Assembly: GCF_900107995.1 (NCBI RefSeq)
Contig: NZ_FNUM01000005.1
Location: 203,472-267,471 of the forward strand
Direction: 5' to 3'
DNA: 64,000 nucleotides
Origin: Alcanivorax sp. DSM 26293
GTDB lineage: Bacteria; Pseudomonadota; Gammaproteobacteria; Pseudomonadales; Alcanivoracaceae
Numbering within the stretch: the stretch's first letter is position 1; each line of letters opens with the position of its first letter. The position numbers were made by a program, and so were the translations under genes. Of this stretch, positions 1 through 64,000 are shown one piece after another. A model generated the notes under the pieces. The model was not told the origin of the DNA, did no database searches, and saw nothing but the letters and a program-made list of their open reading frames with translations.

Positions 1-50
1 ACAAGCTACAAGCTACAAGCTACAAGCTACAAGCTACAAGCTACAAGCTA
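1..50. repeat. Tandem 7-bp repeat (ACAAGCT unit)
   Basis: The first 50 bases are seven exact copies of the 7-mer ACAAGCT; the array may continue to the left of the window. It abuts the dispersed mosaic repeat that follows. On the other side of that repeat, near 345-362, degenerate copies of the same heptad appear in inverted orientation, so the array looks like one arm of a heptad-based inverted repeat. Related heptads with an AGYT core recur at several other intergenic sites in the window. Confidence 0.9.
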
Positions 51-366
51 CGCTCGGTTGGATAGGGAAAGGTTAGAAAGTTCCCGGTACCTTGGCGTTT
101 CTACGAAGCCGCTGTAGGAGTACCTCTTGAGGTGCGAACCGCGCTTGCGCGGAAATCGACCGTAGGGCGATCAGGAATATCAAGGCTCGACAGGTCTCCG
201 CAGAAACCATGGTGGATAGCCGTTGAGCTCTGCCGCCTCGCTACGCTCGGTTCGTCCCTCAAGAGGAACTCCTACAGACAGGCCCTCAGCCAGGCAGCGC
301 GGAGTCCTGTGGGAATTCATGAGGTACAGGAGCTTCTTCGCGCTGCAGCTTGTCGCTTGCCGTCAA
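51..366. repeat. Dispersed mosaic intergenic repeat, copy A (full length)
   Basis: This ~315-base non-coding element matches copy B (14036-14352) almost from end to end, and copies C, D and E in parts. Landmarks are CTGTAGGAG at 112-120, CCTCTTGAGG just after it, a GCGCTTGCGC hairpin, and a closing CCTCAAGAGGAACTCCTACAG inverted counterpart at about 258-278. The CTGTAGGAG/CTCCTACAG ends resemble the REP sequences of Pseudomonas. Small open frames across it show no protein-like composition and are not called. No transposase lies nearby. Confidence 0.85.
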
Positions 367-367
367 C

Positions 368-397
368 ATAAAAAAAGCCCGGCAAAGCCGGGCTTAA
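368..397 (-). terminator. Rho-independent terminator
   Basis: A perfect 9-bp stem (AAGCCCGGC, loop AAA, GCCGGGCTT) is followed on the minus strand by a run of T residues. It lies about 50 bases downstream of the secreted hypothetical gene at 444-746 and would end minus-strand transcription, possibly of the whole upstream operon. Confidence 0.88.
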
Positions 398-443
398 GGC
401 AGACCCCGTTTGGGGTAACAACAATCGAACCAGAATAACTAGC

Positions 444-746
444 CTAGATCAGGCGATTCCCTGTCCTCTGGTTTACCAGATGCAGATTCAGTTCCTGAAC
501 GCTGATGCCGTACTCGATACCGTCCTGGTCGTCATCGCGAAGTTTGATGGTTTCAAAGGCGTCGAAATGTACGGGGGTGCCGTGGACGCTTTGCTGGATA
601 TGCGGGCTGCGCGGCATGGCGGGAACAATGTCCGCAGAATGGGGCATATTGACGGAATGAACCGTTTGGGACGTGGGGCTCGGCAGATCAACAGCGACCA
701 AAATCAGCAAGCAACTGCACAGACACAATAAGGTCAGCGTTTTCAT
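444..746 (-). CDS. Small secreted hypothetical protein
   Basis: This 100-residue protein has a clear N-terminal signal peptide: a short basic start (MKT) and a leucine/cysteine-rich hydrophobic stretch over residues 4-19. The mature part is hydrophilic, contains a DDDQDG acidic patch and ends in LHLVNQRTGN. I recognise no domain. The ATG has a weak GGGATCA ribosome site 6 bases upstream. It is the last gene before a strong terminator, 206 bases downstream of ybeD. In many relatives ybeD is followed by lipB and lipA; they are not here, so this gene occupies an unusual position. The coding call rests on the signal peptide and placement only. Confidence 0.6.
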   Translation of the reverse strand: MKTLTLLCLCSCLLILVAVDLPSPTSQTVHSVNMPHSADIVPAMPRSPHIQQSVHGTPVHFDAFETIKLRDDDQDGIEYGISVQELNLHLVNQRTGNRLI

Positions 747-952
747 TTTTGTGATCCCGTTACATTCTTCTTATAGGAGGGACCATACGGGCACGCGGGT
801 ACCAAACCAATGGTGGCTTGGTGAGGCTTGCGTGTCGGGCTGTGACCAAGGGTTAAATTGTGTAATGGCGCCGGTGAAACACACAGGGAATGACAGCTTT
901 CGCAACCCGGTCCGGGATTTTGCTGCCAACCCTGCGTTTGGGGAGAGTGATG

Positions 953-1222
953 TCAGAGCGACATCTTCACGTGCGGGCACTCATTGAGCGCTTTGTAGAT
1001 GGCTTCCACCTGCTCGCGATTGCGCATGGTCACCTGGGCAGTGAAGGAAACAAAATTGCCTTTGCTACTGGGCTTGCGCGCCAGGTGGTTGTCAGCATCG
1101 AAGTCCTCAAGGTGTGTTTCAAGGATCTCGATTAATACGGTTTCCAGGGGTGAGTCCGCCAGGCCCATGACCTTCAGTTGCATATCGTGGGGAAACTCCC
1201 AGAGGTGTTCCTGAATCGCCAT
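953..1222 (-). CDS. ybeD: YbeD family protein (DUF493)
   Basis: This 89-residue protein matches the small YbeD/DUF493 family in length and in its typical N-terminus (EFPHDMQLKVMG) and C-terminus (VEAIYKALNECPHVKMSL). The fold is an ACT-like alpha/beta sandwich; its exact role is not established, although in enterobacteria it sits between dacA and the lipoate genes. Here it follows dat by 3 bases, with GGAGTAAGCC before the ATG, so it is translated as the distal gene of the cell-wall operon. Confidence 0.92.
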   Translation of the reverse strand: MAIQEHLWEFPHDMQLKVMGLADSPLETVLIEILETHLEDFDADNHLARKPSSKGNFVSFTAQVTMRNREQVEAIYKALNECPHVKMSL

Positions 1223-1225
1223 GGC

Positions 1226-2098
1226 TTACTCCTGGTCCAGGCCGCACAGGCGGCGTTTGAAATCGATATAGTGCCGGGCCAGTGTTTTCCACATGGCGCC
1301 GGGTTTGCCGTTGCCTACCACAGCCTCATTCAATTGCGTGATCGGCACCACTTCCCGGGTGGAGCTGGTAATCCAGATCTCTTCTGCCTGTCGCAACTGG
1401 GCTTCGGTGATTTCTGTTTCCGCAAAGGGCAGGCTGTGTCGGGCGCATAATTCTACTACCAGATCGCGGGTGATGCCGCCCAGAATGGCATGATTTTTTG
1501 GCGGAGTGAGGATGGTGCCGTCGAGCACGATGAAGACGTTGCTGGCGGAGCCCTCGGTCACGAAGCCATCCCGCAGCAGAATGGTTTCCATGGCTCCGCT
1601 GGTGGCTGCCTGTTGCCGCAACAGACTGTTGGGCAGCAGGGAAATGGATTTGATGTCGCAGCGGGACCAGCGGATATCGTCCCGGGTGATGGCCTTGCCT
1701 CCCGTGGCGGTGTCCGGGCTATCGGCGGCGGGAACGGCGATGGGACTGGTCATCATGAACACGGTGGGAGACACCGGTGGCGTGGGGAAGGCGTGGTCGC
1801 GCCGGGGAGCGGCGCCACGGGTAACCTGAAGGTAGACGGAAAGGTTGCCGCCGCCATTGCGTGCGATCAGTTCTTCGCACAGCGCCTGCCACTGTGTGGG
1901 CGAGAAGGGGTTGCGGATTTCCACTTCACGCAGGGACCGTTCCAGCCGTTGCAGATGCTCCTCGAAGCGGAACAATAAGCTGTTAAAGGCCGGAATCACT
2001 TCATAGATGCCGTCCGCAAACAGAAAACCCCGATCCATTGGAGAGATCCGAGCCTCTTCTGGCGCCATGAAGGCGCCATTGAGATAGACCTGGGACAT
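1226..2098 (-). CDS. dat: D-amino-acid (D-alanine) aminotransferase
   Basis: This 290-residue class IV PLP aminotransferase probably interconverts D-alanine and D-glutamate with their keto acids. The N-terminus (YLNGAF, MDRGFLFADGIYEV) is that of the fold-type IV family. YLQVTRG at 89-95 is the D-AAT type signature, and Lys150 in CDIKS is the expected PLP lysine. The later GSASNVF segment supports the family. AGAGGAAACGAC precedes the ATG. It lies between dacA and ybeD, genes usually adjacent, which ties D-alanine metabolism to the D,D-carboxypeptidase encoded next door. A branched-chain aminotransferase activity is the main alternative, but the RG motif and context favour the D-specific enzyme. 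Confidence 0.9.
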   Translation of the reverse strand: MSQVYLNGAFMAPEEARISPMDRGFLFADGIYEVIPAFNSLLFRFEEHLQRLERSLREVEIRNPFSPTQWQALCEELIARNGGGNLSVYLQVTRGAAPRRDHAFPTPPVSPTVFMMTSPIAVPAADSPDTATGGKAITRDDIRWSRCDIKSISLLPNSLLRQQAATSGAMETILLRDGFVTEGSASNVFIVLDGTILTPPKNHAILGGITRDLVVELCARHSLPFAETEITEAQLRQAEEIWITSSTREVVPITQLNEAVVGNGKPGAMWKTLARHYIDFKRRLCGLDQE

Positions 2099-2118
2099 GT
2101 CGTTTCCTCTGACAGTCT

Positions 2119-2152
2119 GACGCCTGGCGCCGCCAGCGGGGTGTCAGGCGTC
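2119..2152. other. Intergenic hairpin between dacA and dat
   Basis: An 8-bp perfect inverted repeat (GACGCCTG at 2119-2126, CAGGCGTC at 2145-2152) sits between the dacA stop and the dat start. No T-run follows on the minus strand, so it is more likely an mRNA stability or attenuation structure than a terminator. Confidence 0.45.
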
Positions 2153-2167
2153 GAGCATCAGGCGTGC

Positions 2168-3328
2168 TTAAAACAGCCCCTTGAAGAACAGCAGAACATG
2201 ATGCCAGAGCTTGGTAAAGATGCCGGCCTCTTCAATGTTTTCCAGGGCAACCAGGGGCTTTTCCATCAGCACGTCGTTGTTCTGACGAACGGTCACGGTG
2301 CCGTATTGCTGACCCTGCACGATAGGGGCTTTCAATTGCGGGTTCACCGTCATTTCCGCTTTCAGGCTTTCATGGCTGTCACGGGGAATGGTCAACACCA
2401 GATCTTCAGCCAGGCCCAGGCGCAGCTGTTTGCTCTCGCCCATCCAGACATCCACGGTATCGAGAATATCCCCGGCGCTGTAGGCCTTGTAGGTCTCGAA
2501 GAAACGGAACCCGTAAGTGAGTAGTTTCTGGGACTCGCGCGCGCGGGCAGATTCCGAGTCGGTGCCCATGACCACGGTAATCAAGCGCATGCCGTCTTTC
2601 TCTGCGGAGGATACCAGACAGTAACCGGCTTCTTCGGTATGGCCGGTTTTCAGACCGTCCACGCTGGGATCGCGCCACAACAGCAGGTTACGGTTCTGCT
2701 GGGTGATGCCGTTGTAGGTGTATTCCTTCTCCGCGTAAATGTCGTAGTGTTCGGGAAAGTCGCGGGTAATAGCGCGGGCCAGAATGGCCATGTCACGGGC
2801 GGTGGTGTAATGGTTTTCAGCCGGCCAGCCGGTGGAATTGACGAAGTGGCTGTCTTTCATGCCCAGGCGACGAGCGTGTTGATTCATCAGGTCGGCAAAG
2901 GCGTCTTCCGAGCCGGCAATGAATTCCGCCATTGCCACGCTGGCATCGTTGCCGGACTGGATGATGATGCCACGCAGCAGGTCGCCAACGGGTACCCGGG
3001 TGCCTTCGCGGACAAACATCCGTGAGCCGCCCATTTTCCAGGCCTGTACGCTGATCGGGGCCATATCCTGTTCGGAGATATTGCCTTTCTGCAATTCTGC
3101 CTCGGCGATGTATGCCGTCATCATCTTGGTCAGGCTGGCGGGAGGGAGCCGCTGATCCGCATTGTGCTCGACGATTATGTTGCCGCTGGCCGCATCCATC
3201 AGCAGGTAGCCACGGGCATCAACCTGCGGAGCCCGAGGGACCGTGCTGGCCTGGGCCTGCAGGGACATCAGGGTGCCGAGAAGGGCAACGATGATAAAAA
3301 AGGTAGAGCGAAACGACTGGGGGCGCAT
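2168..3328 (-). CDS. dacA: D-alanyl-D-alanine carboxypeptidase (PBP5/6 type)
   Basis: This periplasmic, membrane-attached penicillin-binding protein trims the terminal D-alanine from peptidoglycan pentapeptides. Residues 1-27 form a signal peptide ending in AQA. The three active-site motifs are present: SLTK with nucleophile Ser65, SGN at 125-127 and KTG at 227-229. The last segment (FTKLWHHVLLFFKGLF) is the amphipathic C-terminal membrane anchor typical of PBP5/6. The open frame extends 38 codons upstream, but the ATG at 3328 with CAGGAAA in front gives the correct signal peptide. It lies downstream of rlpA in the elongasome operon. Confidence 0.96.
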   Translation of the reverse strand: MRPQSFRSTFFIIVALLGTLMSLQAQASTVPRAPQVDARGYLLMDAASGNIIVEHNADQRLPPASLTKMMTAYIAEAELQKGNISEQDMAPISVQAWKMGGSRMFVREGTRVPVGDLLRGIIIQSGNDASVAMAEFIAGSEDAFADLMNQHARRLGMKDSHFVNSTGWPAENHYTTARDMAILARAITRDFPEHYDIYAEKEYTYNGITQQNRNLLLWRDPSVDGLKTGHTEEAGYCLVSSAEKDGMRLITVVMGTDSESARARESQKLLTYGFRFFETYKAYSAGDILDTVDVWMGESKQLRLGLAEDLVLTIPRDSHESLKAEMTVNPQLKAPIVQGQQYGTVTVRQNNDVLMEKPLVALENIEEAGIFTKLWHHVLLFFKGLF

Positions 3329-3516
3329 GGATTTCCTGCCTGTTGTGTCCTTGTCAGCCTGAAAATTCAGGGGTCTGTGAGTCGAAGGGGGAAGCCCTGA
3401 GCGTCTTTGACAGAGAAAAGGGCAAAAATTCCCCGACATCACGGGATGGCTGCATTCTAGATGAGCGCAACCGAGCTGTTAACCGGAGGAACGGCTTAGT
3501 TTGCCCAAACTGCCTG

Positions 3517-4404
3517 TCAGGGCGTAATGGGCACCGGCCGTTCGAACCCGGCGTCGGCCATGGTTTGACGCACCTGTTGGCGTTGTTGGTCGTCCGTATA
3601 GGGGCCGATCCAGACGCGATGCAGCGCCTTGCCCGAGCGGATTTCGCTGCTCAGGCCCAGCTGTTCCCGCAGGCTCTGTTGCATGCGTTCTGCGGCAGCA
3701 CGGTCCTGAAAGGCCCCGGCCTGAAGAAACAGTCTTGGTTCGCTGCCGGTGTTCGGGGGCGGGCTGTCCACGGCGGCACGCACCGCCGTGGGTATTTTGC
3801 TTGCGGGCAGGGAGGGATCCGGGGTTGCACTGATGGTTTCCACTCTGACCCGGCCGGTGCCGGCCTGTTCAATCCCCAGCCGCACGGCGGCGGCCCAGGA
3901 CAGATCAATGATGCGGTCCTCATGGAAGGGGCCGCGATCGTTGATTCGAACTACCAGGCTCTTGCCATTATCCAGATTGGTGACGCGGGCATAAGTGGGC
4001 AGGGGCAGGCTGCGATGGGCGGCGGTGAAGCGGTACATATCGAAGGATTCGCCGCTGGAGGTACGGTGGCCATGGAATTTCTGACCGTACCAGGACGCCA
4101 GCCCCTCGGCTTGGTAGCCTTCGGCGCTGGGGAGCACCCGGTAGGTCTTGCCCCAGACACTGTAGGTATCCGGGTTGCCATAGCGGCTGCGGGGCTCGCT
4201 CTTGGGCACCGGTTCAGGCAGTTGTGAGACGTCCCGCCGTTCCTTCGGTGGCGTATCCTGGTCCATGCTGTAGCGGTCTGACCCCGGTGCTCCGTTTTTG
4301 ACAGTATCGTCGGGGACGCTATTGCCGGAGGAAGAAGGGCCCGGGGTGGTGGCGCAGGCGCCCAGCAGCGTGCAGGTGGCCAGCGCCCATGCCAGTCGCA
4401 TCAT
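3517..4404 (-). CDS. rlpA: Septal-ring lytic transglycosylase RlpA, lipoprotein
   Basis: This 295-residue outer-membrane lipoprotein cleaves stem-less glycan strands. The lipobox is LGAC with Cys17 as the lipidated residue. A double-psi beta-barrel domain spans about 95-190 (GLASWYGQKFHG, RTSSGE, INDRGPF, DLSWAAA), and a SPOR domain that binds denuded glycan occupies about 222-292 (LQAGAF to the end). The start codon shares an A with the mltB stop (TAATG), so the two are translationally coupled. The order mltB-rlpA-dacA is conserved in related bacteria. Confidence 0.95.
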   Translation of the reverse strand: MMRLAWALATCTLLGACATTPGPSSSGNSVPDDTVKNGAPGSDRYSMDQDTPPKERRDVSQLPEPVPKSEPRSRYGNPDTYSVWGKTYRVLPSAEGYQAEGLASWYGQKFHGHRTSSGESFDMYRFTAAHRSLPLPTYARVTNLDNGKSLVVRINDRGPFHEDRIIDLSWAAAVRLGIEQAGTGRVRVETISATPDPSLPASKIPTAVRAAVDSPPPNTGSEPRLFLQAGAFQDRAAAERMQQSLREQLGLSSEIRSGKALHRVWIGPYTDDQQRQQVRQTMADAGFERPVPITP

Positions 4405-5447
4405 TAGTGGGTCTCCAGGGCTGCAGCGATCTCTCGAGACAGTTGTAGCACGGCCATGGCGTAGAGGCGACTGTGGTTGTAGCGGGTAATGACGTAGAAA
4501 TTATCGGTGGCCAGCCAGAACTCGGTGCCTTGCAGGCCTTCCAGGTCCAGCAGGGCGACACGGGTGTCTCCCGGCAGATCAAAGCAGTATTCGCTCTTTA
4601 CGCCGCCGCCTTCGCAGCTGATTGGCGACACCTGCGCCTGGCGGGCCTGATCCAGGGTGAAAGATGGCTTGTAGCCTTTTTTCGCCAGCGGTTGATAGCC
4701 ACTGCCTTCCACACGAGCGCGGGCCGCCACCGGCAGGCCCGGCTGCCAGCGATGCTCATGGAAGTAGTTGGCCACGGAACCGATGGCATCCACCGGGTTG
4801 TTCACCAGGTCGGTGACGCCATCGTTGTCAAAGTCGACGGCATAGGCCTGGTAGCTGGTGGGGATAAACTGGCCATAACCCATGGCGCCGGCGTAGGAGC
4901 CGGTGATGACGTTGGCATCGATATGGGCCTTTTGCTCCAGCTCAAACAGGGCTTTGAGCTGCTTGCGGAAGAAGCTGGCCCGCGGCGGGTAGTCAAATCC
5001 CAGGGTGGCCAGGGCGTCCACCACCCGGTAGGAGCCCATATACTGCCCGTAACGGGTTTCCACGCCGATGATGGCCAGGATGATTTCCTGGGGAACCCCA
5101 TAGGTCTGTTCGGCCCGGGCCAGGGTATCGGCGTGTTCGCGGTAAAATTCCACCGCTTTCTGCACCCGGCTCTCCTGCAGGAAGATTTTCTGGTAAGTCG
5201 CCCAGGTGTGGGTTTTTTCCGCCGGACGGGCAATGGACTCCAGAATTTTCGGCTGGCATTCGGCACTGCCGAGCACTTGGCGAATACGGGCCTCATCACC
5301 GCCTTCGGCCACCAGCTCACGAATCATGGTTTTGGCCAGATCCCGCTGCAGGTAATCATTGTTTTGCGGGCAGGTATGCTCAGCCAGGCTCGGCAGGGAT
5401 GTACAGAGCAGTGCTGTGGCCAGAATGGCTTGATAGGAACGACGCAA
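4404..5447 (-). CDS. mltB: Membrane-bound lytic murein transglycosylase B
   Basis: This SLT-family enzyme cleaves the MurNAc-GlcNAc bond with formation of a 1,6-anhydro end. The catalytic glutamate lies in GVETRYG, and GAMGYGQF and PTSYQAYAVDFDNDG are typical of MltB. I chose the TTG at 5447: GGAGAT lies 5 bases before it and it yields a clean signal peptide (RRSYQAILATALLCTSLPSLA). An in-frame ATG at 5477 would add ten residues, and further upstream the frame runs into rodA and a heptad repeat. No lipobox is seen, so the protein may be soluble in the periplasm. Confidence 0.92.
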   Translation of the reverse strand: MRRSYQAILATALLCTSLPSLAEHTCPQNNDYLQRDLAKTMIRELVAEGGDEARIRQVLGSAECQPKILESIARPAEKTHTWATYQKIFLQESRVQKAVEFYREHADTLARAEQTYGVPQEIILAIIGVETRYGQYMGSYRVVDALATLGFDYPPRASFFRKQLKALFELEQKAHIDANVITGSYAGAMGYGQFIPTSYQAYAVDFDNDGVTDLVNNPVDAIGSVANYFHEHRWQPGLPVAARARVEGSGYQPLAKKGYKPSFTLDQARQAQVSPISCEGGGVKSEYCFDLPGDTRVALLDLEGLQGTEFWLATDNFYVITRYNHSRLYAMAVLQLSREIAAALETH

Positions 5448-5520
5448 AGGGTGATCTCCTGTTTTCGTTATATCCATTGACCGCGTTGTGGCGGTTTTGT
5501 GCCCGGCTGGATGAAAAAGG

Positions 5521-5615
5521 CGAGTTACGAGTTGCGAGTTGGGAAGAGCGAAGAGCAACACCGTTTTTTTCAGGGTTTTCGCTTCTCGCAACTCGCTCCT
5601 CGCTTCTAATAACTC
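5521..5615. repeat. Heptad inverted-repeat element between rodA and mltB
   Basis: The left arm (5521-5559) reads as 7-bp units GAGTTAC, GAGTTGC, GAGTTGG, GAAGAGC, GAAGAGC. The right arm (5575-5615) is the same type of repeat in reverse complement, including GAGTTGC and GAGAAGC units. The loop is about 15 bases with a T-run. The right arm begins inside the last codons of rodA (its TAG stop is part of a heptad), so the element abuts the gene end exactly. Confidence 0.8.
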
Positions 5616-6751
5616 ATCAGTCGCCGATGGGTGTGAATCGACATGAGCATGCCAAAGCTGGCCAGCAAGGTAACGATAGAGGTGCCGCCGTAGCTGATCA
5701 GGGGTAACGGTACCCCCACCACGGGTAAGAGTCCGGACACCATGCCGATGTTCACAAAAATATAAATAAAAAATGTCATCGTCAGGCTGGAAGCAAACAG
5801 GCGGGAAAAGGTGTCCTGTGCCTGCCAACTGATAAAGAAACCCCGTCCCACAATCACCAGATAAACCATCAGCAACAGGGTGACGCCCACCAGACCGAAC
5901 TCTTCGCTCAGGACGGCCAGGATGAAGTCGGTGGAGGATTCCGGCAGAAAATCCAGACGGGACTGGGTGCCGTCCAGCCAGCCCTTGCCATCTACGCCGC
6001 CGGAACCGATGGCGGTTTTCGACTGGATAATGTTCCAGCCGGTACCCCGCGGGTCGGCTTCCGGGTTCAGGAAGGTATCCACCCGGTTGCGCTGGTAATC
6101 GTGCATGACAAAGAAGTACATCAGCGGCGCGGCGGTGACCACCAGCAGTACGGCCACGGCGATCAATCGCCAGGACAGCCCGGCCATGAACAGCACCACC
6201 AGCCCGCTGGCGGCAATCAGGATGGCGGTACCCAGATCCGGCTGCATGCCGATCAGGGCGGCGGGGATTCCCAGCAATGCCAGGGCAACCAGTACATCCA
6301 TGAGCTTGGGTGGCAGGGTGCGTTCACTGAAGTACCAGGCGACCATGGCGGGCACCGCCAGTTTCATGGCTTCAGCGGGCTGGAAGCGGCCGATGCCGGG
6401 AATGCTGAGCCAACGCTGGGCGCCTTTGGCTTCCGTGCCGGCCACCAGTACCAACACCAGCAGAAACAGGCCGGCGGTATAAAGAAACGGGGCCCAGAAC
6501 CGGTAACTGCGCGGAGGAATCTGGGCCAGCAGGAACAGTGCGGTGAGTCCGGCGCCAAAACGGATGCACTGGCGCACGACCATCTCCATGCTTTCGTCGC
6601 CGGCACTGTAAAGGACAGCCAGGCCACCAAGCATCAATACCATCAAGCCCGCCAGCAAGGGGGCATCCAGGTGCAGTCGCATGGCCAGCCCCGGAGACAG
6701 TGTGGCTCCGGTCTGGCCCGGCATCTGACGGATATATTCGCGCTGGCTCAT
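5606..6751 (-). CDS. rodA: Rod-shape SEDS glycosyltransferase RodA
   Basis: This 381-residue polytopic membrane protein polymerises lipid II in the elongasome together with PBP2. About ten hydrophobic segments and the SEDS motifs are present: YFSERTLPPK in the middle, RNRVDTFLNPEADPRGTGWN in the large periplasmic loop, GKGWLDGTQSRLDFLPE, and the C-terminal GVPLPLISYGGTS. The ATG overlaps the mrdA stop by four bases (ATGA), so the partners are co-translated. Its 3' end merges into a heptad repeat, so the last residues (MSY) may have been replaced by repeat sequence. Confidence 0.97.
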   Translation of the reverse strand: MSQREYIRQMPGQTGATLSPGLAMRLHLDAPLLAGLMVLMLGGLAVLYSAGDESMEMVVRQCIRFGAGLTALFLLAQIPPRSYRFWAPFLYTAGLFLLVLVLVAGTEAKGAQRWLSIPGIGRFQPAEAMKLAVPAMVAWYFSERTLPPKLMDVLVALALLGIPAALIGMQPDLGTAILIAASGLVVLFMAGLSWRLIAVAVLLVVTAAPLMYFFVMHDYQRNRVDTFLNPEADPRGTGWNIIQSKTAIGSGGVDGKGWLDGTQSRLDFLPESSTDFILAVLSEEFGLVGVTLLLMVYLVIVGRGFFISWQAQDTFSRLFASSLTMTFFIYIFVNIGMVSGLLPVVGVPLPLISYGGTSIVTLLASFGMLMSIHTHRRLMSY

Positions 6752-8634
6752 GGCGTAACCTCGGTGGGAACGGGCAGGAATTCCTGGAATACCGGCGGTA
6801 CGTCCAGTTGGCCATTGTCATCCAGTAACCAGGCATCCATAACCTGGCGGGCCACCGGGCCTGCCACGGAACCGCCATGGCGGCCGTTTTCGATCAACAC
6901 CGCCACGGCGATGGCGGGTGTTTCTGCCGGCGCAAAAGAGACCATCAGTGCATGGTCGAGCATTCGCTCTGCCAGCTCTTCTTCGTTGTAGGTCTCATCC
7001 TGGCCCACCGAAAAGACCTGGGCGGTACCGGACTTGGCAGCGATGGGATACTGGGCATCCACCGCCATCACCCGAGCGGTTCCTTTGGGGCCGGTCACGG
7101 CCACCATGGCCTCGGTCATTTTCTCCCAGTCGCTTTCATTCTTGAGGACGATATCGTCACGCTCCACCGGGTGTGTTTCTCCACCCAGGGTGGGGACTAT
7201 CTGCTTCCCGTGGGAGGCCGTAATCGCTGTGGCAGTGGCCAGTTGCAGTGGGGTGGCCAGCACAAAGCCCTGGCCAATGCTGGCGTTGATGGTGTCGCCA
7301 TGGAACCAGGCGCTGTTGCGGTAGGCGCGCTTCCACTCCTTGGAGGGCATGACGCCGCGGGATTCGTTGTAAAGGTCGATGCCTGTGGGCTGGCCCAGCG
7401 AGAACTTGGTCATGTACTCATGCATGCGGGCGATGCCCAGCTTGAAACCCATATCGTAGAAATAGGTATCGCAGGATTGTACGACGGCCTTGTGCATATC
7501 CACTCGGCCATGGCCCCAACGTTTCCAGTCCCGGTAGCGATGGGGGTTGTTTTCCAGTTGATAGTAGCCCGGGTCGGAGATGGTGCGCTGCCAGTTGGTG
7601 ACGCCGGCGTCGAGCCCGGCCAGACCCAGCATGGGTTTGATGGTTGAACCGGGGGGATAGCGGCCCTGCAGGGCCCGGTTGAACAACGGGTTGTCCGGGT
7701 CGCTCTGATAGGCCGAGTAATCCTTGTGGGAAATACCGGTGACGAACAGATTGGGGTCAAAGCCGGGCTTGCTGACAAAGGCCAGGACACTGCCATCGCG
7801 GGGATCAATTGCCACCACGGCCCCACGGCGGTCGCCCAGGGCTTTGTTGGCGGCTTCCTGAACACGCATGGAAATTCGCAGGCGCATGTCTTCGCCGGGA
7901 ATCGGGGGCTGTTCCTCAAGCACGCGCAGAATCCGTCCCCGGGCGTTGGTTTCTACCTGACGATAGCCCACCTGACCATGCAGACGATCTTCGTAAAAAC
8001 GCTCAACCCCGCTGCGGCCATAGAAATGGGTGCCGGCATAATCGCGCTGCTCGTTCAGCGTCATGGCTTCCAGGTCCTGGCTGTTGATGCGGTTCACGTA
8101 GCCAATCACGTGGGACAGGGCATCGCCGTGGGGATAATGGCGAATCGGGTTGGCGGAGATACGAATGCCGGGCAACCGATGTTGGTTGACTGCCAACCGG
8201 GCGATTTCCTCTTCCGTGAGTCGAGCGCGCATGGGAATGGGTTCCCAGGGGCGTCTGGCGGTCTGCCTGCGTTTGTGGAACCGCTCCAGATCACTGTCGT
8301 CAAGCGCCACCATGGTGCCCAGATCTTCGATCAGCGCATCCAGATCCGTGGCCTGCTCGATGACAATTTCCAGGGAAAAATCCGGTCTGTTTTCCGCCAG
8401 GATGACGCCGTCACGGTCGGTGATCAGACCGCGAGGCGGTGAAACAGCAATCACCTGCACCCGGTTTTTATCGCTGAGAGTGGTATAGCGGCTGTGCTGG
8501 ATGACCTGCAGCCAGATCATCCGGCTGATCAGGATCAGCGTCAGCAACAACACCAGAAAGACAGCCACGACCAGACGCACGCTGAAGATGCGCTGTTCAT
8601 GGTGGTGGTCTTTCAGTGTTAATGGTCGGCGCAT
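6748..8634 (-). CDS. mrdA: Penicillin-binding protein 2, elongasome transpeptidase
   Basis: This is a single-pass inner-membrane D,D-transpeptidase for lateral wall synthesis. A cytoplasmic tail (MRRPLTLKDHHHEQ) and one transmembrane segment at about 20-42 precede the dimerisation domain. The transpeptidase domain carries STIK at about 330-333, SCD in the second motif and KSGT in the third. I chose the ATG at 8634 because the LKDH start is conserved in the family; a TTG at 8658 in frame would add eight residues. rlmH ends 27 bases upstream and rodA overlaps downstream. Confidence 0.96.
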   Translation of the reverse strand: MRRPLTLKDHHHEQRIFSVRLVVAVFLVLLLTLILISRMIWLQVIQHSRYTTLSDKNRVQVIAVSPPRGLITDRDGVILAENRPDFSLEIVIEQATDLDALIEDLGTMVALDDSDLERFHKRRQTARRPWEPIPMRARLTEEEIARLAVNQHRLPGIRISANPIRHYPHGDALSHVIGYVNRINSQDLEAMTLNEQRDYAGTHFYGRSGVERFYEDRLHGQVGYRQVETNARGRILRVLEEQPPIPGEDMRLRISMRVQEAANKALGDRRGAVVAIDPRDGSVLAFVSKPGFDPNLFVTGISHKDYSAYQSDPDNPLFNRALQGRYPPGSTIKPMLGLAGLDAGVTNWQRTISDPGYYQLENNPHRYRDWKRWGHGRVDMHKAVVQSCDTYFYDMGFKLGIARMHEYMTKFSLGQPTGIDLYNESRGVMPSKEWKRAYRNSAWFHGDTINASIGQGFVLATPLQLATATAITASHGKQIVPTLGGETHPVERDDIVLKNESDWEKMTEAMVAVTGPKGTARVMAVDAQYPIAAKSGTAQVFSVGQDETYNEEELAERMLDHALMVSFAPAETPAIAVAVLIENGRHGGSVAGPVARQVMDAWLLDDNGQLDVPPVFQEFLPVPTEVTP

Positions 8635-8661
8635 GGTGGCGTCTGCGTCAGGGGGCAAAGG

Positions 8662-9132
8662 TCAGCGATGATAGGGGTGCCCGGTAAGCAGCGTCCAGCC
8701 CCGGTAAAGCTGCTCGGCCAGCAGAACCCGCACCAGCGGGTGGGGCAGGGTCAGGGTCGACAGGCTCCAGCGCTCGTGGGCACTGGCGGACAGTTGTGGG
8801 CAGAGTCCATCCGGCCCCCCTACCAAAAGGACCAGATCCTGGCCCAGATCTTTCAGTTCACCCAGTTTACGGCTGAGTGCAGGGGTGTCCAGCGCTCGCC
8901 CGTTAACCTCCAGCGCCACGATCTTGGCACCCGGATATTTTTCCAGGCGTTTGCGGATGGCGTCGGCTTCGTTGCGTATCTGGTTGGCGGTGTCTCCCTT
9001 GGTCCGTTTGGGCAGGGGGATTTCCTCCAGTTCCAGACGCATGTCCGGAGGCATGCGTTTCTGGTACTCGGCAAAGCCCTCGGTGACCCAGGCGGGCATG
9101 CGGGTACCCACCGCCAGCAGGAACAGTCGCAT
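8662..9132 (-). CDS. rlmH: 23S rRNA pseudouridine-1915 N3-methyltransferase
   Basis: This 156-residue SPOUT methyltransferase modifies position 1915 of 23S rRNA. The length is exactly that of the family. The SAM-binding knot motif LLVGGPDGL and the C-terminal EQLYRGWTLLTGHPYHR are diagnostic. The start codon overlaps the rsfS stop (TAATG), indicating coupled translation in the conserved rsfS-rlmH-mrdA order. Confidence 0.97.
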   Translation of the reverse strand: MRLFLLAVGTRMPAWVTEGFAEYQKRMPPDMRLELEEIPLPKRTKGDTANQIRNEADAIRKRLEKYPGAKIVALEVNGRALDTPALSRKLGELKDLGQDLVLLVGGPDGLCPQLSASAHERWSLSTLTLPHPLVRVLLAEQLYRGWTLLTGHPYHR

Positions 9133-9488
9133 TATTCTTTGGTTTCGCGGTCCGGGTGATGCTGGGGATTACGCCACAGACGTTCCAGGTCGTAGAACTC
9201 GCGGGTGGCGGGCAGCATCAGATGCACGATCACGTCGCCCAGATCCACCAGTATCCACTCGCCGGTGTCCTGGCCTTCGCTGCCCAGGGGCTCGTGGCCG
9301 GCGTTCTTGGCCGCTTCCACCACGTTGTCGGCCAGAGCCTTCACATGGCGGTTGGAGGTACCGCTGGCAATGACCATGTTATCGGCCACACTGGTGATTT
9401 CACGCACGTCCAGCTGGGTAATGTTCTGGGCTTTGACTTCTTCCAGTGCGTCAATAACCAGTTGCAATAGCGGGGTGTCAGCGCTCAT
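9132..9488 (-). CDS. rsfS: Ribosomal silencing factor RsfS
   Basis: This 118-residue protein binds ribosomal protein uL14 and blocks subunit joining in stationary phase. The family core is clear: [29 protein letters not shown] and [16 protein letters not shown] (split here only for description). I chose the ATG at 9488, preceded by CGAGG; the frame runs 25 codons farther upstream into nadD without a better site. It overlaps the nadD end by 11 bases. Confidence 0.96.
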
Positions 9489-10161
9489 GAGGCCTCGTGT
9501 CTGATTCGGGGGAGGAGGATTTGGCCACATTATACAGATGGTGGCGATGAATATGGTCAACAACTGCCGGGTCCAGGGCCGGGCAGTCGCCTTTTTCCGT
9601 CAGCGCCTGACGAATGGCGGTGGCGGACACGTCCAGAAACGGCCTCTGTAGCATCAATCTCAGGCCAAAGGCTTGTCCTGCCAGACTGTCCGCGTCGGCT
9701 TCCGGGAAAGCGGCCTGGACCCGGTCGTCCGCCAGCGGGCTGTCCGGGCGGGGCACCACGGCCAGGTGACAGAGGGCGGCGTAGTCCTGCCAGTGATGCC
9801 AGTGGTGCAGATTGGCGAAACTGTCGGCGCCGATCATGAATACCAGCGGTCGCTCACCGATCTGTTTGCGATAGTGTTGCAGGGTCAGGAGGCTGTAGCT
9901 GGGACCGGATTGCTTTAATTCCCAGTCGTCCGGAATCAGCTGTGGGTGGCCTTGGCAGGCCAGTTTCAGCATGGCCAGACGCTGCTCACCATTGGCCAGG
10001 GGCTGGGGCCGGTGGGGCGGCACTGAGTTGGGAAGCAGATGCACAGGGGCTTCGCCAAGCACCCGGGACACCGACCGGGCCGCACTGATGTGGGCCCGGT
10101 GGACGGGGTCGAAGGTGCCGCCGAACAGCACCAGTGGTGTGGTGTCGTGAGCGGGGCGCAC
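9478..10161 (-). CDS. nadD: Nicotinate-nucleotide adenylyltransferase
   Basis: This enzyme adenylates nicotinate mononucleotide in NAD synthesis. [11 protein letters not shown] near the N-terminus is the nucleotidyltransferase (T/H)xGH-type motif. [14 protein letters not shown] and the C-terminal [10 protein letters not shown] fit NadD. The likely start is the GTG at 10161, which overlaps the proA stop codon by one base (TAGTG); this gives 227 residues beginning just before the catalytic strand. No strong ribosome site is visible, consistent with coupling to proA. Confidence 0.94.
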
Positions 10162-11417
10162 TACTGGCGGATGTGTCCGTCGCCCAGCACCACCCACTTC
10201 TGGCTGGTCAGGCCTTCCAGTCCCACCGGTCCACGGGCATGAATCTTGTCCGTGGAGATACCGATTTCCGCACCCAGACCGTATTCAAAGCCATCGGCGA
10301 ACCGGGTGGAGGCGTTCACCATCACCGAGCTGGAATCCACCTCGGTGAGGAATTGCCGGGCCCGCGTGTAGTTTTCCGTCACGATGGCTTCGGTGTGACC
10401 GGAGCTGTAGCGGTTGATATGGGCGATCGCCTCGTCCAGGTCCCGGACCAGCTTCACCGCCAGGATCGGCGCCAGGTACTCTTCACCCCAATCGGTCTCG
10501 GTCGCTTCCAGCATGCCGTCCACCAGGCTGCGAGCCTGCTCGCACCCCCGCAACTCGACACCGGCATCGCGGTATTTGGCCGCCAGCTCGGGCAGGACCT
10601 GCTGGGCGATGGCATTGGCCACCAGCAGGGTCTCGGTGGTGTTGCAGGTGCCGTAGCGCTGGGTTTTGGCGTTGTAGGCCACCTTGATGGCCTTGGCGAT
10701 GTCCGCCTGGTCATCAATGTAGGTATGGCAGTTGCCGTCCAGGTGCTTGATCACCGGTACCCGCGCGTCGTTGCTGATACGCTCGATCAGGCCCTTGCCG
10801 CCACGGGGGACGATGACATCCACGTACTCGGGGTGGCTAATCAGTTCTCCCACCGCCGCCCGGTCGGTGGTTTCCACCACCTGCACGGCGGTGTCCGGCA
10901 GGCCCGCTTCGCGCAGACCCACGCGGATGCACTCGGCGATGGCCTGATTGGCATGGATGGCTTCGGAGCCGCCACGCAGGATGGCCGCATTGCCGGATTT
11001 CAGGCACAGGGCCGCCGCATCAATGGTCACGTTGGGGCGTGACTCGTAAATAATGCCGATGACCCCCAGCGGAACGCGCATCTTGCCCACCTGGATACCC
11101 GACGGGCGATAGGCCAGATCGGTGATCACGCCGACCGGATCGGCCAGACCGATAATCTGTTCCAGGCCCTCCACCATGGCGTCGAAACGGGCCGGGGTGA
11201 GTTCCAGACGGTCGAGCAGGGCGGCATCCAGGCCGTTATTGCGGCCGTTGTCCAGATCCTGCTGGTTGGCGTGCAGCACGGCATTGCGGTGGCTGCGCAA
11301 GGCGCTGGCGATGGCGGCCAGGGCCTTGTCCTTGTCTCCGGAGCTGGCGCGGGCCATGGCCCGTGAAGCCGCGCGGGCCTGCTCGCCAAGGCGTTGCATA
11401 TATTGCTGGATATCCAT
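10161..11417 (-). CDS. proA: Gamma-glutamyl phosphate reductase
   Basis: This enzyme reduces gamma-glutamyl phosphate to the semialdehyde in proline synthesis. The 418-residue length is typical. Landmarks are [16 protein letters not shown], the RGGSEA loop, the catalytic Cys258 in RYGTCNTTE, and the C-terminal [10 protein letters not shown]. The ATG at 11417 is chosen over one three codons upstream because it has GAGAACT in front and the MDIQ start. It is the first gene of the minus-strand operon; proB is not adjacent. Confidence 0.97.
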
Positions 11418-11452
11418 AGTTCTCAAAGCTGAAAAAAGTGGTCAAGAGCGGC

Positions 11453-11458
11453 ATTATA
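11453..11458 (-). promoter_or_regulatory. Candidate -10 element for proA operon
   Basis: A perfect TATAAT lies on the minus strand 36 bases upstream of the proA ATG. The -35 region at the expected distance (AAGCGT) is poor, so the site may need an activator or be an extended variant. It is the only strong -10 seen before proA. Confidence 0.45.
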
Positions 11459-11646
11459 ACGACAACCGGTCCTTTACGCTTGCACACAAATGGTGAAGAA
11501 TTGAAAACCTTTGCTACACAAGTAGGCCTAAATTATTGATTTTGTGGTACGAATGTACCGTTTGTGTGGCGTAACACGGACTGCCTCATCCTGCCGGGTA
11601 AGGGTAGCCGATACAACAAGAAAAACTTGAACGGAGCCAGAGACTT

Positions 11647-12936
11647 ATGGCCATTCGCTACCAGGAATACACCCGCTCCGCCATTAAAGCTGCCCCGTTT
11701 CAACTCTGGGTGGGCCAGTGGCGTATTGATTACCTGGCGTTCTCGCATCCGGATAATGCCCACAAACCGCCGTTGCTGGTGGTGGGCGGCGCCTTCCAGA
11801 ACTTCACTTCCTACAAGTACTGTGTTGAGCGTATCTACCAGGATTTCCCGGTGGTGCTGGTGGATCTGCCCTCTCTGGGCAATAACACCCAGATTGCCCC
11901 GGATTTGAGCATGGAGGATCTGGCGGACCTGCTGTACGAATTCACCTGCCAGTCCCGCCTCGAGAAAGTCCACCTGATGGGCCTGTCGTTGGGGTCCGCC
12001 GTTGCCAGCACCTTTGCCTACAAGTACCCCCGGGCCACCGAGAAGCTGATTGTGGCGGGTATTGTTACCCGTCCGCGCAAGAGCTGGCGCATGCTGGTGG
12101 AAGAATCCGTGCGTGTCCTGGAACAGGGACGCATGGATGAATTCAGCCAGGCGGTGGTGCTCTACCTGGTCAACTACGACAAGATGAAGGAAACCGGCAT
12201 TACGCCCACGGCCCGCAAGCTGTTCTACCGGCAGATGAAGCAGCTATCCGACAATGAGCGGGAGCGCTACAAGATCAACGGGCGGCGTCTGTTGTCTGTG
12301 GAAGGGCTGTTGGGGTATCCGGAATGCGACACCCTGGTGACTACCGGCGAGTTCGACAGCTTTACCCTGCCCTGGGAAAACGCCTCTTTTGCCGAAAAGT
12401 GTCCCAATGCCCAGTTCACGCTGATCAAGGGGGCGGATCACCTGCCGCAGCTGGAAAAGCGGGAAGTGTCTCTGGACCTGTTTTCTACTTTCTTGCGGGG
12501 CGAGTCACTGGAACGGGTCCAAGGCATCCGCCGTTTCGGCAAGGGGGAATACCAGCGTATCGAGCGCCGTCGTGCCGAGCGGCTGGTGCCGTGCAACAAC
12601 CACGGCTATGTGACCAGCGAATCCCGGGTGGGCGACCGCTTCCGCTTCAACAAGCCGGTACAGGTGGTGGACATCAATTTCTTTGGTTGTCTGATCAAAC
12701 TGAGCGAGCCCGGTTTTTCCATCGCCGATCACGCCCGTGACTGCACGCTCTACATGGAAAGCCCGGAGCTGAAACTGGAGCTGCTGGTGTTTGATTACGA
12801 CGACGCCGGTTACCTGCGCTGCCTGTTCAAGCACGGCAATATCCAGGCCGCAGAGCGATTCACCGAGCTGCTGAAAAACAGCGAGTATTTCCTGCACCAG
12901 GACAGCGAAGGGAATGTGCATCGCATTTATGGATGA
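11647..12936 (+). CDS. RhlA-like alpha/beta hydrolase fused to a PilZ-like domain
   Basis: The 429-residue protein has two parts. Residues 20-285 are an alpha/beta hydrolase with nucleophile elbow GLSLG (Ser114), acid Asp237 in GEFDSF and His265 in GADHLPQLE. Several stretches resemble RhlA, the 3-hydroxyacyl-ACP acyltransferase that makes the lipid part of rhamnolipids (GGAFQNFTSY, VDLPSLG). Residues about 300-420 look like a PilZ domain: RRAER at 308-312 matches the RxxxR c-di-GMP motif and DINFFG at 342-347 is a variant of DxSxxG with Asn for Ser. GGAG lies 11 bases before the ATG. The gene is monocistronic and ends before a terminator. The fusion suggests an acyl transfer or ester hydrolysis step controlled by c-di-GMP; substrate is unknown. 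Confidence 0.82.
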   Translation: MAIRYQEYTRSAIKAAPFQLWVGQWRIDYLAFSHPDNAHKPPLLVVGGAFQNFTSYKYCVERIYQDFPVVLVDLPSLGNNTQIAPDLSMEDLADLLYEFTCQSRLEKVHLMGLSLGSAVASTFAYKYPRATEKLIVAGIVTRPRKSWRMLVEESVRVLEQGRMDEFSQAVVLYLVNYDKMKETGITPTARKLFYRQMKQLSDNERERYKINGRRLLSVEGLLGYPECDTLVTTGEFDSFTLPWENASFAEKCPNAQFTLIKGADHLPQLEKREVSLDLFSTFLRGESLERVQGIRRFGKGEYQRIERRRAERLVPCNNHGYVTSESRVGDRFRFNKPVQVVDINFFGCLIKLSEPGFSIADHARDCTLYMESPELKLELLVFDYDDAGYLRCLFKHGNIQAAERFTELLKNSEYFLHQDSEGNVHRIYG

Positions 12937-12940
12937 AAGA

Positions 12941-13091
12941 AGCAATTAAACGTTAATAATGAATAATTAATAACGCGCGCCTAATTCTTTCTTGGCTGAA
13001 ACAGAGAAGCCGCGCCCAGAGACTGGGTGCGGCTTCTTTTTTAGGTCCTGATTTTTTTAGTTATTAATTATTCATTATTAACTATTAATTC
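12941..13091. repeat. AT-rich heptad inverted repeat enclosing a terminator
   Basis: Arms at 12952-12974 and 13060-13082 are a perfect 23-bp inverted repeat; beyond this the match continues imperfectly outward for about nine bases. Each arm reads in 7-bp units of the type AGTTAAT, AATGAAT, AATTAAT. The ~85-base loop holds the terminator at 13006-13042. The element separates two convergent genes. Confidence 0.85.
13006..13042 (+). terminator. Rho-independent terminator
   Basis: The stem GAAGCCGC..CCCAG pairs with CTGGG..GCGGCTTC around the loop AGA, with one mismatch, and is followed by seven T residues. It terminates the RhlA-like/PilZ gene. Confidence 0.9.
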
Positions 13092-13939
13092 TTCCCCACG
13101 GTTGCTTCCATGATTCTGACCATGGGATTCCCCCGCGTTTTCGGAATCGGTAGCTTGCCGTAGTAGTCCGCCGGGTTGTGGATGGTGAGGTTGTGAAAGC
13201 CAAGGGAATGAAAGTGATCCACGGCTTCCATGTCGGAGTGGAAGTGGAACCCTACCTGGCTGCGGGACACAGTGCCCAGCATGCCACCCAGCACCTTGAG
13301 TGTGCGGTAGAAGGGCATGCCCTTGTAGAGCGGGTAATTGTCGGTGAGATAAGTGCCCCGAGGAAAAACGGTGAGGGCGCTGGCCAGCTTGCGCCAGAAG
13401 TCGGAAATCACCTCCAGCGGGAAGTAGTTGACCAACCCTTCGGTAATCACCACCACAGGTTTGCTCTGGTCCAGTTGGCCCAGCACATGATCCAGACTCA
13501 GTTCTCCGTCTTCCGCGAAGATATTGATCGGCTGCACGCGATGACGCTCGCTCAGAACACCGTGCTCTTTCAGTAGTTGCTGCTTGCGCCGGGCCATATC
13601 CGGCAGATCCGTTTCGATATAGGTGAGCTGCGGGTATTGCTGGCAGAAACGGTGGCCACGGGGTGACAGGCCACAGGCGATCTCCACCACCTGCGTTACC
13701 CCGTCGTTGATCAATTGATGAAGCCGATGATCAATCAGATGGTGACGCTGCAGCAGAAAGGTGCGGATGTTGCCGCCGACCACATGGCGACCCACGTACT
13801 CGAAGGGGGCCAGGGCGCCATAAAGAAAGGCGCCGCCGCGGGTGCGAAAGAAGGGGGCGGAGATGCCGTCACGGGTCCATACATGGCCGGTGTACAGGGC
13901 GGTAAAGCTGATGGATGAAGTATCCCGGGGTTCACTCAT
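13085..13939 (-). CDS. Class I SAM-dependent methyltransferase (leucine carboxyl methyltransferase type)
   Basis: This 284-residue protein resembles the LCMT/PPM1-like group of bacterial O-methyltransferases. Motif I is VEIACGLSPRG at about 93-103, followed by YIETDLPD at about 116-123, the acidic end of strand 2 that binds the SAM ribose. VVVITEGLVNYFP fits the motif around strand 4. Its substrate is unknown. The ATG at 13939 has no strong ribosome site. It is single, convergent with the RhlA-PilZ gene, and shares with it the AT-rich inverted repeat that ends right at its stop codon. Confidence 0.85.
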   Translation of the reverse strand: MSEPRDTSSISFTALYTGHVWTRDGISAPFFRTRGGAFLYGALAPFEYVGRHVVGGNIRTFLLQRHHLIDHRLHQLINDGVTQVVEIACGLSPRGHRFCQQYPQLTYIETDLPDMARRKQQLLKEHGVLSERHRVQPINIFAEDGELSLDHVLGQLDQSKPVVVITEGLVNYFPLEVISDFWRKLASALTVFPRGTYLTDNYPLYKGMPFYRTLKVLGGMLGTVSRSQVGFHFHSDMEAVDHFHSLGFHNLTIHNPADYYGKLPIPKTRGNPMVRIMEATVGKN

Positions 13940-14021
13940 TGTTGTTCTGGCTGGTTGTGGCTGAGGCCTGACAGGCTAGCAGAATTCCGCCATTGAGTGA
14001 TGGCAATTTGTGCCAAATTGG

Positions 14022-14358
14022 TGGCAAGCTACAAGCTACGCTGGTGGGATAAGGAAAGACTGGAAAGTTCCTCGTAGTCCGCAATTTCTACGAAGCCGCT
14101 GTAGGAGTACCTCTTGAGGTGCGAACCGCGCTTGCGCGGAAATCGCCCGCAGGGCGATCAGAAATCTCAGAGCTCGACAGCTTCCAGAAAGAACGGCGGA
14201 TAGATTTTGGCCTCTCTTGCTTCGCTACGCTCGGTTCGTCCCTCAAGAGGAACTCCTACAGATAGAGGCCCTCAGCCTGGCAGCGCGGAGTCCTGTGGGA
14301 ATTCATGAGGCACAGGGCCTTCTTCGCGTTGCAGCTTGAAGCTTGTCGCTTGCAGCTA
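14022..14358. repeat. Dispersed mosaic intergenic repeat, copy B (full length)
   Basis: This non-coding region between the methyltransferase and holA aligns with copy A from the heptads GCAAGCTACAAGCTACGCT (14022-14040) through CTGTAGGAGTACCTCTTGAGG (14099-14119), the GCGCTTGCGC hairpin and the closing CCTCAAGAGGAACTCCTACAG (about 14241-14261). It ends in inverted heptads (GCAGCTTGAAGCTTG, then CGCTTGCAGCT) by 14356. The outer heptads therefore act as terminal inverted repeats. It stops three bases short of the holA stop codon. Confidence 0.85.
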
Positions 14359-14360
14359 CC

Positions 14361-15362
14361 TTACCGTTCCATGCTACGCGGTAGCGGATGCCCTGCAAGT
14401 CGCAGCGCCAGGGAGGTGATGTACTGCCAGGGATCGCCTTTGGCCATGCCTTTCACGCACTGGTCGGCGCGAATGGCGCTGGCCTGGGCGGCCTTCAGGT
14501 GTTGCGGGTTCAGGCGCTGGGCCTGGGCCTGCATGGCCCTGACTCTCTGGGGGGGCAGTCGGGGGGGCGGGCCGCCGCTGAGCATGCCGTCGAGAATGCG
14601 AATGTCGCGGCTCAGGGCCCATAGCAATACCGGGGGTTCAACGCCCTCCGCACGCAGGGTCTGGATGATATGCAGCACGCGCTGGGCGTTCCCCTGGGCA
14701 GTGGCTTCCGTGAGATCGAAGGGCGAGTAGCGACTGGAGTCGCCCACCGCCTGTTGCACGTCTTCCGGACCTACCCGGCCGTCTTCCACCAGCAGGGTAA
14801 GCTTGTCCACTTCCTGGGCGGCGGCCAGCAGGTTGCCTTCGCTGCGTTCGATCAACAGGGCCAGGGCATCCTCCGTTGCGCTGAGTCCGCGGCTGGCCAG
14901 ACGGTCCTGCAGCCAGTTGCGCAGGCCAGCGCCTTCCACCGGCCAGACTTCAATCACTGCGCCCACTTCGTCCAGGGCTTTCACCCAGGCGCTGTTCCAG
15001 TCCTTGCGGCGATCCAGTTTTGAGCAGCGGATCAGCAGCAGGGTGTCATCGCCGGGGCTGGCCAGAACATCGCGGAGAATCTGGCTGCCGGCCTTGTCCG
15101 GTCGCTTGTCGTTGAGCACCAGTTCCAGAATCCGGCGGCCACCGAACAGGCTCATGCTCTGGGATTCGTTGAGCAGGGCATTCCAGTCGATGCCGGTGTC
15201 GGAAGAGAAACGGTGACGCTCGTCAAAACCCTGATCCCGGGCGGCGCGGCGCAGGTCGTCAAGCAGCTCGCCCTGTTGCAGCGGCTCATCGCCGGCCACC
15301 AGGTAAGCGGGCAGTAACCGGTCGGCCAGATGTTTGCCAAGCTGCTCCGGGCGCAGGCGCAT
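14361..15362 (-). CDS. holA: DNA polymerase III delta subunit
   Basis: This 333-residue AAA+-like clamp-loader subunit opens the beta clamp. The N-terminal MRLRPEQLGKHLADRLLPAYLVAGDEPL is the family start, RRILELVLNDKRPDKAG lies in the first domain and SRYSPFDLTEATAQGNAQRV in the third. The ATG shares its A with the lptE stop (TGATG). In enterobacteria holA is followed by nadD; here the next gene downstream is a methyltransferase beyond mosaic repeat B, so the cluster has been split. Confidence 0.95.
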   Translation of the reverse strand: MRLRPEQLGKHLADRLLPAYLVAGDEPLQQGELLDDLRRAARDQGFDERHRFSSDTGIDWNALLNESQSMSLFGGRRILELVLNDKRPDKAGSQILRDVLASPGDDTLLLIRCSKLDRRKDWNSAWVKALDEVGAVIEVWPVEGAGLRNWLQDRLASRGLSATEDALALLIERSEGNLLAAAQEVDKLTLLVEDGRVGPEDVQQAVGDSSRYSPFDLTEATAQGNAQRVLHIIQTLRAEGVEPPVLLWALSRDIRILDGMLSGGPPPRLPPQRVRAMQAQAQRLNPQHLKAAQASAIRADQCVKGMAKGDPWQYITSLALRLAGHPLPRSMER

Positions 15363-15871
15363 CAGTAGGTCTCCCAGCCCTCGGAGGCGGCGGCAATCTG
15401 GTTGATCAGCCGATAAGCCATATCCAGAAACAGGTCGTCACGGACCAGTTGCTCCTCGTCGGAGGAGGCAGTGGCGTTTTCCGGATACCAGGGCAGGTTG
15501 CGCAGGGTCATCATGCGCGTGGGGGTGGTCAGCAGGGCACCACTCTTGCGGTCCTTGATATGCCAGCGCAGGGTGTAGCGAAGTTCGATTTCCGCCTGAC
15601 GGCCCTGGGCATCCACCGCGGAAGTACGACGCATCCAGTCCTCATCATCAATGACCAGGATGTAAGGGGCTTCGCTATGTACCAGCACGCCCTGGTCTTC
15701 CAGTTCATCTTCCAGGGTGTAGCGCAGTTCGGTGGAGGCACCGCTTACCGTCAGGGTTTCCATGGAGGGTGTGCTGGTGGTGCCGCGCAGTTGCCAGCCG
15801 CAGGCACTGAGGGCAAGCCCCAGCACCAGCAGCAGGATCACACGTGTTGTGGCGCGCACGGTGGATGTCAT
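15362..15871 (-). CDS. lptE: LPS-assembly lipoprotein LptE
   Basis: This 169-residue outer-membrane lipoprotein plugs the LptD barrel and helps insert LPS. The signal peptide ends in the lipobox LSAC (residues 21-24), followed by GWQLRG, the usual LptE start. The RYTLRWHIKDRKSGALL and RDDLFLDMAYRLINQI segments fit the family. It follows leuS by 9 bases and overlaps holA by one base, so all three are one transcription unit. Confidence 0.94.
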   Translation of the reverse strand: MTSTVRATTRVILLLVLGLALSACGWQLRGTTSTPSMETLTVSGASTELRYTLEDELEDQGVLVHSEAPYILVIDDEDWMRRTSAVDAQGRQAEIELRYTLRWHIKDRKSGALLTTPTRMMTLRNLPWYPENATASSDEEQLVRDDLFLDMAYRLINQIAAASEGWETY

Positions 15872-15880
15872 AACCGCCTC

Positions 15881-18397
<2,517 letters not shown>

Positions 18398-18454
18398 TCA
18401 CCGGTCTGCACCCGAAACGTGTCGGCTGGGTAATCATCGCGAGCGGGAGTGCCC

Positions 18455-19069
18455 ATGGCGCTGACCTACCTGGTACTGCTGGTGCTGGTGGGGGGTACCT
18501 TGCCGGCCGTGGTCCGCAGTCTGCTGCCCCCGCTGCCACGGCGCATTACGGGTATTACTCCCCAGGCGGTGGTGGTGCTGGGTGCCGGGCGGCGCCAGCG
18601 CAATGGCCAGTTTTCCCTGACCACCCGTGGTCTGAGACGGTTACAGTTGGCGGCGGAACTGGCCCACGAGCATGGCTTGCCGCTGCTGGTCAGCGGTGGC
18701 ATCAGCGGCACGCCCCATGCGGATGATGAACCCACTGAGGCCCAGCTGATGGCCGAGCTGGTGCGCCGGCGCTGGCCAACCATGACAGTGCTGGAGGAAG
18801 GGGAAAGCCGTAATACCTGGGAAAATGCCGTGCACTGCGGCGAGTTACTGGGGCAGCGCGGCATCGACGAGATCATCCTGGTCAGTGACCGCTCCCATCT
18901 GCCCAGGGCATTACTGTGTTTTCAGAGCCAGGGGGTGATGGCTCAGGCCGCCTGGCGCAAGCGGCTGCCAAAACAGGAATGGGTGCCTTCCGCCGGGGCC
19001 TTATCCATGGTGCCGGAGATCTGGTACGAGTGGCTGGCGCTGGTGTGGTATCACCTGCGGTATCTTTAG
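18455..19069 (+). CDS. YdcF/ElyC-like DUF218 membrane protein
   Basis: This 204-residue protein has one N-terminal hydrophobic segment (ALTYLVLLVLVGGTLPAVV) followed by a DUF218 domain. AVVVLGAGRR, LPLLVSGGIS, EGESRNTWENA and ILVSDRSHLPRA are the conserved motifs. Family members (ElyC, SanA, YdcF) are linked to envelope integrity, but the reaction is unknown. GGAG lies 5 bases before the ATG at 18455; a GTG two codons upstream is an alternative. It is monocistronic and followed by a heptad inverted repeat. Confidence 0.85.
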   Translation: MALTYLVLLVLVGGTLPAVVRSLLPPLPRRITGITPQAVVVLGAGRRQRNGQFSLTTRGLRRLQLAAELAHEHGLPLLVSGGISGTPHADDEPTEAQLMAELVRRRWPTMTVLEEGESRNTWENAVHCGELLGQRGIDEIILVSDRSHLPRALLCFQSQGVMAQAAWRKRLPKQEWVPSAGALSMVPEIWYEWLALVWYHLRYL

Positions 19070-19090
19070 GGTGACGCAGGCGATTGGCGG

Positions 19091-19185
19091 CAAGCTGCAG
19101 AGGTAGTTGCGAGGTAGGAGTTGCGAGGAGCGAAAGGCGATACGGGTTTGCATTTCGCAACTCGCAACTCGTAACTCGCTGAATG
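19091..19185. repeat. Heptad inverted-repeat element
   Basis: The left arm contains units such as GTTGCGA, GGTAGGA, GTTGCGA and GGAGCGA (19105-19140); the right arm (about 19151-19185) is TTTCGCAACTCGCAACTCG-type reverse complement heptads. The loop is about ten bases (TACGGGTTTG). It separates the convergent YdcF-like and SulP genes and may act as a bidirectional hairpin. Confidence 0.8.
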
Positions 19186-19202
19186 TCTGTTGTCAGTGTG
19201 TC

Positions 19203-20954
19203 CTAGGGTGAGGCGTCAGGCTCTTCCTCCCGCAAACTCTCCGGCGCCAGCACTTCCATGGCCTGATAGTGACTCAGATATACCCTGCCGGTAAGCACCT
19301 TCTGAAAGTCAGTTTTTATCAGCACGTCCATCACTGGACCCTTTACGTTGGAGAGGTTCAGGGTCACGCCGGCGTCCTTCAATCGTTCGTTCAGGCTTTC
19401 CAGACTTTCCACGGCGCTGGCATCCAGATGGTTGATGCCGGAGCAATGCAGCACCACATGCTGAATCTGCGGGTGGGCCTGGGCCTCGTCGTAGATACGG
19501 TCTTCCAGGGTGCGGGCATTGCCAAAATAGAGGGATTCATCCACCCGGATGGAGAGCACGGCCTCGGTGAGCTGGACGCTGTGCCGATCCATGTTGCGAA
19601 AATGATGGGTGCCGGGAATCCGGCCCAGTTCGGCCACGTGGGGCTGACTGGTACGCCACATGAACAGCGCCACGGACAGCACCACCCCCAGCAATAATCC
19701 GCTTTGCACATTGATCAGCAGCACCCCGACCAGGGTGGCGGCCATGGCCAGGGCATCCGGTCGGCTGAAGGCCCACAGGTGTCTCAGCTCAGACAGATTG
19801 ATCAGTGGCAGGATGCCAACCACGATGATGGCCGCCAGGGAGGCCAGTGGCAGCAGCTGGAACCATCCGGTAAAGAACAGCGCCACCAGGGCAATGCCGA
19901 TACCGGTGAGCAGGCCGGCCATGGGTGTGCGGGCGCCGGCCTGGTAATTCACCGTGGTGCGAGAAAAACTGCCGGTCACAGCAAAGGCACCGGAGAGGCC
20001 ACTGCCAATGTTGGCCAGTCCCAGCCCCATCAATTCCCGGTTGGCATCGACCCGTTCGCGACGTTTGGCGGCCAGGGCCTGGGCCAGGGAAATGGATTCC
20101 ACAAAGCCGATCAACGCCAGCAATGCGGCCGGGGTTATCAGGTCCTGCCAGTGCATGGGGTCCAGCCCGGGCAGGGAAAAATGGGGGAGCCCTGCAGGGA
20201 TGGAGCCGACCACGGCAAGACCATGGCTATCCAGCGACAGGGATGCGGTGAGCAGCGTGGTGACCAGCACGGCCACAATCGGTCCGCACTTGCTGATAAA
20301 GGCCACCAGCCAGCCGGGCAGCCGGGTGGCCTCAAGGGGGGCGGCCAGATATTTCGGGATCAGCAGGCAGGCAATGGCGACAAGGCTGATGCCCAGTGTC
20401 AGCCAGTGAGTCTGGGACAGGTTCTGGCCCAGGGTCTGCGCCAGGGTCACCAGCTCTTCGCCGGAGGCGTCGATGCGCAATAGGTGCTTGAGCTGGCTGG
20501 CGGCAATGAGAATGGCGCAGCCGCTGATGAAGCCGGTGATCACCGGGTGGCTGAGCAGGTTGGTGAGCCAGCCCAGCCGCAGGATGGCCATGGCTATCAG
20601 AAACAGCCCGGATAGCAGGCCCATGCCGATGGCCGCCTGGATAAACAACTGCGGATCGCCCTGGGCCAGGGTGCCCGCCGCAGAGGCAGTGATCAGTGAG
20701 GTGAGGGCGGCGGGGCCCACGGACAGGGTGCGACTGGTGCCGAACAGGGCGTAGAGAATCAGCGGCAGGATGCTGGCATAGAGCCCGGTTTGTGGCGGCA
20801 TGCCGGCAAGCATGGCATAGGCCAGCCCCTGGGGGACCAGCAGAATAGTGACAATGATGGCGGCCAGGGCATCCCCGGCCGCCTGCTCCCGGTTGTAGGT
20901 GGCGAGCCAGTCACTGGCCGGCAGCCAGCGAAAACGGCGGCCGGCCTCGGCCAT
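19203..20954 (-). CDS. SulP-family anion transporter with STAS domain (paralog 1)
   Basis: This 583-residue SLC26/SulP protein has about a dozen hydrophobic helices and a C-terminal STAS domain at about 450-560. The family signature PQGLAYAMLAGMPPQTGLYAS is near residues 43-63, and the mid-protein NIGSGLSGAFAVTGSFSRT is the second conserved segment. VEFVESISLAQALAAKRR is also typical. The ATG follows the DUF442 stop by two bases. As the last gene of a sulfide-oxidation operon it probably exports or imports sulfate, sulfite or another sulfur anion. It is clearly related to paralog 2, two genes upstream. Confidence 0.9.
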   Translation of the reverse strand: MAEAGRRFRWLPASDWLATYNREQAAGDALAAIIVTILLVPQGLAYAMLAGMPPQTGLYASILPLILYALFGTSRTLSVGPAALTSLITASAAGTLAQGDPQLFIQAAIGMGLLSGLFLIAMAILRLGWLTNLLSHPVITGFISGCAILIAASQLKHLLRIDASGEELVTLAQTLGQNLSQTHWLTLGISLVAIACLLIPKYLAAPLEATRLPGWLVAFISKCGPIVAVLVTTLLTASLSLDSHGLAVVGSIPAGLPHFSLPGLDPMHWQDLITPAALLALIGFVESISLAQALAAKRRERVDANRELMGLGLANIGSGLSGAFAVTGSFSRTTVNYQAGARTPMAGLLTGIGIALVALFFTGWFQLLPLASLAAIIVVGILPLINLSELRHLWAFSRPDALAMAATLVGVLLINVQSGLLLGVVLSVALFMWRTSQPHVAELGRIPGTHHFRNMDRHSVQLTEAVLSIRVDESLYFGNARTLEDRIYDEAQAHPQIQHVVLHCSGINHLDASAVESLESLNERLKDAGVTLNLSNVKGPVMDVLIKTDFQKVLTGRVYLSHYQAMEVLAPESLREEEPDASP

Positions 20955-20956
20955 GG

Positions 20957-21385
20957 TTACTGGCCCCGACGCTGGTCCAGTCGACCGGCAAGCTGGCTCA
21001 GGTCATAGCCGGCCTGTTCGGCGGTGCTGAGGATGCTGGCGTTGTCCAGCTCATCCGCCTGGGTCAGCGCCCACAGGGTGGTGCAGCGGGTACCGGTCCG
21101 GCAGAAGGCCAGCACCGGCTGCTCCGCCAGAGAAACGATGGCGTCAAAGCCGTCGATGTCCACGTCGGTGATGTTGTTGCCGACAACCGGTTGGTGGGCA
21201 TACTCAAGACCGGCGGCCTCGGCGGCGGCGGCCAGCTCTGCGCTGGATGGCTGGTCTTCGCTTTCGCCATCGGGACGATTGTTGATGACGGTCTTGAATC
21301 CGGCTCTGGCCAGTTCGGCCATGTCTTCAGGCTGTAGTTGTGGGGCCACAGACAGACTTTCGGTAAGGCGATTGATGGTAGCCAT
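20957..21385 (-). CDS. DUF442 (TIGR01244) sulfurtransferase domain protein
   Basis: This 142-residue protein is a dual-specificity-phosphatase-like domain that in the Blh family acts as a persulfide sulfurtransferase. The active-site loop is FCRTGTR with Cys95 and Arg100. The N-terminal INRLTESLSVAPQLQPEDMAELA is typical of the family. The ATG at 21385 has AAGGAG in front; the frame extends 25 codons farther without support. In Blh proteins of Xylella and Agrobacterium this domain is fused to a metallo-beta-lactamase dioxygenase; here the two are separate genes of the same operon. It lies between the two SulP genes. Confidence 0.88.
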   Translation of the reverse strand: MATINRLTESLSVAPQLQPEDMAELARAGFKTVINNRPDGESEDQPSSAELAAAAEAAGLEYAHQPVVGNNITDVDIDGFDAIVSLAEQPVLAFCRTGTRCTTLWALTQADELDNASILSTAEQAGYDLSQLAGRLDQRRGQ

Positions 21386-21422
21386 GAAAACTCCTTGCGA
21401 ATGAAGGCTCAGCTTAACCTTG

Positions 21423-23171
21423 TCAGACAGGGCTGCAAGGGGGAGCGGGATTTTCCTCAATGCTTTCCGGGGCCAGAGTACGCATGGCCTGATATTGGGT
21501 GAGAAAGATCTGACCGGTCAGTAACGCCGGCAGGGTGGTGTGCTGCAACTGGTCCATGACCGGCCCCTTGATTTCGGAAAGGTGCAGACGGATACCGGCA
21601 TCATCCAGCCGCTGATTGAGACTCAACAGGCTATCCACGGCACTGGCATCCAGATGATTGATGGCGGTGCCCATCAGTATCACATGCTCTGTCTGTGGTC
21701 GCAGCAGGGCGGCATCGTAGAGGCGGTCTTCCAGTCCCCGGGCATTGGCAAAATACAGGGATTCGTCGATACGTACGCTCATCACACGGGGAGAAACGCG
21801 CACCTGGTGGCGCTGCACATTACGGAAATGCTCGGTGCCTGGCACCAGGCCCACTTCGGCCACATGGGGCTGATTGGTTCGCCACAAATACAGGGCCAGA
21901 GAGGTGATCACCCCGGCCAGCACGCCAGCTTCCACGCCCCAACCCAGGACCCCGACCATGGTGATGGCCATGGCGGTGAAATCCAGTCGGGAGAAATGCC
22001 AGGTGTGTTTCAGCGCTGGCAGGTCCACCAGCGATAGCACAGCGACCACAATGGTGGCGGCCAACGTTGCCTTGGGCAGGTAGGTGAAAGCGCCGGTCAG
22101 AAACAGCGCGGTGAGAGCAATGCCGATGGCAGTGAATACGCCGGCCATGGGCGTGCGGGCGCCGGCATCGAAATTCACCACGGAACGGGAAAAGCCCCCG
22201 GTCACCGGAAAGCCGCCACTGAAGGCGCTGGCCAGGTTGGCGCCGCCCAGCCCCATCAGTTCCTGGTTGGCGTTGATGCGCTGGCGACGTTTGGCCGCCA
22301 GGGTCTGGGCAACAGAAATAGATTCCACAAAGCCGATCAGGCTGATCAGCAGAGCGGGCAGCAATAATGCCTGCCAGAGGCCGGCGTCAAATACGGGTAA
22401 TGACAATGCGGGCAGGCCTTCGGGAATATGACCGACAATGGCCATGCCGCCGCTATCCAGTTCCAGCATGGCCACGGCCAGGGTGGAGCCGAGTACGGCG
22501 ATGACAGGTCCTGCTTTACTCACCAGGTCGGACCAGAAGGCATTGAAGCCGAGTTTTTGCAGTAACGGCTTGAGTGCCTTGCGCACCCAGAACAGAAAGG
22601 CCGTCACCAGCGCACCGAGTACCACGGCAGGCCAATGGGTTTGGGGAAAATGCTGTGTTAGCGATCGGCCAAGCTCCACCAGGTTATGGCCCGACAAGGG
22701 AATGCCCAGCAGATGCTTGAGCTGACTGGCGGCAATCAGCAGGCCGGACGCGCTGATAAAGCCACTGACCACAGGATGCGATAACAGATTGGCAATCCAG
22801 CCCAGTCGAAGCAGGGCCATCACCATAAGAATGGTGCCGGACAGAAAAGCCAGAATGACAGTGGCTGCCAGGTATTGTTGACTGCCGGCCGTGGCTACCT
22901 GACTGGCTGCAGCAACGGTCATCAGCGAGGCTACCGCCACCGGGCCCACCGCCAGGGTACGGCTGGAACCGAGCAGGGCATAGACAACCAGTGGCAGGAT
23001 GCTGGCGTAGAGACCGACTTCCGGCGGCAGCCCGGCGAGCATGGCGTAGGCCAGGCTCTGGGGAATCAGCATGATGGTGACGATCACCGCTGCCACGCTA
23101 TCCCGGGCAGCGGTCTCGCGGTTGTAGTGGGGCAGCCACTGGGCGGCGCCCAACCAGGTGGGCAGTTTCAA
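21423..23171 (-). CDS. SulP-family anion transporter with STAS domain (paralog 2)
   Basis: This protein of about 582 residues has the same layout as paralog 1: transmembrane SulP domain with PQSLAYAMLAGLPPEVGLYAS and a C-terminal STAS domain (SVRIDESLYFANARGLEDR, INHLDASAVDSLLSLN). I prefer the TTG at 23171, which has AAGGG 8 bases upstream and gives an N-terminus like paralog 1; a GTG at 23225 in frame overlaps sqr by 28 bases and is possible. Context suggests transport of sulfate, sulfite or thiosulfate produced by sulfide oxidation, which remains an inference. Confidence 0.88.
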   Translation of the reverse strand: MKLPTWLGAAQWLPHYNRETAARDSVAAVIVTIMLIPQSLAYAMLAGLPPEVGLYASILPLVVYALLGSSRTLAVGPVAVASLMTVAAASQVATAGSQQYLAATVILAFLSGTILMVMALLRLGWIANLLSHPVVSGFISASGLLIAASQLKHLLGIPLSGHNLVELGRSLTQHFPQTHWPAVVLGALVTAFLFWVRKALKPLLQKLGFNAFWSDLVSKAGPVIAVLGSTLAVAMLELDSGGMAIVGHIPEGLPALSLPVFDAGLWQALLLPALLISLIGFVESISVAQTLAAKRRQRINANQELMGLGGANLASAFSGGFPVTGGFSRSVVNFDAGARTPMAGVFTAIGIALTALFLTGAFTYLPKATLAATIVVAVLSLVDLPALKHTWHFSRLDFTAMAITMVGVLGWGVEAGVLAGVITSLALYLWRTNQPHVAEVGLVPGTEHFRNVQRHQVRVSPRVMSVRIDESLYFANARGLEDRLYDAALLRPQTEHVILMGTAINHLDASAVDSLLSLNQRLDDAGIRLHLSEIKGPVMDQLQHTTLPALLTGQIFLTQYQAMRTLAPESIEENPAPPCSPV

Positions 23172-23197
23172 CTTGCCATCCCTTGTTGTGTCACGTC

Positions 23198-24421
23198 TCA
23201 GAGCTTCCCTGGCCTGGCCAGCCACTCATGGCCCTTTAGCATCAGCTCGAAGTAGATTTTTGGCATGGCATGACGTTTCAGCCACCACATACTGCTGCGC
23301 GGTACTGTGGGGTCGAGCGGGAAGCTGGGTTGCAGTTTGCCCTGATAGCCAAATTCGGCCAGCACGACCTTGCCTTTTTCCACGGTCAGCGGGCAGGCGC
23401 CATAGCCTTCATAGCGGGCGGTCGGCGCTCGATTCTCCAACGCAGCGCAAAGATTTTCCGCGACAACCGGCGCCTGCTTGCGCACGGCGGCGGCGGTTTT
23501 GGCATTGCTGGCGCCGCAGGCATCGCCCAGGCTGAATACATTGGCAAAACGGGGGTGCTGCAGGGTGGCTTCGTCCACGGCGACCCAGCCGGTCTCGTTG
23601 GCCAGCTCACTGTCGCGCACAAACCGTGGGGCCCGTTGTGGTGGGACCACATGCAGCATGTCGAAGGGCTCGGTGTGTTCGGTGCTGATGCCATCGCCAT
23701 TGGTGCGCCGGAAGGTGGCTTCGCGGGCCGGGCCATCCACCGCGATCAAGGTGCTGCTGAAATTCAGGTTGGCCTTGTAGCGCTTCACATATTCCATCAG
23801 TGGCGGCACAAAATCCGCCACGCCGAACAGTACGGCGCCGGCATTGTGGAACTGCACATCAATGTTGCCCAGGGTGCCGGTGTTTTCCCAGTGATGACAG
23901 GACAGGTACATGGCCTTCTGTGGCGCCCCGGCGCACTTTATGGGCATGGGCGGCTGGGTGAAAAGCGCCCGGCCACGTTTCAGTTGTTGCACGCATTGCC
24001 AGGTGTAGGGCGCCAGTTCAAACAGATAGTTGCTGGTCACACCATGCTTGCCAAGGCTGTTTTCCAGACCCGCTATGGCGCCAAGATTCAGCTCCAGACC
24101 CGGTGCCACTACCAGAAACTGGTAGCTCAGGGACTGGCCATCTTCCAGGGTTACCTGATTGTGTTCCGGCTGCAGGCTGGTAACACGGGTGCGCAACCAC
24201 TTGGCTCCGTTGGGAATCAATTTGCCGGTGGCTTTGCAGGTATTGGCCGGGTTGAAACAACCGCCACCCACCAGGGTCCAGGCGGGCTGGTAAAAGTGCC
24301 GGTCATTGGGCTCCACGATGGCCACGGACAGGTGCGGCTTGCGCTTGAGGAGGCTGGCCGCCGCCGCAATCCCGGCGGCGCCACCGCCGATCACCACTAC
24401 GTCCCACAGGGTCGGTGTCAT
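23198..24421 (-). CDS. sqr: Sulfide:quinone oxidoreductase
   Basis: This FAD protein transfers electrons from sulfide to quinone and yields polysulfide or persulfide. The dinucleotide-binding GGGAAG is at 12-17, and HFYQPAWTLVGGG follows the first domain. Cysteines in GGGCFN, NTCKAT and the later KCAGAPQK and YLSCHHW segments provide the redox pair of the eukaryote/proteobacterial SQR type. The second FAD contact is SLGDACGASNAKTAAAVRKQ. I chose the ATG at 24421, 8 bases after AGAGG; another ATG lies two codons upstream. It follows the MBL gene by about a dozen bases. Confidence 0.9.
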   Translation of the reverse strand: MTPTLWDVVVIGGGAAGIAAAASLLKRKPHLSVAIVEPNDRHFYQPAWTLVGGGCFNPANTCKATGKLIPNGAKWLRTRVTSLQPEHNQVTLEDGQSLSYQFLVVAPGLELNLGAIAGLENSLGKHGVTSNYLFELAPYTWQCVQQLKRGRALFTQPPMPIKCAGAPQKAMYLSCHHWENTGTLGNIDVQFHNAGAVLFGVADFVPPLMEYVKRYKANLNFSSTLIAVDGPAREATFRRTNGDGISTEHTEPFDMLHVVPPQRAPRFVRDSELANETGWVAVDEATLQHPRFANVFSLGDACGASNAKTAAAVRKQAPVVAENLCAALENRAPTARYEGYGACPLTVEKGKVVLAEFGYQGKLQPSFPLDPTVPRSSMWWLKRHAMPKIYFELMLKGHEWLARPGKL

Positions 24422-24433
24422 GGGCATCGCCTC

Positions 24434-25300
24434 TTACAGTGCGTTCAGCGGGATTTTCAGGTAGCTCACGCCATTGTCTTCCTCGGGAGGAAGGTGGCCG
24501 GCGCGCATATTGATCTGCACCGAAGGCAGAATCAGTCGCGGCATATCCAGGGTGGCATCGCGTTTTTCGCGCATGCTGACGAACTCCTCCTCGGAAACGC
24601 CTTCGTGCACGTGGATATTGTCGCGACGCTGGTCGCCCACGGTGGTTTCCCACTGATATTCGCTACGGCTTTCCGGCAGATAGTCGTGGCAGAGAAACAT
24701 GCGGGTGTCGTCCGGCAGGGCCAGCAGCTTCTGCACGGACTGGTACAGGGTGCGGGCATCACCGCCGGGGAAGTCGCAGCGGGCGGTGCCATAATCCGGC
24801 ATGAACAGGGTGTCGCCCACAAACACTGCATCGCCGATCACATGGCTCATGCAGGCCGGGGTATGCCCCGGGGTGTGAATGGCCCGCGCCTCAATATTGC
24901 CGACCTGGTAGGTGTCCCCATCGGCAAACAGGTGATCGAACTGGCGGCCGTCTCGGGAGAACTCGGTGCCGGCGTTGAAGACCTTGCCGAAGGTCTCCTG
25001 CACGGTACGGATATGTTCACCGATCGCCAGCTTGCCGCCGACCTGTTCCTGAATCCAGGGTGCCGCGGAAAGATGATCCGCATGGACATGGGTTTCCAGC
25101 AGCCATTCCACGGTGAGCGCTTCCTGTTTGACGTAGGCCACGATCTGGCTGGCACTGTCATGGCGGGTACGCCCGGCTTTGGGGTCGTAGTCCAGCACGG
25201 AATCCACAATGGCGCAGCGCCGGGTCTGCGGGTCCGTGACAACGTAGCTGACGGTGTTGGTGTCGTTATCGAAAAAGGCTTTGACGGTTGGGCGAGACAT
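24434..25300 (-). CDS. MBL-fold persulfide dioxygenase-like protein
   Basis: This 288-residue metallo-beta-lactamase-fold protein resembles ETHE1/Blh dioxygenases, which oxidise persulfide to sulfite with one iron. THVHADHL gives His71, His73, Asp75 and His76; His146 in HTPGHTP, Asp163 in VGDTLF and His205 in LCHDY complete the metal site. RCDFPGGDARTLYQS fits the Blh branch. The start has AGGAGG 8 bases upstream. It is the first gene of the operon, behind the promoter at 25339-25367. The DUF442 partner is encoded three genes downstream. Confidence 0.9.
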   Translation of the reverse strand: MSRPTVKAFFDNDTNTVSYVVTDPQTRRCAIVDSVLDYDPKAGRTRHDSASQIVAYVKQEALTVEWLLETHVHADHLSAAPWIQEQVGGKLAIGEHIRTVQETFGKVFNAGTEFSRDGRQFDHLFADGDTYQVGNIEARAIHTPGHTPACMSHVIGDAVFVGDTLFMPDYGTARCDFPGGDARTLYQSVQKLLALPDDTRMFLCHDYLPESRSEYQWETTVGDQRRDNIHVHEGVSEEEFVSMREKRDATLDMPRLILPSVQINMRAGHLPPEEDNGVSYLKIPLNAL

Positions 25301-25338
25301 GCCAGTTCCCTCCTGTGGCTGGGTAGCATTCAGGCACA

Positions 25339-25367
25339 GTTATAGGAGGGAAGCAGGCAAAAGTCAA
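25339..25367 (-). promoter_or_regulatory. Sigma70 promoter of the sulfide-oxidation operon
   Basis: On the minus strand TTGACT (25362-25367) is separated by exactly 17 bases from TATAAC (25339-25344). The predicted start lies about 33 bases before the MBL-gene ATG, which has an AGGAGG site. This is the best sigma70 promoter I found in the window. Confidence 0.65.
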
Positions 25368-25374
25368 ACTTGGA

Positions 25375-25384
25375 ATAAGCTTAT
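25375..25384. promoter_or_regulatory. Palindrome upstream of the sulfide-operon -35 box
   Basis: ATAAGCTTAT is a perfect 10-bp palindrome just upstream of the -35 hexamer, within an AT-rich stretch before the lnt stop codon. Blh operons elsewhere are controlled by the sulfide-responsive repressor BigR; whether this is its operator cannot be told from sequence, and no bigR gene is in the window. Confidence 0.3.
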
Positions 25385-25393
25385 ACTTAAAAA

Positions 25394-26881
25394 TTATATA
25401 GTGGTCTTTTTTTCCTTCCTTTCCAGAATGGCAGGCAATAACAACAGCACCGAGAGCACCAGCCAGGGCCAGACACCCAGCGCCATAAAGGGGGTAATGC
25501 CGGTGCGTGGCTGGTAGTGGCTGTACAGCACGTCACGCTCGAATTGGGGCAGGGCATCCACAATCCGGCCCTGATGGTCGATGACGGCAGTGACGCCATT
25601 GTTGGTGCCACGAAGCAGCCAGCGGCCGGTTTCCAGGGCCCGCAGACGGGCCATCTGGAAATGCTGGAGCGGCCCGGCGGAGGTGCCGAACCAGGCGTCG
25701 TTGCTGATGGTCACCAGCACATCCGCATCATGGCTGCGGCTGGCCACCAGTTGCGGATAGAGAATCTCGTAGCAGATAAACGGCGCCACGGTATGGCCCA
25801 GCACCTGCAGGTTGGGCTGGGCCGGATCGCCCGGCGTAAAGCCGGACATGGGCAGATCAAAGAAGGGGATCAGGCCGCGTATCAACGATTGCAGGGGAAC
25901 GTATTCGCCAAAGGGCACCAGCTTCTGTTTGTGGTAGACCCGTTCACTGCCGTTGTTGCCATCACGCAAGGGGATGGCGGCAATACTGTTGCGGTAGGTA
26001 ATGCCGGTATCGCTGACGGTGCGCCAGGGAATGCCGGTAATCAGGGCGCCATTGCGGTCTGCCAGTTGTGCGCCCTCGTCTTCGATAAAGTCGGTGATGT
26101 TCTGGTAGAACTCGGTCATGGCCGATTCCGGCCATAACACCAGGGTGTCCCCGGGAATCTCCCGGGTCAGTTCATGGTAGATACGTCGCGTCTCGCCGCG
26201 CATGGAAATCTGCCACTTCAGATCCTGGGGGATATTGCCCTGCACCAGCGCCACTTTCTGGTCCGGGCCGGCGGCATGGGTAAAGGTCAGAAAGTGCGCG
26301 GCCGTGGCGGTGATCAGAACCAGCACGGACAGACCGGCGGCCACCCAGCGGAGTGCGCCCGGCTGGCGGAGCTGGATCAGGGTGGCACTGATCAGCACCG
26401 TGGCCAGGGTCAGCAGCCAGACCCCGCCCAGCGGCGCCAGGCTGGCCAGCGGAGTATCGATAAGTGCGTAGCCGGCATACAGCCAGGGGAAGCCCGTCAG
26501 CAGCCAGCCACGCAGCCAGTCCAGCAGTAGCCAGACGCCGCTGAATACCAGTGCCGAGCGTCCCAGGCGCCAGCTCAGGGAAAATGTCAGGCCGTAGAAG
26601 AGGGCCAGAAAGGCGGCGAAAATTGCCGTAAAGGGAATCGCCATCCATAGCGGCATGTAGCCATAGTCGTTCATGGACACATGCACCCAGGAGACACCGA
26701 AGCCGAACATGCCCAGGCCGTAGAGCCAGCCGCGCAGGAAGGCCTCCTTGCCGGTAGCCGCCTGTTGCTGGCACCAGAAGCCGGCGGCCACGCTGACGAA
26801 CAGCAGTGGCCACAGGTCATAGGGGGCGAAGGCAAGCGGGAATAGCAGGCCGGCAATCAGGGCCAGCAGACGGTGACGCAT
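25394..26881 (-). CDS. lnt: Apolipoprotein N-acyltransferase
   Basis: This 495-residue inner-membrane enzyme adds the third acyl chain to lipoproteins. An N-terminal membrane domain of several helices (about 1-200) precedes a nitrilase domain with the catalytic triad: Glu in VLWPESAM, Lys in HKQKLVPFGEYVP and Cys in FICYEILYP. One more helix follows at the C-terminus. The ATG at 26881 has GAGGAATTCC in front. In related genomes lnt directly follows corC-ybeY-ybeZ; here two unrelated genes intervene. Confidence 0.96.
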   Translation of the reverse strand: MRHRLLALIAGLLFPLAFAPYDLWPLLFVSVAAGFWCQQQAATGKEAFLRGWLYGLGMFGFGVSWVHVSMNDYGYMPLWMAIPFTAIFAAFLALFYGLTFSLSWRLGRSALVFSGVWLLLDWLRGWLLTGFPWLYAGYALIDTPLASLAPLGGVWLLTLATVLISATLIQLRQPGALRWVAAGLSVLVLITATAAHFLTFTHAAGPDQKVALVQGNIPQDLKWQISMRGETRRIYHELTREIPGDTLVLWPESAMTEFYQNITDFIEDEGAQLADRNGALITGIPWRTVSDTGITYRNSIAAIPLRDGNNGSERVYHKQKLVPFGEYVPLQSLIRGLIPFFDLPMSGFTPGDPAQPNLQVLGHTVAPFICYEILYPQLVASRSHDADVLVTISNDAWFGTSAGPLQHFQMARLRALETGRWLLRGTNNGVTAVIDHQGRIVDALPQFERDVLYSHYQPRTGITPFMALGVWPWLVLSVLLLLPAILERKEKKTTI

Positions 26882-27021
26882 GGAATTCCTCGTTTCAGGG
26901 TGGCGAGCAGGCCGTCTGGCCAATACGGCTAGAGTCCCTACAAAAATACGAATAAAGTATCAATCACAACCTATAATCAATCTTGCCCTGCCTGCGGATC
27001 AAGGCGGGGCGCCAGTGGTGG

Positions 27022-27035
27022 GCAACCATGGTTGC
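27022..27035. promoter_or_regulatory. 14-bp palindrome upstream of the B-box protein gene
   Basis: GCAACCATGGTTGC is a perfect palindrome within a longer imperfect one (GTGG..CCAC flanks). It lies 34 bases before the proposed GTG start of the zinc/membrane protein gene and downstream of a TATAAT at 26972-26977. It may be an operator; the ATG inside it is not a likely start. Confidence 0.35.
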
Positions 27036-27068
27036 TGTGCCACCTTGTGAATGCTTGGGGGCATCATA

Positions 27069-28445
27069 GTGAAACACTATTGCAAGTACCATCCGGGGAC
27101 GGAGGCGCTATGGTATTGCAGCCATGATGGACTGCACTTGTGTCAGCAATGTGTGGAGAGCCGGGAAGGTAGCCTGACAGAGGCCCGTTGTCTGCTCTGC
27201 AACCAGGAGCTGCAAAGCACCGCGCAGGGTCAGGGTGGGCCGTTGTGGCGACAACTGGACCGGTACCTGCGTTACCCGTTCGCCCCATTGCTGTTGCCGG
27301 TGCTGCTGGTATGGGCGTTGCTGGCCGCGTTGGTGCCACCCTTGCCGGTGATGGTCCCGGTGGCTCTGTTGGGGGGCTTGCCGGCCTGGGGATTTGGCCG
27401 GGCGGTGATGGCATTGCGCAGTCACCCCGGCAAAGCACGCAAAATCGCTGTGCCGGGGTGGGACTGCCTGTCTGATATGGCAGGCTGGAGGGCGGCAATG
27501 CTGCAGGCATTGCCGGCGTTGATGGTGATGGTGCCCGCCGGCTTCATGCTGGTGTGGGTATCGGTGTCTGCAGGCTTGCTGATCGGTGCGCTGGGCTTGT
27601 TTCTGGTGCCGGCCTTCTGGCTGGCGATCCAGGTCCAGGGGGCGCAGCCCGGATCCTTTGCGGCAGCGTTGACCTACATCTTCTCGGCGCCCCGGGATTA
27701 TCTGGTCGCCGGGTTGTTGGCCTCTGTGGGTTGGTTGCTGGGGGTGGCGTTGGTGGCAGTGGCCGTGGATGTGATGCCGCTGTCGTTGGCCCAGGGGGTA
27801 GCGGGTGCGCTGGCTGCCCTCTGGTGGCTGGCGCTGGCTTGCCTGTGCGGCGATATCCTGGCCCGTCATGGTCGCCTCTGGGGGCTGGATCAAGGTGTAA
27901 GGAAAGCCAGTGCACCGCTGGAAGAGCGGCGTCAATGGGTGCAGCTTTGTGCCGGCCGCTTCGACAAAGTGCTATTGAGTACGGGCAAAAGCCTGACGCA
28001 TAAAGGCGCCACGGTGGCAGACTGGCAACGCTATGATCGCCTGCTGGAAATCACCGGCCGGGAGGATGAACGCCGCAGCCAGGCACCGGCCTATCTGGAA
28101 AAAATGGTGCTTGCTTCTGCCTGGTCCGAGGCGCTGGTGTTGCTGTCTCGTGAGCGGGAAATTACCCCCGGCTGGCTGCCCGCATCACCGTCCCTGCGTC
28201 TGGCTCTGGCCCGGGGTATTCACGAGCAGGCGCCGAAAATGGCGGTGGCGTTACTCAAGGATCTTCACGACCGACACCCGGACTTCAGCGAGTTGGGCGA
28301 CGCCTATCTGTTACTGGCGAAGATCCTGGCCGAGCAATTCGGGCTTGCCGGCAAGGCGGAACAGTATCTGCGTTTTGTGGAAAGCCAGTGCCGGGATGCG
28401 AAGCTGCGCAAGCAGGTGGCGGACTACCGCGCGGCGTGGGTGTAG
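27069..28445 (+). CDS. B-box zinc-finger membrane protein, unknown function
   Basis: The 458-residue protein has three parts. Residues 1-45 hold a B-box-like zinc site with Cys5, His8, Cys17, His19, Cys25, Cys28, Cys41 and Cys44. Residues about 65-265 contain five or six hydrophobic segments. The C-terminal 170 residues are helical and repeat-like (ISREDERRSQAPAYLEKM-type helices, DAYLLLAKILAEQFGLAGKAEQYL near the end), compatible with TPR units. The GTG at 27069 is preferred because GGGGG lies 7 bases upstream and it begins the zinc motif; an ATG at 27051 is possible. The neighbour on the other side of repeat C is a rhomboid-like protein with the same membrane-plus-TPR plan, so the two may work together. 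Confidence 0.75.
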   Translation: MKHYCKYHPGTEALWYCSHDGLHLCQQCVESREGSLTEARCLLCNQELQSTAQGQGGPLWRQLDRYLRYPFAPLLLPVLLVWALLAALVPPLPVMVPVALLGGLPAWGFGRAVMALRSHPGKARKIAVPGWDCLSDMAGWRAAMLQALPALMVMVPAGFMLVWVSVSAGLLIGALGLFLVPAFWLAIQVQGAQPGSFAAALTYIFSAPRDYLVAGLLASVGWLLGVALVAVAVDVMPLSLAQGVAGALAALWWLALACLCGDILARHGRLWGLDQGVRKASAPLEERRQWVQLCAGRFDKVLLSTGKSLTHKGATVADWQRYDRLLEITGREDERRSQAPAYLEKMVLASAWSEALVLLSREREITPGWLPASPSLRLALARGIHEQAPKMAVALLKDLHDRHPDFSELGDAYLLLAKILAEQFGLAGKAEQYLRFVESQCRDAKLRKQVADYRAAWV

Positions 28446-28862
28446 GGCTACGAGCGACGCTCGTTGGATAGAGAAAGGGCCGAGAGTTGCTCAAACTCCG
28501 AGCCTTCTTCGAAGCCGCTGTAGGAACGGAGCGCAGCGGAGTAACGCACGTTGTGCAGTGCGGCCCGAAGGGTGAGCGAAGCGAATAATACCTCTTGAGG
28601 TGCGAACCGCGCGTGCGCGGAAATCGACCGCAGGGCGATCAGGAATCTCAGGGTTCGACAGGTTTCAGAAGGAATGCAGGATCGATTTCAATCTTTGCCG
28701 ACTCGCTACGCGCGGTTCGCATGTCGCAGATCCCCCTTGGGGGCAAGCATAGCTCCTACATAAAGGAGAAAACCTCGCCAAGGCTCGAGTCGCGCCGCAA
28801 GCGACGCTGCTACAGCCTTTGGTCGCGGGTATGGCGCTGTTGCGGTCCTTCCCGTGTTCCCG
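28446..28862. repeat. Dispersed mosaic intergenic repeat, copy C
   Basis: This 417-base gap contains the family landmarks: GGATAGAGAAAGG near 28475, CTTCGAAGCCGCTGTAGGA near 28508-28526, CCTCTTGAGGTGCGAACCGCG near 28591-28611, then AAATCGACCGCAGGGCGATCAGGAATC. Between CTGTAGGA and CCTCTTGAGG it has an extra ~60 bases (GAGCGCAGCGGAGTAACGCACGTTG) that copy E also has. The right part differs from copies A and B. No gene is seen. Confidence 0.75.
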
Positions 28863-30242
28863 CTATGGCTCAAGCGCCTTGGCCCGGTGCCCCAATCCTT
28901 CCCGAAGTAACGCCTCGCGCAATGCCTGCAGGGCCGGTTTGCGAGTGTCGTGGTGATCCAGGCTGGCGGCCAGGGCTTCTGCCTGGGCAAATTCTCCAGC
29001 CCGGGTCAGGGTGGTCACCAGGGGCCAGCCGATGGCGGCGGGCAATGTCGGTCCCTGTTGCTGGCGGAACTGTTGCCAGTGGCCGGCGACCTGTTGAGGT
29101 TGGCCCTTTTCGGTGGCCGGGTGGGCAAACAGGCGATGGGCCGTGTGGAGCCAGTCGTTGCTGTGCTGGCCCATGCGGTGGGCAGTGAACAGACCGGTGA
29201 GGGCGTCAAAGTGATCCGGGTGTCGCTCAATCACCTGCTGAAAGGCGTCAATGGCGGCCGCCGGCTGGAGGCTGCCGAGGGCCTCCCAGCCGCGTTGCAA
29301 GGTTTGCTGATCCTGCGGGTCTGGCATGACGATCTCGATGTCTTGAGCCGGTTCTGCCGGGCGCATGATCTGCACCAGCAGGGTGCCGCCGCCAAGAGCC
29401 AGCATGCCGGCGGCCAGGTAGGCTGTGGCGGGCTCGCTTTGCCAGGCCTGCAGGACGAGTAAGGCCAGTGGAATGATCGCCAGGGCGGCGGTGGGCAGGG
29501 CGATTGAGGGCCATGCCCTGCCGGGTACCGGAAAGGATAATCGGGTGCGCCAGCCCTGCAGTCCGAGGAAGGCTCCATACCAAACCATCAGGGCAGGGGT
29601 GGCGCCATGAAACGGCGTTTGCCCGGCCCGGGCCAGCATCAGGTAGCCGGCTCCAGCCAGCAGGCAGCCCAGCAACCACAGTGTCAGCACCCGGCCATGA
29701 CCCAGGGTCCGTTCCAGAGAGGATGCCAGTGGCATCAGCGCGAGGAGGGTCAGAGCGGTCAGCCATAGGGGGCCGCCGGTGAAGGGGGCAGTGAAGAAGC
29801 GGGCCGGACGGGGGCTGCTGTCTGCCAGTCCCCAGCGATACAGGTTGCTGGCGGCGAGCTGACCGGGTACCTGCTGGCGCAGGGCCGACCAGGTGTCTCT
29901 CTGGGCTGGGGACCAGAAATCCCGGGCACGCTGTTCACTGTCGGTGACGAAGGCGGGGGAGAGCATCGCGGCGCTGAATGCATGGACATCACCCGCGGCC
30001 AGCTGCTGTTCCAGTTGACCGGCGAGTTTGCCCTGGCCATTGAAGCGCAGCCAGGACAGGTAGTTATTCCATTCCAGGGTCTGCAGGCCACTGTGTTGAT
30101 ACCAGCCGAGGGCAGGCTGGGGCGTTTTCGCCGGGTTCAGCAGCGCGCCCAGCAGAAGGGCAACCACAATGGCAGCCACCACCCAGGGCGCATTTGCCAG
30201 CATGGCGATGGAGTCAGCTTTCGACCTCGGTGGTAGTGGCAT
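28863..30242 (-). CDS. Rhomboid-like membrane protein lacking catalytic residues
   Basis: This 459-residue protein has a hydrophobic N-terminal helix, a rhomboid-like six-helix region at about 150-295, and a helical TPR-like tail (AAAIDAFQQVIERHPDHFDALTGL). The pattern FTAPFTGG, SSLERTLGHGRVLTLWLLG and FHGATPALMVWYGA follows rhomboid proteases, but the catalytic serine of GxSG is Thr215 in GATP and the histidine of the last helix is replaced in TAYLAAGM (Tyr275). It therefore looks like a pseudoprotease. The ATG at 30242 overlaps corC by 29 bases; an ATG at 30203 just after the corC stop is an alternative. It separates corC from lnt. Confidence 0.75.
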   Translation of the reverse strand: MPLPPRSKADSIAMLANAPWVVAAIVVALLLGALLNPAKTPQPALGWYQHSGLQTLEWNNYLSWLRFNGQGKLAGQLEQQLAAGDVHAFSAAMLSPAFVTDSEQRARDFWSPAQRDTWSALRQQVPGQLAASNLYRWGLADSSPRPARFFTAPFTGGPLWLTALTLLALMPLASSLERTLGHGRVLTLWLLGCLLAGAGYLMLARAGQTPFHGATPALMVWYGAFLGLQGWRTRLSFPVPGRAWPSIALPTAALAIIPLALLVLQAWQSEPATAYLAAGMLALGGGTLLVQIMRPAEPAQDIEIVMPDPQDQQTLQRGWEALGSLQPAAAIDAFQQVIERHPDHFDALTGLFTAHRMGQHSNDWLHTAHRLFAHPATEKGQPQQVAGHWQQFRQQQGPTLPAAIGWPLVTTLTRAGEFAQAEALAASLDHHDTRKPALQALREALLREGLGHRAKALEP

Positions 30243-31095
30243 CGTGGTTTTCCCCCGGCGGTGTCACCCGCAGCAATCTTATTGTTCTGCCGTCGGCGCT
30301 GAGCACGGTGAAGAGGTAACCATCCAGTTCGACGCTTTCATCGCGGCCCGGTAGTCGACCGAATTTCTGCATCACCAACCCGCCGATGGTATCGAATTCC
30401 TCATCGCTGAACTGACAGCGGAAGTGCTCGTTGAAATCATCGATGGGGGTCAGTGCCTTGACGGTGTATTCGTGGTTGTCGAGATCCTTGATCAGGTAAT
30501 CTTCTTCTTCCACGTCGTGCTCGTCTTCAATCTCTCCGACGATCTGTTCCAGGACATCTTCAATGGTCACCAGCCCGGCCACGCCACCATATTCATTGAC
30601 CACTATCGCCATGTGATTGCGGCTGATACGGAATTCACGAAGCAGCGAATCGAGCCGTTTGGATTCCGGTACTACCATAGCAGAGCGGATGTGGTCCTTG
30701 ATGGAGAAACGGTCCATACGGGCCGGTTCCAGGATCAGCGGTAGCAAATCCTTGGCCAGCAGGATGCCGATCACTTCGTCCGGGTCGTCGCCCAGTACCG
30801 GGAAACGGGAGTGGGCACAGTCGATAATGGTGGGCAGGAAATCCCGTGGGTCGGAGCTGGCCTTGATGCTGACCATCTGGGAGCGGGGAATCATGATTTC
30901 GCGCACCTGCATGTCCGCCACACAGACTGCGCCTTCGATAATCCCCAGGGTGTCCCCGTCGATAATGTGGGAATCGCGCATGGAGCGCATCAGGTCCAGC
31001 AGTTCGTTCCGGTCTCCGGGTGTGGAGGAGAAAAACTGGCCGACACGCTCCAACCAACTTCGGCTGGTACCGTTATCCGAATAGTCGTCCGACAT
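30214..31095 (-). CDS. corC: CorC/HlyC-family protein with CBS pair
   Basis: This 293-residue protein has tandem CBS domains (about 68-190, beginning VREIMIPRSQMVSI) and a C-terminal CorC_HlyC domain (about 205-285, TIGGLVMQKFGRLPGRDE). The short CorC form lacks the DUF21 membrane domain and has been linked to magnesium and cobalt efflux. The ATG overlaps the ybeY stop by one base. It belongs to the ybeZ-ybeY-corC unit. Confidence 0.95.
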   Translation of the reverse strand: MSDDYSDNGTSRSWLERVGQFFSSTPGDRNELLDLMRSMRDSHIIDGDTLGIIEGAVCVADMQVREIMIPRSQMVSIKASSDPRDFLPTIIDCAHSRFPVLGDDPDEVIGILLAKDLLPLILEPARMDRFSIKDHIRSAMVVPESKRLDSLLREFRISRNHMAIVVNEYGGVAGLVTIEDVLEQIVGEIEDEHDVEEEDYLIKDLDNHEYTVKALTPIDDFNEHFRCQFSDEEFDTIGGLVMQKFGRLPGRDESVELDGYLFTVLSADGRTIRLLRVTPPGENHDATTTEVES

Positions 31096-31598
31096 CAGGG
31101 GTGAAGCTCCGTATTGTTCTCAAGGTGGTAAGGGTCGGCAAAACCCTGTTCATTCAGGGCGCGGATTTCCATGGCTTCCATGATCTGCGCGTCGTCGTCG
31201 TCAATATGATCGTAGCCCAGCAGATGCAGTACACCGTGGGTCACCATGTGGGCCCAGTGGGCTTCCAGTGTCTTGTTCTGTTCCATGGCCTCCCGCCGCA
31301 CTACCGGGGCACAGAGAATGATGTCGCCGAGCAGGGGCTCCATGGCATCTTCCGGCAGCCCTTCGGGCATTTCAAACGGGAAGGACAGCACATTGGTGGG
31401 TTTGTCCTTGTCGCGGTATTCCCGGTTGAGGGTGCGAATTTCGTCCTCATCGACGATGCGCAGGGTGATGTCGCCCACCACGCCGCCGGCTGTCTGGGCA
31501 GCATGGCGCACCCAGTCGCATAACCGGGATTCGTCGGGGGCGTCCGGGGCGTCGCTGGCCCACTGGATATCAACGCTGGGTGTCGGTATCCCGTTCAT
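31095..31598 (-). CDS. ybeY: Endoribonuclease YbeY, 16S rRNA maturation
   Basis: This 167-residue metalloprotein processes the 3' end of 16S rRNA and takes part in ribosome quality control. The zinc motif [11 protein letters not shown] supplies three histidines. [32 protein letters not shown]-like sequence upstream (here beginning [12 protein letters not shown]) is the conserved substrate strand. It overlaps the end of ybeZ by 29 bases and the start of corC by one. Confidence 0.96.
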
Positions 31599-32574
31599 GG
31601 CGGTCGTAGGCCTCTACAATACGTTGTACCAGCGGGTGGCGAACCACATCGCGGCTGTCGAAACGGGTCACGCCGATCCCTTTCACCCCGTCCAGGACTT
31701 CCAGGGTATTGACCAGGCCGGAGCGCTGGTGGCGGGGCAGGTCCACCTGGGTCACATCCCCGGTGATGACGGCGCGGGTGCCAAAGCCGATTCGGGTGAG
31801 GAACATCTTCATTTGTTCCGGGGTGGTGTTCTGCGCTTCATCAAGAATCACGAAACTGTTGTTCAGGGTGCGCCCGCGCATGTAGGCCAGCGGAGCCACC
31901 TCAATCACCATCCGGTCCATCAACTTGGCCACGGTTTCAAAGCCAAGCATTTCATAAAGGGCGTCATACAGTGGACGCAGATAGGGGTCGATCTTTTCCG
32001 CCAGGTCCCCGGGCAGAAAACCCAGTTTCTCACCGGCTTCCACCGCCGGGCGTACCAGGAGAATGCGCTGGACTTCCGCTTTTTCCAGCGCGTCCACCGC
32101 GCAGGCCACCGCCAGCCAGGTCTTGCCGGTACCGGCCGGGCCGATGCCGAAATTGATGTCGTATTTGCGGACCTGTTTGACGTATTCGCGCTGGTGGGCA
32201 CCGCGGGGCTTGATGCGCACTCGCTTGGTGCGGATCACCACCTCGTCACTGGGAAACGCCACGGTGTTGCCGGTGTGTTTTCCGGAAGCATGGTCGGCCA
32301 CATTGGACTGCTGCAGATGCAGGTGCACCATCTCCGGAGTCAGCTCGGTGCCATCCCCGGTCTGCGCATACAGCTCACTGAGAATCGCCCCGGCAGCTTC
32401 CACGGAGGTGGCCGGTCCGGCCAGATGAAACTGGTTGCCACGATTGTGGATATCCACATGCAGGCGTTGGGCAATCTGCTTGATGTGCTCGTCCAGGTGG
32501 CCGCAGAGACTGGCCAGGCGACGGGAATCGTTGGGTTCGAGGCTGATATGCTGGGAAGCGAGTGGTGTGTCCAA
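31570..32574 (-). CDS. ybeZ: PhoH-like ATPase YbeZ
   Basis: This 334-residue RecA-like ATPase partners YbeY in rRNA processing. An N-terminal KH-like part precedes the PhoH domain: Walker A is GPAGTGKT, Walker B is FVILDEAQN, and [20 protein letters not shown]-like sequence follows (here [10 protein letters not shown]). The only plausible start is the TTG at 32574, with no good ribosome site, so the N-terminus is uncertain. miaB normally lies immediately upstream; here the sigma-factor locus intervenes. Confidence 0.94.
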
Positions 32575-32869
32575 GATGGAAAACGTGGCCCCTTGGGCTG
32601 TTGCAGAGAGTTTCAGAATACCCCGAAGCGCGTTGTCGGGGAAGAAAAATCACCCGCGCAGCCTAGCCTTGTAGGGTAGCGGGTCGCAAGGGTTGATGGC
32701 GGCATGTCGGACAACCGGTCGCGCCGTGTTTTCTGAACGGGATACACTTTAATCGAGAATCATTACCTGCTGTTACATCCATCTCTCTGCGTTGGCGGTA
32801 TCCGAAACAGGACCCGATTGTCCTGACTGGCCGGCGGCACGCCGGTATCGCTATCCAAGGAGAGATGAC

Positions 32870-34870
32870 ATGAATGTGAAAGGCAAAGGTTTGCTGTGGC
32901 TGTCGCCACTGGCCGTTGCAGTGACGCTGGCAGCCTGTGGGGGCAATGGCAGTGATCGCTCCCTGATCAATTCCCCCGATGTGGCCCAGGGGCCTGCATT
33001 GCTGGTGATGCACAATGGTGCTGCCAACGCCGGTCAAATCGACCGCCTGAATGCGGATCTGGAAGTGCAGACCACTTTCAATGCGGACGCCAATGAGGGT
33101 ATTGCGCTGGATCTGTTGGGCAACCTCTATGCCGCCAACGACAGTAGCGGGGCGCCCAGTACTCTGCAGGTTCTTCATCAACTGGCAGAACGGACCGACG
33201 GCTCGGCCCCGGTTGCCACTCTGGATCGCAGTGTCCCGGCACCGGGTTCCATGACACTGAAAGGGATCGCCATTGCCCATCAGGCCGGCCTGGTCATGGC
33301 TGCCAATATCGGCGGTAACAGTGTTGAAGTCTACGGCACCGCTGCCGGTGGCAATGCCGCGCCGCTTGCCTCCACGGCCCTGTCGGGCAATACCTGGGAT
33401 CTCGCCTATGATGAGGCGGCGGATCGTCTCTTCCTGGCCATGACCAATGGCACTGTCATCGTGGTGGATGATTATGTGGCAGGGGGCTTTATGGCGACGC
33501 CGGCCCGTGTGATCACGCCGGATTCGGCCGGTACGGTTTCCAATCTGCACGGGATCGCCTACCAGGCTGACTCGGACACCCTGGTGGTCAGCGATGTGGG
33601 TGATGCGGCGGTAGCGGATGATGGCCGCCTGTACGTGATTGAAGAGGCCTCCACGGCCGAGGGCACGGTGACGCCTGCACGGACCCTGGCCGGCCCGGCA
33701 ACCAAGCTGGGCAATCCGGTGGATCTGGTTCTGGATGACAGCACGGTGTACATCGCGGAAAAATCCAACGACGCCATTCTGGTTTACCGGAATGTGTTTT
33801 CCGGTGATTCCGGCGATATCGCGCCGACCAGGGTGGTCGACAGCATCAAGCCCGAATCCCTGGCCATTATTGTTGAACCGGCCTTGCAACCGGACCTGTC
33901 CGATATCGATAGCACCGGCACGACCTTCACCGGGGTTGCGGTGACCAGCAATCCTCCGGCCGCCCCGGGTGACACGGATGTGGTGGTACTGGATCTGGAC
34001 CTTGGCGCCATGCAGCGTGGCTTCTCCACCACGCAGGATCGTGAAAGCCTGGCATTCAACCAGATGGGCGACGCCTACATTACCTATGATTCCGGACTTG
34101 CCGTGATCAATCGTCTGGCCACGGGTCGTGATGGCGAGACCTTCACGCTCAGCCGTGACCGGCTGATTGAGGGGGCCGGCACCGGGCTGATGGCGCCGAA
34201 AGGGTTTGATGTGGCCGATGCCCTGGGCTGGGTGCTGGTGACTGACAATGGCAACCCGTCCGTCAGAGTGTTCGGTGCCCAGGCAGGCGGCGATGTGGCG
34301 CCCCTGTTTACCACCACGCTCAGCGTGGCGCCCTGGGATCTGGATTATGACCCGGAGGCTGACCGGCTGTACGTGGCGCTCACCGACGGTACGGTGGCGG
34401 TATTCGACAGTTACAGCACGGCCCGTGGCAGTGCCGGCCCGGATCGGCTGATTACGCCTGCAGAAGGGGGCGTGGCATTTGCTGCTCCGACCAACCTGCA
34501 TGGCATCGTCCATGTGGCAGAGACCGACCAGCTGATCCTGTCGGATGTGGGCAGCGGTGCCAATCCCACCGATGGCAAGTTGTATGTGCTGGATAACGGT
34601 TCAACCGCTGACGGTATCACCGATGTCACCGTGAATATCGATAACGGCGACAACAATTCGGTGGGTAGTACCCTGCTGGGTAACCCGGTGGATATCGCCT
34701 TTGATGGCCAGCACCTGTACGTGGCGGAGAAATCCCAGAGTGTGGTGCTGCGCTTCGATAATATCCTCAGTGCTGCCAGTGGCGATGTGGCACCGTCGCA
34801 AACCTGGAATCAGTCGTCACCGGAATCGGTGTCCCTGATTACGGATTCTCTTGGTCGCGCTCCGGAGTAA
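32870..34870 (+). CDS. Beta-propeller lipoprotein with internal duplication
   Basis: The 666-residue protein has a signal peptide and lipobox LAAC (about residues 20-23). It consists of two homologous halves, about 45-345 and 365-660. Paired segments show this: TWDLAYDEAADRLFLAMTNG with PWDLDYDPEADRLYVALTDG, SNLHGIAY with TNLHGIVH, LGNPVDLVLDD with LGNPVDIAFDG, and VYIAEKSND with LYVAEKSQS. The repeats suggest NHL/YVTN-like propeller blades. AAGGAGAGATGAC precedes the ATG. It is followed by a terminator and an ECF sigma/anti-sigma pair in the same direction, which may control it. Function unknown. Confidence 0.85.
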   Translation: MNVKGKGLLWLSPLAVAVTLAACGGNGSDRSLINSPDVAQGPALLVMHNGAANAGQIDRLNADLEVQTTFNADANEGIALDLLGNLYAANDSSGAPSTLQVLHQLAERTDGSAPVATLDRSVPAPGSMTLKGIAIAHQAGLVMAANIGGNSVEVYGTAAGGNAAPLASTALSGNTWDLAYDEAADRLFLAMTNGTVIVVDDYVAGGFMATPARVITPDSAGTVSNLHGIAYQADSDTLVVSDVGDAAVADDGRLYVIEEASTAEGTVTPARTLAGPATKLGNPVDLVLDDSTVYIAEKSNDAILVYRNVFSGDSGDIAPTRVVDSIKPESLAIIVEPALQPDLSDIDSTGTTFTGVAVTSNPPAAPGDTDVVVLDLDLGAMQRGFSTTQDRESLAFNQMGDAYITYDSGLAVINRLATGRDGETFTLSRDRLIEGAGTGLMAPKGFDVADALGWVLVTDNGNPSVRVFGAQAGGDVAPLFTTTLSVAPWDLDYDPEADRLYVALTDGTVAVFDSYSTARGSAGPDRLITPAEGGVAFAAPTNLHGIVHVAETDQLILSDVGSGANPTDGKLYVLDNGSTADGITDVTVNIDNGDNNSVGSTLLGNPVDIAFDGQHLYVAEKSQSVVLRFDNILSAASGDVAPSQTWNQSSPESVSLITDSLGRAPE

Positions 34871-34876
34871 CGTCTG

Positions 34877-34933
34877 GGGACCGTATTCCGGTCCCCCTGT
34901 CCCGGGCCGCTTCGGCGGCCCGGTCTTCTTCTT
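34877..34933 (+). terminator. Tandem hairpins, rho-independent terminator
   Basis: Two hairpins follow the lipoprotein gene: GGGGACCG..CGGTCCCC (34877-34895) and CCGGGCCGC-TTCG-GCGGCCCGG (34902-34923), a stable tetraloop stem followed by the T-rich TCTTCTTCTT. The second is a good terminator. Confidence 0.82.
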
Positions 34934-34971
34934 GACACATTTTTCTCGCACTCTGGTGAATGATCTTCACC
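34932..34971 (+). promoter_or_regulatory. Candidate promoter and operator of the sigma-factor operon
   Basis: TTGACA lies at 34932-34937. At the position expected for the -10 element, 17 bases on, is not a TATAAT but the inverted repeat GGTGAA-TGATC-TTCACC (34955-34971). This could be an operator over a weak promoter, or part of an autoregulated ECF promoter. The sigma-factor ATG lies 27 bases downstream. Confidence 0.35.
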
Positions 34972-34997
34972 TAGTCTTTCATCAGGGATGTTGCTTC

Positions 34998-35552
34998 ATG
35001 GACGATTCGCGCGCTGAGTTGGAGCAGGGAGATGCCCTGGTGCAGGCCTGTGCCCGGGGCGATCGTCGAGCTTTCCATCAGCTTTACGTCAACGAGGCAC
35101 CGCGCATGCTGGCGCTGGCCCGTCGATTTACCGGGGATGCGTCCCTGGCAGAAGATGCGCTTCAGGATACCTTTGTCCAAGTCTGGAAAAATGCCGGACG
35201 TTTCCGTAGTCAACGTGGCAGCGCGCGGACCTGGCTGTTCGGGCTGTTGCGTTATCGTTTGATCAATCAGCATCACCGGTCCCGCCGGGAAGCCTTCGAG
35301 CCCCTGCCGGGTGACCAGTGGCCGGACCCGGGCCCGTCTCCGGAGCAATGCTCCCTGGAGAATGACCAACGCCGTGCCATCATCGATTGTTTGCAGACCC
35401 TGCAAATGGATCGCCGGCGCCCCATTCTGATGGCGTTTTATCAGGGGTTCACCTACGAGCAGATTGCCGACACCCTGGCCGTCCCCCTGGGCACGATCAA
35501 GAGCCGTGTTCGCTCCGGGCTGAAAGGATTGCAGGAGTGCCTGCGATTATGA
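34998..35552 (+). CDS. ECF-type RNA polymerase sigma factor
   Basis: This 184-residue sigma-70 family protein has region 2 at about 22-88 (AFHQLYVNEAPRMLALARRF, AEDALQDTFVQVWKN) and region 4 at about 125-180 (LMAFYQGFTYEQIADTLAVPLGTIKSR). It resembles the SigK/RpoE-like ECF group that works with RskA-type anti-sigma factors. The ATG at 34998 is chosen because it starts the conserved N-terminus; upstream codons run through the terminator. Its stop overlaps the anti-sigma start (ATGA). Confidence 0.93.
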   Translation: MDDSRAELEQGDALVQACARGDRRAFHQLYVNEAPRMLALARRFTGDASLAEDALQDTFVQVWKNAGRFRSQRGSARTWLFGLLRYRLINQHHRSRREAFEPLPGDQWPDPGPSPEQCSLENDQRRAIIDCLQTLQMDRRRPILMAFYQGFTYEQIADTLAVPLGTIKSRVRSGLKGLQECLRL

Positions 35553-36238
35553 TTCCCCGCGATTCCCAGGAGCGGCAATTGTTGATTGCCGAGCATGTTC
35601 TCGGGCTGCTTTCTCCCGAGCAGGCCGCCGAGGTGGAGCGCTGGCTGGAGCAGGATGACGATGCCGCCCAGCTGGCAAGCCACTGGCAGGCCCACTGGCT
35701 GGGCGCAGCCGAGTTGCTGGAGCCGGAACCGCTGCCCCCTGGATTATGGCAGCGTATCGAACGGCAAACCGCTGAAGCGGGCACACGCCGTCGTCCGGTC
35801 TGGCAGACGCTCTGGCAAAGCCCGTCGCTGTGGCGAACGGTCAGTGCCGGCCTGTTGGTGGCAGTGGTTCTGTTGCTGGGGCCGCTGCGGGTTCCGGCAC
35901 CGGTGTATACCGTGGTGTTACAGGCACCGGGGGAGGCGGCAAGCCCGGGTTGGCGAATCACCGTTTCTGACCGGGGTGACCTGCAGCTGACGCCGCTGGC
36001 AGACAGCGAGTACCCGGTGGATCGCAGTGTTCAGTTCTGGACCCTGGCGGATCCCGCGCAAGGGCCTCGCTCTCTGGGTCTGGTCAATCCTGGCCAGCCT
36101 CTGGTCCTGCCTGCCAGCCGGGTGGGGGACGTGGAAAGCGGTCAGCTGTTCGAACTGACGCTGGAACCGCCGGGTGGCTCCCCTGCTGATCGACCCACCG
36201 GCCCGGTTCTGTTTATCGGCCGAGCGGTGGCGCTTTAG
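35549..36238 (+). CDS. RskA-like transmembrane anti-sigma factor
   Basis: This 229-residue protein has a cytoplasmic anti-sigma part at about 1-75 (AEHVLGLLSPEQAAEVERWL), one transmembrane helix at about 100-118 (AGLLVAVVLLLGPL) and a periplasmic RskA_C-like domain (VYTVVLQAPGEAASPGWRI, LQLTPLADSEYP, VQFWTLADPAQGPRSLGLVNP). It should bind and inactivate the sigma factor encoded just upstream and release it after an envelope signal. Start and sigma stop overlap as ATGA, so the two are made in a fixed ratio. Confidence 0.88.
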   Translation: MIPRDSQERQLLIAEHVLGLLSPEQAAEVERWLEQDDDAAQLASHWQAHWLGAAELLEPEPLPPGLWQRIERQTAEAGTRRRPVWQTLWQSPSLWRTVSAGLLVAVVLLLGPLRVPAPVYTVVLQAPGEAASPGWRITVSDRGDLQLTPLADSEYPVDRSVQFWTLADPAQGPRSLGLVNPGQPLVLPASRVGDVESGQLFELTLEPPGGSPADRPTGPVLFIGRAVAL

Positions 36239-36251
36239 CGCGGCGTGAGGG

Positions 36252-36276
36252 GCAACCCGGGCTCAGCCCGGGTTGC
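36252..36276. terminator. Perfect hairpin between convergent genes, possible bidirectional terminator
   Basis: GCAACCCGGGC and GCCCGGGTTGC form a perfect 11-bp stem. The three loop bases (TCA) are the reverse complement of the miaB stop codon TGA. No T-run follows on either strand, so termination strength is uncertain. Confidence 0.5.
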
Positions 36277-37600
36277 GCGGGTCGCTGCCCAGCAGGGAGT
36301 TGCTGTAGGCCTGGGCGATGGTGATGTCCACGAATTTGCCGATCAGATCGGTGTCATCGCTGCGGAAGTTCACCACTCGATTGTTTTCGGTACGCCCTTT
36401 CAACTGGCCCGGGTCTTTCTTGGAAAAACCGTCAACCAGAATGCGCTGGGTACTGCCCACCATCTTGCGGGAAATGTCCTGCACGTTCTGGTTGATACGC
36501 TGCTGCAGGATGGCCAGGCGCTGTTTTTTCACGTCCAGGGGCACGTCATCAGGCAGGTCTGCCGCCGGGGTACCCGGACGGGCGCTGTAGATGAAGCTGA
36601 AAGACATATCGAAGCCGATGTCGTGGATCAGATTCATGGTGTCCTCGAAGTCCCGGTCGGTTTCTCCCGGGAAGCCGATGATGAAATCGGAGCTGAACGA
36701 GATGTCCGGGCGGATACGCTTGAGCTTGCGCAGCTTGCTCTTGTATTCCAGCACCATGTGGTTGCGTTTCATCATGGCCAGGATGCGGTCGGAGCCGGAC
36801 TGCACCGGCAGGTGCAGGTGGCTGACCAGTTCCGGCACGTCCTCATAGACCTGGATCAGCGAATCGGAAAACTCCACCGGGTGGCTGGTGGTGTAGCGGA
36901 TGCGATCGATGCCGTCGATGTCGCGGATCAGCCGGATCAGGTCAGCCAGGTCCAGGGTGTCACCATCAGCGCCGACCCCCCGGTAGGCATTCACATTCTG
37001 GCCCAGCAGGTTGACCTCGCGGACCCCCATTTCCGCCAGATGCTCGATCTCCTGGAGCACCGGCTGCACCGGGCGGCTCACTTCCTCGCCACGGGTATAG
37101 GGCACCACGCAGAAGGTACAGTACTTGGAGCAGCCTTCCATGATGGATACAAAGGCGCTGGGGCCATCCACGCTGGGTTCTGGCAGGTTGTCGAACTTTT
37201 CCACTTCCGGAAAGGTCACATCGATGGCCAGTTTTCGGGTGGTGGCGGCCTGGGTAATGAGGCCGGGCAGACGATGCAGGGTCTGTGGACCGAATACCAC
37301 GTCCACGTAGGGGGCCCGGTCACGGATGGCATCGCCTTCCTGACTGGCGACGCAGCCACCGACCGCGATCACCATGTCCGGCTTGGCATCCTTGAGCTTT
37401 TTCCAGCGACCCAGCTGGTGAAACACCTTTTCCTGGGCTTTTTCCCGGATCGAACAGGTGTTGAGCAGCAATACGTCCGCTTCTTCCGGATTGTCGGTGG
37501 GCTCCAGGCCGTGGCTGGATTCGAGCAGGTCCACCATGCGGGTGGAGTCGTACTCGTTCATCTGGCAGCCGTGGGTCTGAATAAAAAGCTTGCGTGCCAA
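36263..37600 (-). CDS. miaB: tRNA-2-methylthio-N6-dimethylallyladenosine synthase
   Basis: This radical-SAM methylthiotransferase modifies A37 of tRNAs reading U-starting codons. The UPF0004 domain has cysteines in [10 protein letters not shown] and NTCSIREKA, the radical-SAM motif is CSKYCTFC, and a TRAM domain closes the protein ([20 protein letters not shown]). The start is the TTG at 37600 with a strong GGAGG 6 bases upstream. The gene is single here, separated from ybeZ-ybeY-corC-lnt by the lipoprotein/sigma locus. Confidence 0.97.
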
Positions 37601-37694
37601 GGGGCACCTCCATCATTGGGTTGTCAGCCGCTTTGGCTTGCCTAACCCTCGAATAGCGTCAAAATGGGCGCGGATTATACCAACCGGAGAGATC

Positions 37695-38273
37695 ATGCGA
37701 AAACTGCCGTACCTTCTACCGTATCTCCTGCCTCTGCTACTGGCCTTTCTGCTGGCCGGCTGTGGCAAGCAGGAAAGTGACTTGCCTGTGAATACCCGGC
37801 TGGGGGGTGAGTTTACACTGACTGACCAGAACGGCGAGCCTTTCAGTCAGGCAGCGCTCAACGGTAAGGTGACGATCCTGTTTTTTGGCTACACCCACTG
37901 TCCGGATATCTGCCCGGCGGTATTGGCCCGGGTCGCCCAGGTGTACCGGCAGCTGCAAGAAGCCGGGGAGGCGGATCAGGTCCAGCCGGTCTTCATCACT
38001 TTTGATCCAGAGCGTGATACGGCGGCGTATCTTAAGGAATACCTGCCCTGGTTCAAGGCGAACATCATCGGCCTCACCGGCAGTCTGGAGGAGATCCGCC
38101 AGGTGGCCAAACAGTACGGCGTGGTGTTCATCAAGGATCAGCAAGAACAGGATTATCTGTTCACCCACAGTGACTATATTTACCTGCTGGATGACCAGGG
38201 TCGGGTGCGCAAACTGTACCCGGCGGATTTCACGATTGATGAGGTGGTAAACGATGCCAAGAGCCTGCTTTAA
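37695..38273 (+). CDS. SCO1/SenC-family copper/thiol lipoprotein
   Basis: This 192-residue protein has the thioredoxin-like SCO fold for copper delivery to, or thiol maintenance of, cytochrome oxidase CuA. The lipobox is LAGC with Cys23. The copper ligands are Cys69 and Cys73 in CPDIC and His158 in FTHSDY. GGAGAG precedes the ATG. It overlaps the next gene, a PCuAC chaperone, by 20 bases, the usual partner in oxidase assembly. Confidence 0.94.
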   Translation: MRKLPYLLPYLLPLLLAFLLAGCGKQESDLPVNTRLGGEFTLTDQNGEPFSQAALNGKVTILFFGYTHCPDICPAVLARVAQVYRQLQEAGEADQVQPVFITFDPERDTAAYLKEYLPWFKANIIGLTGSLEEIRQVAKQYGVVFIKDQQEQDYLFTHSDYIYLLDDQGRVRKLYPADFTIDEVVNDAKSLL

Positions 38274-38700
38274 ATTCGCCCTGGTGGCAGCGGTGGTTGC
38301 CCTTGCGGTGCCTGCTCACGCGGAGCTGACCTTCAGCGACCCATGGCTGCGTGCAGTGCCCCCGGTTTCGCCGGCCATGGCGGGGTATGTGACCCTGAAC
38401 AATGACGGGGAGGAGCCCGTGACCATCACCGGCGTGAGTACCCCGGCCGCCGGTCACACCATGCTGCATGACATGGAAAGTACCGGTGATGGCAGTCGCC
38501 GGATGGTGCATCTACACCACCTGGAAATCCCGGCGGGAGAGAGTGTCAGCCTGGCGCCGGGAGGCAAGCACCTGATGCTGATGAAGCTCACCGAGGTGCC
38601 GGCCCCCGGAGAAACGGTGGAGATCTGTTTTCACCTGAAAGGCGGGAAAGATGCCTGCACTGGCTTCCCGGTTATACGCCAGTCCCAAACTGACGGTTGA
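38254..38700 (+). CDS. Periplasmic copper chaperone PCu(A)C
   Basis: This 148-residue protein has a signal peptide ending in AHA and the copper motif of the family: His72 and Met74, Met84, then 21 residues to His106 and Met108 (HLMLMKL). It hands Cu(I) to SCO or directly to the CuA centre. The order SCO-PCuAC and the 20-base overlap point to coordinated synthesis. No oxidase gene is in the window. Confidence 0.93.
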   Translation: MPRACFKFALVAAVVALAVPAHAELTFSDPWLRAVPPVSPAMAGYVTLNNDGEEPVTITGVSTPAAGHTMLHDMESTGDGSRRMVHLHHLEIPAGESVSLAPGGKHLMLMKLTEVPAPGETVEICFHLKGGKDACTGFPVIRQSQTDG

Positions 38701-38783
38701 ACCGGGTTCCGTTTTGCGGATAATCCCATGCTTTATTCGTAGTCTTTGCATAACCGGAACGACTATAAAAGCATGGGGAACCT

Positions 38784-40016
38784 ATGAAAAAGGCATTATC
38801 CGCGATGCTGGGTGCCACCCTGAGTGCAAGCCCACTCTGGGCCCAGACTCCGGAAAGTGATCTCCAGCAGCGGCTGCTGGATTATGAGCAGCGCCTGGAA
38901 CAGCTCGAAAAACAACAATTCGACAATACCCTGGACGATGCCGCAGACCGGATCCGCATCAACGGCTTCCTGTCCGCCGGCGTGTCCCGGGCGGAGCTGG
39001 AGACGACCTCGGGCTCTGCCAGCTATATCGATGGCGCCGATGACACCTGGAGCCATGATTCCCTGACCCGCGCCGGGGTCCAGTTCAACGCCAGGCTCAG
39101 CGACCGGGCAGAGGCCGTGGTTCAGCTGTTTGCGTCCGGCGCTGACGAATTCAATGCGGAATTGCAGTGGGCCTATCTGGATTACCAGTTCAGTGACGCT
39201 GTCAGCGTGAAAGCCGGGCGCATCGTGGCGCCGTTCTACATGCACTCCCAATACATCGATGTGGGCTATGCCTACCCGTGGGCCAGCCTGCCCGCGGAGG
39301 TGTATCAGCTGGCACCGGTAAAAACCATGGAGGCGGTGGAGGCTTCCTGGCGTTTTACCACCGGGCCGGTTTCGCATCGCCTTTCCGGGTTCTGGGGATC
39401 CAGTACCGTGGACGGGGGAGACCGTGTGGCCAACGCCCAGTTTCAGGCCGACGATCTGAGCGGCCTGAACTTCACCAGCTACTGGCGTAACTGGACGCTG
39501 AGAGCGGCCTACAGTGCCGCGGATGTGTCAGTCAGCCAGGATGATCTGGCAGCCGCCGGTGTCCCCCCGATCCTGGGCCTGTCCTTTGATGAGGTGTACA
39601 CCTATTTTGCCGGCCTGGGCCTGCAATACGATGATGGCAGCTGGTTCTTTTCCGCAGAAAAAGCGCGACTGGATTTTGGCAACTGGTATCCCAGCAGCGA
39701 GAGCGGCTACGTCACCGTCGGCAAATATCTCGGCAAATGGATGCCCATGGTGACCTGGGCCGAAGTGAATCCCCGTGACCTGGATCGCAGCCTTCCCGCT
39801 GCCCTGAATAACGGTCTGGCAGAGCAGCAGAAAAGCTGGACTGGCGGTTTGCGCTACTCCCTCAGTGAGGCCATCGCCCTGAAAGGGGAAGTCAGCTACT
39901 ACTACGATTTTTCCGATAGTGAGGTAAGCACTTCCGGTTTCTTTGTTACCGAGGGTGCACCGCTTGAGGATGACCACGCCACAGTGATTCGTCTCAGTGC
40001 CGATCTGGTTTTTTAA
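38784..40016 (+). CDS. Outer-membrane porin-like beta-barrel protein
   Basis: This 410-residue protein has a signal peptide (MKKALSAMLGATLSASPLWA), a short coiled coil at about 24-50 (LQQRLLDYEQRLEQLEKQQ), then alternating beta strands such as INGFLSAGVSRAEL and AELQWAYLDYQF, and a C-terminal Phe (LSADLVF), the mark of barrel insertion. It resembles phosphate-selective porin-type proteins only generally. A TATAAA lies 15 bases before the ATG region. It is directly followed by a PstS-like gene, so phosphate or another oxyanion may be the substrate. Confidence 0.85.
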   Translation: MKKALSAMLGATLSASPLWAQTPESDLQQRLLDYEQRLEQLEKQQFDNTLDDAADRIRINGFLSAGVSRAELETTSGSASYIDGADDTWSHDSLTRAGVQFNARLSDRAEAVVQLFASGADEFNAELQWAYLDYQFSDAVSVKAGRIVAPFYMHSQYIDVGYAYPWASLPAEVYQLAPVKTMEAVEASWRFTTGPVSHRLSGFWGSSTVDGGDRVANAQFQADDLSGLNFTSYWRNWTLRAAYSAADVSVSQDDLAAAGVPPILGLSFDEVYTYFAGLGLQYDDGSWFFSAEKARLDFGNWYPSSESGYVTVGKYLGKWMPMVTWAEVNPRDLDRSLPAALNNGLAEQQKSWTGGLRYSLSEAIALKGEVSYYYDFSDSEVSTSGFFVTEGAPLEDDHATVIRLSADLVF

Positions 40017-40028
40017 GGAGGAATGATC

Positions 40029-40436
40029 ATGAAAAGAATAATGTTCTCATTGCTCCTGATGCTGGCAACCACCGTTCAGGCGGACCCGGTGGTGGTGGTG
40101 TCTGCGAACAGCAGTCTTGGGGCGCTGACACAGGATGAAGTTCGGCAGATCTTCAATGGCCAGGCCCGCCGGGTTTCCGGTGTCTCGGTGAAGCCGCTGG
40201 ATTTGCCATCGCGAGGCGACGCCCGGGAGGCGTTTTACCAGCAGGTGCTCGGCAAGAGTGCGGAGCAGATGAAAAGCTACTGGGCGCGGATGATTTTTAC
40301 CGGCCGGGGCATGCCGCCCAGGGAAGTCTCCAGTGAACAGGAGATGGTTATGCTGGTAGGCAGTAACCGGAATTTTGTTGGCTACCTGGATGCCTCACAG
40401 GTAACCCCGGACCTGAAGGTGGTGTATCGGCCCTGA
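40029..40436 (+). CDS. Small PstS-like periplasmic protein
   Basis: This 135-residue exported protein (signal peptide ending VQA) resembles one lobe of phosphate-binding PstS proteins: VVVVSANSSLGALTQDEVRQIFNG and the later WARMIFTGRGMPP and EQEMVMLVGSNRNFVGYLD. It lacks the second lobe needed for a full binding cleft. The ATG at 40029 is 7 bases after AAGGAGG; an ATG at 40023 is too close. It starts 12 bases after the porin stop and ends before a terminator. Confidence 0.86.
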   Translation: MKRIMFSLLLMLATTVQADPVVVVSANSSLGALTQDEVRQIFNGQARRVSGVSVKPLDLPSRGDAREAFYQQVLGKSAEQMKSYWARMIFTGRGMPPREVSSEQEMVMLVGSNRNFVGYLDASQVTPDLKVVYRP

Positions 40437-40465
40437 CGTTTTCTGTTGTTGTTCACAGACCCCTT

Positions 40466-40491
40466 GCCCGCCTCATCGGCGGGCTTTTTTT
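40466..40491 (+). terminator. Rho-independent terminator
   Basis: GCCCGCC-TCATC-GGCGGGC followed by seven T residues ends the porin/PstS-like operon. Confidence 0.93.
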
Positions 40492-40524
40492 ATGGTCGTA
40501 TCAGCCCACGGCAGTGTTGCAAAA

Positions 40525-40609
40525 CGTAGGGTGTCACTGAGCCTGGGGCGAACTGCACCGATTCGGCGTTTGATGGTGCAGTTCGCCCCAGGCTCAGTGG
40601 CACCCTACG
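40525..40609. repeat. 35-bp long inverted repeat (near-perfect hairpin)
   Basis: Arms at 40525-40559 and 40575-40609 pair over 35 bases with one mismatch around a 15-base loop. The arms contain GCCTGGGGCGAACTGCACC and its complement. It is unrelated to the mosaic repeat and has no open frame. It may be a MITE-like remnant, a structured RNA or a bidirectional stop signal. The rest of the 344-base gap (40437-40780) holds a terminator and nothing else I can identify. Confidence 0.85.
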
Positions 40610-40780
40610 CTATTGGCGGCGGTCAGGGGTTTACGGTCGGGGCCCTGTTATCCGGAAGAAACTCCGGGGCAAGCCAGTGCCAAAATGGCAGAGATCGCCT
40701 GCAGCGGTCGGTCCTCTTTCCTACCCATGTTTGAGACTTCGCCTCTGCTGTGCTTTGCCGACACCTCATAAACTGCGTCA

Positions 40781-41719
40781 ATGCGCTATTTACTGATCGT
40801 CTACCTGCTTCTTGTTCCTGTGAGCCTGTGGGCGGATTGTCGAGGCCTGGCTCCCGCCCGTGGTGTACCCGCCCCGGCAGAAAATGAATGGAACCTGGCG
40901 ACGCTGAACCTGTGGCGGCTTCGTGATATCCGCAAAGACAGCCATCTGGATAAACCGCTTTCTTCTGCTGTGCTGGAGAGGCGATTAGAGGCGCTGGCAG
41001 ATTTCATCGCCGGCCCTTTGCGGGCGCCCCATATGCTGGCTGTTCAGGAAGTGGAAAACCGTCAATTACTGGCGGCGCTGGTAGAGCGACTTGCCGGGTA
41101 CGGTTGGCGATACCGCGTCGTTCTGAAAGAGGGCAATGATCCCTCCGGCATGGATGTGGGCCTGCTCTATCGTCAGCCGGTGCAGATTGCCTCGGCGGAA
41201 AGCCTGTTTGTGGAGCAGGACTTTTACGGCCACGCACTGTTTTCCCGTCCGCCCTTGCACGTGACGGTGCATGCACCTCGGCAGTTGCAGCTGGTTGTGG
41301 TGCACCTGCGCAGTGCGCGAGGTCTGCAAAAAGCGCAGGTCCAGGAAAAAAGGCAGAGCCAGGCGGCGTTGCTGGCCAACTGGGTCACTAAGCAGGATGG
41401 ACCGCTCATTGTCGCCGGTGACTTCAACAGCACCTGGGATGCCGGGCGGCTCTCTGCCAGCTATGCGCGTTTTGCGGAATCCGGTCTGTTTAATCTGTGG
41501 CAGCTTATGCCGGAACCGGAGCGCTACAGCTTTCGTTATCGTTGCCGGCCACAGGCGCTGGACCATATCTGGGTGTCACGGGCGGCGAAAAAGGCAGTCT
41601 CCAGAACGGCGGTAACCCGGGGTAATGCGGGTCGCTATCACAGCTTGTATGGCAGTCAGGGCGTGACGCCAGTGTCTGATCATGATGCGGTGGTCGTGTA
41701 CTTTACTGGAGGGAGATAA
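40781..41719 (+). CDS. Exported endonuclease/exonuclease/phosphatase-fold protein
   Basis: This 312-residue protein has a signal peptide (YLLIVYLLLVPVSLWA) and an EEP (DNase I-like) fold. Metal and catalytic motifs are NLWRL, AVQEVENR (Glu), VVVHLRS, VAGDFNSTWD (Asp/Asn) and the C-terminal SDHDAVVVYF (Asp-His). It could be a secreted nuclease or a phosphodiesterase acting on lipids or nucleotides. It is monocistronic. Confidence 0.88.
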   Translation: MRYLLIVYLLLVPVSLWADCRGLAPARGVPAPAENEWNLATLNLWRLRDIRKDSHLDKPLSSAVLERRLEALADFIAGPLRAPHMLAVQEVENRQLLAALVERLAGYGWRYRVVLKEGNDPSGMDVGLLYRQPVQIASAESLFVEQDFYGHALFSRPPLHVTVHAPRQLQLVVVHLRSARGLQKAQVQEKRQSQAALLANWVTKQDGPLIVAGDFNSTWDAGRLSASYARFAESGLFNLWQLMPEPERYSFRYRCRPQALDHIWVSRAAKKAVSRTAVTRGNAGRYHSLYGSQGVTPVSDHDAVVVYFTGGR

Positions 41720-41770
41720 AAGCAGGTCTGGCGTGTTGCCTGGAGCGTGGCGGATGTTCCGTGGAAACGA

Positions 41771-41828
41771 AAAAGACGCCGCGGGGTTGCTTGCGTGTTT
41801 GCGAGGACCAGGGAGAGCCCCGCGGCGT
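41771..41828 (-). terminator. Rho-independent terminator
   Basis: On the minus strand ACGCCGCGGGG pairs with CCCCGCGGCGT around a ~30-base loop and is followed by CTTTTT. It lies 40 bases beyond the TorF-like porin stop. Confidence 0.78.
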
Positions 41829-41867
41829 TAAACAGTGGGCGGCATGCGCCGCCCGTGTTCTTGGTGC

Positions 41868-42569
41868 TTACAGTGCGAACTCGTAGGAAACGCTCAGTAC
41901 TACGTCGTCATCCCAAGTATCTTCGCCAGCAACATCTTCCTGATCGACGATCTTGGAGGCCGTGAATGTGAACTGATCGGTAACGGCATAGCTCAGATCC
42001 ACATGGGTATAATCGGCGAGAGTGGCATCTACTTCAGGGTCACCATCGAAGTCATAGTAACCTGCGGTAATGCCGTACTTGTCGTAGCCGTAGCTCAGAG
42101 CGAAGTAATCATTTTTGTAATCTTCATCGCCACCCTTGCCGGAATTGCCCACACCGATAAAGGCATCAGCGCTCAGGCCGGCAAAGCCAACACCCAGGTG
42201 GACTTCCTGGAAGTCAGCAACGGATGCAGGATCTGCGGCTAAGGTGCCGCCAGCGGTGTAATTGTAGTCGATGTAGCTGATGTCGTAGCTCAGACCTTCG
42301 AACTCACCACCGAAACCGGCGTACAGGTCGTACTCGGTGTCGTCGGTTTCAGAAGATGCCCAGGCACCAGCGTACAGACCGGACGTGTGGGAGTAGTCAA
42401 CGCTACCGTATACCGCTGCACCGTCAGTCAGCTGCTGACCACGCCACAAGTACTGGCTGGACGCACCCAGGGTACCACTGACTTCAGCAGCAGCGATGGC
42501 CGGAGCCAGGCTGGCAGCGACGATGGAAGCGGCCAAAACGGTTTTCTTCAGACCAAATACGTTTTTCAT
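41868..42569 (-). CDS. TorF-family putative outer-membrane porin
   Basis: This 233-residue protein begins with a signal peptide ending in AAAEVSGTLGASSQYLWRG, the signature of the TorF/Gcw_chp (TIGR02001) family of small barrels. Alternating aromatic strands (YDISYIDYNYT, DYFALSYGYDKYGITAGYYDF) and the C-terminal SVSYEFAL complete the barrel. AGAGGG precedes the ATG at 42569. A sigma54-like promoter lies 66 bases before the start region. Family members are reported near nitrogen-regulated transport genes, which would fit. Confidence 0.9.
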   Translation of the reverse strand: MKNVFGLKKTVLAASIVAASLAPAIAAAEVSGTLGASSQYLWRGQQLTDGAAVYGSVDYSHTSGLYAGAWASSETDDTEYDLYAGFGGEFEGLSYDISYIDYNYTAGGTLAADPASVADFQEVHLGVGFAGLSADAFIGVGNSGKGGDEDYKNDYFALSYGYDKYGITAGYYDFDGDPEVDATLADYTHVDLSYAVTDQFTFTASKIVDQEDVAGEDTWDDDVVLSVSYEFAL

Positions 42570-42644
42570 GTGCAACCCTCTTAACAAGTCTAATTCGTTC
42601 AATGTGCGCTGGTGACGCACCGCCTTTTCGGCTCGCATTAGATA

Positions 42645-42662
42645 TTGCAGAGAGCGTGCCAA
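42645..42662 (-). promoter_or_regulatory. Candidate sigma54 promoter of the TorF-like porin
   Basis: On the minus strand TTGGCACGCTCTCTGCAA matches the -24/-12 consensus TGGCAC-N5-TTGCW with one mismatch (CTGCA); the GG and GC are exactly 10 bases apart. Transcription would start about 65 bases before the ATG. Confidence 0.5.
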
Positions 42663-42786
42663 CTATTTTTTGTTGATAAAAAACAGTGGCTTGATGATTG
42701 TTGGGGGGAAAAAAGCGGGTTTCACAAAGGGGAAACAGAGAATGCGGTGAGCGAAATTGGTGCCGCGCACCGCATTGGTGCGCCCG

Positions 42787-43257
42787 TTATGGGCACTGCC
42801 AGTCAGTTTGCACCGCATCGACGCTGTTGCCCGCGGCATCCTTCAATGACAGACCGCACTGACCCTTGTCGTAGACAAAGTGCGCCTGGTACTCGCCACC
42901 GGCCTGGGGAGAAAACTGCAGGGCGACACGACAGCGGTCCCGGCTGTTGTCCGCCTGGCGTCGATTGTAGATCACGCCAATACGGGTGGCGGGGGCCGCG
43001 TCGACCGTTGTTGTGACCTCCGGGCTTTTCTTCATGGTTTCCAGCAGTTCGTCCAGTGCACCACCGCTGATCGGGCTTTGCGACAGGGCATAGTCGGTGG
43101 ATTGGAAGCCCTTGCCGGGCACACAGACGACGGGCTGGGCGGCGGTATCGTTGCTGGTGAAGGTAACCTGGGCGGTCTCGCCAGTGGTGGGTTCCTGGTA
43201 ATTAAGATGCTGACAGCCGGCCAGCAGGGCCAGAGGGGCGAAAATCAGGGCTTTCAT
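42787..43257 (-). CDS. Hypothetical lipoprotein
   Basis: This 156-residue protein starts MKALIFAPLALLAGC, giving a lipobox with Cys15. The mature part has four cysteines besides (VVCVPG, RDRCRVA, GQCGLS, WQCP), consistent with two disulfides in the periplasm. I recognise no domain. AGGACACATC lies before the ATG. It stands alone between the TorF-like gene's upstream region and the M14 peptidase gene. Confidence 0.75.
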   Translation of the reverse strand: MKALIFAPLALLAGCQHLNYQEPTTGETAQVTFTSNDTAAQPVVCVPGKGFQSTDYALSQSPISGGALDELLETMKKSPEVTTTVDAAPATRIGVIYNRRQADNSRDRCRVALQFSPQAGGEYQAHFVYDKGQCGLSLKDAAGNSVDAVQTDWQCP

Positions 43258-43387
43258 GATGTGTCCTTATCAGGGCGTTTGGCAAAGTGTATGTCAGCCG
43301 GACGGCAGACCCAATGGGGTTTCTGTTGCAAGGTCGGGGCCATGAATTGCCAGCGAGCCCGGCGAGGGGGCAACAGTAACGATGGGA

Positions 43388-44434
43388 TCAGTGTGTGTCA
43401 CCGAACCAGTGGCTGATCGCCTCCCGGGTCAGTGCAGGTTTTTCCCGGTTGGAGGGTAACCAGTTGCCGGCGTTGGCGGTCATGGCGGTGAGAAACTCGA
43501 ACAGGGGCAGGTGCTGGCGCAATACCCGGTGGTGCCGGTGGCCGATTACCGGGTTGAAATAGCCAAAGAAATCCAGCATCTGCCGGGGATTCTTGCGCAC
43601 CCAGAGCCAGGAGCCCATTTCCAGGGTAAAGGGCAGGAAGGTGTGTTGCGGTGCCCGATCCTGGGCATCGTCGTAGAGATAATCCCAGAGATCGCCATGG
43701 GTGGTGTAGTTCACCGACTGGGGCTCGATCAGGTAGGGGTGATGATGGGGATAGGTGTCTTCGAAGTGTTGTTTGAGCCGGTACACCTCACCGATGTGGG
43801 GAATAGGGCGATGACTGCGGGCGTAGCAGCACCAGATACGGTCCCGACGACCAAAGCCGCTGTGGCAATCCACGCTCATGGCAAAGGGAGCTGGCATCAG
43901 TTTTTCCCGAACCACGCGCACCAACGCCTGGGCTTCCGCTTCCATGGGGGCACCACTTTTTCCCCGATACCAGGGCAGGTGTCGACTGATGCGGTGGCCG
44001 CCCACCAGAAAAGGCACCCGGCCCATGGCATCGATGGGCGCGTTGCGCATCAGGTCCACGCCATTGGGGTTGCTGCGGGTGCGCTTCCAGATGCCACCCG
44101 GGTTGATCATGGGCATGAATACCAGACGCACCTGCTCCAGCCGGCGATGGAGCTGGTCGTCCCACTGCAAACGATGAATCAGGCTGTGCAGCCAGGACAT
44201 CAGCACCTGGCTGCCGATCCGCTCCACCCCATGCACGCCGCCAAAAAAACCGATCACCGGCACGCCGGGAGAGGTGCTGCCCATTTCGATCACCCGCACC
44301 GGCAAGGACAGCTCACCCATGGGCACCTCATGAACCGTGGACACCCGCAGGTGGCGTTCACCATGACGAATCAGGGCATCCAGATGCAGAAGCTCGGGCA
44401 GATGGCGTTGCAGCAGGTAGAGGGTGTCTTCCAT
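43388..44434 (-). CDS. M14-family zinc carboxypeptidase
   Basis: This 348-residue cytoplasmic-looking metallopeptidase has zinc ligands His68 and Glu71 in GVHGVE and His191 in DCHSG, with catalytic Glu272 in FTLEMGSW. The arginine-asparagine substrate-binding pair is in RTRSNPNGVDLMRN. It belongs to the branch related to AGBL/succinylglutamate desuccinylase-type peptidases, so small peptides or amidated substrates are likely. The ATG at 44434 lacks a good ribosome site; a TTG seven codons upstream is an alternative. Confidence 0.88.
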   Translation of the reverse strand: MEDTLYLLQRHLPELLHLDALIRHGERHLRVSTVHEVPMGELSLPVRVIEMGSTSPGVPVIGFFGGVHGVERIGSQVLMSWLHSLIHRLQWDDQLHRRLEQVRLVFMPMINPGGIWKRTRSNPNGVDLMRNAPIDAMGRVPFLVGGHRISRHLPWYRGKSGAPMEAEAQALVRVVREKLMPAPFAMSVDCHSGFGRRDRIWCCYARSHRPIPHIGEVYRLKQHFEDTYPHHHPYLIEPQSVNYTTHGDLWDYLYDDAQDRAPQHTFLPFTLEMGSWLWVRKNPRQMLDFFGYFNPVIGHRHHRVLRQHLPLFEFLTAMTANAGNWLPSNREKPALTREAISHWFGDTH

Positions 44435-44504
44435 AGGCGGGGCGGGGACAGGCAAAGAGAATTACACAGGGTAACGACGGCAGATAACAGGAATGTGACG
44501 ATGC

Positions 44505-44790
44505 CTTGCCTGCATGTTATCACCTGGGTATCTACGCTACGGAGCCGCTGTAGGAGCGGATCTTGAGCCGCGAACCTCGCGAAGCGAGGAAATCGACCGA
44601 AGGGCGATCAGGGATTTCCGGGCTCGACAGGTGTCTTTAGAAGGAGCCGGTGGTTACCTGGTACATTTCCTTCGCTGTCGCTCGGATTCGCACCTCAAGA
44701 GGTGTTATTCGCTGCGCTCACCCCTACGGGGCCGCCCTGCGGGCGTTACTCCCCTGCGCTCCGTTCCTACCGCGGCGCTGTAGCGAGATG
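44505..44790. repeat. Dispersed mosaic intergenic repeat, copy D
   Basis: The gap of about 450 bases upstream of the YiiX-like gene contains CTGTAGGAGCGGATCTTGAGCC (44549-44570), GCGAAGCGAGG in the hairpin position, AAATCGACCGAAGGGCGATCAGGGAT, and further on CACCTCAAGAGGTG and CTGCGCTCCGTTCCTACCGC. It is more diverged than copies A-C, and the right part looks like a second REP-type unit. No gene is seen. Confidence 0.7.
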
Positions 44791-44901
44791 GGCAGTTTTT
44801 CTTCACCAAACCGTGATGCCACTGTCAGCGAACTGTCACGCCGAATTTCTAGTGTGGCCACAGGATAGTCCTGCAACGGATAAGAGCCTGTGGCCGTGCC
44901 C

Positions 44902-45618
44902 ATGACAATGCCTCTTGATTCTGCTTGCTCACTGCGAACCGGGGATCTGCTGTTGTTTTCCGGCCGCGGTTTTACCAGTGAGGTGATCCGGGTCTTTACC
45001 CGTAGTCCCTGGAGTCATATCGGCATGGTCGTGCACCTGCCCGGTAATCCCGATCCGCTGGTTCTGGAATCCACCACCTTGAGTGAATCATCGGATGTGA
45101 CCCTGGGCTGTCCGGTGGCCGGTGTGGCGCTGGTTCCACTGGCAGACAAGCTACGTGATTACCCGGGCACGGTGGCGTTGCGTCGACGGCATGGGCCGCC
45201 ATTGAGTGATCGCCAACAGCAACTGCTGACGCGCCTGGTCAAACGGTTGCTCCATCGTCCCTACAAGAATTACGTGCTGTGCAATGCCCTGGATGTGCTG
45301 ACCGGTTTTACCCGCAAGCCGGACCAGCGCGGCTGGTTCTGTTCGGAACTGGTGGCGGAACTGTACCGGCGGTTGGGCTGGTTACCCCGCCAGACCCGCG
45401 CCAGCACGCTGGTGCCGGGGCATTTCGGTTCCCGTCACATGCGTTTGCAACACGGCAAGCTGGGGGCCGTGGAGTTTCTCAAGAGTGGCCCGCAAGCCAC
45501 CGCCATCCGGGCCCGGGTTACAGCCAGCGCCGAACACGTTGCTGATAGGCCTGCCATTGCTCCCCGAACTGTTGGGCGTGAAACGCTTCTTCCGCAACAA
45601 TCACATGCTGCTGGATAA
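44902..45618 (+). CDS. YiiX-like NlpC/P60-superfamily protein
   Basis: This 238-residue protein has the permuted papain-like fold: LRTGDLLLFSGRG, SPWSHIGMVV (His) and WFCSELVAELYRRLGWL with the probable catalytic Cys. YiiX-type enzymes act on peptides or lipids, but the substrate is unknown. The start is uncertain; ATG at 44902 and GTGs at 44890 and 44896 are all in frame with only a weak AAGAG upstream. The last 33 residues are antisense to the neighbouring methyltransferase gene and look like a run-on tail beyond the natural domain end. Confidence 0.78.
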   Translation: MTMPLDSACSLRTGDLLLFSGRGFTSEVIRVFTRSPWSHIGMVVHLPGNPDPLVLESTTLSESSDVTLGCPVAGVALVPLADKLRDYPGTVALRRRHGPPLSDRQQQLLTRLVKRLLHRPYKNYVLCNALDVLTGFTRKPDQRGWFCSELVAELYRRLGWLPRQTRASTLVPGHFGSRHMRLQHGKLGAVEFLKSGPQATAIRARVTASAEHVADRPAIAPRTVGRETLLPQQSHAAG

Positions 45619-45979
45619 CCCAGACCACCGGGACCAGCATGATCAGCATGCCCGGGCTGTGCTGATTCAGGGCCATGGCCAGGTAGAGCGCGGTAAAGCC
45701 CAGGTAGATGGGATTGCGGCTAAAGCGGAATACGCCTGTGGTAAGCAGCTGACTGGCGGGGCGATGGGGAACCAGGGTCGTGCGTGCCAGGCGCAGCTGG
45801 ATCGCCGCAGCCAGCACCAGGGTGGTGCCAATCACGGCCAGCGCCAGAATCACCCAGTGATCACCCGGGAATGCCGGGGCGGGGAGCGGCAGGGCCTGAT
45901 CGATGCCATAACCCATCAGCAGCCCCCCCAGATACAGGGCCGGTGGCGGCATCATCACTTGCGGGTGCTCGAGGGACAT
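45518..45979 (-). CDS. Isoprenylcysteine carboxyl methyltransferase-like membrane protein
   Basis: This 153-residue integral membrane protein has four hydrophobic segments and the ICMT/PEMT C-terminal signature: TTGVFRFSRNPIYLGFTALYLA followed by EEAFHAQQFGEQWQAYQQRVRRW. The SAM site is formed by this part. Substrates of bacterial members are mostly unknown; membrane lipids are plausible. AGGTG lies 7 bases before the ATG at 45979. The 3' end overlaps the YiiX-like gene by 101 bases tail to tail. Confidence 0.87.
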   Translation of the reverse strand: MSLEHPQVMMPPPALYLGGLLMGYGIDQALPLPAPAFPGDHWVILALAVIGTTLVLAAAIQLRLARTTLVPHRPASQLLTTGVFRFSRNPIYLGFTALYLAMALNQHSPGMLIMLVPVVWVIQQHVIVAEEAFHAQQFGEQWQAYQQRVRRWL

Positions 45980-46083
45980 GGCAATCACCTGGTGACAGAA
46001 AACGAAGAGGAAAAATACGCGGGTATTCTAAACACTATGACAGCCAGCTGCCTGTCCGCTGGCAAACTTTGCGAGGTTTTCTA

Positions 46084-46113
46084 TTGATCATTTCGAAAAA
46101 GCTGGGTTATGGT
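46084..46113 (+). promoter_or_regulatory. Candidate promoter for the PIN-PhoH gene
   Basis: TTGATC (46084-46089) is followed after 18 bases by TATGGT (46108-46113). The leader to the ATG would be about 180 bases and contains a TCCCGC-CCTT-GCGGGA hairpin (46122-46137) and the palindrome TGATCGCGATCA (46139-46150). The rest of the 320-base gap 45980-46299 shows nothing else. Confidence 0.35.
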
Positions 46114-46299
46114 AATTCCAATCCCGCCCTTGCGGGAGTGATCGCGATCATAAGCTGTTACAGCTGCTGCAACTGAACCGCCAAAAGGCTTAAACCAACG
46201 GCGGCAGGCGCAGGCGTCACTCTCGCTTTGTCACAGCATGAGCCAGAACTGACTCCCGAGCCGTAGCCGCCCACGACGCAACCGTCACAGGGGATACGC

Positions 46300-47763
46300 A
46301 TGGAAGAGCGCGCGGCCAGACTTCACACCCTCTCCGTCAACCACGCAAGCGCCAACCAGAACGATTCAACCCTCGAACAAGAACAGCAAAAAACCTACGT
46401 CATCGATACCAACGTACTGATCCACGACCCGAATTCGTTACTCAATTTTGAGGAACACCGGGTGGTGATTCCCATGACGGTGCTGGAGGAGCTGGACAAG
46501 CTGAAGAGCGGCAAATCCCATACGGCGGCAGACTGCCGTGCGGCCATTCGCCAGATCGACCGGGTGCTGGGCAGTGCCACCCCGGCAGAGGTGGAAGCGG
46601 GTATCCCCATCCCCCGGGGGCCGGAGACAGTCACCCAGGGCACGCTGACGGTGCTGATGTCCAAGCCGGACAACGACAGGGCGCCACTGCCTGATAACCT
46701 GAACGATAACCGCATCATCAACGATGTGGTGGCCATGCAGGCCAGTCAGCCGGAGCGACGTTTTATTCTGGTGACCAAGGACATCAACATGCGCCTCAAG
46801 GCGCGGGCCTGTGGCATCGAGTCGGAGGATTACCACAACGATCAGCTGGTATCGGACATCAAGCAACTGACCCGGGGCTACTTCGAAGTGCCCGGTTCTT
46901 TCTGGGATCAGGTCACCCAGGTGGAAACCGAGCAGGTGGGCGCCGATACCCTGCATCATCTGTCCCACGGTCTGCTGGTGAGTGAGATCCTGGGCGAAGA
47001 GGTTTATCCCAATCAGTACGTGATTGATGAACAGGGGTTTGTCGGGCGGGTCATGGATGTGAACAACGGCGTCGTGACCCTGCGGCATTACAAGGCCGAC
47101 AGTCTGCTGGATCAGGAGGTTTGGGGGTTACGCCCGAAAAACCTGCAGCAGGCCATGGCGCTGCAACTGTTAATGGATCCGGATGTGCACCTGGTCACCC
47201 TCACCGGGGCCGCGGGGTCCGGGAAAACCATTCTGGCGCTGGCGGCCGCCATCGAAATGACGGTGGAACAGAAGCGTTTCAACAAGATCATCGCCACCCG
47301 GTCTACGCCGCCATTGGCGGAAGAGCATGGTTTCCTTCCCGGTACCGAAGAGGAAAAAATGGACCCCTGGCTGGGGGCTATCAACGACAATATCGAGGCG
47401 TTGCACCTGAACGATGAAAATCCTTCCGGGAGCATTCAGTACGTGAAGGAAAAGGCCAACATCCAGTTCAAGGCCATGAACTATATCCGCGGCCGCAGCT
47501 TCCAGAAATCCCTGATCCTGATTGACGAAAGCCAGAACCTGACTCCCCATCAGATGAAGGCGATCATCACGCGGGCCGGGGAAGGCTCCAAGGTGGTGTG
47601 TCTGGGCAACCTGGCCCAGATCGACACCCCCTATCTGTCACCCACCAGCTCCGGCCTGACCTACATGACCGAACGCTTCAAGCGGTTCGTTCATGGTGGT
47701 TCGGTGCAGCTGAACGGGGTGCCGAGGTCGTTGCTGGCGGAATACGCAGAGCAGTTTCTTTAA
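46300..47763 (+). CDS. PIN domain-PhoH ATPase
   Basis: This 487-residue protein joins an N-terminal PIN nuclease domain (VIDTNVLIHDPNSL, Asp36; VLEELDKLKSGK; FILVTKDINMRLKA) to a C-terminal PhoH ATPase (Walker A GAAGSGKT at about 303-310, SLILIDESQNLT, VVCLGNLAQIDTPY). Such PhoH2-type proteins are RNA-unwinding nucleases related to toxin-antitoxin ribonucleases. GGGG precedes the ATG. It is distinct from ybeZ elsewhere in the window, which lacks the PIN domain. Confidence 0.94.
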   Translation: MEERAARLHTLSVNHASANQNDSTLEQEQQKTYVIDTNVLIHDPNSLLNFEEHRVVIPMTVLEELDKLKSGKSHTAADCRAAIRQIDRVLGSATPAEVEAGIPIPRGPETVTQGTLTVLMSKPDNDRAPLPDNLNDNRIINDVVAMQASQPERRFILVTKDINMRLKARACGIESEDYHNDQLVSDIKQLTRGYFEVPGSFWDQVTQVETEQVGADTLHHLSHGLLVSEILGEEVYPNQYVIDEQGFVGRVMDVNNGVVTLRHYKADSLLDQEVWGLRPKNLQQAMALQLLMDPDVHLVTLTGAAGSGKTILALAAAIEMTVEQKRFNKIIATRSTPPLAEEHGFLPGTEEEKMDPWLGAINDNIEALHLNDENPSGSIQYVKEKANIQFKAMNYIRGRSFQKSLILIDESQNLTPHQMKAIITRAGEGSKVVCLGNLAQIDTPYLSPTSSGLTYMTERFKRFVHGGSVQLNGVPRSLLAEYAEQFL

Positions 47764-47778
47764 CGCGTAGCGGTTAAC

Positions 47779-47810
47779 CTGTAGGAGCGCCTCTCGAGGC
47801 GCTCCTACAG
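47779..47810. terminator. REP-like palindrome between convergent genes
   Basis: CTGTAGGAGCGCCTC and GAGGCGCTCCTACAG form a perfect 15-bp stem with a two-base centre. It has the same CTGTAGGAG ends as the mosaic repeats and looks like their minimal form. It lies between the stops of two convergent genes and probably serves as a bidirectional stop or mRNA-protecting hairpin. Confidence 0.65.
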
Positions 47811-47820
47811 CGGTTTCCTA

Positions 47821-48831
47821 TCAGCCGTTAATCTTCTCTATGGCTGCCTTGCACGCTTCCGACTGATAAAAATCATCCAGCACCCACTGAATAAACGGTT
47901 CCAGTACGCCCTGCTCAATCAGGACTGTGGCACCGCGTGCCAGGGCGGGAGCGGTGATCTGGCGGACCTGATCTTCGCTGATCTTCATGCCGTCCAGCAG
48001 GGTTTGCAGGGGCATGTCGCTGAGGGACTGAACGGCGGCGTGGATGCCCACGCTGACCAGACGGCGGGTGTAGTCCAGGCGGGCAGTTTCATCGCCGATG
48101 GCACAGCCCTGGCTGACCACTTCATCGATAGTGCCGGCGGGTACCAGCTTCAGATAGTTGGCGGGTTTGAGCGGCGCCACACGCTGATAACCGTCTCTGG
48201 CCAGTTGCTCGATGCGCTCATTGGTGAGCTGCTTGTTTAACCATTGCTCGCCGGTTCTCAGGGTGACACGGATATTCTTTCTCAGATAATCACGGATGGA
48301 CTCTTCCATGCCACCCATGGCCTTGCCCACCATGCTCTTGCGACCCATTTTCATCACGCTGCTGACGCCGGGAAGTTTGGCCAGGGCATTTTCTTCCAGC
48401 AGAAAATTCTTGATTCCGGTATAGAGCATCTCACTGACCATTTCGCTGACCAGCGGATGGCTCATGGCCGCGTGGATGGCTTTCTCGCGGAGGGTTTGCA
48501 GCTTCAGCACCTGCTCCAGGATCGCCTCGAAATGGTCTTCACTGAGCAGCTCGCCCACGGTAGCCGGATCCTTTTCAGCGGCTTCCCAGACCGCCTTGCT
48601 CACATCGCTGACCACCGTCTGCAGTCCCTGGGCGCTGAGCGCCTGTTGCAGCCATTGATCCACTACCGTGGTCAGGGAATCGCTGTCTACCAGTTTGCCC
48701 AGGGGAACGGCGCCCAGGCTGTCACTGGCCTGAGCCATCAGGGCCTGCCAGTGGTCCTCGTTCTGCAGTTGTGCACAAAGGTGTGCCTGGTGCGCATCGC
48801 GCAGGGCGGAAATCAATTCGGCGGATGACAT
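47821..48831 (-). CDS. Conserved-looking hypothetical protein
   Basis: This 336-residue soluble protein is almost entirely helical, with no signal peptide, transmembrane segment or familiar motif. A glycine- and methionine-rich stretch (MKMGRKSMVGKAMGGMEESIRDYLRKN) sits in the middle and could be a membrane-contacting loop. Two similar regions, around 60-130 and 230-330, both consist of short amphipathic helices. Its strand composition and codon use match neighbouring genes, so I treat it as real. It is monocistronic. Confidence 0.75.
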   Translation of the reverse strand: MSSAELISALRDAHQAHLCAQLQNEDHWQALMAQASDSLGAVPLGKLVDSDSLTTVVDQWLQQALSAQGLQTVVSDVSKAVWEAAEKDPATVGELLSEDHFEAILEQVLKLQTLREKAIHAAMSHPLVSEMVSEMLYTGIKNFLLEENALAKLPGVSSVMKMGRKSMVGKAMGGMEESIRDYLRKNIRVTLRTGEQWLNKQLTNERIEQLARDGYQRVAPLKPANYLKLVPAGTIDEVVSQGCAIGDETARLDYTRRLVSVGIHAAVQSLSDMPLQTLLDGMKISEDQVRQITAPALARGATVLIEQGVLEPFIQWVLDDFYQSEACKAAIEKING

Positions 48832-48973
48832 GGTCGTAAAACCTCTTTTTATTGATTCAGAACAATACCCCCGTTCTCCAACGGCCTTTCAATAGTACCG
48901 GTGGGGTGGCCATTACAGCCTGTGCCGGGTATCGGGTCACTGTCTCTATCTTGCTGGAACAAAGGGGAACTGT

Positions 48974-49657
48974 ATGCAACTGCGAGGACAAGGAAAAGCG
49001 GCGCTGCTGCTAACCGGAGTGTTGATGGCCGGGCCGGCCCTGGCCCACAAGGCGGGGGATGTGATTGTGCGCCTGGGGGGGATCAAGGTGGATCCGGACG
49101 CCAGCAGCGAGGTCTTCAATCCGGCGCTGCCTGCGGTGGGTGGCCTGGGCGTCGATGTGGATGACGATACTCAGTTGGGGTTGACCCTGGCGTATATGGT
49201 CACTGACTCGATCGGTGTTGAACTGGTCGGTGCGACCCCTTTTACCCATGACATCCTTCTGGATACCGGTGGCGGCGGGGTGGTCATCGGCGAAACCGGG
49301 CACCTGCCGCCCACGCTGCTGGCACAATACTATGCCCCTCAGGTCGGGCCCATGCGGGCTTATCTGGGCGCAGGGTTGAACTACACCCTGTTTTTCGAGG
49401 ACAGCATCGACGATGCAGTGGTCAGTCCGCTGCTGGGGGGTGCTGATGCGGATGTGAAGCTCAGTAATTCCATGGGCTTTGCCTGGGAAGTGGGTGCTGA
49501 CTTTTCCCTGAACGAGAACTGGTTGTTCAACGTCAGCGTCTGGAACATTGATATCGATACCGAGGCGCGCCTGTATGTCAATGACGCCCGCGTGGACAAG
49601 ATCGATGTGGAAATCGATCCCTGGGTGTACATGGTAGGGCTGGGTTACCGGTTCTGA
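48974..49657 (+). CDS. OmpW-family outer-membrane protein
   Basis: This 227-residue eight-stranded barrel has a signal peptide ending in ALAHKAGDVIVRLGGIKVDP, the OmpW start. Other family marks are LAYMVTDSIGVELVGATPFTHDI, PTLLAQYY, RAYLGAGLNYT, FSLNENWLFNVSVW and the final VYMVGLGYRF. OmpW proteins take up small hydrophobic molecules, which fits an oil-degrading lifestyle. AAAGGGGAA precedes the ATG. Confidence 0.95.
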   Translation: MQLRGQGKAALLLTGVLMAGPALAHKAGDVIVRLGGIKVDPDASSEVFNPALPAVGGLGVDVDDDTQLGLTLAYMVTDSIGVELVGATPFTHDILLDTGGGGVVIGETGHLPPTLLAQYYAPQVGPMRAYLGAGLNYTLFFEDSIDDAVVSPLLGGADADVKLSNSMGFAWEVGADFSLNENWLFNVSVWNIDIDTEARLYVNDARVDKIDVEIDPWVYMVGLGYRF

Positions 49658-49732
49658 GGCACTATGCGTCAGGGGCACGCCTGCTCCCGGTAGCGGCGCA
49701 GGCATGGCCTATGACGTTGGGGGGAAAGCCCG

Positions 49733-49771
49733 GTGACCATGAGCAGGCTCCGCTGTGCTGCTCATGGTCAC
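49733..49771. terminator. Hairpin between convergent ompW-like and glpE genes
   Basis: GTGACCATGAGCAG (49733-49746) and CTGCTCATGGTCAC (49758-49771) form a perfect 14-bp stem with an 11-base loop. It lies three bases from the glpE stop. No T-run follows, so it may be a bidirectional factor-dependent stop or stability element. Confidence 0.55.
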
Positions 49772-49774
49772 GGG

Positions 49775-50095
49775 TCAGGCCATTTCTTCCAGCAGTTCCG
49801 GGAAGCGCTGGCGGAGAACTTCATAGCCACCATCCAGGCTGACCACATCACTGAATCCCTGCTCGCTCAGCCAGTCGGCGGCGCCCTGGCTGCTGTTGCC
49901 GTGGTAGCAGTAGATCACCAGGGATTTTTCCGGGGCGGTATCAGCCAGAAACGGCTCCACATTGGCCTGGGTCAGGTGGACGGCGCCGCGTAAATGGCCA
50001 GCGGCAAAACTGGCCGGGTCACGGATATCCACGAACAGGGCGTCGCCCTGGTCGAAACGGGTTTTGCCCTCATCCGGGCTGATGCGTTTTGCCAT
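49775..50095 (-). CDS. glpE: Thiosulfate sulfurtransferase GlpE (rhodanese)
   Basis: This 106-residue single-domain rhodanese transfers sulfane sulfur from thiosulfate to thiols or cyanide. The active-site loop [11 protein letters not shown] with Cys63 is the GlpE signature, and [15 protein letters not shown] is also typical. Its start overlaps the rhlB 3' end by 26 bases, so both are translated from one message. Sulfur chemistry links it loosely to the sulfide operon at 19-25 kb. Confidence 0.94.
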
Positions 50096-51326
50096 TTTCT
50101 GAGTCCTTCTCGGCGAGCAGATCCGATGGCGGATACTCGCATTCCAGTTTCATGCCGATGGCATTTTCCAGTTCCGGCAGCAGGAAGGCATCGTCTTCAC
50201 AGGCAAAGCTGATGGACATGCCGCTGGCGCCAGCCCGACCGGTGCGGCCGATACGGTGAACGTAGTCCTCCGGGTCTTCCGGCAGGTTGTAGTTCACCAC
50301 ATGGGAGACGCCGTCGATATGGATGCCCCGGCCGGCCACGTCGGTGGCGATCAGCACTTGCAGATCGCCGGCGCGGAAGCGTTCCAGGGTCTTCATGCGT
50401 TGGGTCTGGGGCACGTCACCGGAGATCAGCGACACTTTCAGACCTTTCTTCTGCAGGCGGTCGCTGACCCGGCGGGTAATATCCCGGCGGTTGGCAAAGA
50501 CGATCACCTTGTCCATGTTCATGCCGGTGATCAGGTTATAGAGCAGGGTGAATTTGTCATCGGCATTGGTGATGTAGACCTTCTGCTCCACGGTGTCGGT
50601 GGTGACCTGGGCGGGCTCGATTTCCACCACCTCGGCATCCTCGGTCCAGCGGCGGGCCAGATTCATTACATCATCGCTGAACGTGGCAGAGAACAGCTGG
50701 GTCTGCCGGTATCGGGTTTTCGGGGTCATGCCGACGATACGTTTCACATCGGGAATAAAGCCCATATCCAGCATGCGGTCCGCTTCATCCAGCACCAGGA
50801 ATTCCACCCGGTCCAGCCACAGATCACGGCGTTTGGCGAAATCCAGCAGGCGACCGGGGGTTGCCACAAGAATGTCGATCAACTCGTTCTGCAGGCGCTC
50901 CTGCTGGCGGTTGAAGTTCATTCCGCCAACCACGCTCATCACCTGCAAGTCGGTGTACTTGGCCAGCGCCCTGGCGTCCTTTTCGATCTGCATGGCCAGT
51001 TCCCGGGTCGGGGCAACGATCAGGGCCCGGGGCTCGCCGGCGTAGCGCTTTACCTGAATGGGGTGGCGCAGCAGGTCGTTGATCACGGTGATCAGGAAGG
51101 CGGCGGTCTTGCCGGTGCCGGTCTGGGCCCGGCCAATGGCGTCGGCGCCGGCCAGGGTATGACCCAGGACTTCCGCCTGGATGGGCGTGCAATACTGGAA
51201 GCCCTGGTCGGCGATGCCACGCATCAGGTTCAGGTCCAGATCAAAGTCATGGAAGCGGGTTTCACCGTCTTTTTCCGGCACCGGGAACTGATCCAGGGTC
51301 CAGGTGCTTGTCTTGTCTTTTTGCAT
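50070..51326 (-). CDS. rhlB: ATP-dependent DEAD-box RNA helicase RhlB
   Basis: This 418-residue helicase unwinds structured RNA in the degradosome. Motifs in order: TPIQAEVL (Q motif), [57 protein letters not shown] and [10 protein letters not shown]. The ATG at 51326 is chosen because [17 protein letters not shown] begins the family region; 18 further codons are open upstream. It is followed by overlapping glpE. Confidence 0.95.
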
Positions 51327-51470
51327 GTATTCGCTCAGTCTGAATGCAAGAGTCTGTGCCGATATTGGCACTGGCGGCACACAGCCGCGGGGCGGTAATC
51401 AGTCCACCCGTTCCTGCTGAAAACGGGGTATTGTAGAAAAAATAGCCAGCGCTGTCAGAGGATGTTTCTT

Positions 51471-51731
51471 ATGGGGTTGCTTCGCGGGGTTATTGTAGTG
51501 TTTTGGGTGGCAGTAGGGTTAGCCATTTTCCTGGATCTGCCGTCGCCCTTCGACCGTTTGCTGTTGGGGGCCGGGCTGGTTGTTGCGGTCCTGCATGCCC
51601 TGGAATGTATCGGCTTTATGGTATGGATTCGGCGGCGTGGGCTGTTTCACTGGCGCGACGCCTTGATGATCATGATCTTCGGGGTGGCCTATCTCAAGCC
51701 GAGAATGCGGACCCTGCGGCACACGGTTTAG
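51471..51731 (+). CDS. DUF1145 (YhhL-like) small membrane protein
   Basis: This 86-residue protein has two or three transmembrane segments (LLRGVIVVFWVAVGLAIFL and RLLLGAGLVVAVLHALECI) and the C-terminal FGVAYLKPRMR of DUF1145. Function is unknown. The ATG at 51471 lies 9 bases after AGAGG; an ATG three codons upstream is too close to it. It converges with the DUF938 gene, overlapping by four bases. Confidence 0.85.
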   Translation: MGLLRGVIVVFWVAVGLAIFLDLPSPFDRLLLGAGLVVAVLHALECIGFMVWIRRRGLFHWRDALMIMIFGVAYLKPRMRTLRHTV

Positions 51732-52312
51732 CCAAATACCAGTAGCCGGTTGTTGGCGGGCATTTCATGGTCGGCCAGCAGGTGGCGTTGCTGGCGGGCG
51801 AACTGTTCTACCACCCACTCCTGATCGCGAATGCCGCGGTCACCGTCACCCTCTCGCAGCCTCTGGTCGAACTGGCGGTTGGAATCGCTGGTGAATTGGC
51901 CCTGGTAGTTGAACGGGCCGTAGACCAGGAATTTGCCGTCCTCGGTCAAATGCTCACAGCCCTTGCGGATACAGGCTTCCACCAGTGGCTTGGCCATGAT
52001 GTGGAAGGTGTTGGCAGTAAACAGGTAATCGAAGTGGCCGGCTGGCCATTCGCCGGCAACGTCCAGCGCCAGCGGTGGCAGGGCCCGGTTGCCCGGATCA
52101 CTCTGCCACTGCCGGATATAGGGCAGGTTGGCGGCCACATCGGAAGGCTGCCATTGCAGATGAGGCAGTTGCCCGGACAACCAGGCCGCATGCTGGCCGG
52201 TACCGGCACCAATTTCCAACAAGGTACCCGGCGCCTGGCAGTGCTGCTTCAGCACGGCCAGGATCGGCGTCTTGTTGTTTTCGCAGGCCTGGGAGTAGGG
52301 GCGTTCTGTCAT
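51728..52312 (-). CDS. DUF938 SAM-dependent methyltransferase
   Basis: This 194-residue class I methyltransferase belongs to the DUF938 family. The start (ERPYSQACENNKTPILAVLK) is diagnostic and motif I is LLEIGAGTGQHAAWL. The later GPFNYQGQFTSDSNRQFD is conserved in the family. The substrate is unknown. Its ATG shares the A of the SDR-gene stop (TAATG), so the two are co-translated. Confidence 0.9.
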   Translation of the reverse strand: MTERPYSQACENNKTPILAVLKQHCQAPGTLLEIGAGTGQHAAWLSGQLPHLQWQPSDVAANLPYIRQWQSDPGNRALPPLALDVAGEWPAGHFDYLFTANTFHIMAKPLVEACIRKGCEHLTEDGKFLVYGPFNYQGQFTSDSNRQFDQRLREGDGDRGIRDQEWVVEQFARQQRHLLADHEMPANNRLLVFG

Positions 52313-53151
52313 TACTTCTTGTTCATGAACTTCTGGCCCATCACCATCAGACGCTGGTAGCTGGTAGGCAACAGCCGCTGCATGGTGTCGATCGCCAGGG
52401 CGTCAGAACCAATCAGTACCCGACGCTTGTTCTGGCGAACCCCCTTGAGGATGGTGCTGGCGGCTTCTTCCGGTGTGGTGCGGAACATCTTCTCGAAATC
52501 CGCTTTGGATTGCGCGGGATCGGATCCGGTGATGGCGGCCACATCATCGCTAATGCGAGCGGCCTTGGCGATGTTGGTCTTGATGCCGCCGGGATGAATG
52601 GACGTGGCGGAGACACCGCATTGTTCCATTTCCAGCTCCAGGCGCAGGGATTCGGTAAAACCGCGCACGGCGAATTTTGCCGCATTGTAGGCAGACTGAG
52701 TGGGAATGCCGATCAGTCCAAACACGGAAGACACGTTGATGATGTGGCCTTCGCCTGCTTCCTTCAGGTAAGGCAGGAAGGCTTTGGTGCCGTAAACCAC
52801 GCCCCAGAAGTTGATGTTCATCAACCACTCGAAGTCATCGTAGTTCATCTTCTCAACGGTGGCACCCAGGGCAACACCGGCATTGTTGAAGATCATGTTG
52901 GCATAGCCGAAATGGTTGACCACGTCATCGGCAAAATCATAAAACGCCTGACGGTCTGCCACGTCCAGTTTGCGGGTCATCAGGCGGTCTTCAGCCAGAC
53001 CCAGCAGATCGGCGGTTTCTTTCAGGCCGGCTTCATTGATGTCAGACAGGGCCAGCTTGGCACCAGCGGACGCCAGTTCCTGAGCCAGAGCACGGCCAAT
53101 GCCGGAGCCGGCACCGGTGATAACGGCAACTTTGTCTTTGAAATTCTTCAT
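52312..53151 (-). CDS. Short-chain dehydrogenase/reductase
   Basis: This 279-residue SDR has the NADP-binding TGAGSGIG at 12-19, NNAG at 89-92 and the catalytic Ser141/142, Tyr155 and Lys159 (YNAAK). The long form with a helical C-terminal tail (LPTSYQRLMVMGQKFMNKK) resembles acyl- or retinol-type reductases acting on lipid substrates. AGGAG lies before the ATG. It forms an operon with DUF938. Confidence 0.92.
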   Translation of the reverse strand: MKNFKDKVAVITGAGSGIGRALAQELASAGAKLALSDINEAGLKETADLLGLAEDRLMTRKLDVADRQAFYDFADDVVNHFGYANMIFNNAGVALGATVEKMNYDDFEWLMNINFWGVVYGTKAFLPYLKEAGEGHIINVSSVFGLIGIPTQSAYNAAKFAVRGFTESLRLELEMEQCGVSATSIHPGGIKTNIAKAARISDDVAAITGSDPAQSKADFEKMFRTTPEEAASTILKGVRQNKRRVLIGSDALAIDTMQRLLPTSYQRLMVMGQKFMNKK

Positions 53152-53180
53152 GATGACTCCTGTATCCGCTTAATTCAGTC

Positions 53181-53339
53181 GCAAGTTGCAAGTTCAAAGT
53201 TGAAATACGCAGGCGCTGACAGTGCCAACGGAAAATCCCTGATCTGCGCCGTTACACGGTTGCTGCGCGGGCAGGGCATGTCAGTTTCAAACAAGCTGGC
53301 TCGCGCCTTGAAACTTTCAACTTTGAACTCTCAACTCAA
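53181..53339. repeat. Heptad inverted-repeat element with ~100-base loop
   Basis: The left arm (53181-53205) reads as heptads GCAAGTT, GCAAGTT, CAAAGTT, GAAA. The right arm (about 53309-53339) is the inverted set (TTTCAACTTTGAACTCTCAAC). The loop of about 100 bases has no open frame of note. The 318-base gap 53152-53469 also holds the 20-bp palindrome at 53419-53438; no gene is seen. Confidence 0.8.
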
Positions 53340-53418
53340 TTCGGCGATCGAGTGTAGACACTTTGTCACTGCAGAATGGGCCAATCTTGTCTAACAAGGA
53401 AGTATTACCGTGACGGTG

Positions 53419-53438
53419 GCGCCGCTGGCCAGCGGCGC
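53419..53438. terminator. 20-bp GC palindrome downstream of the acyltransferase gene
   Basis: GCGCCGCTGGCCAGCGGCGC is a perfect palindrome 31 bases beyond the acyltransferase stop (minus strand). No T-run follows; it may be a weak terminator or protein-binding site. Confidence 0.35.
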
Positions 53439-53469
53439 TGAGGATAATCTGTGGCCGGGGAAGGCGGAG

Positions 53470-54210
53470 CTAGCCCGGTTGCGGGCAGGCTTCGCCAAGG
53501 GGGGCGGCAATGGCGGTATGGCTCTGGTGCATGAGCCGCACCAGCTCCGCCTCGCTGTGGCCCAACGGGGAAATGGCAGGGTGCAGCGTGATCTGGGCAT
53601 GCTGACCGGGGCGCAACCGTGCGGTGCCCGGTGGCAGTATCTCGAAGGTCCCGGTGAGGGTGACCGGCAGCACCGGCAGTTGCAGGTCCTGGGCCATCTT
53701 GAAGGCGCCTTTCTTGAAGGGTTTGAGCTGGCCACTGCGGCTGCGGGTGCCTTCCGGAAAGAACAGCACGCTGGCACCGTTGGCCAGTCGGGTGCGGGCC
53801 TGGTTGAGGCTGGCAATGGCGGCCTGGGTATCGGACCGGTTGATAAAAATATGGCCGAGTTTGTCGCAGCAGATGCCAATCACTGGCATCTGCCGCAACT
53901 CATGTTTCATGACCCAGCGAAAATCCACTCCCAGATAACCGTACAGCACGAAAATGTCGAACTGACTGAGATGGTTGGCAACGATCACATAGCTCTGCCC
54001 CGGGCGCAGATTCTCGCGACCATGCACATCCACGCGCACACCGCTATAGAGCAGACAGAGTTTTGCCCATGGCACAGCGGTAAGACGGGCTACCCGATCC
54101 GCGGGCAGGAAGGGCACCAGTAACAGGCACAGTGCCCCCAGTACCAGAGTCGTGGCTGCCATTAGCGGAACAAAGACAAGCCAGCTATAGAGGAAGAAAA
54201 ACAGCCGCAT
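53470..54210 (-). CDS. 1-acyl-sn-glycerol-3-phosphate acyltransferase-like protein (PlsC family)
   Basis: This 246-residue membrane enzyme should acylate lysophosphatidic acid or a related lipid. Two N-terminal hydrophobic segments precede the motifs: HLSQFD (His80, Asp85), and FPEGTRS (151-157) with GAFKMA and PVTLTG following. It is one of several lipid-related genes here, and is transcribed alone on the minus strand after the START-domain gene. Confidence 0.92.
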   Translation of the reverse strand: MRLFFFLYSWLVFVPLMAATTLVLGALCLLLVPFLPADRVARLTAVPWAKLCLLYSGVRVDVHGRENLRPGQSYVIVANHLSQFDIFVLYGYLGVDFRWVMKHELRQMPVIGICCDKLGHIFINRSDTQAAIASLNQARTRLANGASVLFFPEGTRSRSGQLKPFKKGAFKMAQDLQLPVLPVTLTGTFEILPPGTARLRPGQHAQITLHPAISPLGHSEAELVRLMHQSHTAIAAPLGEACPQPG

Positions 54211-54285
54211 GGATCGAGCTCTCCGTACCTGTTCAGGTTTTTCCTTATGGTAATGGAGAGCTGGCCGAATATGACAGATGGATAA

Positions 54286-55011
54286 TTACTTTGTTACGTT
54301 TTCATTATTTGCGCTACCCATTGCTGCCGAGGGGCGGCCAGGGCCACGAAGATCCAGATAATCATAATAATGATTCTGGTATTCCGGCTTGCTAACGATG
54401 CGGCGCAATCGTTCCAGGGTGAAGTAGGGTGCGTCACGGAGCAGGATATTGGCGATCCAGGCGGGAATGTAGCCGCCGGGATCCAGAATCAGCTCGTAGG
54501 TCATTTCCACTCTTTGATTGCCCAGGCGCACAAAGCCCAGCTTGCCGGTCATTTCCGGGAAGCGGATATATTCATTATTGGGCGGCAGGGCGTCCGGCCG
54601 GTTGATCAGGTCCACCATCACCGATTCTTCGTCTTCGGTCAGGGTCTGCGTGACCTTGGCACGCAAAACGGCTTCCCGGTCGGCCAGTGGCCAGGGAAGC
54701 TGGGTGGTAAAACGCAGCGAGCGATCAAGCGGGCTGACCCGGTTGAATTCTTCCGCACTGTCCACAAAGTGCAGCCACTTGGGGTAGGACGGGTAATCAT
54801 TGAGCAAGGCGACCAGTGAGTATTCGTCGGACAGCGTAAAACGGGTGACGCCGCGGAATGTCTTGAGACGGGATTCGTCCCGGTGCTTCATGTAGACCTG
54901 GATATCATTCCGGTCGCTAACCAGCTTCCAGTCCTCCAGATCATTACTGAGGGCAGTCTGGCTGAAAGAGGCAACAATGAGTGCCACAAAGAGAGCGATG
55001 AGTCTGTCCAT
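54286..55011 (-). CDS. Exported START-domain lipid-binding protein
   Basis: This 241-residue protein has a signal peptide (LIALFVALIVASFSQTALS) and a START/SRPBCC domain: WKLVSDRNDIQVYMKH, TFRGVTRFTL, LLNDYPSYPKWLHFVDSAEEF, LPWPLADREAVLRAKV and LDPGGYIPAWIANIL. START proteins bind a hydrophobic ligand in a deep pocket, so a periplasmic lipid carrier or scavenger is plausible. AAGGATCC lies 11 bases before the ATG. The gene upstream is divergent. Confidence 0.9.
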   Translation of the reverse strand: MDRLIALFVALIVASFSQTALSNDLEDWKLVSDRNDIQVYMKHRDESRLKTFRGVTRFTLSDEYSLVALLNDYPSYPKWLHFVDSAEEFNRVSPLDRSLRFTTQLPWPLADREAVLRAKVTQTLTEDEESVMVDLINRPDALPPNNEYIRFPEMTGKLGFVRLGNQRVEMTYELILDPGGYIPAWIANILLRDAPYFTLERLRRIVSKPEYQNHYYDYLDLRGPGRPSAAMGSANNENVTK

Positions 55012-55278
55012 GGAAAAACCGGATCCTTGCGTGCCTGTTATTGGAATTTAGGAGCCTCTGAATAACTCCTTGAACGCGGCGGCATTATGCCATTATTGCG
55101 ATCCCGCTGAACATATTTTGACCGTTGGCGGATTGCTCTGCTGTCCGCTTCGGATGATCGGTTGTCATTCGATGCTTCGATGGCAGGCAATTTTATGCGG
55201 TTTTGCTAGACTTGCCTGCCGCAGGTCGGCGGTCTCTGGCCGACGACACGATAATTCGGTTTTTCTGGCCAACTACCT

Positions 55279-56574
55279 ATGCGTAAACGTGCATTTCACC
55301 TTTTTGTTGGGGCCATGTTGGTGGCGGGATACTTTGCCGCTTCCCCCTCCCACCTTTGGGAACCGGTTCCCGCCATGATTGAAGAGCCACAGGCCAAGGT
55401 GCCGGATAACGGTGAATGGCGAAGTGCTTTCGTCTCCGATGGCGACACTCCGTTGGTGCATGCCGCATCCATGGTGGAGTTGCCGAATGGCTCGGTGAGG
55501 ACATTCTGGTTTGCTGGCAGCCGTGAGGGCGCGGCGGATGTGGCCATTCATTCTTCGGTGTTCGATCCGCAGTCCGGTACCTGGTCCAATGAAGAGCCGG
55601 TGATTACCCGGCAACAGATTGCAGAAGGCTGGGGCCGCCATGTGCGAAAGCTCGGTAATGTGGTGCCTGTGCTGGATGATGATGGTCGGATGCGCCTGTT
55701 TGTGGTGGCGGTCAGTTTTGGTGGCTGGGCAGGCAGTCGTGTGGTGGTGATGGAGTCCTTTGACCAGGGTAAAAACTGGCGCTTCGACGGTGTCCTGGTC
55801 ACCACGCCCTTCCTGAATATCAGTACTCTGGTTAAAACCGCCCCTATTCGTTACAGCGATGGCACTATCGGCCTGCCGGTCTATCATGAAATGGCCGGTA
55901 AATTCGGTGAAATACTGCGGCTGGACAAGGACAACCAGATTCTCGGCAAGGCCCGTATTGGTCATGGACGCAAGGCGATCCAGCCCTTGGTGCTGGTAGA
56001 CAGCCCCTCCCATGCGGTGGCTTTCCTGCGTAATGAAAACGAGCCCAACAACGGCTTTCTCTATCAATCAGAAAGCCACGACGGGGGCTGGCAGTGGGAC
56101 GAGCTGGCGTACTCTTCCCTGGAAAACCCCAGTGCGGCCTTGAGTGGTCTCGCCATGGCAGAAGGTCACTGGCTGATCGCTGCCAACTGTAACCGCATTG
56201 AACGGGATGATCTGTGCATCCGCGAAACCCGTGATGGGGGGCGTAGCTGGCAGGAACGCTGGACCTTTCACGATCGGGAGCGCTGGCGCGGGGAGGAAAT
56301 GACCGAGCAGCAATTCTCTACCCTGATCCATCCGGAGTTGAACAGTGATGTGCCGCCGGAAGATCCCTCCCGGCTTCTGGATCGGGCTCGCCACAACAAG
56401 TGTGATGGTCGTCTCGGCTGCGAATTCCAGTACGACTACCCCTACATGATTCGGACCCGCAGCGGCGATCTGCACATGGTGTACACCTGGAACAAAACCG
56501 CCATCCGCCACCTTTGGCTGAAAGCGGATTCCGCGGCCCCAAACAGCAACGAGGAGCAGAATAATGACGCTTGA
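55279..56574 (+). CDS. Sialidase-like (BNR/Asp-box) exported protein
   Basis: This 431-residue protein has an N-terminal hydrophobic signal or anchor (FHLFVGAMLVAGYFAA) and a six-bladed sialidase-type propeller. Asp boxes are SFDQGKNW at 160-167, SHDGGWQW and TRDGGRSW. An arginine in FAGSREGAADV fits the catalytic triad position. This branch is annotated as exo-alpha-sialidase-like, but the true substrate may be another glycan. It overlaps the next gene, a membrane protein, by 11 bases. Confidence 0.85.
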   Translation: MRKRAFHLFVGAMLVAGYFAASPSHLWEPVPAMIEEPQAKVPDNGEWRSAFVSDGDTPLVHAASMVELPNGSVRTFWFAGSREGAADVAIHSSVFDPQSGTWSNEEPVITRQQIAEGWGRHVRKLGNVVPVLDDDGRMRLFVVAVSFGGWAGSRVVVMESFDQGKNWRFDGVLVTTPFLNISTLVKTAPIRYSDGTIGLPVYHEMAGKFGEILRLDKDNQILGKARIGHGRKAIQPLVLVDSPSHAVAFLRNENEPNNGFLYQSESHDGGWQWDELAYSSLENPSAALSGLAMAEGHWLIAANCNRIERDDLCIRETRDGGRSWQERWTFHDRERWRGEEMTEQQFSTLIHPELNSDVPPEDPSRLLDRARHNKCDGRLGCEFQYDYPYMIRTRSGDLHMVYTWNKTAIRHLWLKADSAAPNSNEEQNNDA

Positions 56575-57211
56575 TATTCTGGTCTGCGCCCTGGTGCTGG
56601 TGGCAGTACAGTTGCGCATCAGTGCCTCGCTGCTCTCCGTGCGCGGGCGGATAATACTGTCTGTGCTGGTGTTCGTTTGGGCGGTGTTGCCATTTCCCTG
56701 GGGGTTGGCCCCCTGGGCGAACAGTTATATTGCCGGCTTCAGCATTTCCTCAGGCCTGCTGGCGGTGCTGGCCATTCAGCATCGCATTGTCGGCCACTAC
56801 TGGCTGCCCCTGAAACAGTTGCGCGGAGCCTGCATGATGCTGGTGTTGATGGCGCTGTGGTTCTACCCGATGAGCATGGGGTCCAGTTATACGGACCCGT
56901 ACGCCCTGGGCTTCGGCAATTTCCAGTTCAGTACCGCGCTGTTGTTACTGGGGTTGCTGGCCTGGGTGTTGCGCGCCTATGCCACCTGTCTGATTCTGGT
57001 GTCCGCGCAATTGGCATTCGGTGCGGATCTACTGGTCAGTGACAATCTCTGGGACTATCTGATTGATCCCTGGCTGGTACTTTGGGCAGCGGGCTGGTTG
57101 ATCCGTGATCGACTGTTGCAGGCGCGGGCCATGCCCGCGCCCGAAACTCCGGCAGCAAGCAGTCAGTCTTCGTCCGCCGCCAAGGCTGACGAGCTGTCCG
57201 CCGGCCAGTAA
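56564..57211 (+). CDS. Polytopic membrane protein partner of the sialidase-like gene
   Basis: This 215-residue protein has about six hydrophobic segments and a short hydrophilic C-terminal tail rich in Ser and Ala. I recognise no family. GAGGAGCAGAATA precedes the ATG, which lies inside the end of the sialidase-like gene, so they are co-expressed. Its last 16 codons overlap the symporter gene on the opposite strand. Confidence 0.8.
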   Translation: MTLDILVCALVLVAVQLRISASLLSVRGRIILSVLVFVWAVLPFPWGLAPWANSYIAGFSISSGLLAVLAIQHRIVGHYWLPLKQLRGACMMLVLMALWFYPMSMGSSYTDPYALGFGNFQFSTALLLLGLLAWVLRAYATCLILVSAQLAFGADLLVSDNLWDYLIDPWLVLWAAGWLIRDRLLQARAMPAPETPAASSQSSSAAKADELSAGQ

Positions 57212-58707
57212 CTGGCGGACAGATATCCCACCGCAAACATCAGCAGATTACCAATCAGGCCGGTGTAGTAGAGATCGAAAGGGGCGCTCAGTGCTTCCGG
57301 CAGCAGCCCCTTGTTGGTCAGGATCGTCCAGCCAGTGAATAGCAGGGTGCAGATGATGCCGCACCAGGCTGCCCGGGCATCCCCCCGGCGGCTGAAGAAC
57401 CCCAGCAAGTACAATCCCAGCATGCCCCCGCCCAGCAACGACACCAGAATGGTGGACGTGTCCTGCAGCGTTTTGGTGTCTGCCTCATTCAGCCACAGGG
57501 CTCCGGCAATCATCAGGCCGGTAACGGCCACCGCGATGCCCCAGGCCACTTTCAGATAGTGGCGGTCATCCTGGCCGGGGTGAAAATGGCGACGGTAGAG
57601 ATCCACCACGCTCACGGTCGTCACCGAATTGATGCTGGAATCCAGCGAACTCATGGCCGCCGCCAGGGCCGCAGCAATTACCAGGCCCGCTACGCCGGCG
57701 GGCAGGTAGTTAGTGATGAAATAGGGCATCAAGGTTTCAGCGCGAGCTTCGCCACTGAGAATGGCGCCGGCCTGGACATCCGGATAGACCTGAAAAAACA
57801 CCCACAGGGCCGTGCCCAGAAACATGTAGAAGGCCCAGATGGGCAGCGCGGTGAACAGGTACACCCACAGCCCCTTGCGGGCTTCCGCGGTAGACTGGGA
57901 GGCACAATACCGCTGTACGGTATTCTGGTTGCTGGAGTATTCGGTGAGCCAGTTTGTCAGGCCGATCAGCAACATCATGGTGGCGGTTTTTTCGCTCAGC
58001 GATAGTGACCAGGAGGTCTCGCCGGGAGCGCCGTCCTCCCAGGGGGCAAGGGCAAATTTTCCGGCCTTGCCTGCCTGATCAAAAATTTGCCCGAGCCCGC
58101 CGGGCAGGGCCTCCAGTACCACCCACAGGCAGAGCAGCCCGCCCAGCAACAACACCACGGTCTGCAGCACATCGGTCCAGATCACCGCATCAATGCCACC
58201 AATTACCGTATACAGGCCCACAAAAAGCCCGCCGAGGACGATGGCCGTGGCAGGGGACAGGTCGGTGACCTGCTGGATCAGCAGGGACAGCAGCCACAGG
58301 ATCATCGCCAGGCGCACTATCTGGGCGACGATGAAGGCAACGGCTCCGTAGACACGGATGGAGGGGCCGTAGCGTTGTTCCAGAAATTCATAGGCGCTGG
58401 TCATATTGCCGCGTCGAAAATACGGCAGGAAAACAAACGCCGCCACCAGCATGGCCGGCAACAGGGCCAGGTTGGGCAGGTAGCGAAGCCAGTCGGTCTT
58501 GAACGCGTCGGCCGGGTAGGCCAGGAAGGTGATGGAGCTGATGGAGGTGCCTACCAGAGACAACCCGATGACCCAGCCGCGAAAGCGGCGGCCACCCACA
58601 AAGTATTCCTCGGTACTGGTGTTGCGTCGGGAAAAGTAGATGCCGATGCCCAGCACCACACACAGGTAGCCCGCCAGGACCACCCAGTCAGCCGTTGCCA
58701 ATGTCAT
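57163..58707 (-). CDS. Sodium:solute symporter (SSS family)
   Basis: This 514-residue LeuT-fold transporter has about 13 transmembrane helices. FVGGRRFRGWVIGLSLVGTSISSITFLAYPADAFK contains the Na2-site serines, and GGIDAVIWTDVLQTVVLLLG and AAAMSSLDSSINSVTTVSVVDLYRR are family motifs. The family carries sugars, sialic acid, amino acids and others. Proximity to the sialidase-like gene suggests a glycan-derived sugar, but the two are convergent, so this is only an inference. Confidence 0.92.
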   Translation of the reverse strand: MTLATADWVVLAGYLCVVLGIGIYFSRRNTSTEEYFVGGRRFRGWVIGLSLVGTSISSITFLAYPADAFKTDWLRYLPNLALLPAMLVAAFVFLPYFRRGNMTSAYEFLEQRYGPSIRVYGAVAFIVAQIVRLAMILWLLSLLIQQVTDLSPATAIVLGGLFVGLYTVIGGIDAVIWTDVLQTVVLLLGGLLCLWVVLEALPGGLGQIFDQAGKAGKFALAPWEDGAPGETSWSLSLSEKTATMMLLIGLTNWLTEYSSNQNTVQRYCASQSTAEARKGLWVYLFTALPIWAFYMFLGTALWVFFQVYPDVQAGAILSGEARAETLMPYFITNYLPAGVAGLVIAAALAAAMSSLDSSINSVTTVSVVDLYRRHFHPGQDDRHYLKVAWGIAVAVTGLMIAGALWLNEADTKTLQDTSTILVSLLGGGMLGLYLLGFFSRRGDARAAWCGIICTLLFTGWTILTNKGLLPEALSAPFDLYYTGLIGNLLMFAVGYLSASYWPADSSSALAADED

Positions 58708-58733
58708 TATTGTTCTCTCGATACAGGCAACCG

Positions 58734-58771
58734 GCGACCGGCAGCGCGCCTGCTGGCGTGTTGCCGGTCGC
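58734..58771 (-). other. Hairpin downstream of the cold-shock membrane protein gene
   Basis: GCGACCGGCA and TGCCGGTCGC form a 10-bp perfect stem around an ~18-base loop, 9 bases after the stop codon. There is no T-run; a factor-dependent terminator or mRNA-end structure is likely. Confidence 0.5.
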
Positions 58772-58779
58772 GAGCAGCG

Positions 58780-59379
58780 TTATTGTTCGATGTAGACGTT
58801 ATCGGCCTGTTCGCCGCGGTCGGACATGCGGGTGTCAAAGCTGACCCGGGTGCCGGTGCGCAGGCTGCGACGACCACCGTTCTGTACCGCCTTGAAATGT
58901 ACGAACAGTTCTTCGCCACTATCGGTGAGGATGAAGCCGAAGCCCTTGTTGGGGTTGAACCACTTCACTTCGCCACGCTGCTGGCCATTCCCGCCCACCA
59001 GCGGCAGTTTGGACGGTACCAGTTTGCCCAGTGGCAACAGCGGCAGCAGGTAGACCAGCACCGGCAGCCACAGCCACCATTGATCCGCAAAGACCACACT
59101 GCCATGGCTGGCCACCAGGCCGGCCAGATAGAAGAACACCGCCACGTGCAGAGGCAGGCGTTGTCCGCCACCCAGCAGACAAACCAGATTTACCACCGCC
59201 GCCAGCAGCAGGCCCAGGCCGGTTTGCTGACTGTGGATATTGGAGATTTTCACCACGGCAAGATTCTCGTGGAGGGTGACCAGTGCCATTTCCGGAGCAA
59301 AAAGCAGCCAGGCGCCGGGAATGGCCAGTAACAGGGCTGCAACCACATAAAAAACGGTCAGGGGTTTAGAGACATTCAT
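58780..59379 (-). CDS. Membrane-anchored cold-shock-domain protein
   Basis: This 199-residue protein has four hydrophobic segments at about 8-28, 54-70, 77-97 and 100-120, then a complete cold-shock domain at 136-199. The nucleic-acid motifs are intact: KWFNPNKGFGFI (RNP1) and LFVHF (RNP2). The ATG at 59379 gives the first helix; AAGG lies 13 bases upstream. The CSD would face the cytoplasm if the C-terminus is inside, tethering RNA or single-stranded DNA to the membrane. Most CSD proteins are soluble and about 70 residues long, so this layout is unusual. Confidence 0.88.
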   Translation of the reverse strand: MNVSKPLTVFYVVAALLLAIPGAWLLFAPEMALVTLHENLAVVKISNIHSQQTGLGLLLAAVVNLVCLLGGGQRLPLHVAVFFYLAGLVASHGSVVFADQWWLWLPVLVYLLPLLPLGKLVPSKLPLVGGNGQQRGEVKWFNPNKGFGFILTDSGEELFVHFKAVQNGGRRSLRTGTRVSFDTRMSDRGEQADNVYIEQ

Positions 59380-59588
59380 GAAATTGACGTTACCTTGTTG
59401 AGCGATGAGTGATAAAAGTAGCTGATTCTGGCCAAAACGCCGCTGTTCCGCGGAGAATATGCGGTCACAATGGGTGGCGCCGGCCTGAAACAGTCTCTGT
59501 AAACCGCCGGGAAACGAGGCGGTATTGCACGGTGTCACTGTTTGCGACGGGATCCCAGCCGTCGACACAGGTTATTGAACCGTACAAT

Positions 59589-60689
59589 TTGCGCATTGTA
59601 CCCAAGCCGGCGACGAAACTCATGCGGCATTCTGGAGAGGCTGTGTCTGTATACCCCTTCCTAGGCAAGGATTTTTTCGATGCCCTGCAGGGCTGTGGGG
59701 CCGTTGCCCCGAAAACCGGCTGGCAACCCTGCCACCTGGAGACAGAGCAGGGCTGGATGCCTCTCTATCTGCGCAGCCATTCCCGGGGCGAGTATGTATT
59801 CGATTACAGCTGGGCGGAGGCCTATCACCGCCATGGCCTGGATTACTATCCGAAACTGGTCACCTCGATTCCTTTTACGCCGGTTACCGGGCCCCGTTGG
59901 CGTGGTGATCTGTCTGCAGCGTCGCTCTGGTCCGGGGTAAAGGACAGGATGGCTGAACATCAGGCCAGCGGCTGGCACCTGCTGTTTCCCGATGCCGCTG
60001 CGCGGGAACAGTTGCAGGAACTGCCATTGGTATCCCGGCAGGCCTGCCATTTTCGCTGGCTGAACCGGGACTACCGGGACTTTGAGGATTTTCTTGGCCA
60101 GTTCCAGTCCCGCAAACGCAAGAATCTGCGCAAGGAGCGGCGACGCGTCCAGGAGCAGGGGCTGACCATTACCCGTCATCATGGTGACCGGATCAGCGCC
60201 AGCGATTGGGCGTTCTTCTACCAGTGCTATGCCAGCACTTACCTGAAGCGAGGCCAGTTGCCCTACCTGAACGAGGCCTTCTTTTCGGCTGTGGGCGAGC
60301 GGTTGTCGGAACAACTGATGCTGGTACTGGCACGGGACGGAGAGCGTCCCGTGGCGGCCGCATTATATTTTTTCGATGCAGAGTGTCTGTACGGACGGTA
60401 CTGGGGGTGTCTGGAAGAGCGGGATGCCCTGCATTTCGAGCTGTGTTACTACCAGGGCATCGAGTTTGCCATTGAGCAGCAGTTGGCGGCGTTTGATCCG
60501 GGAGTCCAGGGGGAGCACAAGATTCTCCGTGGCTTCGAGCCGGTGATTACCTGGTCCATGCACCATTTGCGTGAGCCGGCTTTTCACCGCGCCATTGCGG
60601 ATTTTTGCCGGGAAGAGGCGGTGCACGTGCAGCGTTACCGGGAAGAGGCCATGACGCTGTTGCCGTTCAGAAAAGGGGGCGGAGACTAG
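59589..60689 (+). CDS. FemAB-like peptidoglycan/acyl-CoA N-acyltransferase (DUF482 type)
   Basis: This protein of about 366 residues belongs to the tandem-GNAT 'peptidogalycan biosynthesis' family. TGWQPCHL, PLYLRSHSRGEYVFDYSWAEAY, RKRKNLRKERRRV and LYGRYWGC, CYYQGIEFAI are its landmarks. The start is uncertain: the family usually opens with LRIVP, which here follows the TTG at 59589; the first ATG (59622) would remove this strand. The reaction is not proven in this family; transfer of an aminoacyl group to a cell-surface polymer is the common suggestion. Confidence 0.88.
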   Translation: MRIVPKPATKLMRHSGEAVSVYPFLGKDFFDALQGCGAVAPKTGWQPCHLETEQGWMPLYLRSHSRGEYVFDYSWAEAYHRHGLDYYPKLVTSIPFTPVTGPRWRGDLSAASLWSGVKDRMAEHQASGWHLLFPDAAAREQLQELPLVSRQACHFRWLNRDYRDFEDFLGQFQSRKRKNLRKERRRVQEQGLTITRHHGDRISASDWAFFYQCYASTYLKRGQLPYLNEAFFSAVGERLSEQLMLVLARDGERPVAAALYFFDAECLYGRYWGCLEERDALHFELCYYQGIEFAIEQQLAAFDPGVQGEHKILRGFEPVITWSMHHLREPAFHRAIADFCREEAVHVQRYREEAMTLLPFRKGGGD

Positions 60690-60935
60690 CTACAAGCTAC
60701 GCTTGTTGGGTAGGCAAAGGTTGGAAAATTCCCGGAATATTGGCGCTTCGACGAAGTCGCTGTGGGAACGGAGCGTAGCGAAGTAACGCACGTTGTTCCG
60801 TGCGGCCCGAAGGGTGAGCGAAGGGAATAACCCCGCTTGAGCCGCGAACCGCGCTTGCGCGGAAATCGGTCGCAGGGAGATCAGGAATGCCAGCGTTCGA
60901 CAGGTCTATCCAAATCCCCCCCTGATGCCATCTCC
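60690..60935. repeat. Dispersed mosaic intergenic repeat, copy E
   Basis: The element begins with heptads (CTACAAGCTACGCTTG) right after the FemAB-like stop codon, then GGTAGGCAAAGGTTGG, CGACGAAGTCGCTGTGGGA, the ~60-base insert shared with copy C (GAGCGTAGCGAAGTAACGCACGTTG), GAGCCGCGAACCGCGCTTGCGCGG and AAATCGGTCGCAGGGAGATCAGGAAT. The right arm is missing. The stretch 60936-61065 shows no gene. Confidence 0.72.
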
Positions 60936-61065
60936 CATTCGCCATGCGAGCATGGGCTCCAACGGGGTTGGTGGGTGGCATGGAAGGAATCGCGCCGCCA
61001 GCGACGCACCAGCGGCAAGCTGAATACCTTGCCGGAATTCCCGATCTTCGGTTTCGTATTTGGTG

Positions 61066-61431
61066 TTAAGCAGCCACTTGCTGTTCGCGCTGGTAGTAAA
61101 TCGCCATGGTAACCAGATCGCAGAGATCGGCGTTGGGGTGGTCCGGGGATTTCGGCCCCAGGTTGGCGGTGACATCTTCCAGCTCGCTGCCATGGGGGTC
61201 ATTCAGGTCGGCCAGGAACTCCCAGGCGTGGCCCTGATGATCCACCAGGGTGCCGGTGTAGACGCCATCATCAAAACGGCAAACGCTGGAAAATACGGTG
61301 CTGGTGAGAGCAAAGCCGCGGGCGGTGATCCAGTCAGTCAGCGCCGGGTCCAGGCTGCCGTCGCGGATTTGTGTGGTGATGCTGGCCACAGCATCCCAGG
61401 CATTGCGAGTGCTGGCTTTGTTCGGTTCCAT
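61066..61431 (-). CDS. Hypothetical protein
   Basis: This 121-residue soluble protein has no signal peptide or known motif. Its composition is protein-like, with an alternating strand pattern in the centre (GFALTSTVFSSVCRFDDGVYTGTLVDHQGHAWEFLADLND), suggesting a small beta-rich fold. The ATG at 61431 has no strong ribosome site. It stands alone between repeat E and the M48 gene. Coding status is likely but unproven. Confidence 0.6.
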   Translation of the reverse strand: MEPNKASTRNAWDAVASITTQIRDGSLDPALTDWITARGFALTSTVFSSVCRFDDGVYTGTLVDHQGHAWEFLADLNDPHGSELEDVTANLGPKSPDHPNADLCDLVTMAIYYQREQQVAA

Positions 61432-61625
61432 GGCGTCTTCCTCGACCTTGCTTCCGGATCGTCCTTGAATGCGGCTGGCTTATCACACGGCTTGCGACCG
61501 GTGGCAGCGTTATGGCGATGACTGCATTGTGCCTGCAATCAAAAGCCGGTACAGCGGCGATTTGCCGCAAAAAGTGTAAGAGATATCGGACAAATGAACA
61601 TTATTCATTTTTTTGATGTGCGCAT

Positions 61626-63533
61626 TTAGCCGTGTTGTCGGCCTGCGAAAAGGGGCGGCAAGGGGCACTCCATCAAGGCGGCTATGGCGCGCAGCATTTC
61701 GGCTTCGCTCACCTGCACTTTGCCGTCCGCCAACACCAGGTCCGCCAGCCCGTCGATCACCGGGCCCTTGAGCAGGGGAGACAGGTCGGCAAGCCGATCC
61801 AGCGCCTGTCCCAGTCGTTGACTGCTGCACTGGGACAGAGGCAATAGGGTGCGAGCCTCCGGCAGCAGTCCATGACTGGCCTGTCGGAACAGGGCCCGGG
61901 CCTGCTCGTCGCGAGCGCCACTGGCCCAGGTCATCACCGAGAAGGCCAGTTGCAGCTCACCTGCCACTGAGCGGTAGCGATTGAAGCGGGTGTGACGGTT
62001 GCGCCTGGCGTGATCGTCGAGTTGCTGTCGAGCCAGGGCGACCAGTGCCCACTCAAACAGGGTGGTGCGCTGGTCGGCCTGGGTCAGGCTTGTCAGCCGC
62101 TCCAGAATAGCCTTGCGCTGGGCTGAAGGTTGCCCCTTGAGGGTAGGAAGTGCCAGATCGATGATGGGCAGGCGCAGTCGGCTGCCCAGCTCGGACAGTT
62201 GCTGGCGCAAGGGCAGCAGATCAGACAGGTGTTCGCCCAGGCCGGCGCTCTGCAGAAGGCGTTGTGGATCGCTGTCCGAGCTGCTGAGTATCAGCGCATA
62301 CAGGGCCAGTTCGGCCTGGTGCGGGTTGTGAAGCTTTTTGTGCAGATCGGCAGGAAGGGTCTCCAGCAGGGTGCGGGCATAGCCCAGGTCCGCGTCGCTG
62401 ACTGTCCCCACCCGCCGGGACGTTGCCGGCTCGGCCACAGTCGGCTCGACGCTGGCACCACTGTCTCCCTGGAATGCTGACACACCTTCCGGTACGGATG
62501 CGGTGGATGGCGTGGCGGCCTGGGTCGCCGAACGTGCGCGGCTGCGGGCCCGGGCAACCCAGTCGCTGCCCAGGGCGCCAAGACGGTCATCCAGCGGGGG
62601 GTGGGTGGCGAGCAGATTGCGAAAACGAAACCCCAGGGTTTCGCCGAAACACATATGGCTCATGTCTTCGGCGTGTACCGAATCCAGGTGGGAGCCGTCG
62701 CCGTTACGGATCTTGATCAACGCACCGGCCAGGCCGGCCGGGTTACGGGTGAACTGTACCGCGGAGGCGTCGGCCAGCAACTCTCGCTGCCGGGAAATGG
62801 CGGCCTTGATCAGCCGACCGAAAAACAGGCCCAGATAGCCCACCACTACCAGAGCCAGCGCTACCAGTATCAGGCTGTTGCCCTTGCGGTTGGAGGTGCT
62901 GCGACGGGAGGAGCCGCGCAGCATGAATTCGCCGATCTTGCCCACTGCCAGAATGCCCGCAAGCACGGCGATCAGTCGCAGATTCAGGCGCATGTCAGCG
63001 TTAAAAATATGACTGAATTCATGGGCGATCACGCCCTGGAGTTCGTCCCGGTCCAGTTTTTTCAAAGTGCCATGGGTGACCACCAGCACGGTTTCCGAGG
63101 GGCGGAAGCCGGCCACAAAGGCGTTAATCGCCTCTTCCTTGTCCAGAACATAAAACTGAGGGGCGGGGATGCCGGAGGCGATACTCATTTCCTCCACCAC
63201 ATTGATCAGTTTCTTTTCGTCGCCGTGCCGGGTATCCGGATCAATCGGGCGAGCGCCGAGCATGGCAGCAAGTCCCTTGCCTCCCCGCCGCAATTGCCAG
63301 GTCTTGAACAGGCAGCCACACACCATCACCAACAGGGTGAAGAGGGTGATCCAGAGCGTCAGAGGGTGACTAAACCACTGGCTGGGGGGGACCAGTCGTA
63401 CGTCCATCCACACGAAGGCCAGCAGCAATGCCAGATTGACGCAGAGGACCACCGCCGCTACCGCGAGAATAAAATACAGGACCAGCAGTCCGGTCTTGCG
63501 GCGGGCCCGCTCCTGGTGCTGAAAGAAATCCAT
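61626..63533 (-). CDS. M48-family membrane metalloprotease with long C-terminal extension
   Basis: This 635-residue protein has two N-terminal transmembrane segments (about 15-42 and 57-78), a zinc protease domain with HEFSH (His171, Glu172, His175) and a third ligand in the ISRQRELLADASAV helix, a further hydrophobic pair at 190-250, and a helical ~270-residue tail after a Ser/Ala/Thr-rich linker. The end of the tail (VIDGLADLVLADGKVQVSEAEMLRAI) resembles a TerB-like helix bundle. It follows lemA by 10 bases, a common pairing. HtpX-like quality control of membrane proteins is the likely role. Confidence 0.9.
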   Translation of the reverse strand: MDFFQHQERARRKTGLLVLYFILAVAAVVLCVNLALLLAFVWMDVRLVPPSQWFSHPLTLWITLFTLLVMVCGCLFKTWQLRRGGKGLAAMLGARPIDPDTRHGDEKKLINVVEEMSIASGIPAPQFYVLDKEEAINAFVAGFRPSETVLVVTHGTLKKLDRDELQGVIAHEFSHIFNADMRLNLRLIAVLAGILAVGKIGEFMLRGSSRRSTSNRKGNSLILVALALVVVGYLGLFFGRLIKAAISRQRELLADASAVQFTRNPAGLAGALIKIRNGDGSHLDSVHAEDMSHMCFGETLGFRFRNLLATHPPLDDRLGALGSDWVARARSRARSATQAATPSTASVPEGVSAFQGDSGASVEPTVAEPATSRRVGTVSDADLGYARTLLETLPADLHKKLHNPHQAELALYALILSSSDSDPQRLLQSAGLGEHLSDLLPLRQQLSELGSRLRLPIIDLALPTLKGQPSAQRKAILERLTSLTQADQRTTLFEWALVALARQQLDDHARRNRHTRFNRYRSVAGELQLAFSVMTWASGARDEQARALFRQASHGLLPEARTLLPLSQCSSQRLGQALDRLADLSPLLKGPVIDGLADLVLADGKVQVSEAEMLRAIAALMECPLPPLFAGRQHG

Positions 63534-63543
63534 GGTGGCCGAC

Positions 63544-64000
63544 TCAGAAGGTGACTTTCACCGCCTGACGCGCTTCCTCGGTTTCAATCTTGAGCAGTTG
63601 GGCTTCCTTGAAGCTGCCGAACAGGCCGCCGATAAAATTCTGCGGGAACTGTTCGCGGTAGGTGTTGTAGTTCATCACCGCATCATTGAACGCCTGGCGG
63701 GCAAAACCGATGCGGTTTTCCGTGCTGCTGAGCTCTTCCATCAATTGGGCCATGGTCTCGTTGGCCTTCAGATCCGGGTAGTTTTCGCTGAGGGCGAAGA
63801 AGTTGGCCAGGGAGCCGGAGAGCAGGGATTCGGCCTTGCCCAGATTGCGGACCGCGCCAGCATCGTCAGGATGGTCTGCAGCGGTTTTTTTGGCGTTCAC
63901 TGCCTGATTACGGGCCTCAATCACCTGGGTCAGGGTATCTTTTTCATGGCTCATGTAGGCCTTGGCGGTTTCCACCAGATTGGGGATCAGGTCATGACGG
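63544..64000 (-). CDS. lemA: LemA family protein (5' end outside window)
   Basis: The frame is open to the window edge; the last bases encode RHDLIPNLVETAKAYMSHE, the conserved core of LemA. FFALSENYPDLKANE, LMEELSSTENRIGFARQAFNDAVMNYN and FPQNFIGGLF complete the family signature. LemA is a helical-bundle protein exposed to the periplasm or cell surface in most models. The N-terminal signal anchor is not in the window. Co-transcription with the M48 protease gene suggests a joint function. Confidence 0.93.
   Translation of the reverse strand, partial: RHDLIPNLVETAKAYMSHEKDTLTQVIEARNQAVNAKKTAADHPDDAGAVRNLGKAESLLSGSLANFFALSENYPDLKANETMAQLMEELSSTENRIGFARQAFNDAVMNYNTYREQFPQNFIGGLFGSFKEAQLLKIETEEARQAVKVTF

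Follow-up and report, generated by a model that had tools for sequence, protein, structure and literature searches.

How can a short repeat keep a strict step of seven base pairs while its sequence differs from place to place? Alcanivorax are oil degraders, and this question is raised by a stretch of 64,000 bp from Alcanivorax sp. DSM 26293 (hereafter the window). An earlier note on this DNA listed heptad repeats at seven places, most of them inverted pairs, with a unit that changes and a period that does not. It offered three ideas for their upkeep: a protein spaced at 7 bp, some mechanism of copying that preserves the period, and a structural role of the stem. Our analysis tentatively favours the second, at a little under even confidence: the arms would be kept by a copying process, slippage together with arm-to-arm template switching, that would have been lost in one lineage (G001).

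A seven-base period recurs across the genome

The earlier observation is confirmed. In 864 kb of the genome, 89 arrays self-matching at a lag of seven bases (lag 7) were found, against none after local shuffling, and lags of 4, 5, 8, 10, 11, 13 and 16 gave 0–3 arrays each. Genome-wide, the pattern AGYTNNNAGYTNNNAGYT occurs 161 times forward and 156 times reverse, compared with 23 and 10 for a reversed-pattern control. Within the window, requiring at least 16 of 21 self-matches yields nine arrays at lag 7, and no other lag between 4 and 15 gives more than two. When the cut is relaxed to 14/21, single arrays are weak evidence alone, because ten were found against a mean of 3.8 and a maximum of 11 in 200 Markov shuffles. 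Inverted pairs at this cut withstand the same simulation: there are two at lag 7, none in all 200 shuffles, and none at lags 5, 6, 8, 9, 10 and 11.

That all arrays keep an AGYT core was too strong a claim, since the array at 12941-13091 is largely AATT, but it holds for most: the consensus heptad contains AGYT in 129 of 184 arrays (1.66 Mb, three species), against a mean of 22 for shuffled letters. This tally is the unbiased core count; core positions in our heptad profiles are biased, because those arrays were preselected for an AGYT core (runs of more than seven units were excluded). AACAGTG (13) and AATAATT (12) together make up 25 of the 55 arrays without AGYT. Core runs are mostly short (3–5 units in 207 of 256), and many heptad units are used rather than one favoured near-perfect unit. 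Long perfect arrays are present in some AGCT and AGTTTCG classes, as in genome G005, with a perfect AGTTTCG array of about 40 copies.

Element architecture and the elements of the window

The majority of arrays form the arms of palindromes that lie between genes, as a rule close to a gene 3' end, with the order (AGTTNNN)n on the left, (NNNAACT)n on the right, and several types of centre in between. Among 77 neighbouring pairs from 14 sequence sets, a count that omits arrays of 60 bp or more, 65 are left-AGTT/right-AACT, none is strictly reversed and 12 have an unclear arm. A resemblance to integron attC was considered; this polarity is opposite to that of the attC core sites. In 46 of 76 pairs, each arm has CGCG or GCGC at its inner end. 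Copies with inverted terminal arms are dispersed across Alcanivorax genomes, and a covariance model of class A matches all 17 genomes, with 44 to at least 150 matches each (both strands).

Elements of classes A to D occur in the window; the elements as wholes carry no strand. The class A element (12944..13090; covariance model 89.5 bits, RNA fold z -9.2, orthologues) lies between convergent genes at 11647-12936 (+) and 13085-13939 (-), with heptad arms of AATAATT/AGTTAAT type at about 12944-12975 and 13056-13090. Its centre (13005..13042, +), a 15-bp stem AGAAGCCGCGCCCAG-AGA-CTGGGTGCGGCTTCT followed by T6, may be terminator-like as judged by reading and fold; it is absent from the output of a simple terminator scan, and the class A consensus tail is merely T-rich. 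The class B element, with NNAAGTT arms (53176..53342; TRF, covariance model 37 bits, RNA fold z -4.4), has as neighbours a short-chain dehydrogenase gene (52312-53151, -; Pfam) and an acyltransferase-like ORF (53470-54210, -; by eye). Two class C elements are supported by TRF and Pfam neighbours. The first (5516..5610, CGAGTTR arms, DNA fold z -4.2) stands between an SLT_2 transglycosylase gene (4404-5480, -) and a RodA-family gene (5606-6751, -), the stop codon of which falls inside the right arm. The second (19094..19184, TGCGAGG/AACTCGC arms, DNA fold z -7.3) is downstream of an ORF (18449-19069, +) and adjoins a sulfate-permease-family gene (19203-20954, -) at its 3' end.

Class D elements were recognized from related copies and alignment of their left ends. 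The element at 1..365, for which TRF and sequence reading were also used, consists of a left array (ACAAGCT x7.3, 1-51, TRF) continued by conserved left-end sequence, a REP-like TGTAGGAGTACCTC..GAGGAACTCCTACA region, and a short, imperfect right arm, GCTGCAGCTTGTCGCTTGCC (342-361). The element at 14022..14358 (also TRF) has a REP-like interior, two heptads at its left end (14025-14039) and a right array of TTGCAGC/TTGAAGC (14329-14357). The left end of a class D element, with just two heptads and supported by alignment, lies at 60685..60800, and a class D-like element with decayed heptads, GGCTACGAGCGACGCT, lies at 28440..28719, a place absent from the earlier list. Five of the seven listed places (1-50, 5521-5615, 12941-13091, 19091-19185 and 53181-53339) are clear heptad arrays. 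At 14022-14358, said to carry repeats at both ends, the right end qualifies with four heptads but the left has just 2.1; the two units at 60690-60705 are meaningful solely because the sequence beside them can be aligned to the left ends found at 1 and 14022. No Rfam 15 family matched the window at gathering score.

Arms of one element change together

At one orthologous site, nine loci have a common architecture and different heptad units by species. Arm identity across these loci is 0.825 within a locus and 0.68-0.70 between loci. The covariation analysis covered 22 of 37 class A elements, chosen by eye; some were trimmed at the ends, and orthologous pairs were included. Arm columns are paired in 91.1% of cells, and cells changed on both sides number 68 against 33.1 in shuffles, a value reached in none of 500. 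At heptad position 5, in each of four heptads, A-U is found in 12/22 elements and G-C in 9-10/22. Neither the number of pairs changed on both sides (15 vs 12.4; 52/500 shuffles as high) nor that of pair types (25 vs 27.1) is clearly raised. A design of one mismatch per heptad was dropped, because the weak pairing in column 4 comes, at least in part, from arms that are offset by one heptad; at site C7:261190, for example, the rows show right heptads 1-3 equal to left heptads 2-4.

At some sites, length also changes by near-whole heptads. At four of six places picked by eye, differences of 91, 43, 15 and 15 bp correspond to 13, 6, 2 and 2 heptads, three of them with one additional base; at the fifth the difference is 13 bp, and the sixth was recovered from a single genome. 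AGCTACG is present in about 15 copies in G004 against 2 in G016.

Since these arms change sequence together yet hold their step of seven bases, they seem to be rewritten by some process of copying. Among the three ideas of the earlier note, a copying mechanism is the best supported, by the concerted change of units, the near-whole-heptad length steps and the arm decay described below. Other observations run against it or limit it. Neighbouring heptads are alike at the free base less often than expected in class B arms (9/59 vs 0.29 expected, p 0.011) and in CA|AGTT arms (4/27 vs 0.39 expected, p 0.006), which argues against copying, as fresh slippage would not yield unlike neighbours; in the remaining eight profiled groups, six are more alike than expected, one is equal and one slightly less alike. 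Arm-to-arm copying is not universal, because a class D element carries unlike heptad units on its two sides. At C7:151151 in two species, the right arms are identical and the left arms differ in every heptad.

Decayed arms in a putative A. borkumensis genome

G001, putatively A. borkumensis, lost most arms, but its class A centre stems persist. Although AGTTNNN does not occur as a pattern in this genome, the class A covariance model gives 44 matches (both strands), in which the centres are mostly intact and the arms decayed, so the elements are present. In a sample of seven G001 centres from 71 kb, partly chosen by the model, none has both arms at lag 7, compared with 27/39 centres in 12 other genomes (p 0.0009), and none has complementary arms, compared with 29/39 (p 0.0004); these p values are uncorrected for relatedness, because the 39 centres include orthologues. 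The covariance model favours intact arms, and this selection therefore works against the claim of decay. At one G001 locus (L182), the arms are still partly heptad.

A copying process as the favoured explanation

How might such elements persist? Under the copying process that we favour, the host would retain the centre, which in class A may be a terminator-like stem, and mutational copying would keep the arms heptameric and mutually complementary. Slippage within the tandem array would gain or lose heptads and carry an altered heptad through that arm. During replication, folding of the palindrome could let the polymerase switch template and copy one arm from the other, sometimes landing one heptad out of register. 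Slippage and template switching together would thereby preserve period and pairing even as the unit drifts. Shared ancestry of the arms, together with a degree of sequence preference, would best account for the AGYT core and the common polarity. Classes C and D can travel with REP elements. In G001, the process would have halted and the arms would be decaying.

These data leave the step of seven itself without explanation. A reason in stop codons in all frames was rejected: class A and B units fit by reading, yet any period not divisible by 3 suffices, and class C does not fit. A protein with a 7-bp step, the first of the earlier ideas, is possible; none was found. A further proposal, which we regard as possible though on balance unlikely, is that some activity acting in trans, and moving in steps of seven nucleotides, rewrites heptads in both arms of gene-end hairpins and has disappeared from the A. 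borkumensis lineage; period and pairing would then be inherited and sequence would not.

Alternative explanations

The elements may instead be MITE-like, their heptad arms being terminal inverted repeats bound by a transposase with subunits every 7 bp, and arm variants following transposase specificities. Class A copies at many sites have common arms, CGCG and centre; site 257496 has four different versions among six species; and fixed polarity, the CGCG/GCGC inner ends and a core well above shuffled letters are in keeping with this reading, as are the unspaced 7-bp heptads bound by ribbon-helix-helix omega repressors. Class A model hits were confined to Alcanivoracaceae in a sample of the order. 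We nevertheless consider this origin unlikely. At six near-empty orthologous sites examined by eye, there was no clean insertion and no clean target duplication (0/6); heptad unit and number change while the element stays in place; and no autonomous copy or parent transposase with the same ends was seen at 12 places read by eye.

It is distinctly improbable that REP-associated Y1 transposases (RAYTs) maintain or move the arms, as with REPINs. G001 is the sole genome of 17 without a Y1_Tnp match, but this loss rests on one genome. Genomes with more Y1_Tnp matches tend to have more AGTT-heptad hits (rho 0.59, p 0.013, no phylogeny correction), but no such correlation is seen for class A matches (rho 0.04, the top class A counts being at least 150). 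Class C elements lie between REPs at C7:89743 and 110505, and a GTAGGAGC-type (GTAG-type) motif occurs within 60 bp of 10/26 class C sites, against 2/53 in class A, 2/19 in class B and 3/29 in class D. TnpA-REP cuts at CT (PMC8266576), which AGYT has on one strand. Against this, all four RAYT genes of this genome are directly flanked by ordinary REPs (4/4), with a heptad pair about 0.9 kb from one of them (C17, L101); at 12 RAYT loci of relatives, no lag-7 array lies within 1.5 kb in 10, and in the other two it is not a flank. Forty further genomes comprised 12 AGTT-positive and 26 hand-picked AGTT-negative ones from outside the genus, and 2 of unknown status; Y1_Tnp is matched in 9/12 positive and 16/26 negative genomes and is missing from 3/12 positive ones, including G208 with 25 AGTT hits. 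RAYT as the direct writer of heptads was rejected on the REP flanks and these frequencies; the Y1 transposase was the candidate examined for the co-occurring nuclease suggested in the earlier note. Judged by the GTAGGAGC-type motif that this check covered, the repeat is not a GTAG-tagged short palindrome.

Host selection for long hairpins as gene-end structures (terminators or mRNA 3'-end protection), with unit drift as ordinary compensatory evolution, is similarly improbable. Arrays occur in 44/157 convergent, 55/425 tandem and 5/162 divergent intergenic regions (chi-square p 7e-10; arrays without the core left out, orthologous sites counted once per species), and the upstream stop is the nearer one at 22/22 class A tandem sites. 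The A-U/G-C covariation in class A arms also speaks for a structural role of the stem, but G001 retains the centre with the arms gone. In addition, base pairing alone does not demand period 7, class D arms may mismatch each other, and with looser classes 11/153 sites are divergent.

That these are plain simple-sequence repeats from slippage, their pairing no more than a side effect of palindromic cores, was already disfavoured and is very improbable: the long perfect arrays of G005 and G004 would fit, as would the report that in most genomes heptamers are the most abundant of the long SSRs (Mrazek 2007, as cited in PMC4679880 and PMC4692102), but fixed polarity, CGCG boundaries, a core common to the arrays and the unlike neighbours of short class B arms do not.

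Relation to known repeats

The statement that no equivalent had been described needs narrowing. For Alcanivorax, a search of open-access literature at the level of listings found no description of heptad arms; elsewhere, inverted heptamer pairs and heptamer hairpin stems have been described. Rehm et al. 2015 report two heptamer repeats, GGGAATC in Xanthomonas and GGGGA(T/C)T in Nostoc, with 70 and 75 convergent inverted heptamer pairs in two xanthomonads, mostly at the same gene pairs (PMC4692102). The Xanthomonas heptamers resemble ours in being intergenic inverted pairs that vary in length and sequence. Their unit, like that of Nostoc, is G-rich and studied for G-quadruplexes, unlike the commonest Alcanivorax core AGYT; the available passages of that source describe no shared centre and no decay case, whereas Alcanivorax has several centre classes and one such case. 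According to MacGregor 2015 (PMC4679880), TAACTGA repeats are found, mostly intergenically, in Beggiatoaceae, Cyanobacteria and Bacteroidetes, and indels between two Cyanothece strains are mostly 7-nt steps. Their complement TCAGTTA contains AGTT, as in Alcanivorax arms, but there a single unit is favoured and repeated directly, with one indirect repeat, and in the main genome most copies closely precede start codons, unlike inverted arms of many units mostly near gene ends. Kaasalainen et al. 2015 (PMC4476775) describe the P6b stem of the Nostoc tRNA-Leu intron, which is made up of degenerate TDNGATT or NNTGAGT heptamers; it shares the heptamer hairpin stem, class switches at one locus and 7-nt gains and losses, but it is a single intron locus and no dispersed family.

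Compared with STRR-like tandem heptamer repeats, 7-bp tandem units are far above chance here, but one near-perfect favoured unit is not found. RAYT-associated REP/REPIN elements and TIRYT-associated TIR families (PMC3733652, PMC8266576 and PMC3116915) are likewise dispersed intergenic palindromes, and some copies of classes C and D have REP sequences nested with them; the rarity of the GTAG-type motif near classes A and B, and RAYT flanks other than heptad arms, set them apart. Template switching that perfects quasipalindromes is an established process in E. coli (PMC7202029); it would equalise two arms from within, as a process rather than an element.

The Alcanivorax elements are thus a case in which a step is kept throughout a genus while its unit changes, both arms shift together, and one genome is without most arms but retains the core. 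The question of how the arms are maintained is testable through A. borkumensis and its relatives.

Results

The strict seven-base period proposed in the earlier note holds in the window, where a lag-7 test, which counts self-matches at a fixed lag and assumes nothing about sequence, finds nine arrays (cut-off at least 16 of 21 self-matches) and at most two at each other lag from 4 to 15. The source assembly comprises 3.7 Mb in 22 contigs. Judged from protein identity at a single locus, its nearest named relatives are the MAG Alcanivorax sp. Bin_5 (97%) and A. jadensis T9 (93%). Across 864 kb of this genome there are 89 lag-7 arrays and 40 at lag 14, a multiple of seven; codon-multiple lags (3, 6, 9, 12, 15) give 9-21, and lags 2, 4, 5, 8, 10, 11, 13 and 16 give 0-3. 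Local shuffling of the same 864 kb leaves no lag-7 array, and stretches from two further species show the same lag-7 excess. The AGYT core is genuine but not universal, being present in 129 of 184 array consensus heptads (mean 22 and maximum 39 in 1000 letter shuffles) and in 0/37, 2/44 and 1/35 arrays at lags 6, 9 and 12. Arrays lacking it, of GACGTCN or ACGCCNG type, lie at 370405, 401914 and 521594 on contig C7 of the same genome (loci L046, L048, L054). About 40 perfect AGTTTCG copies stand at C5:260748-261024 of a compared genome, G005. A long AGCTTGT array contains a 10-N assembly gap (L037:17685-17694), so the assembly may mis-size such arrays.

The majority of heptad arrays are arms of elements. 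In 65 of 77 neighbouring pairs, AGTT-type heptads on the left are followed by their complement on the right, as the inverted pairing first noticed would have it; none is strictly reversed, and 12 have an unclear arm. CGCG or GCGC occupies the inner end of both arms in 46 of 76 pairs, and trimmed elements span 70-209 bp (140-169 bp in 50/76). Four classes are distinguished by heptad unit and centre. Class A (about 160 bp) has the unit [GA]A[CT]AGT[TG] and the centre AAGAGGCCGCGCCC..GGGCGCGGCCTCTT; class B, similar in length, has units N-AAAGTT and N-CAAGTT and, by reading, often CGCGGGCAYGGCC; class C (about 90 bp) has the unit CGAGTT, with REP motifs near 10 of 26 sites; and in class D, AGCT-core arrays surround REP-like sequence in the copies read. 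An additional class D-like element with a REP-like interior and decayed heptads, absent from the earlier list, lies at 28440-28719 of the window. Arms and centres also occur in other combinations: D-type arms flank a class A centre near C7:629260. In G185, of another genus in the family, elements about 330-380 bp long have heptad arms nested in up to three layers. At L162:5390-5770 and neighbouring places, nested palindromes carry heptad arms of differing classes in at most three layers, with an RNA fold of -273 kcal/mol.

Gene context was taken from a simple codon-usage gene caller, with intergenic regions of at least 60 bp. Core sites are intergenic in 104 of 113 cases; the 157 convergent regions hold 44 of them, the 425 tandem regions 55 and the 162 divergent regions 5 (p 7e-10; three species, orthologous sites counted separately in each). 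Looser class definitions give 153 sites (48 convergent, 70 tandem, 11 divergent, 24 coding or unplaced). For class A in tandem regions the upstream stop codon is the nearer one in 22/22, at a median of -6 bp, so that it often falls within the array. Judged by reading, the class A centre may be a terminator, a function that is only tentative because the window copy was missing from the output of a terminator scan.

The two arms of an element change in concert. Among 22 aligned class A elements with 31 arm pairs, 91.1% of arm-pair cells hold standard base pairs, and 68 cells are altered on both sides versus 33.1 in shuffles (0/500 as high); six slid versions of the pairing give 0-12. Arm pairs with double-sided change number 15 versus 12.4 shuffled (52/500 as high), and pair types 25 versus 27.1. 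The same heptad position, in each of the four, is A-U in 12/22 and G-C in 9-10/22 elements. Between a methyltransferase-like gene (Pfam LCM) and a convergent hydrolase gene, the class A architecture occurs in the window and at eight further loci (L068, L069, L070, L072-L075 and L080, with L075 and L080 near identical), and both units (AATAATT, GATAATT, AACAGTT) and heptad numbers differ. Arm identity is 0.825 within a locus versus 0.68-0.70 between these nine loci; in 7 of 36 between-locus comparisons it is no less than the smaller of the two within-locus figures. In other relatives the place is taken by a simple small hairpin (L077, L078) or, by eye, by tRNA-like sequence (L076); the remainder show no array within the 230 bases read.

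On C7:1-680000 there are 66 lag-7 sites, 26 comparable with G004 and 16 with G016. Conserved sites include 261190 and 383090; a different class or version stands at 51000, 148902, 170624, 246630 and 257496, and the comparison species lacks an array at 138876, 239791 and 386937. In G004, the site orthologous to 246630 holds a MITE-like insert with ends GGAGCCTCTGAATAACTCC within an AGCTTCT hairpin. Among six places chosen by hand as candidates for length change, four differ by 91, 43, 15 and 15 bp (13, 6, 2 and 2 heptads, three with one extra base), a fifth by 13 bp, and the sixth was recovered in one genome only.

One Alcanivorax genome, G001 (3,120,143 bp), has largely lost the arms. AGTTNNN x4 has no match there, and the class A covariance model gives 44 matches over both strands, the best with E 8e-12 (about 1e-29 to 1e-33 in the other 16 genomes). 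Nine of ten loci inspected retain the centre, and their arms have for the most part lost both the heptad period and complementarity. The remaining locus, L182, lacks such a centre and has arms that are heptad in part (lag 7 20/31, arm identity 27/38). At places chosen by centre alone, both arms are lag-7 in 0/7 G001 centres versus 27/39 in 12 other genomes (p 0.0009) and complementary in 0/7 versus 29/39 (p 0.0004), both p values ignoring relatedness. Residual periodicity has medians of 12 and 10 of 21 versus 8.5 and 7 at random places. Since the centres were kept while the arms decayed, the arms are dispensable for centre upkeep, and a factor that maintains arms seems to be absent from G001.

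AGTTNNN x4 was found in 13 of the 249 Pseudomonadota genomes scanned, with the highest counts in two Alcanivoracaceae, G185 (109) and the source genome (44), and G208 third (25). When 116 genomes from the order were searched with the class A model (E <=1e-8), under stricter filters that lose weak matches, three gave hits, and these all belong to Alcanivoracaceae (the source genome, G185 and G322). Y1_Tnp is matched in 16 of 17 genomes, G001 being the sole exception, but this association breaks down in other genomes: G208 has its 25 hits without Y1_Tnp, G344 has one Y1_Tnp match and no class A match, and Y1_Tnp is present in 9/12 AGTT-positive versus 16/26 hand-picked AGTT-negative genomes. The source genome has four RAYT-type Y1 transposase genes, at L039:6235-6678, L039:9880-10551, L100:7208-7513 and L101:7746-7982; each lies beside its own REP class, and the immediate flanks read are REPs. 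A heptad pair at L101:6662-6828 lies about 0.9 kb from the last gene.

Discussion

The earlier note knew of no described equivalent with inverted AGYT heptads. Published papers do describe the component features separately, namely intergenic heptamers (PMC4692102, PMC4679880), inverted heptamer pairs in Xanthomonas (PMC4692102) and hairpin stems made of heptamers in a Nostoc intron (PMC4476775), but the open-access papers searched gave no account that combines these features with a core that is conserved, arms that change together and a genome that has lost its arms.

We regard the element anatomy, the joint change of the arms and their loss in G001 as established. How are the arms kept up? 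Slippage within heptad arrays, together with template switching in which one arm would be copied from the other, is a mechanism that we regard as having about equal chances of being right or wrong. In class B (9/59) and CA|AGTT (4/27), adjacent heptads share the free base less often than expected by chance, which speaks against fresh slippage; of eight further heptad groups, six show more such likeness than expected, one the expected level and one slightly less. A protein or enzyme with a 7-bp step is a possible alternative and, if true, would be the more surprising answer.
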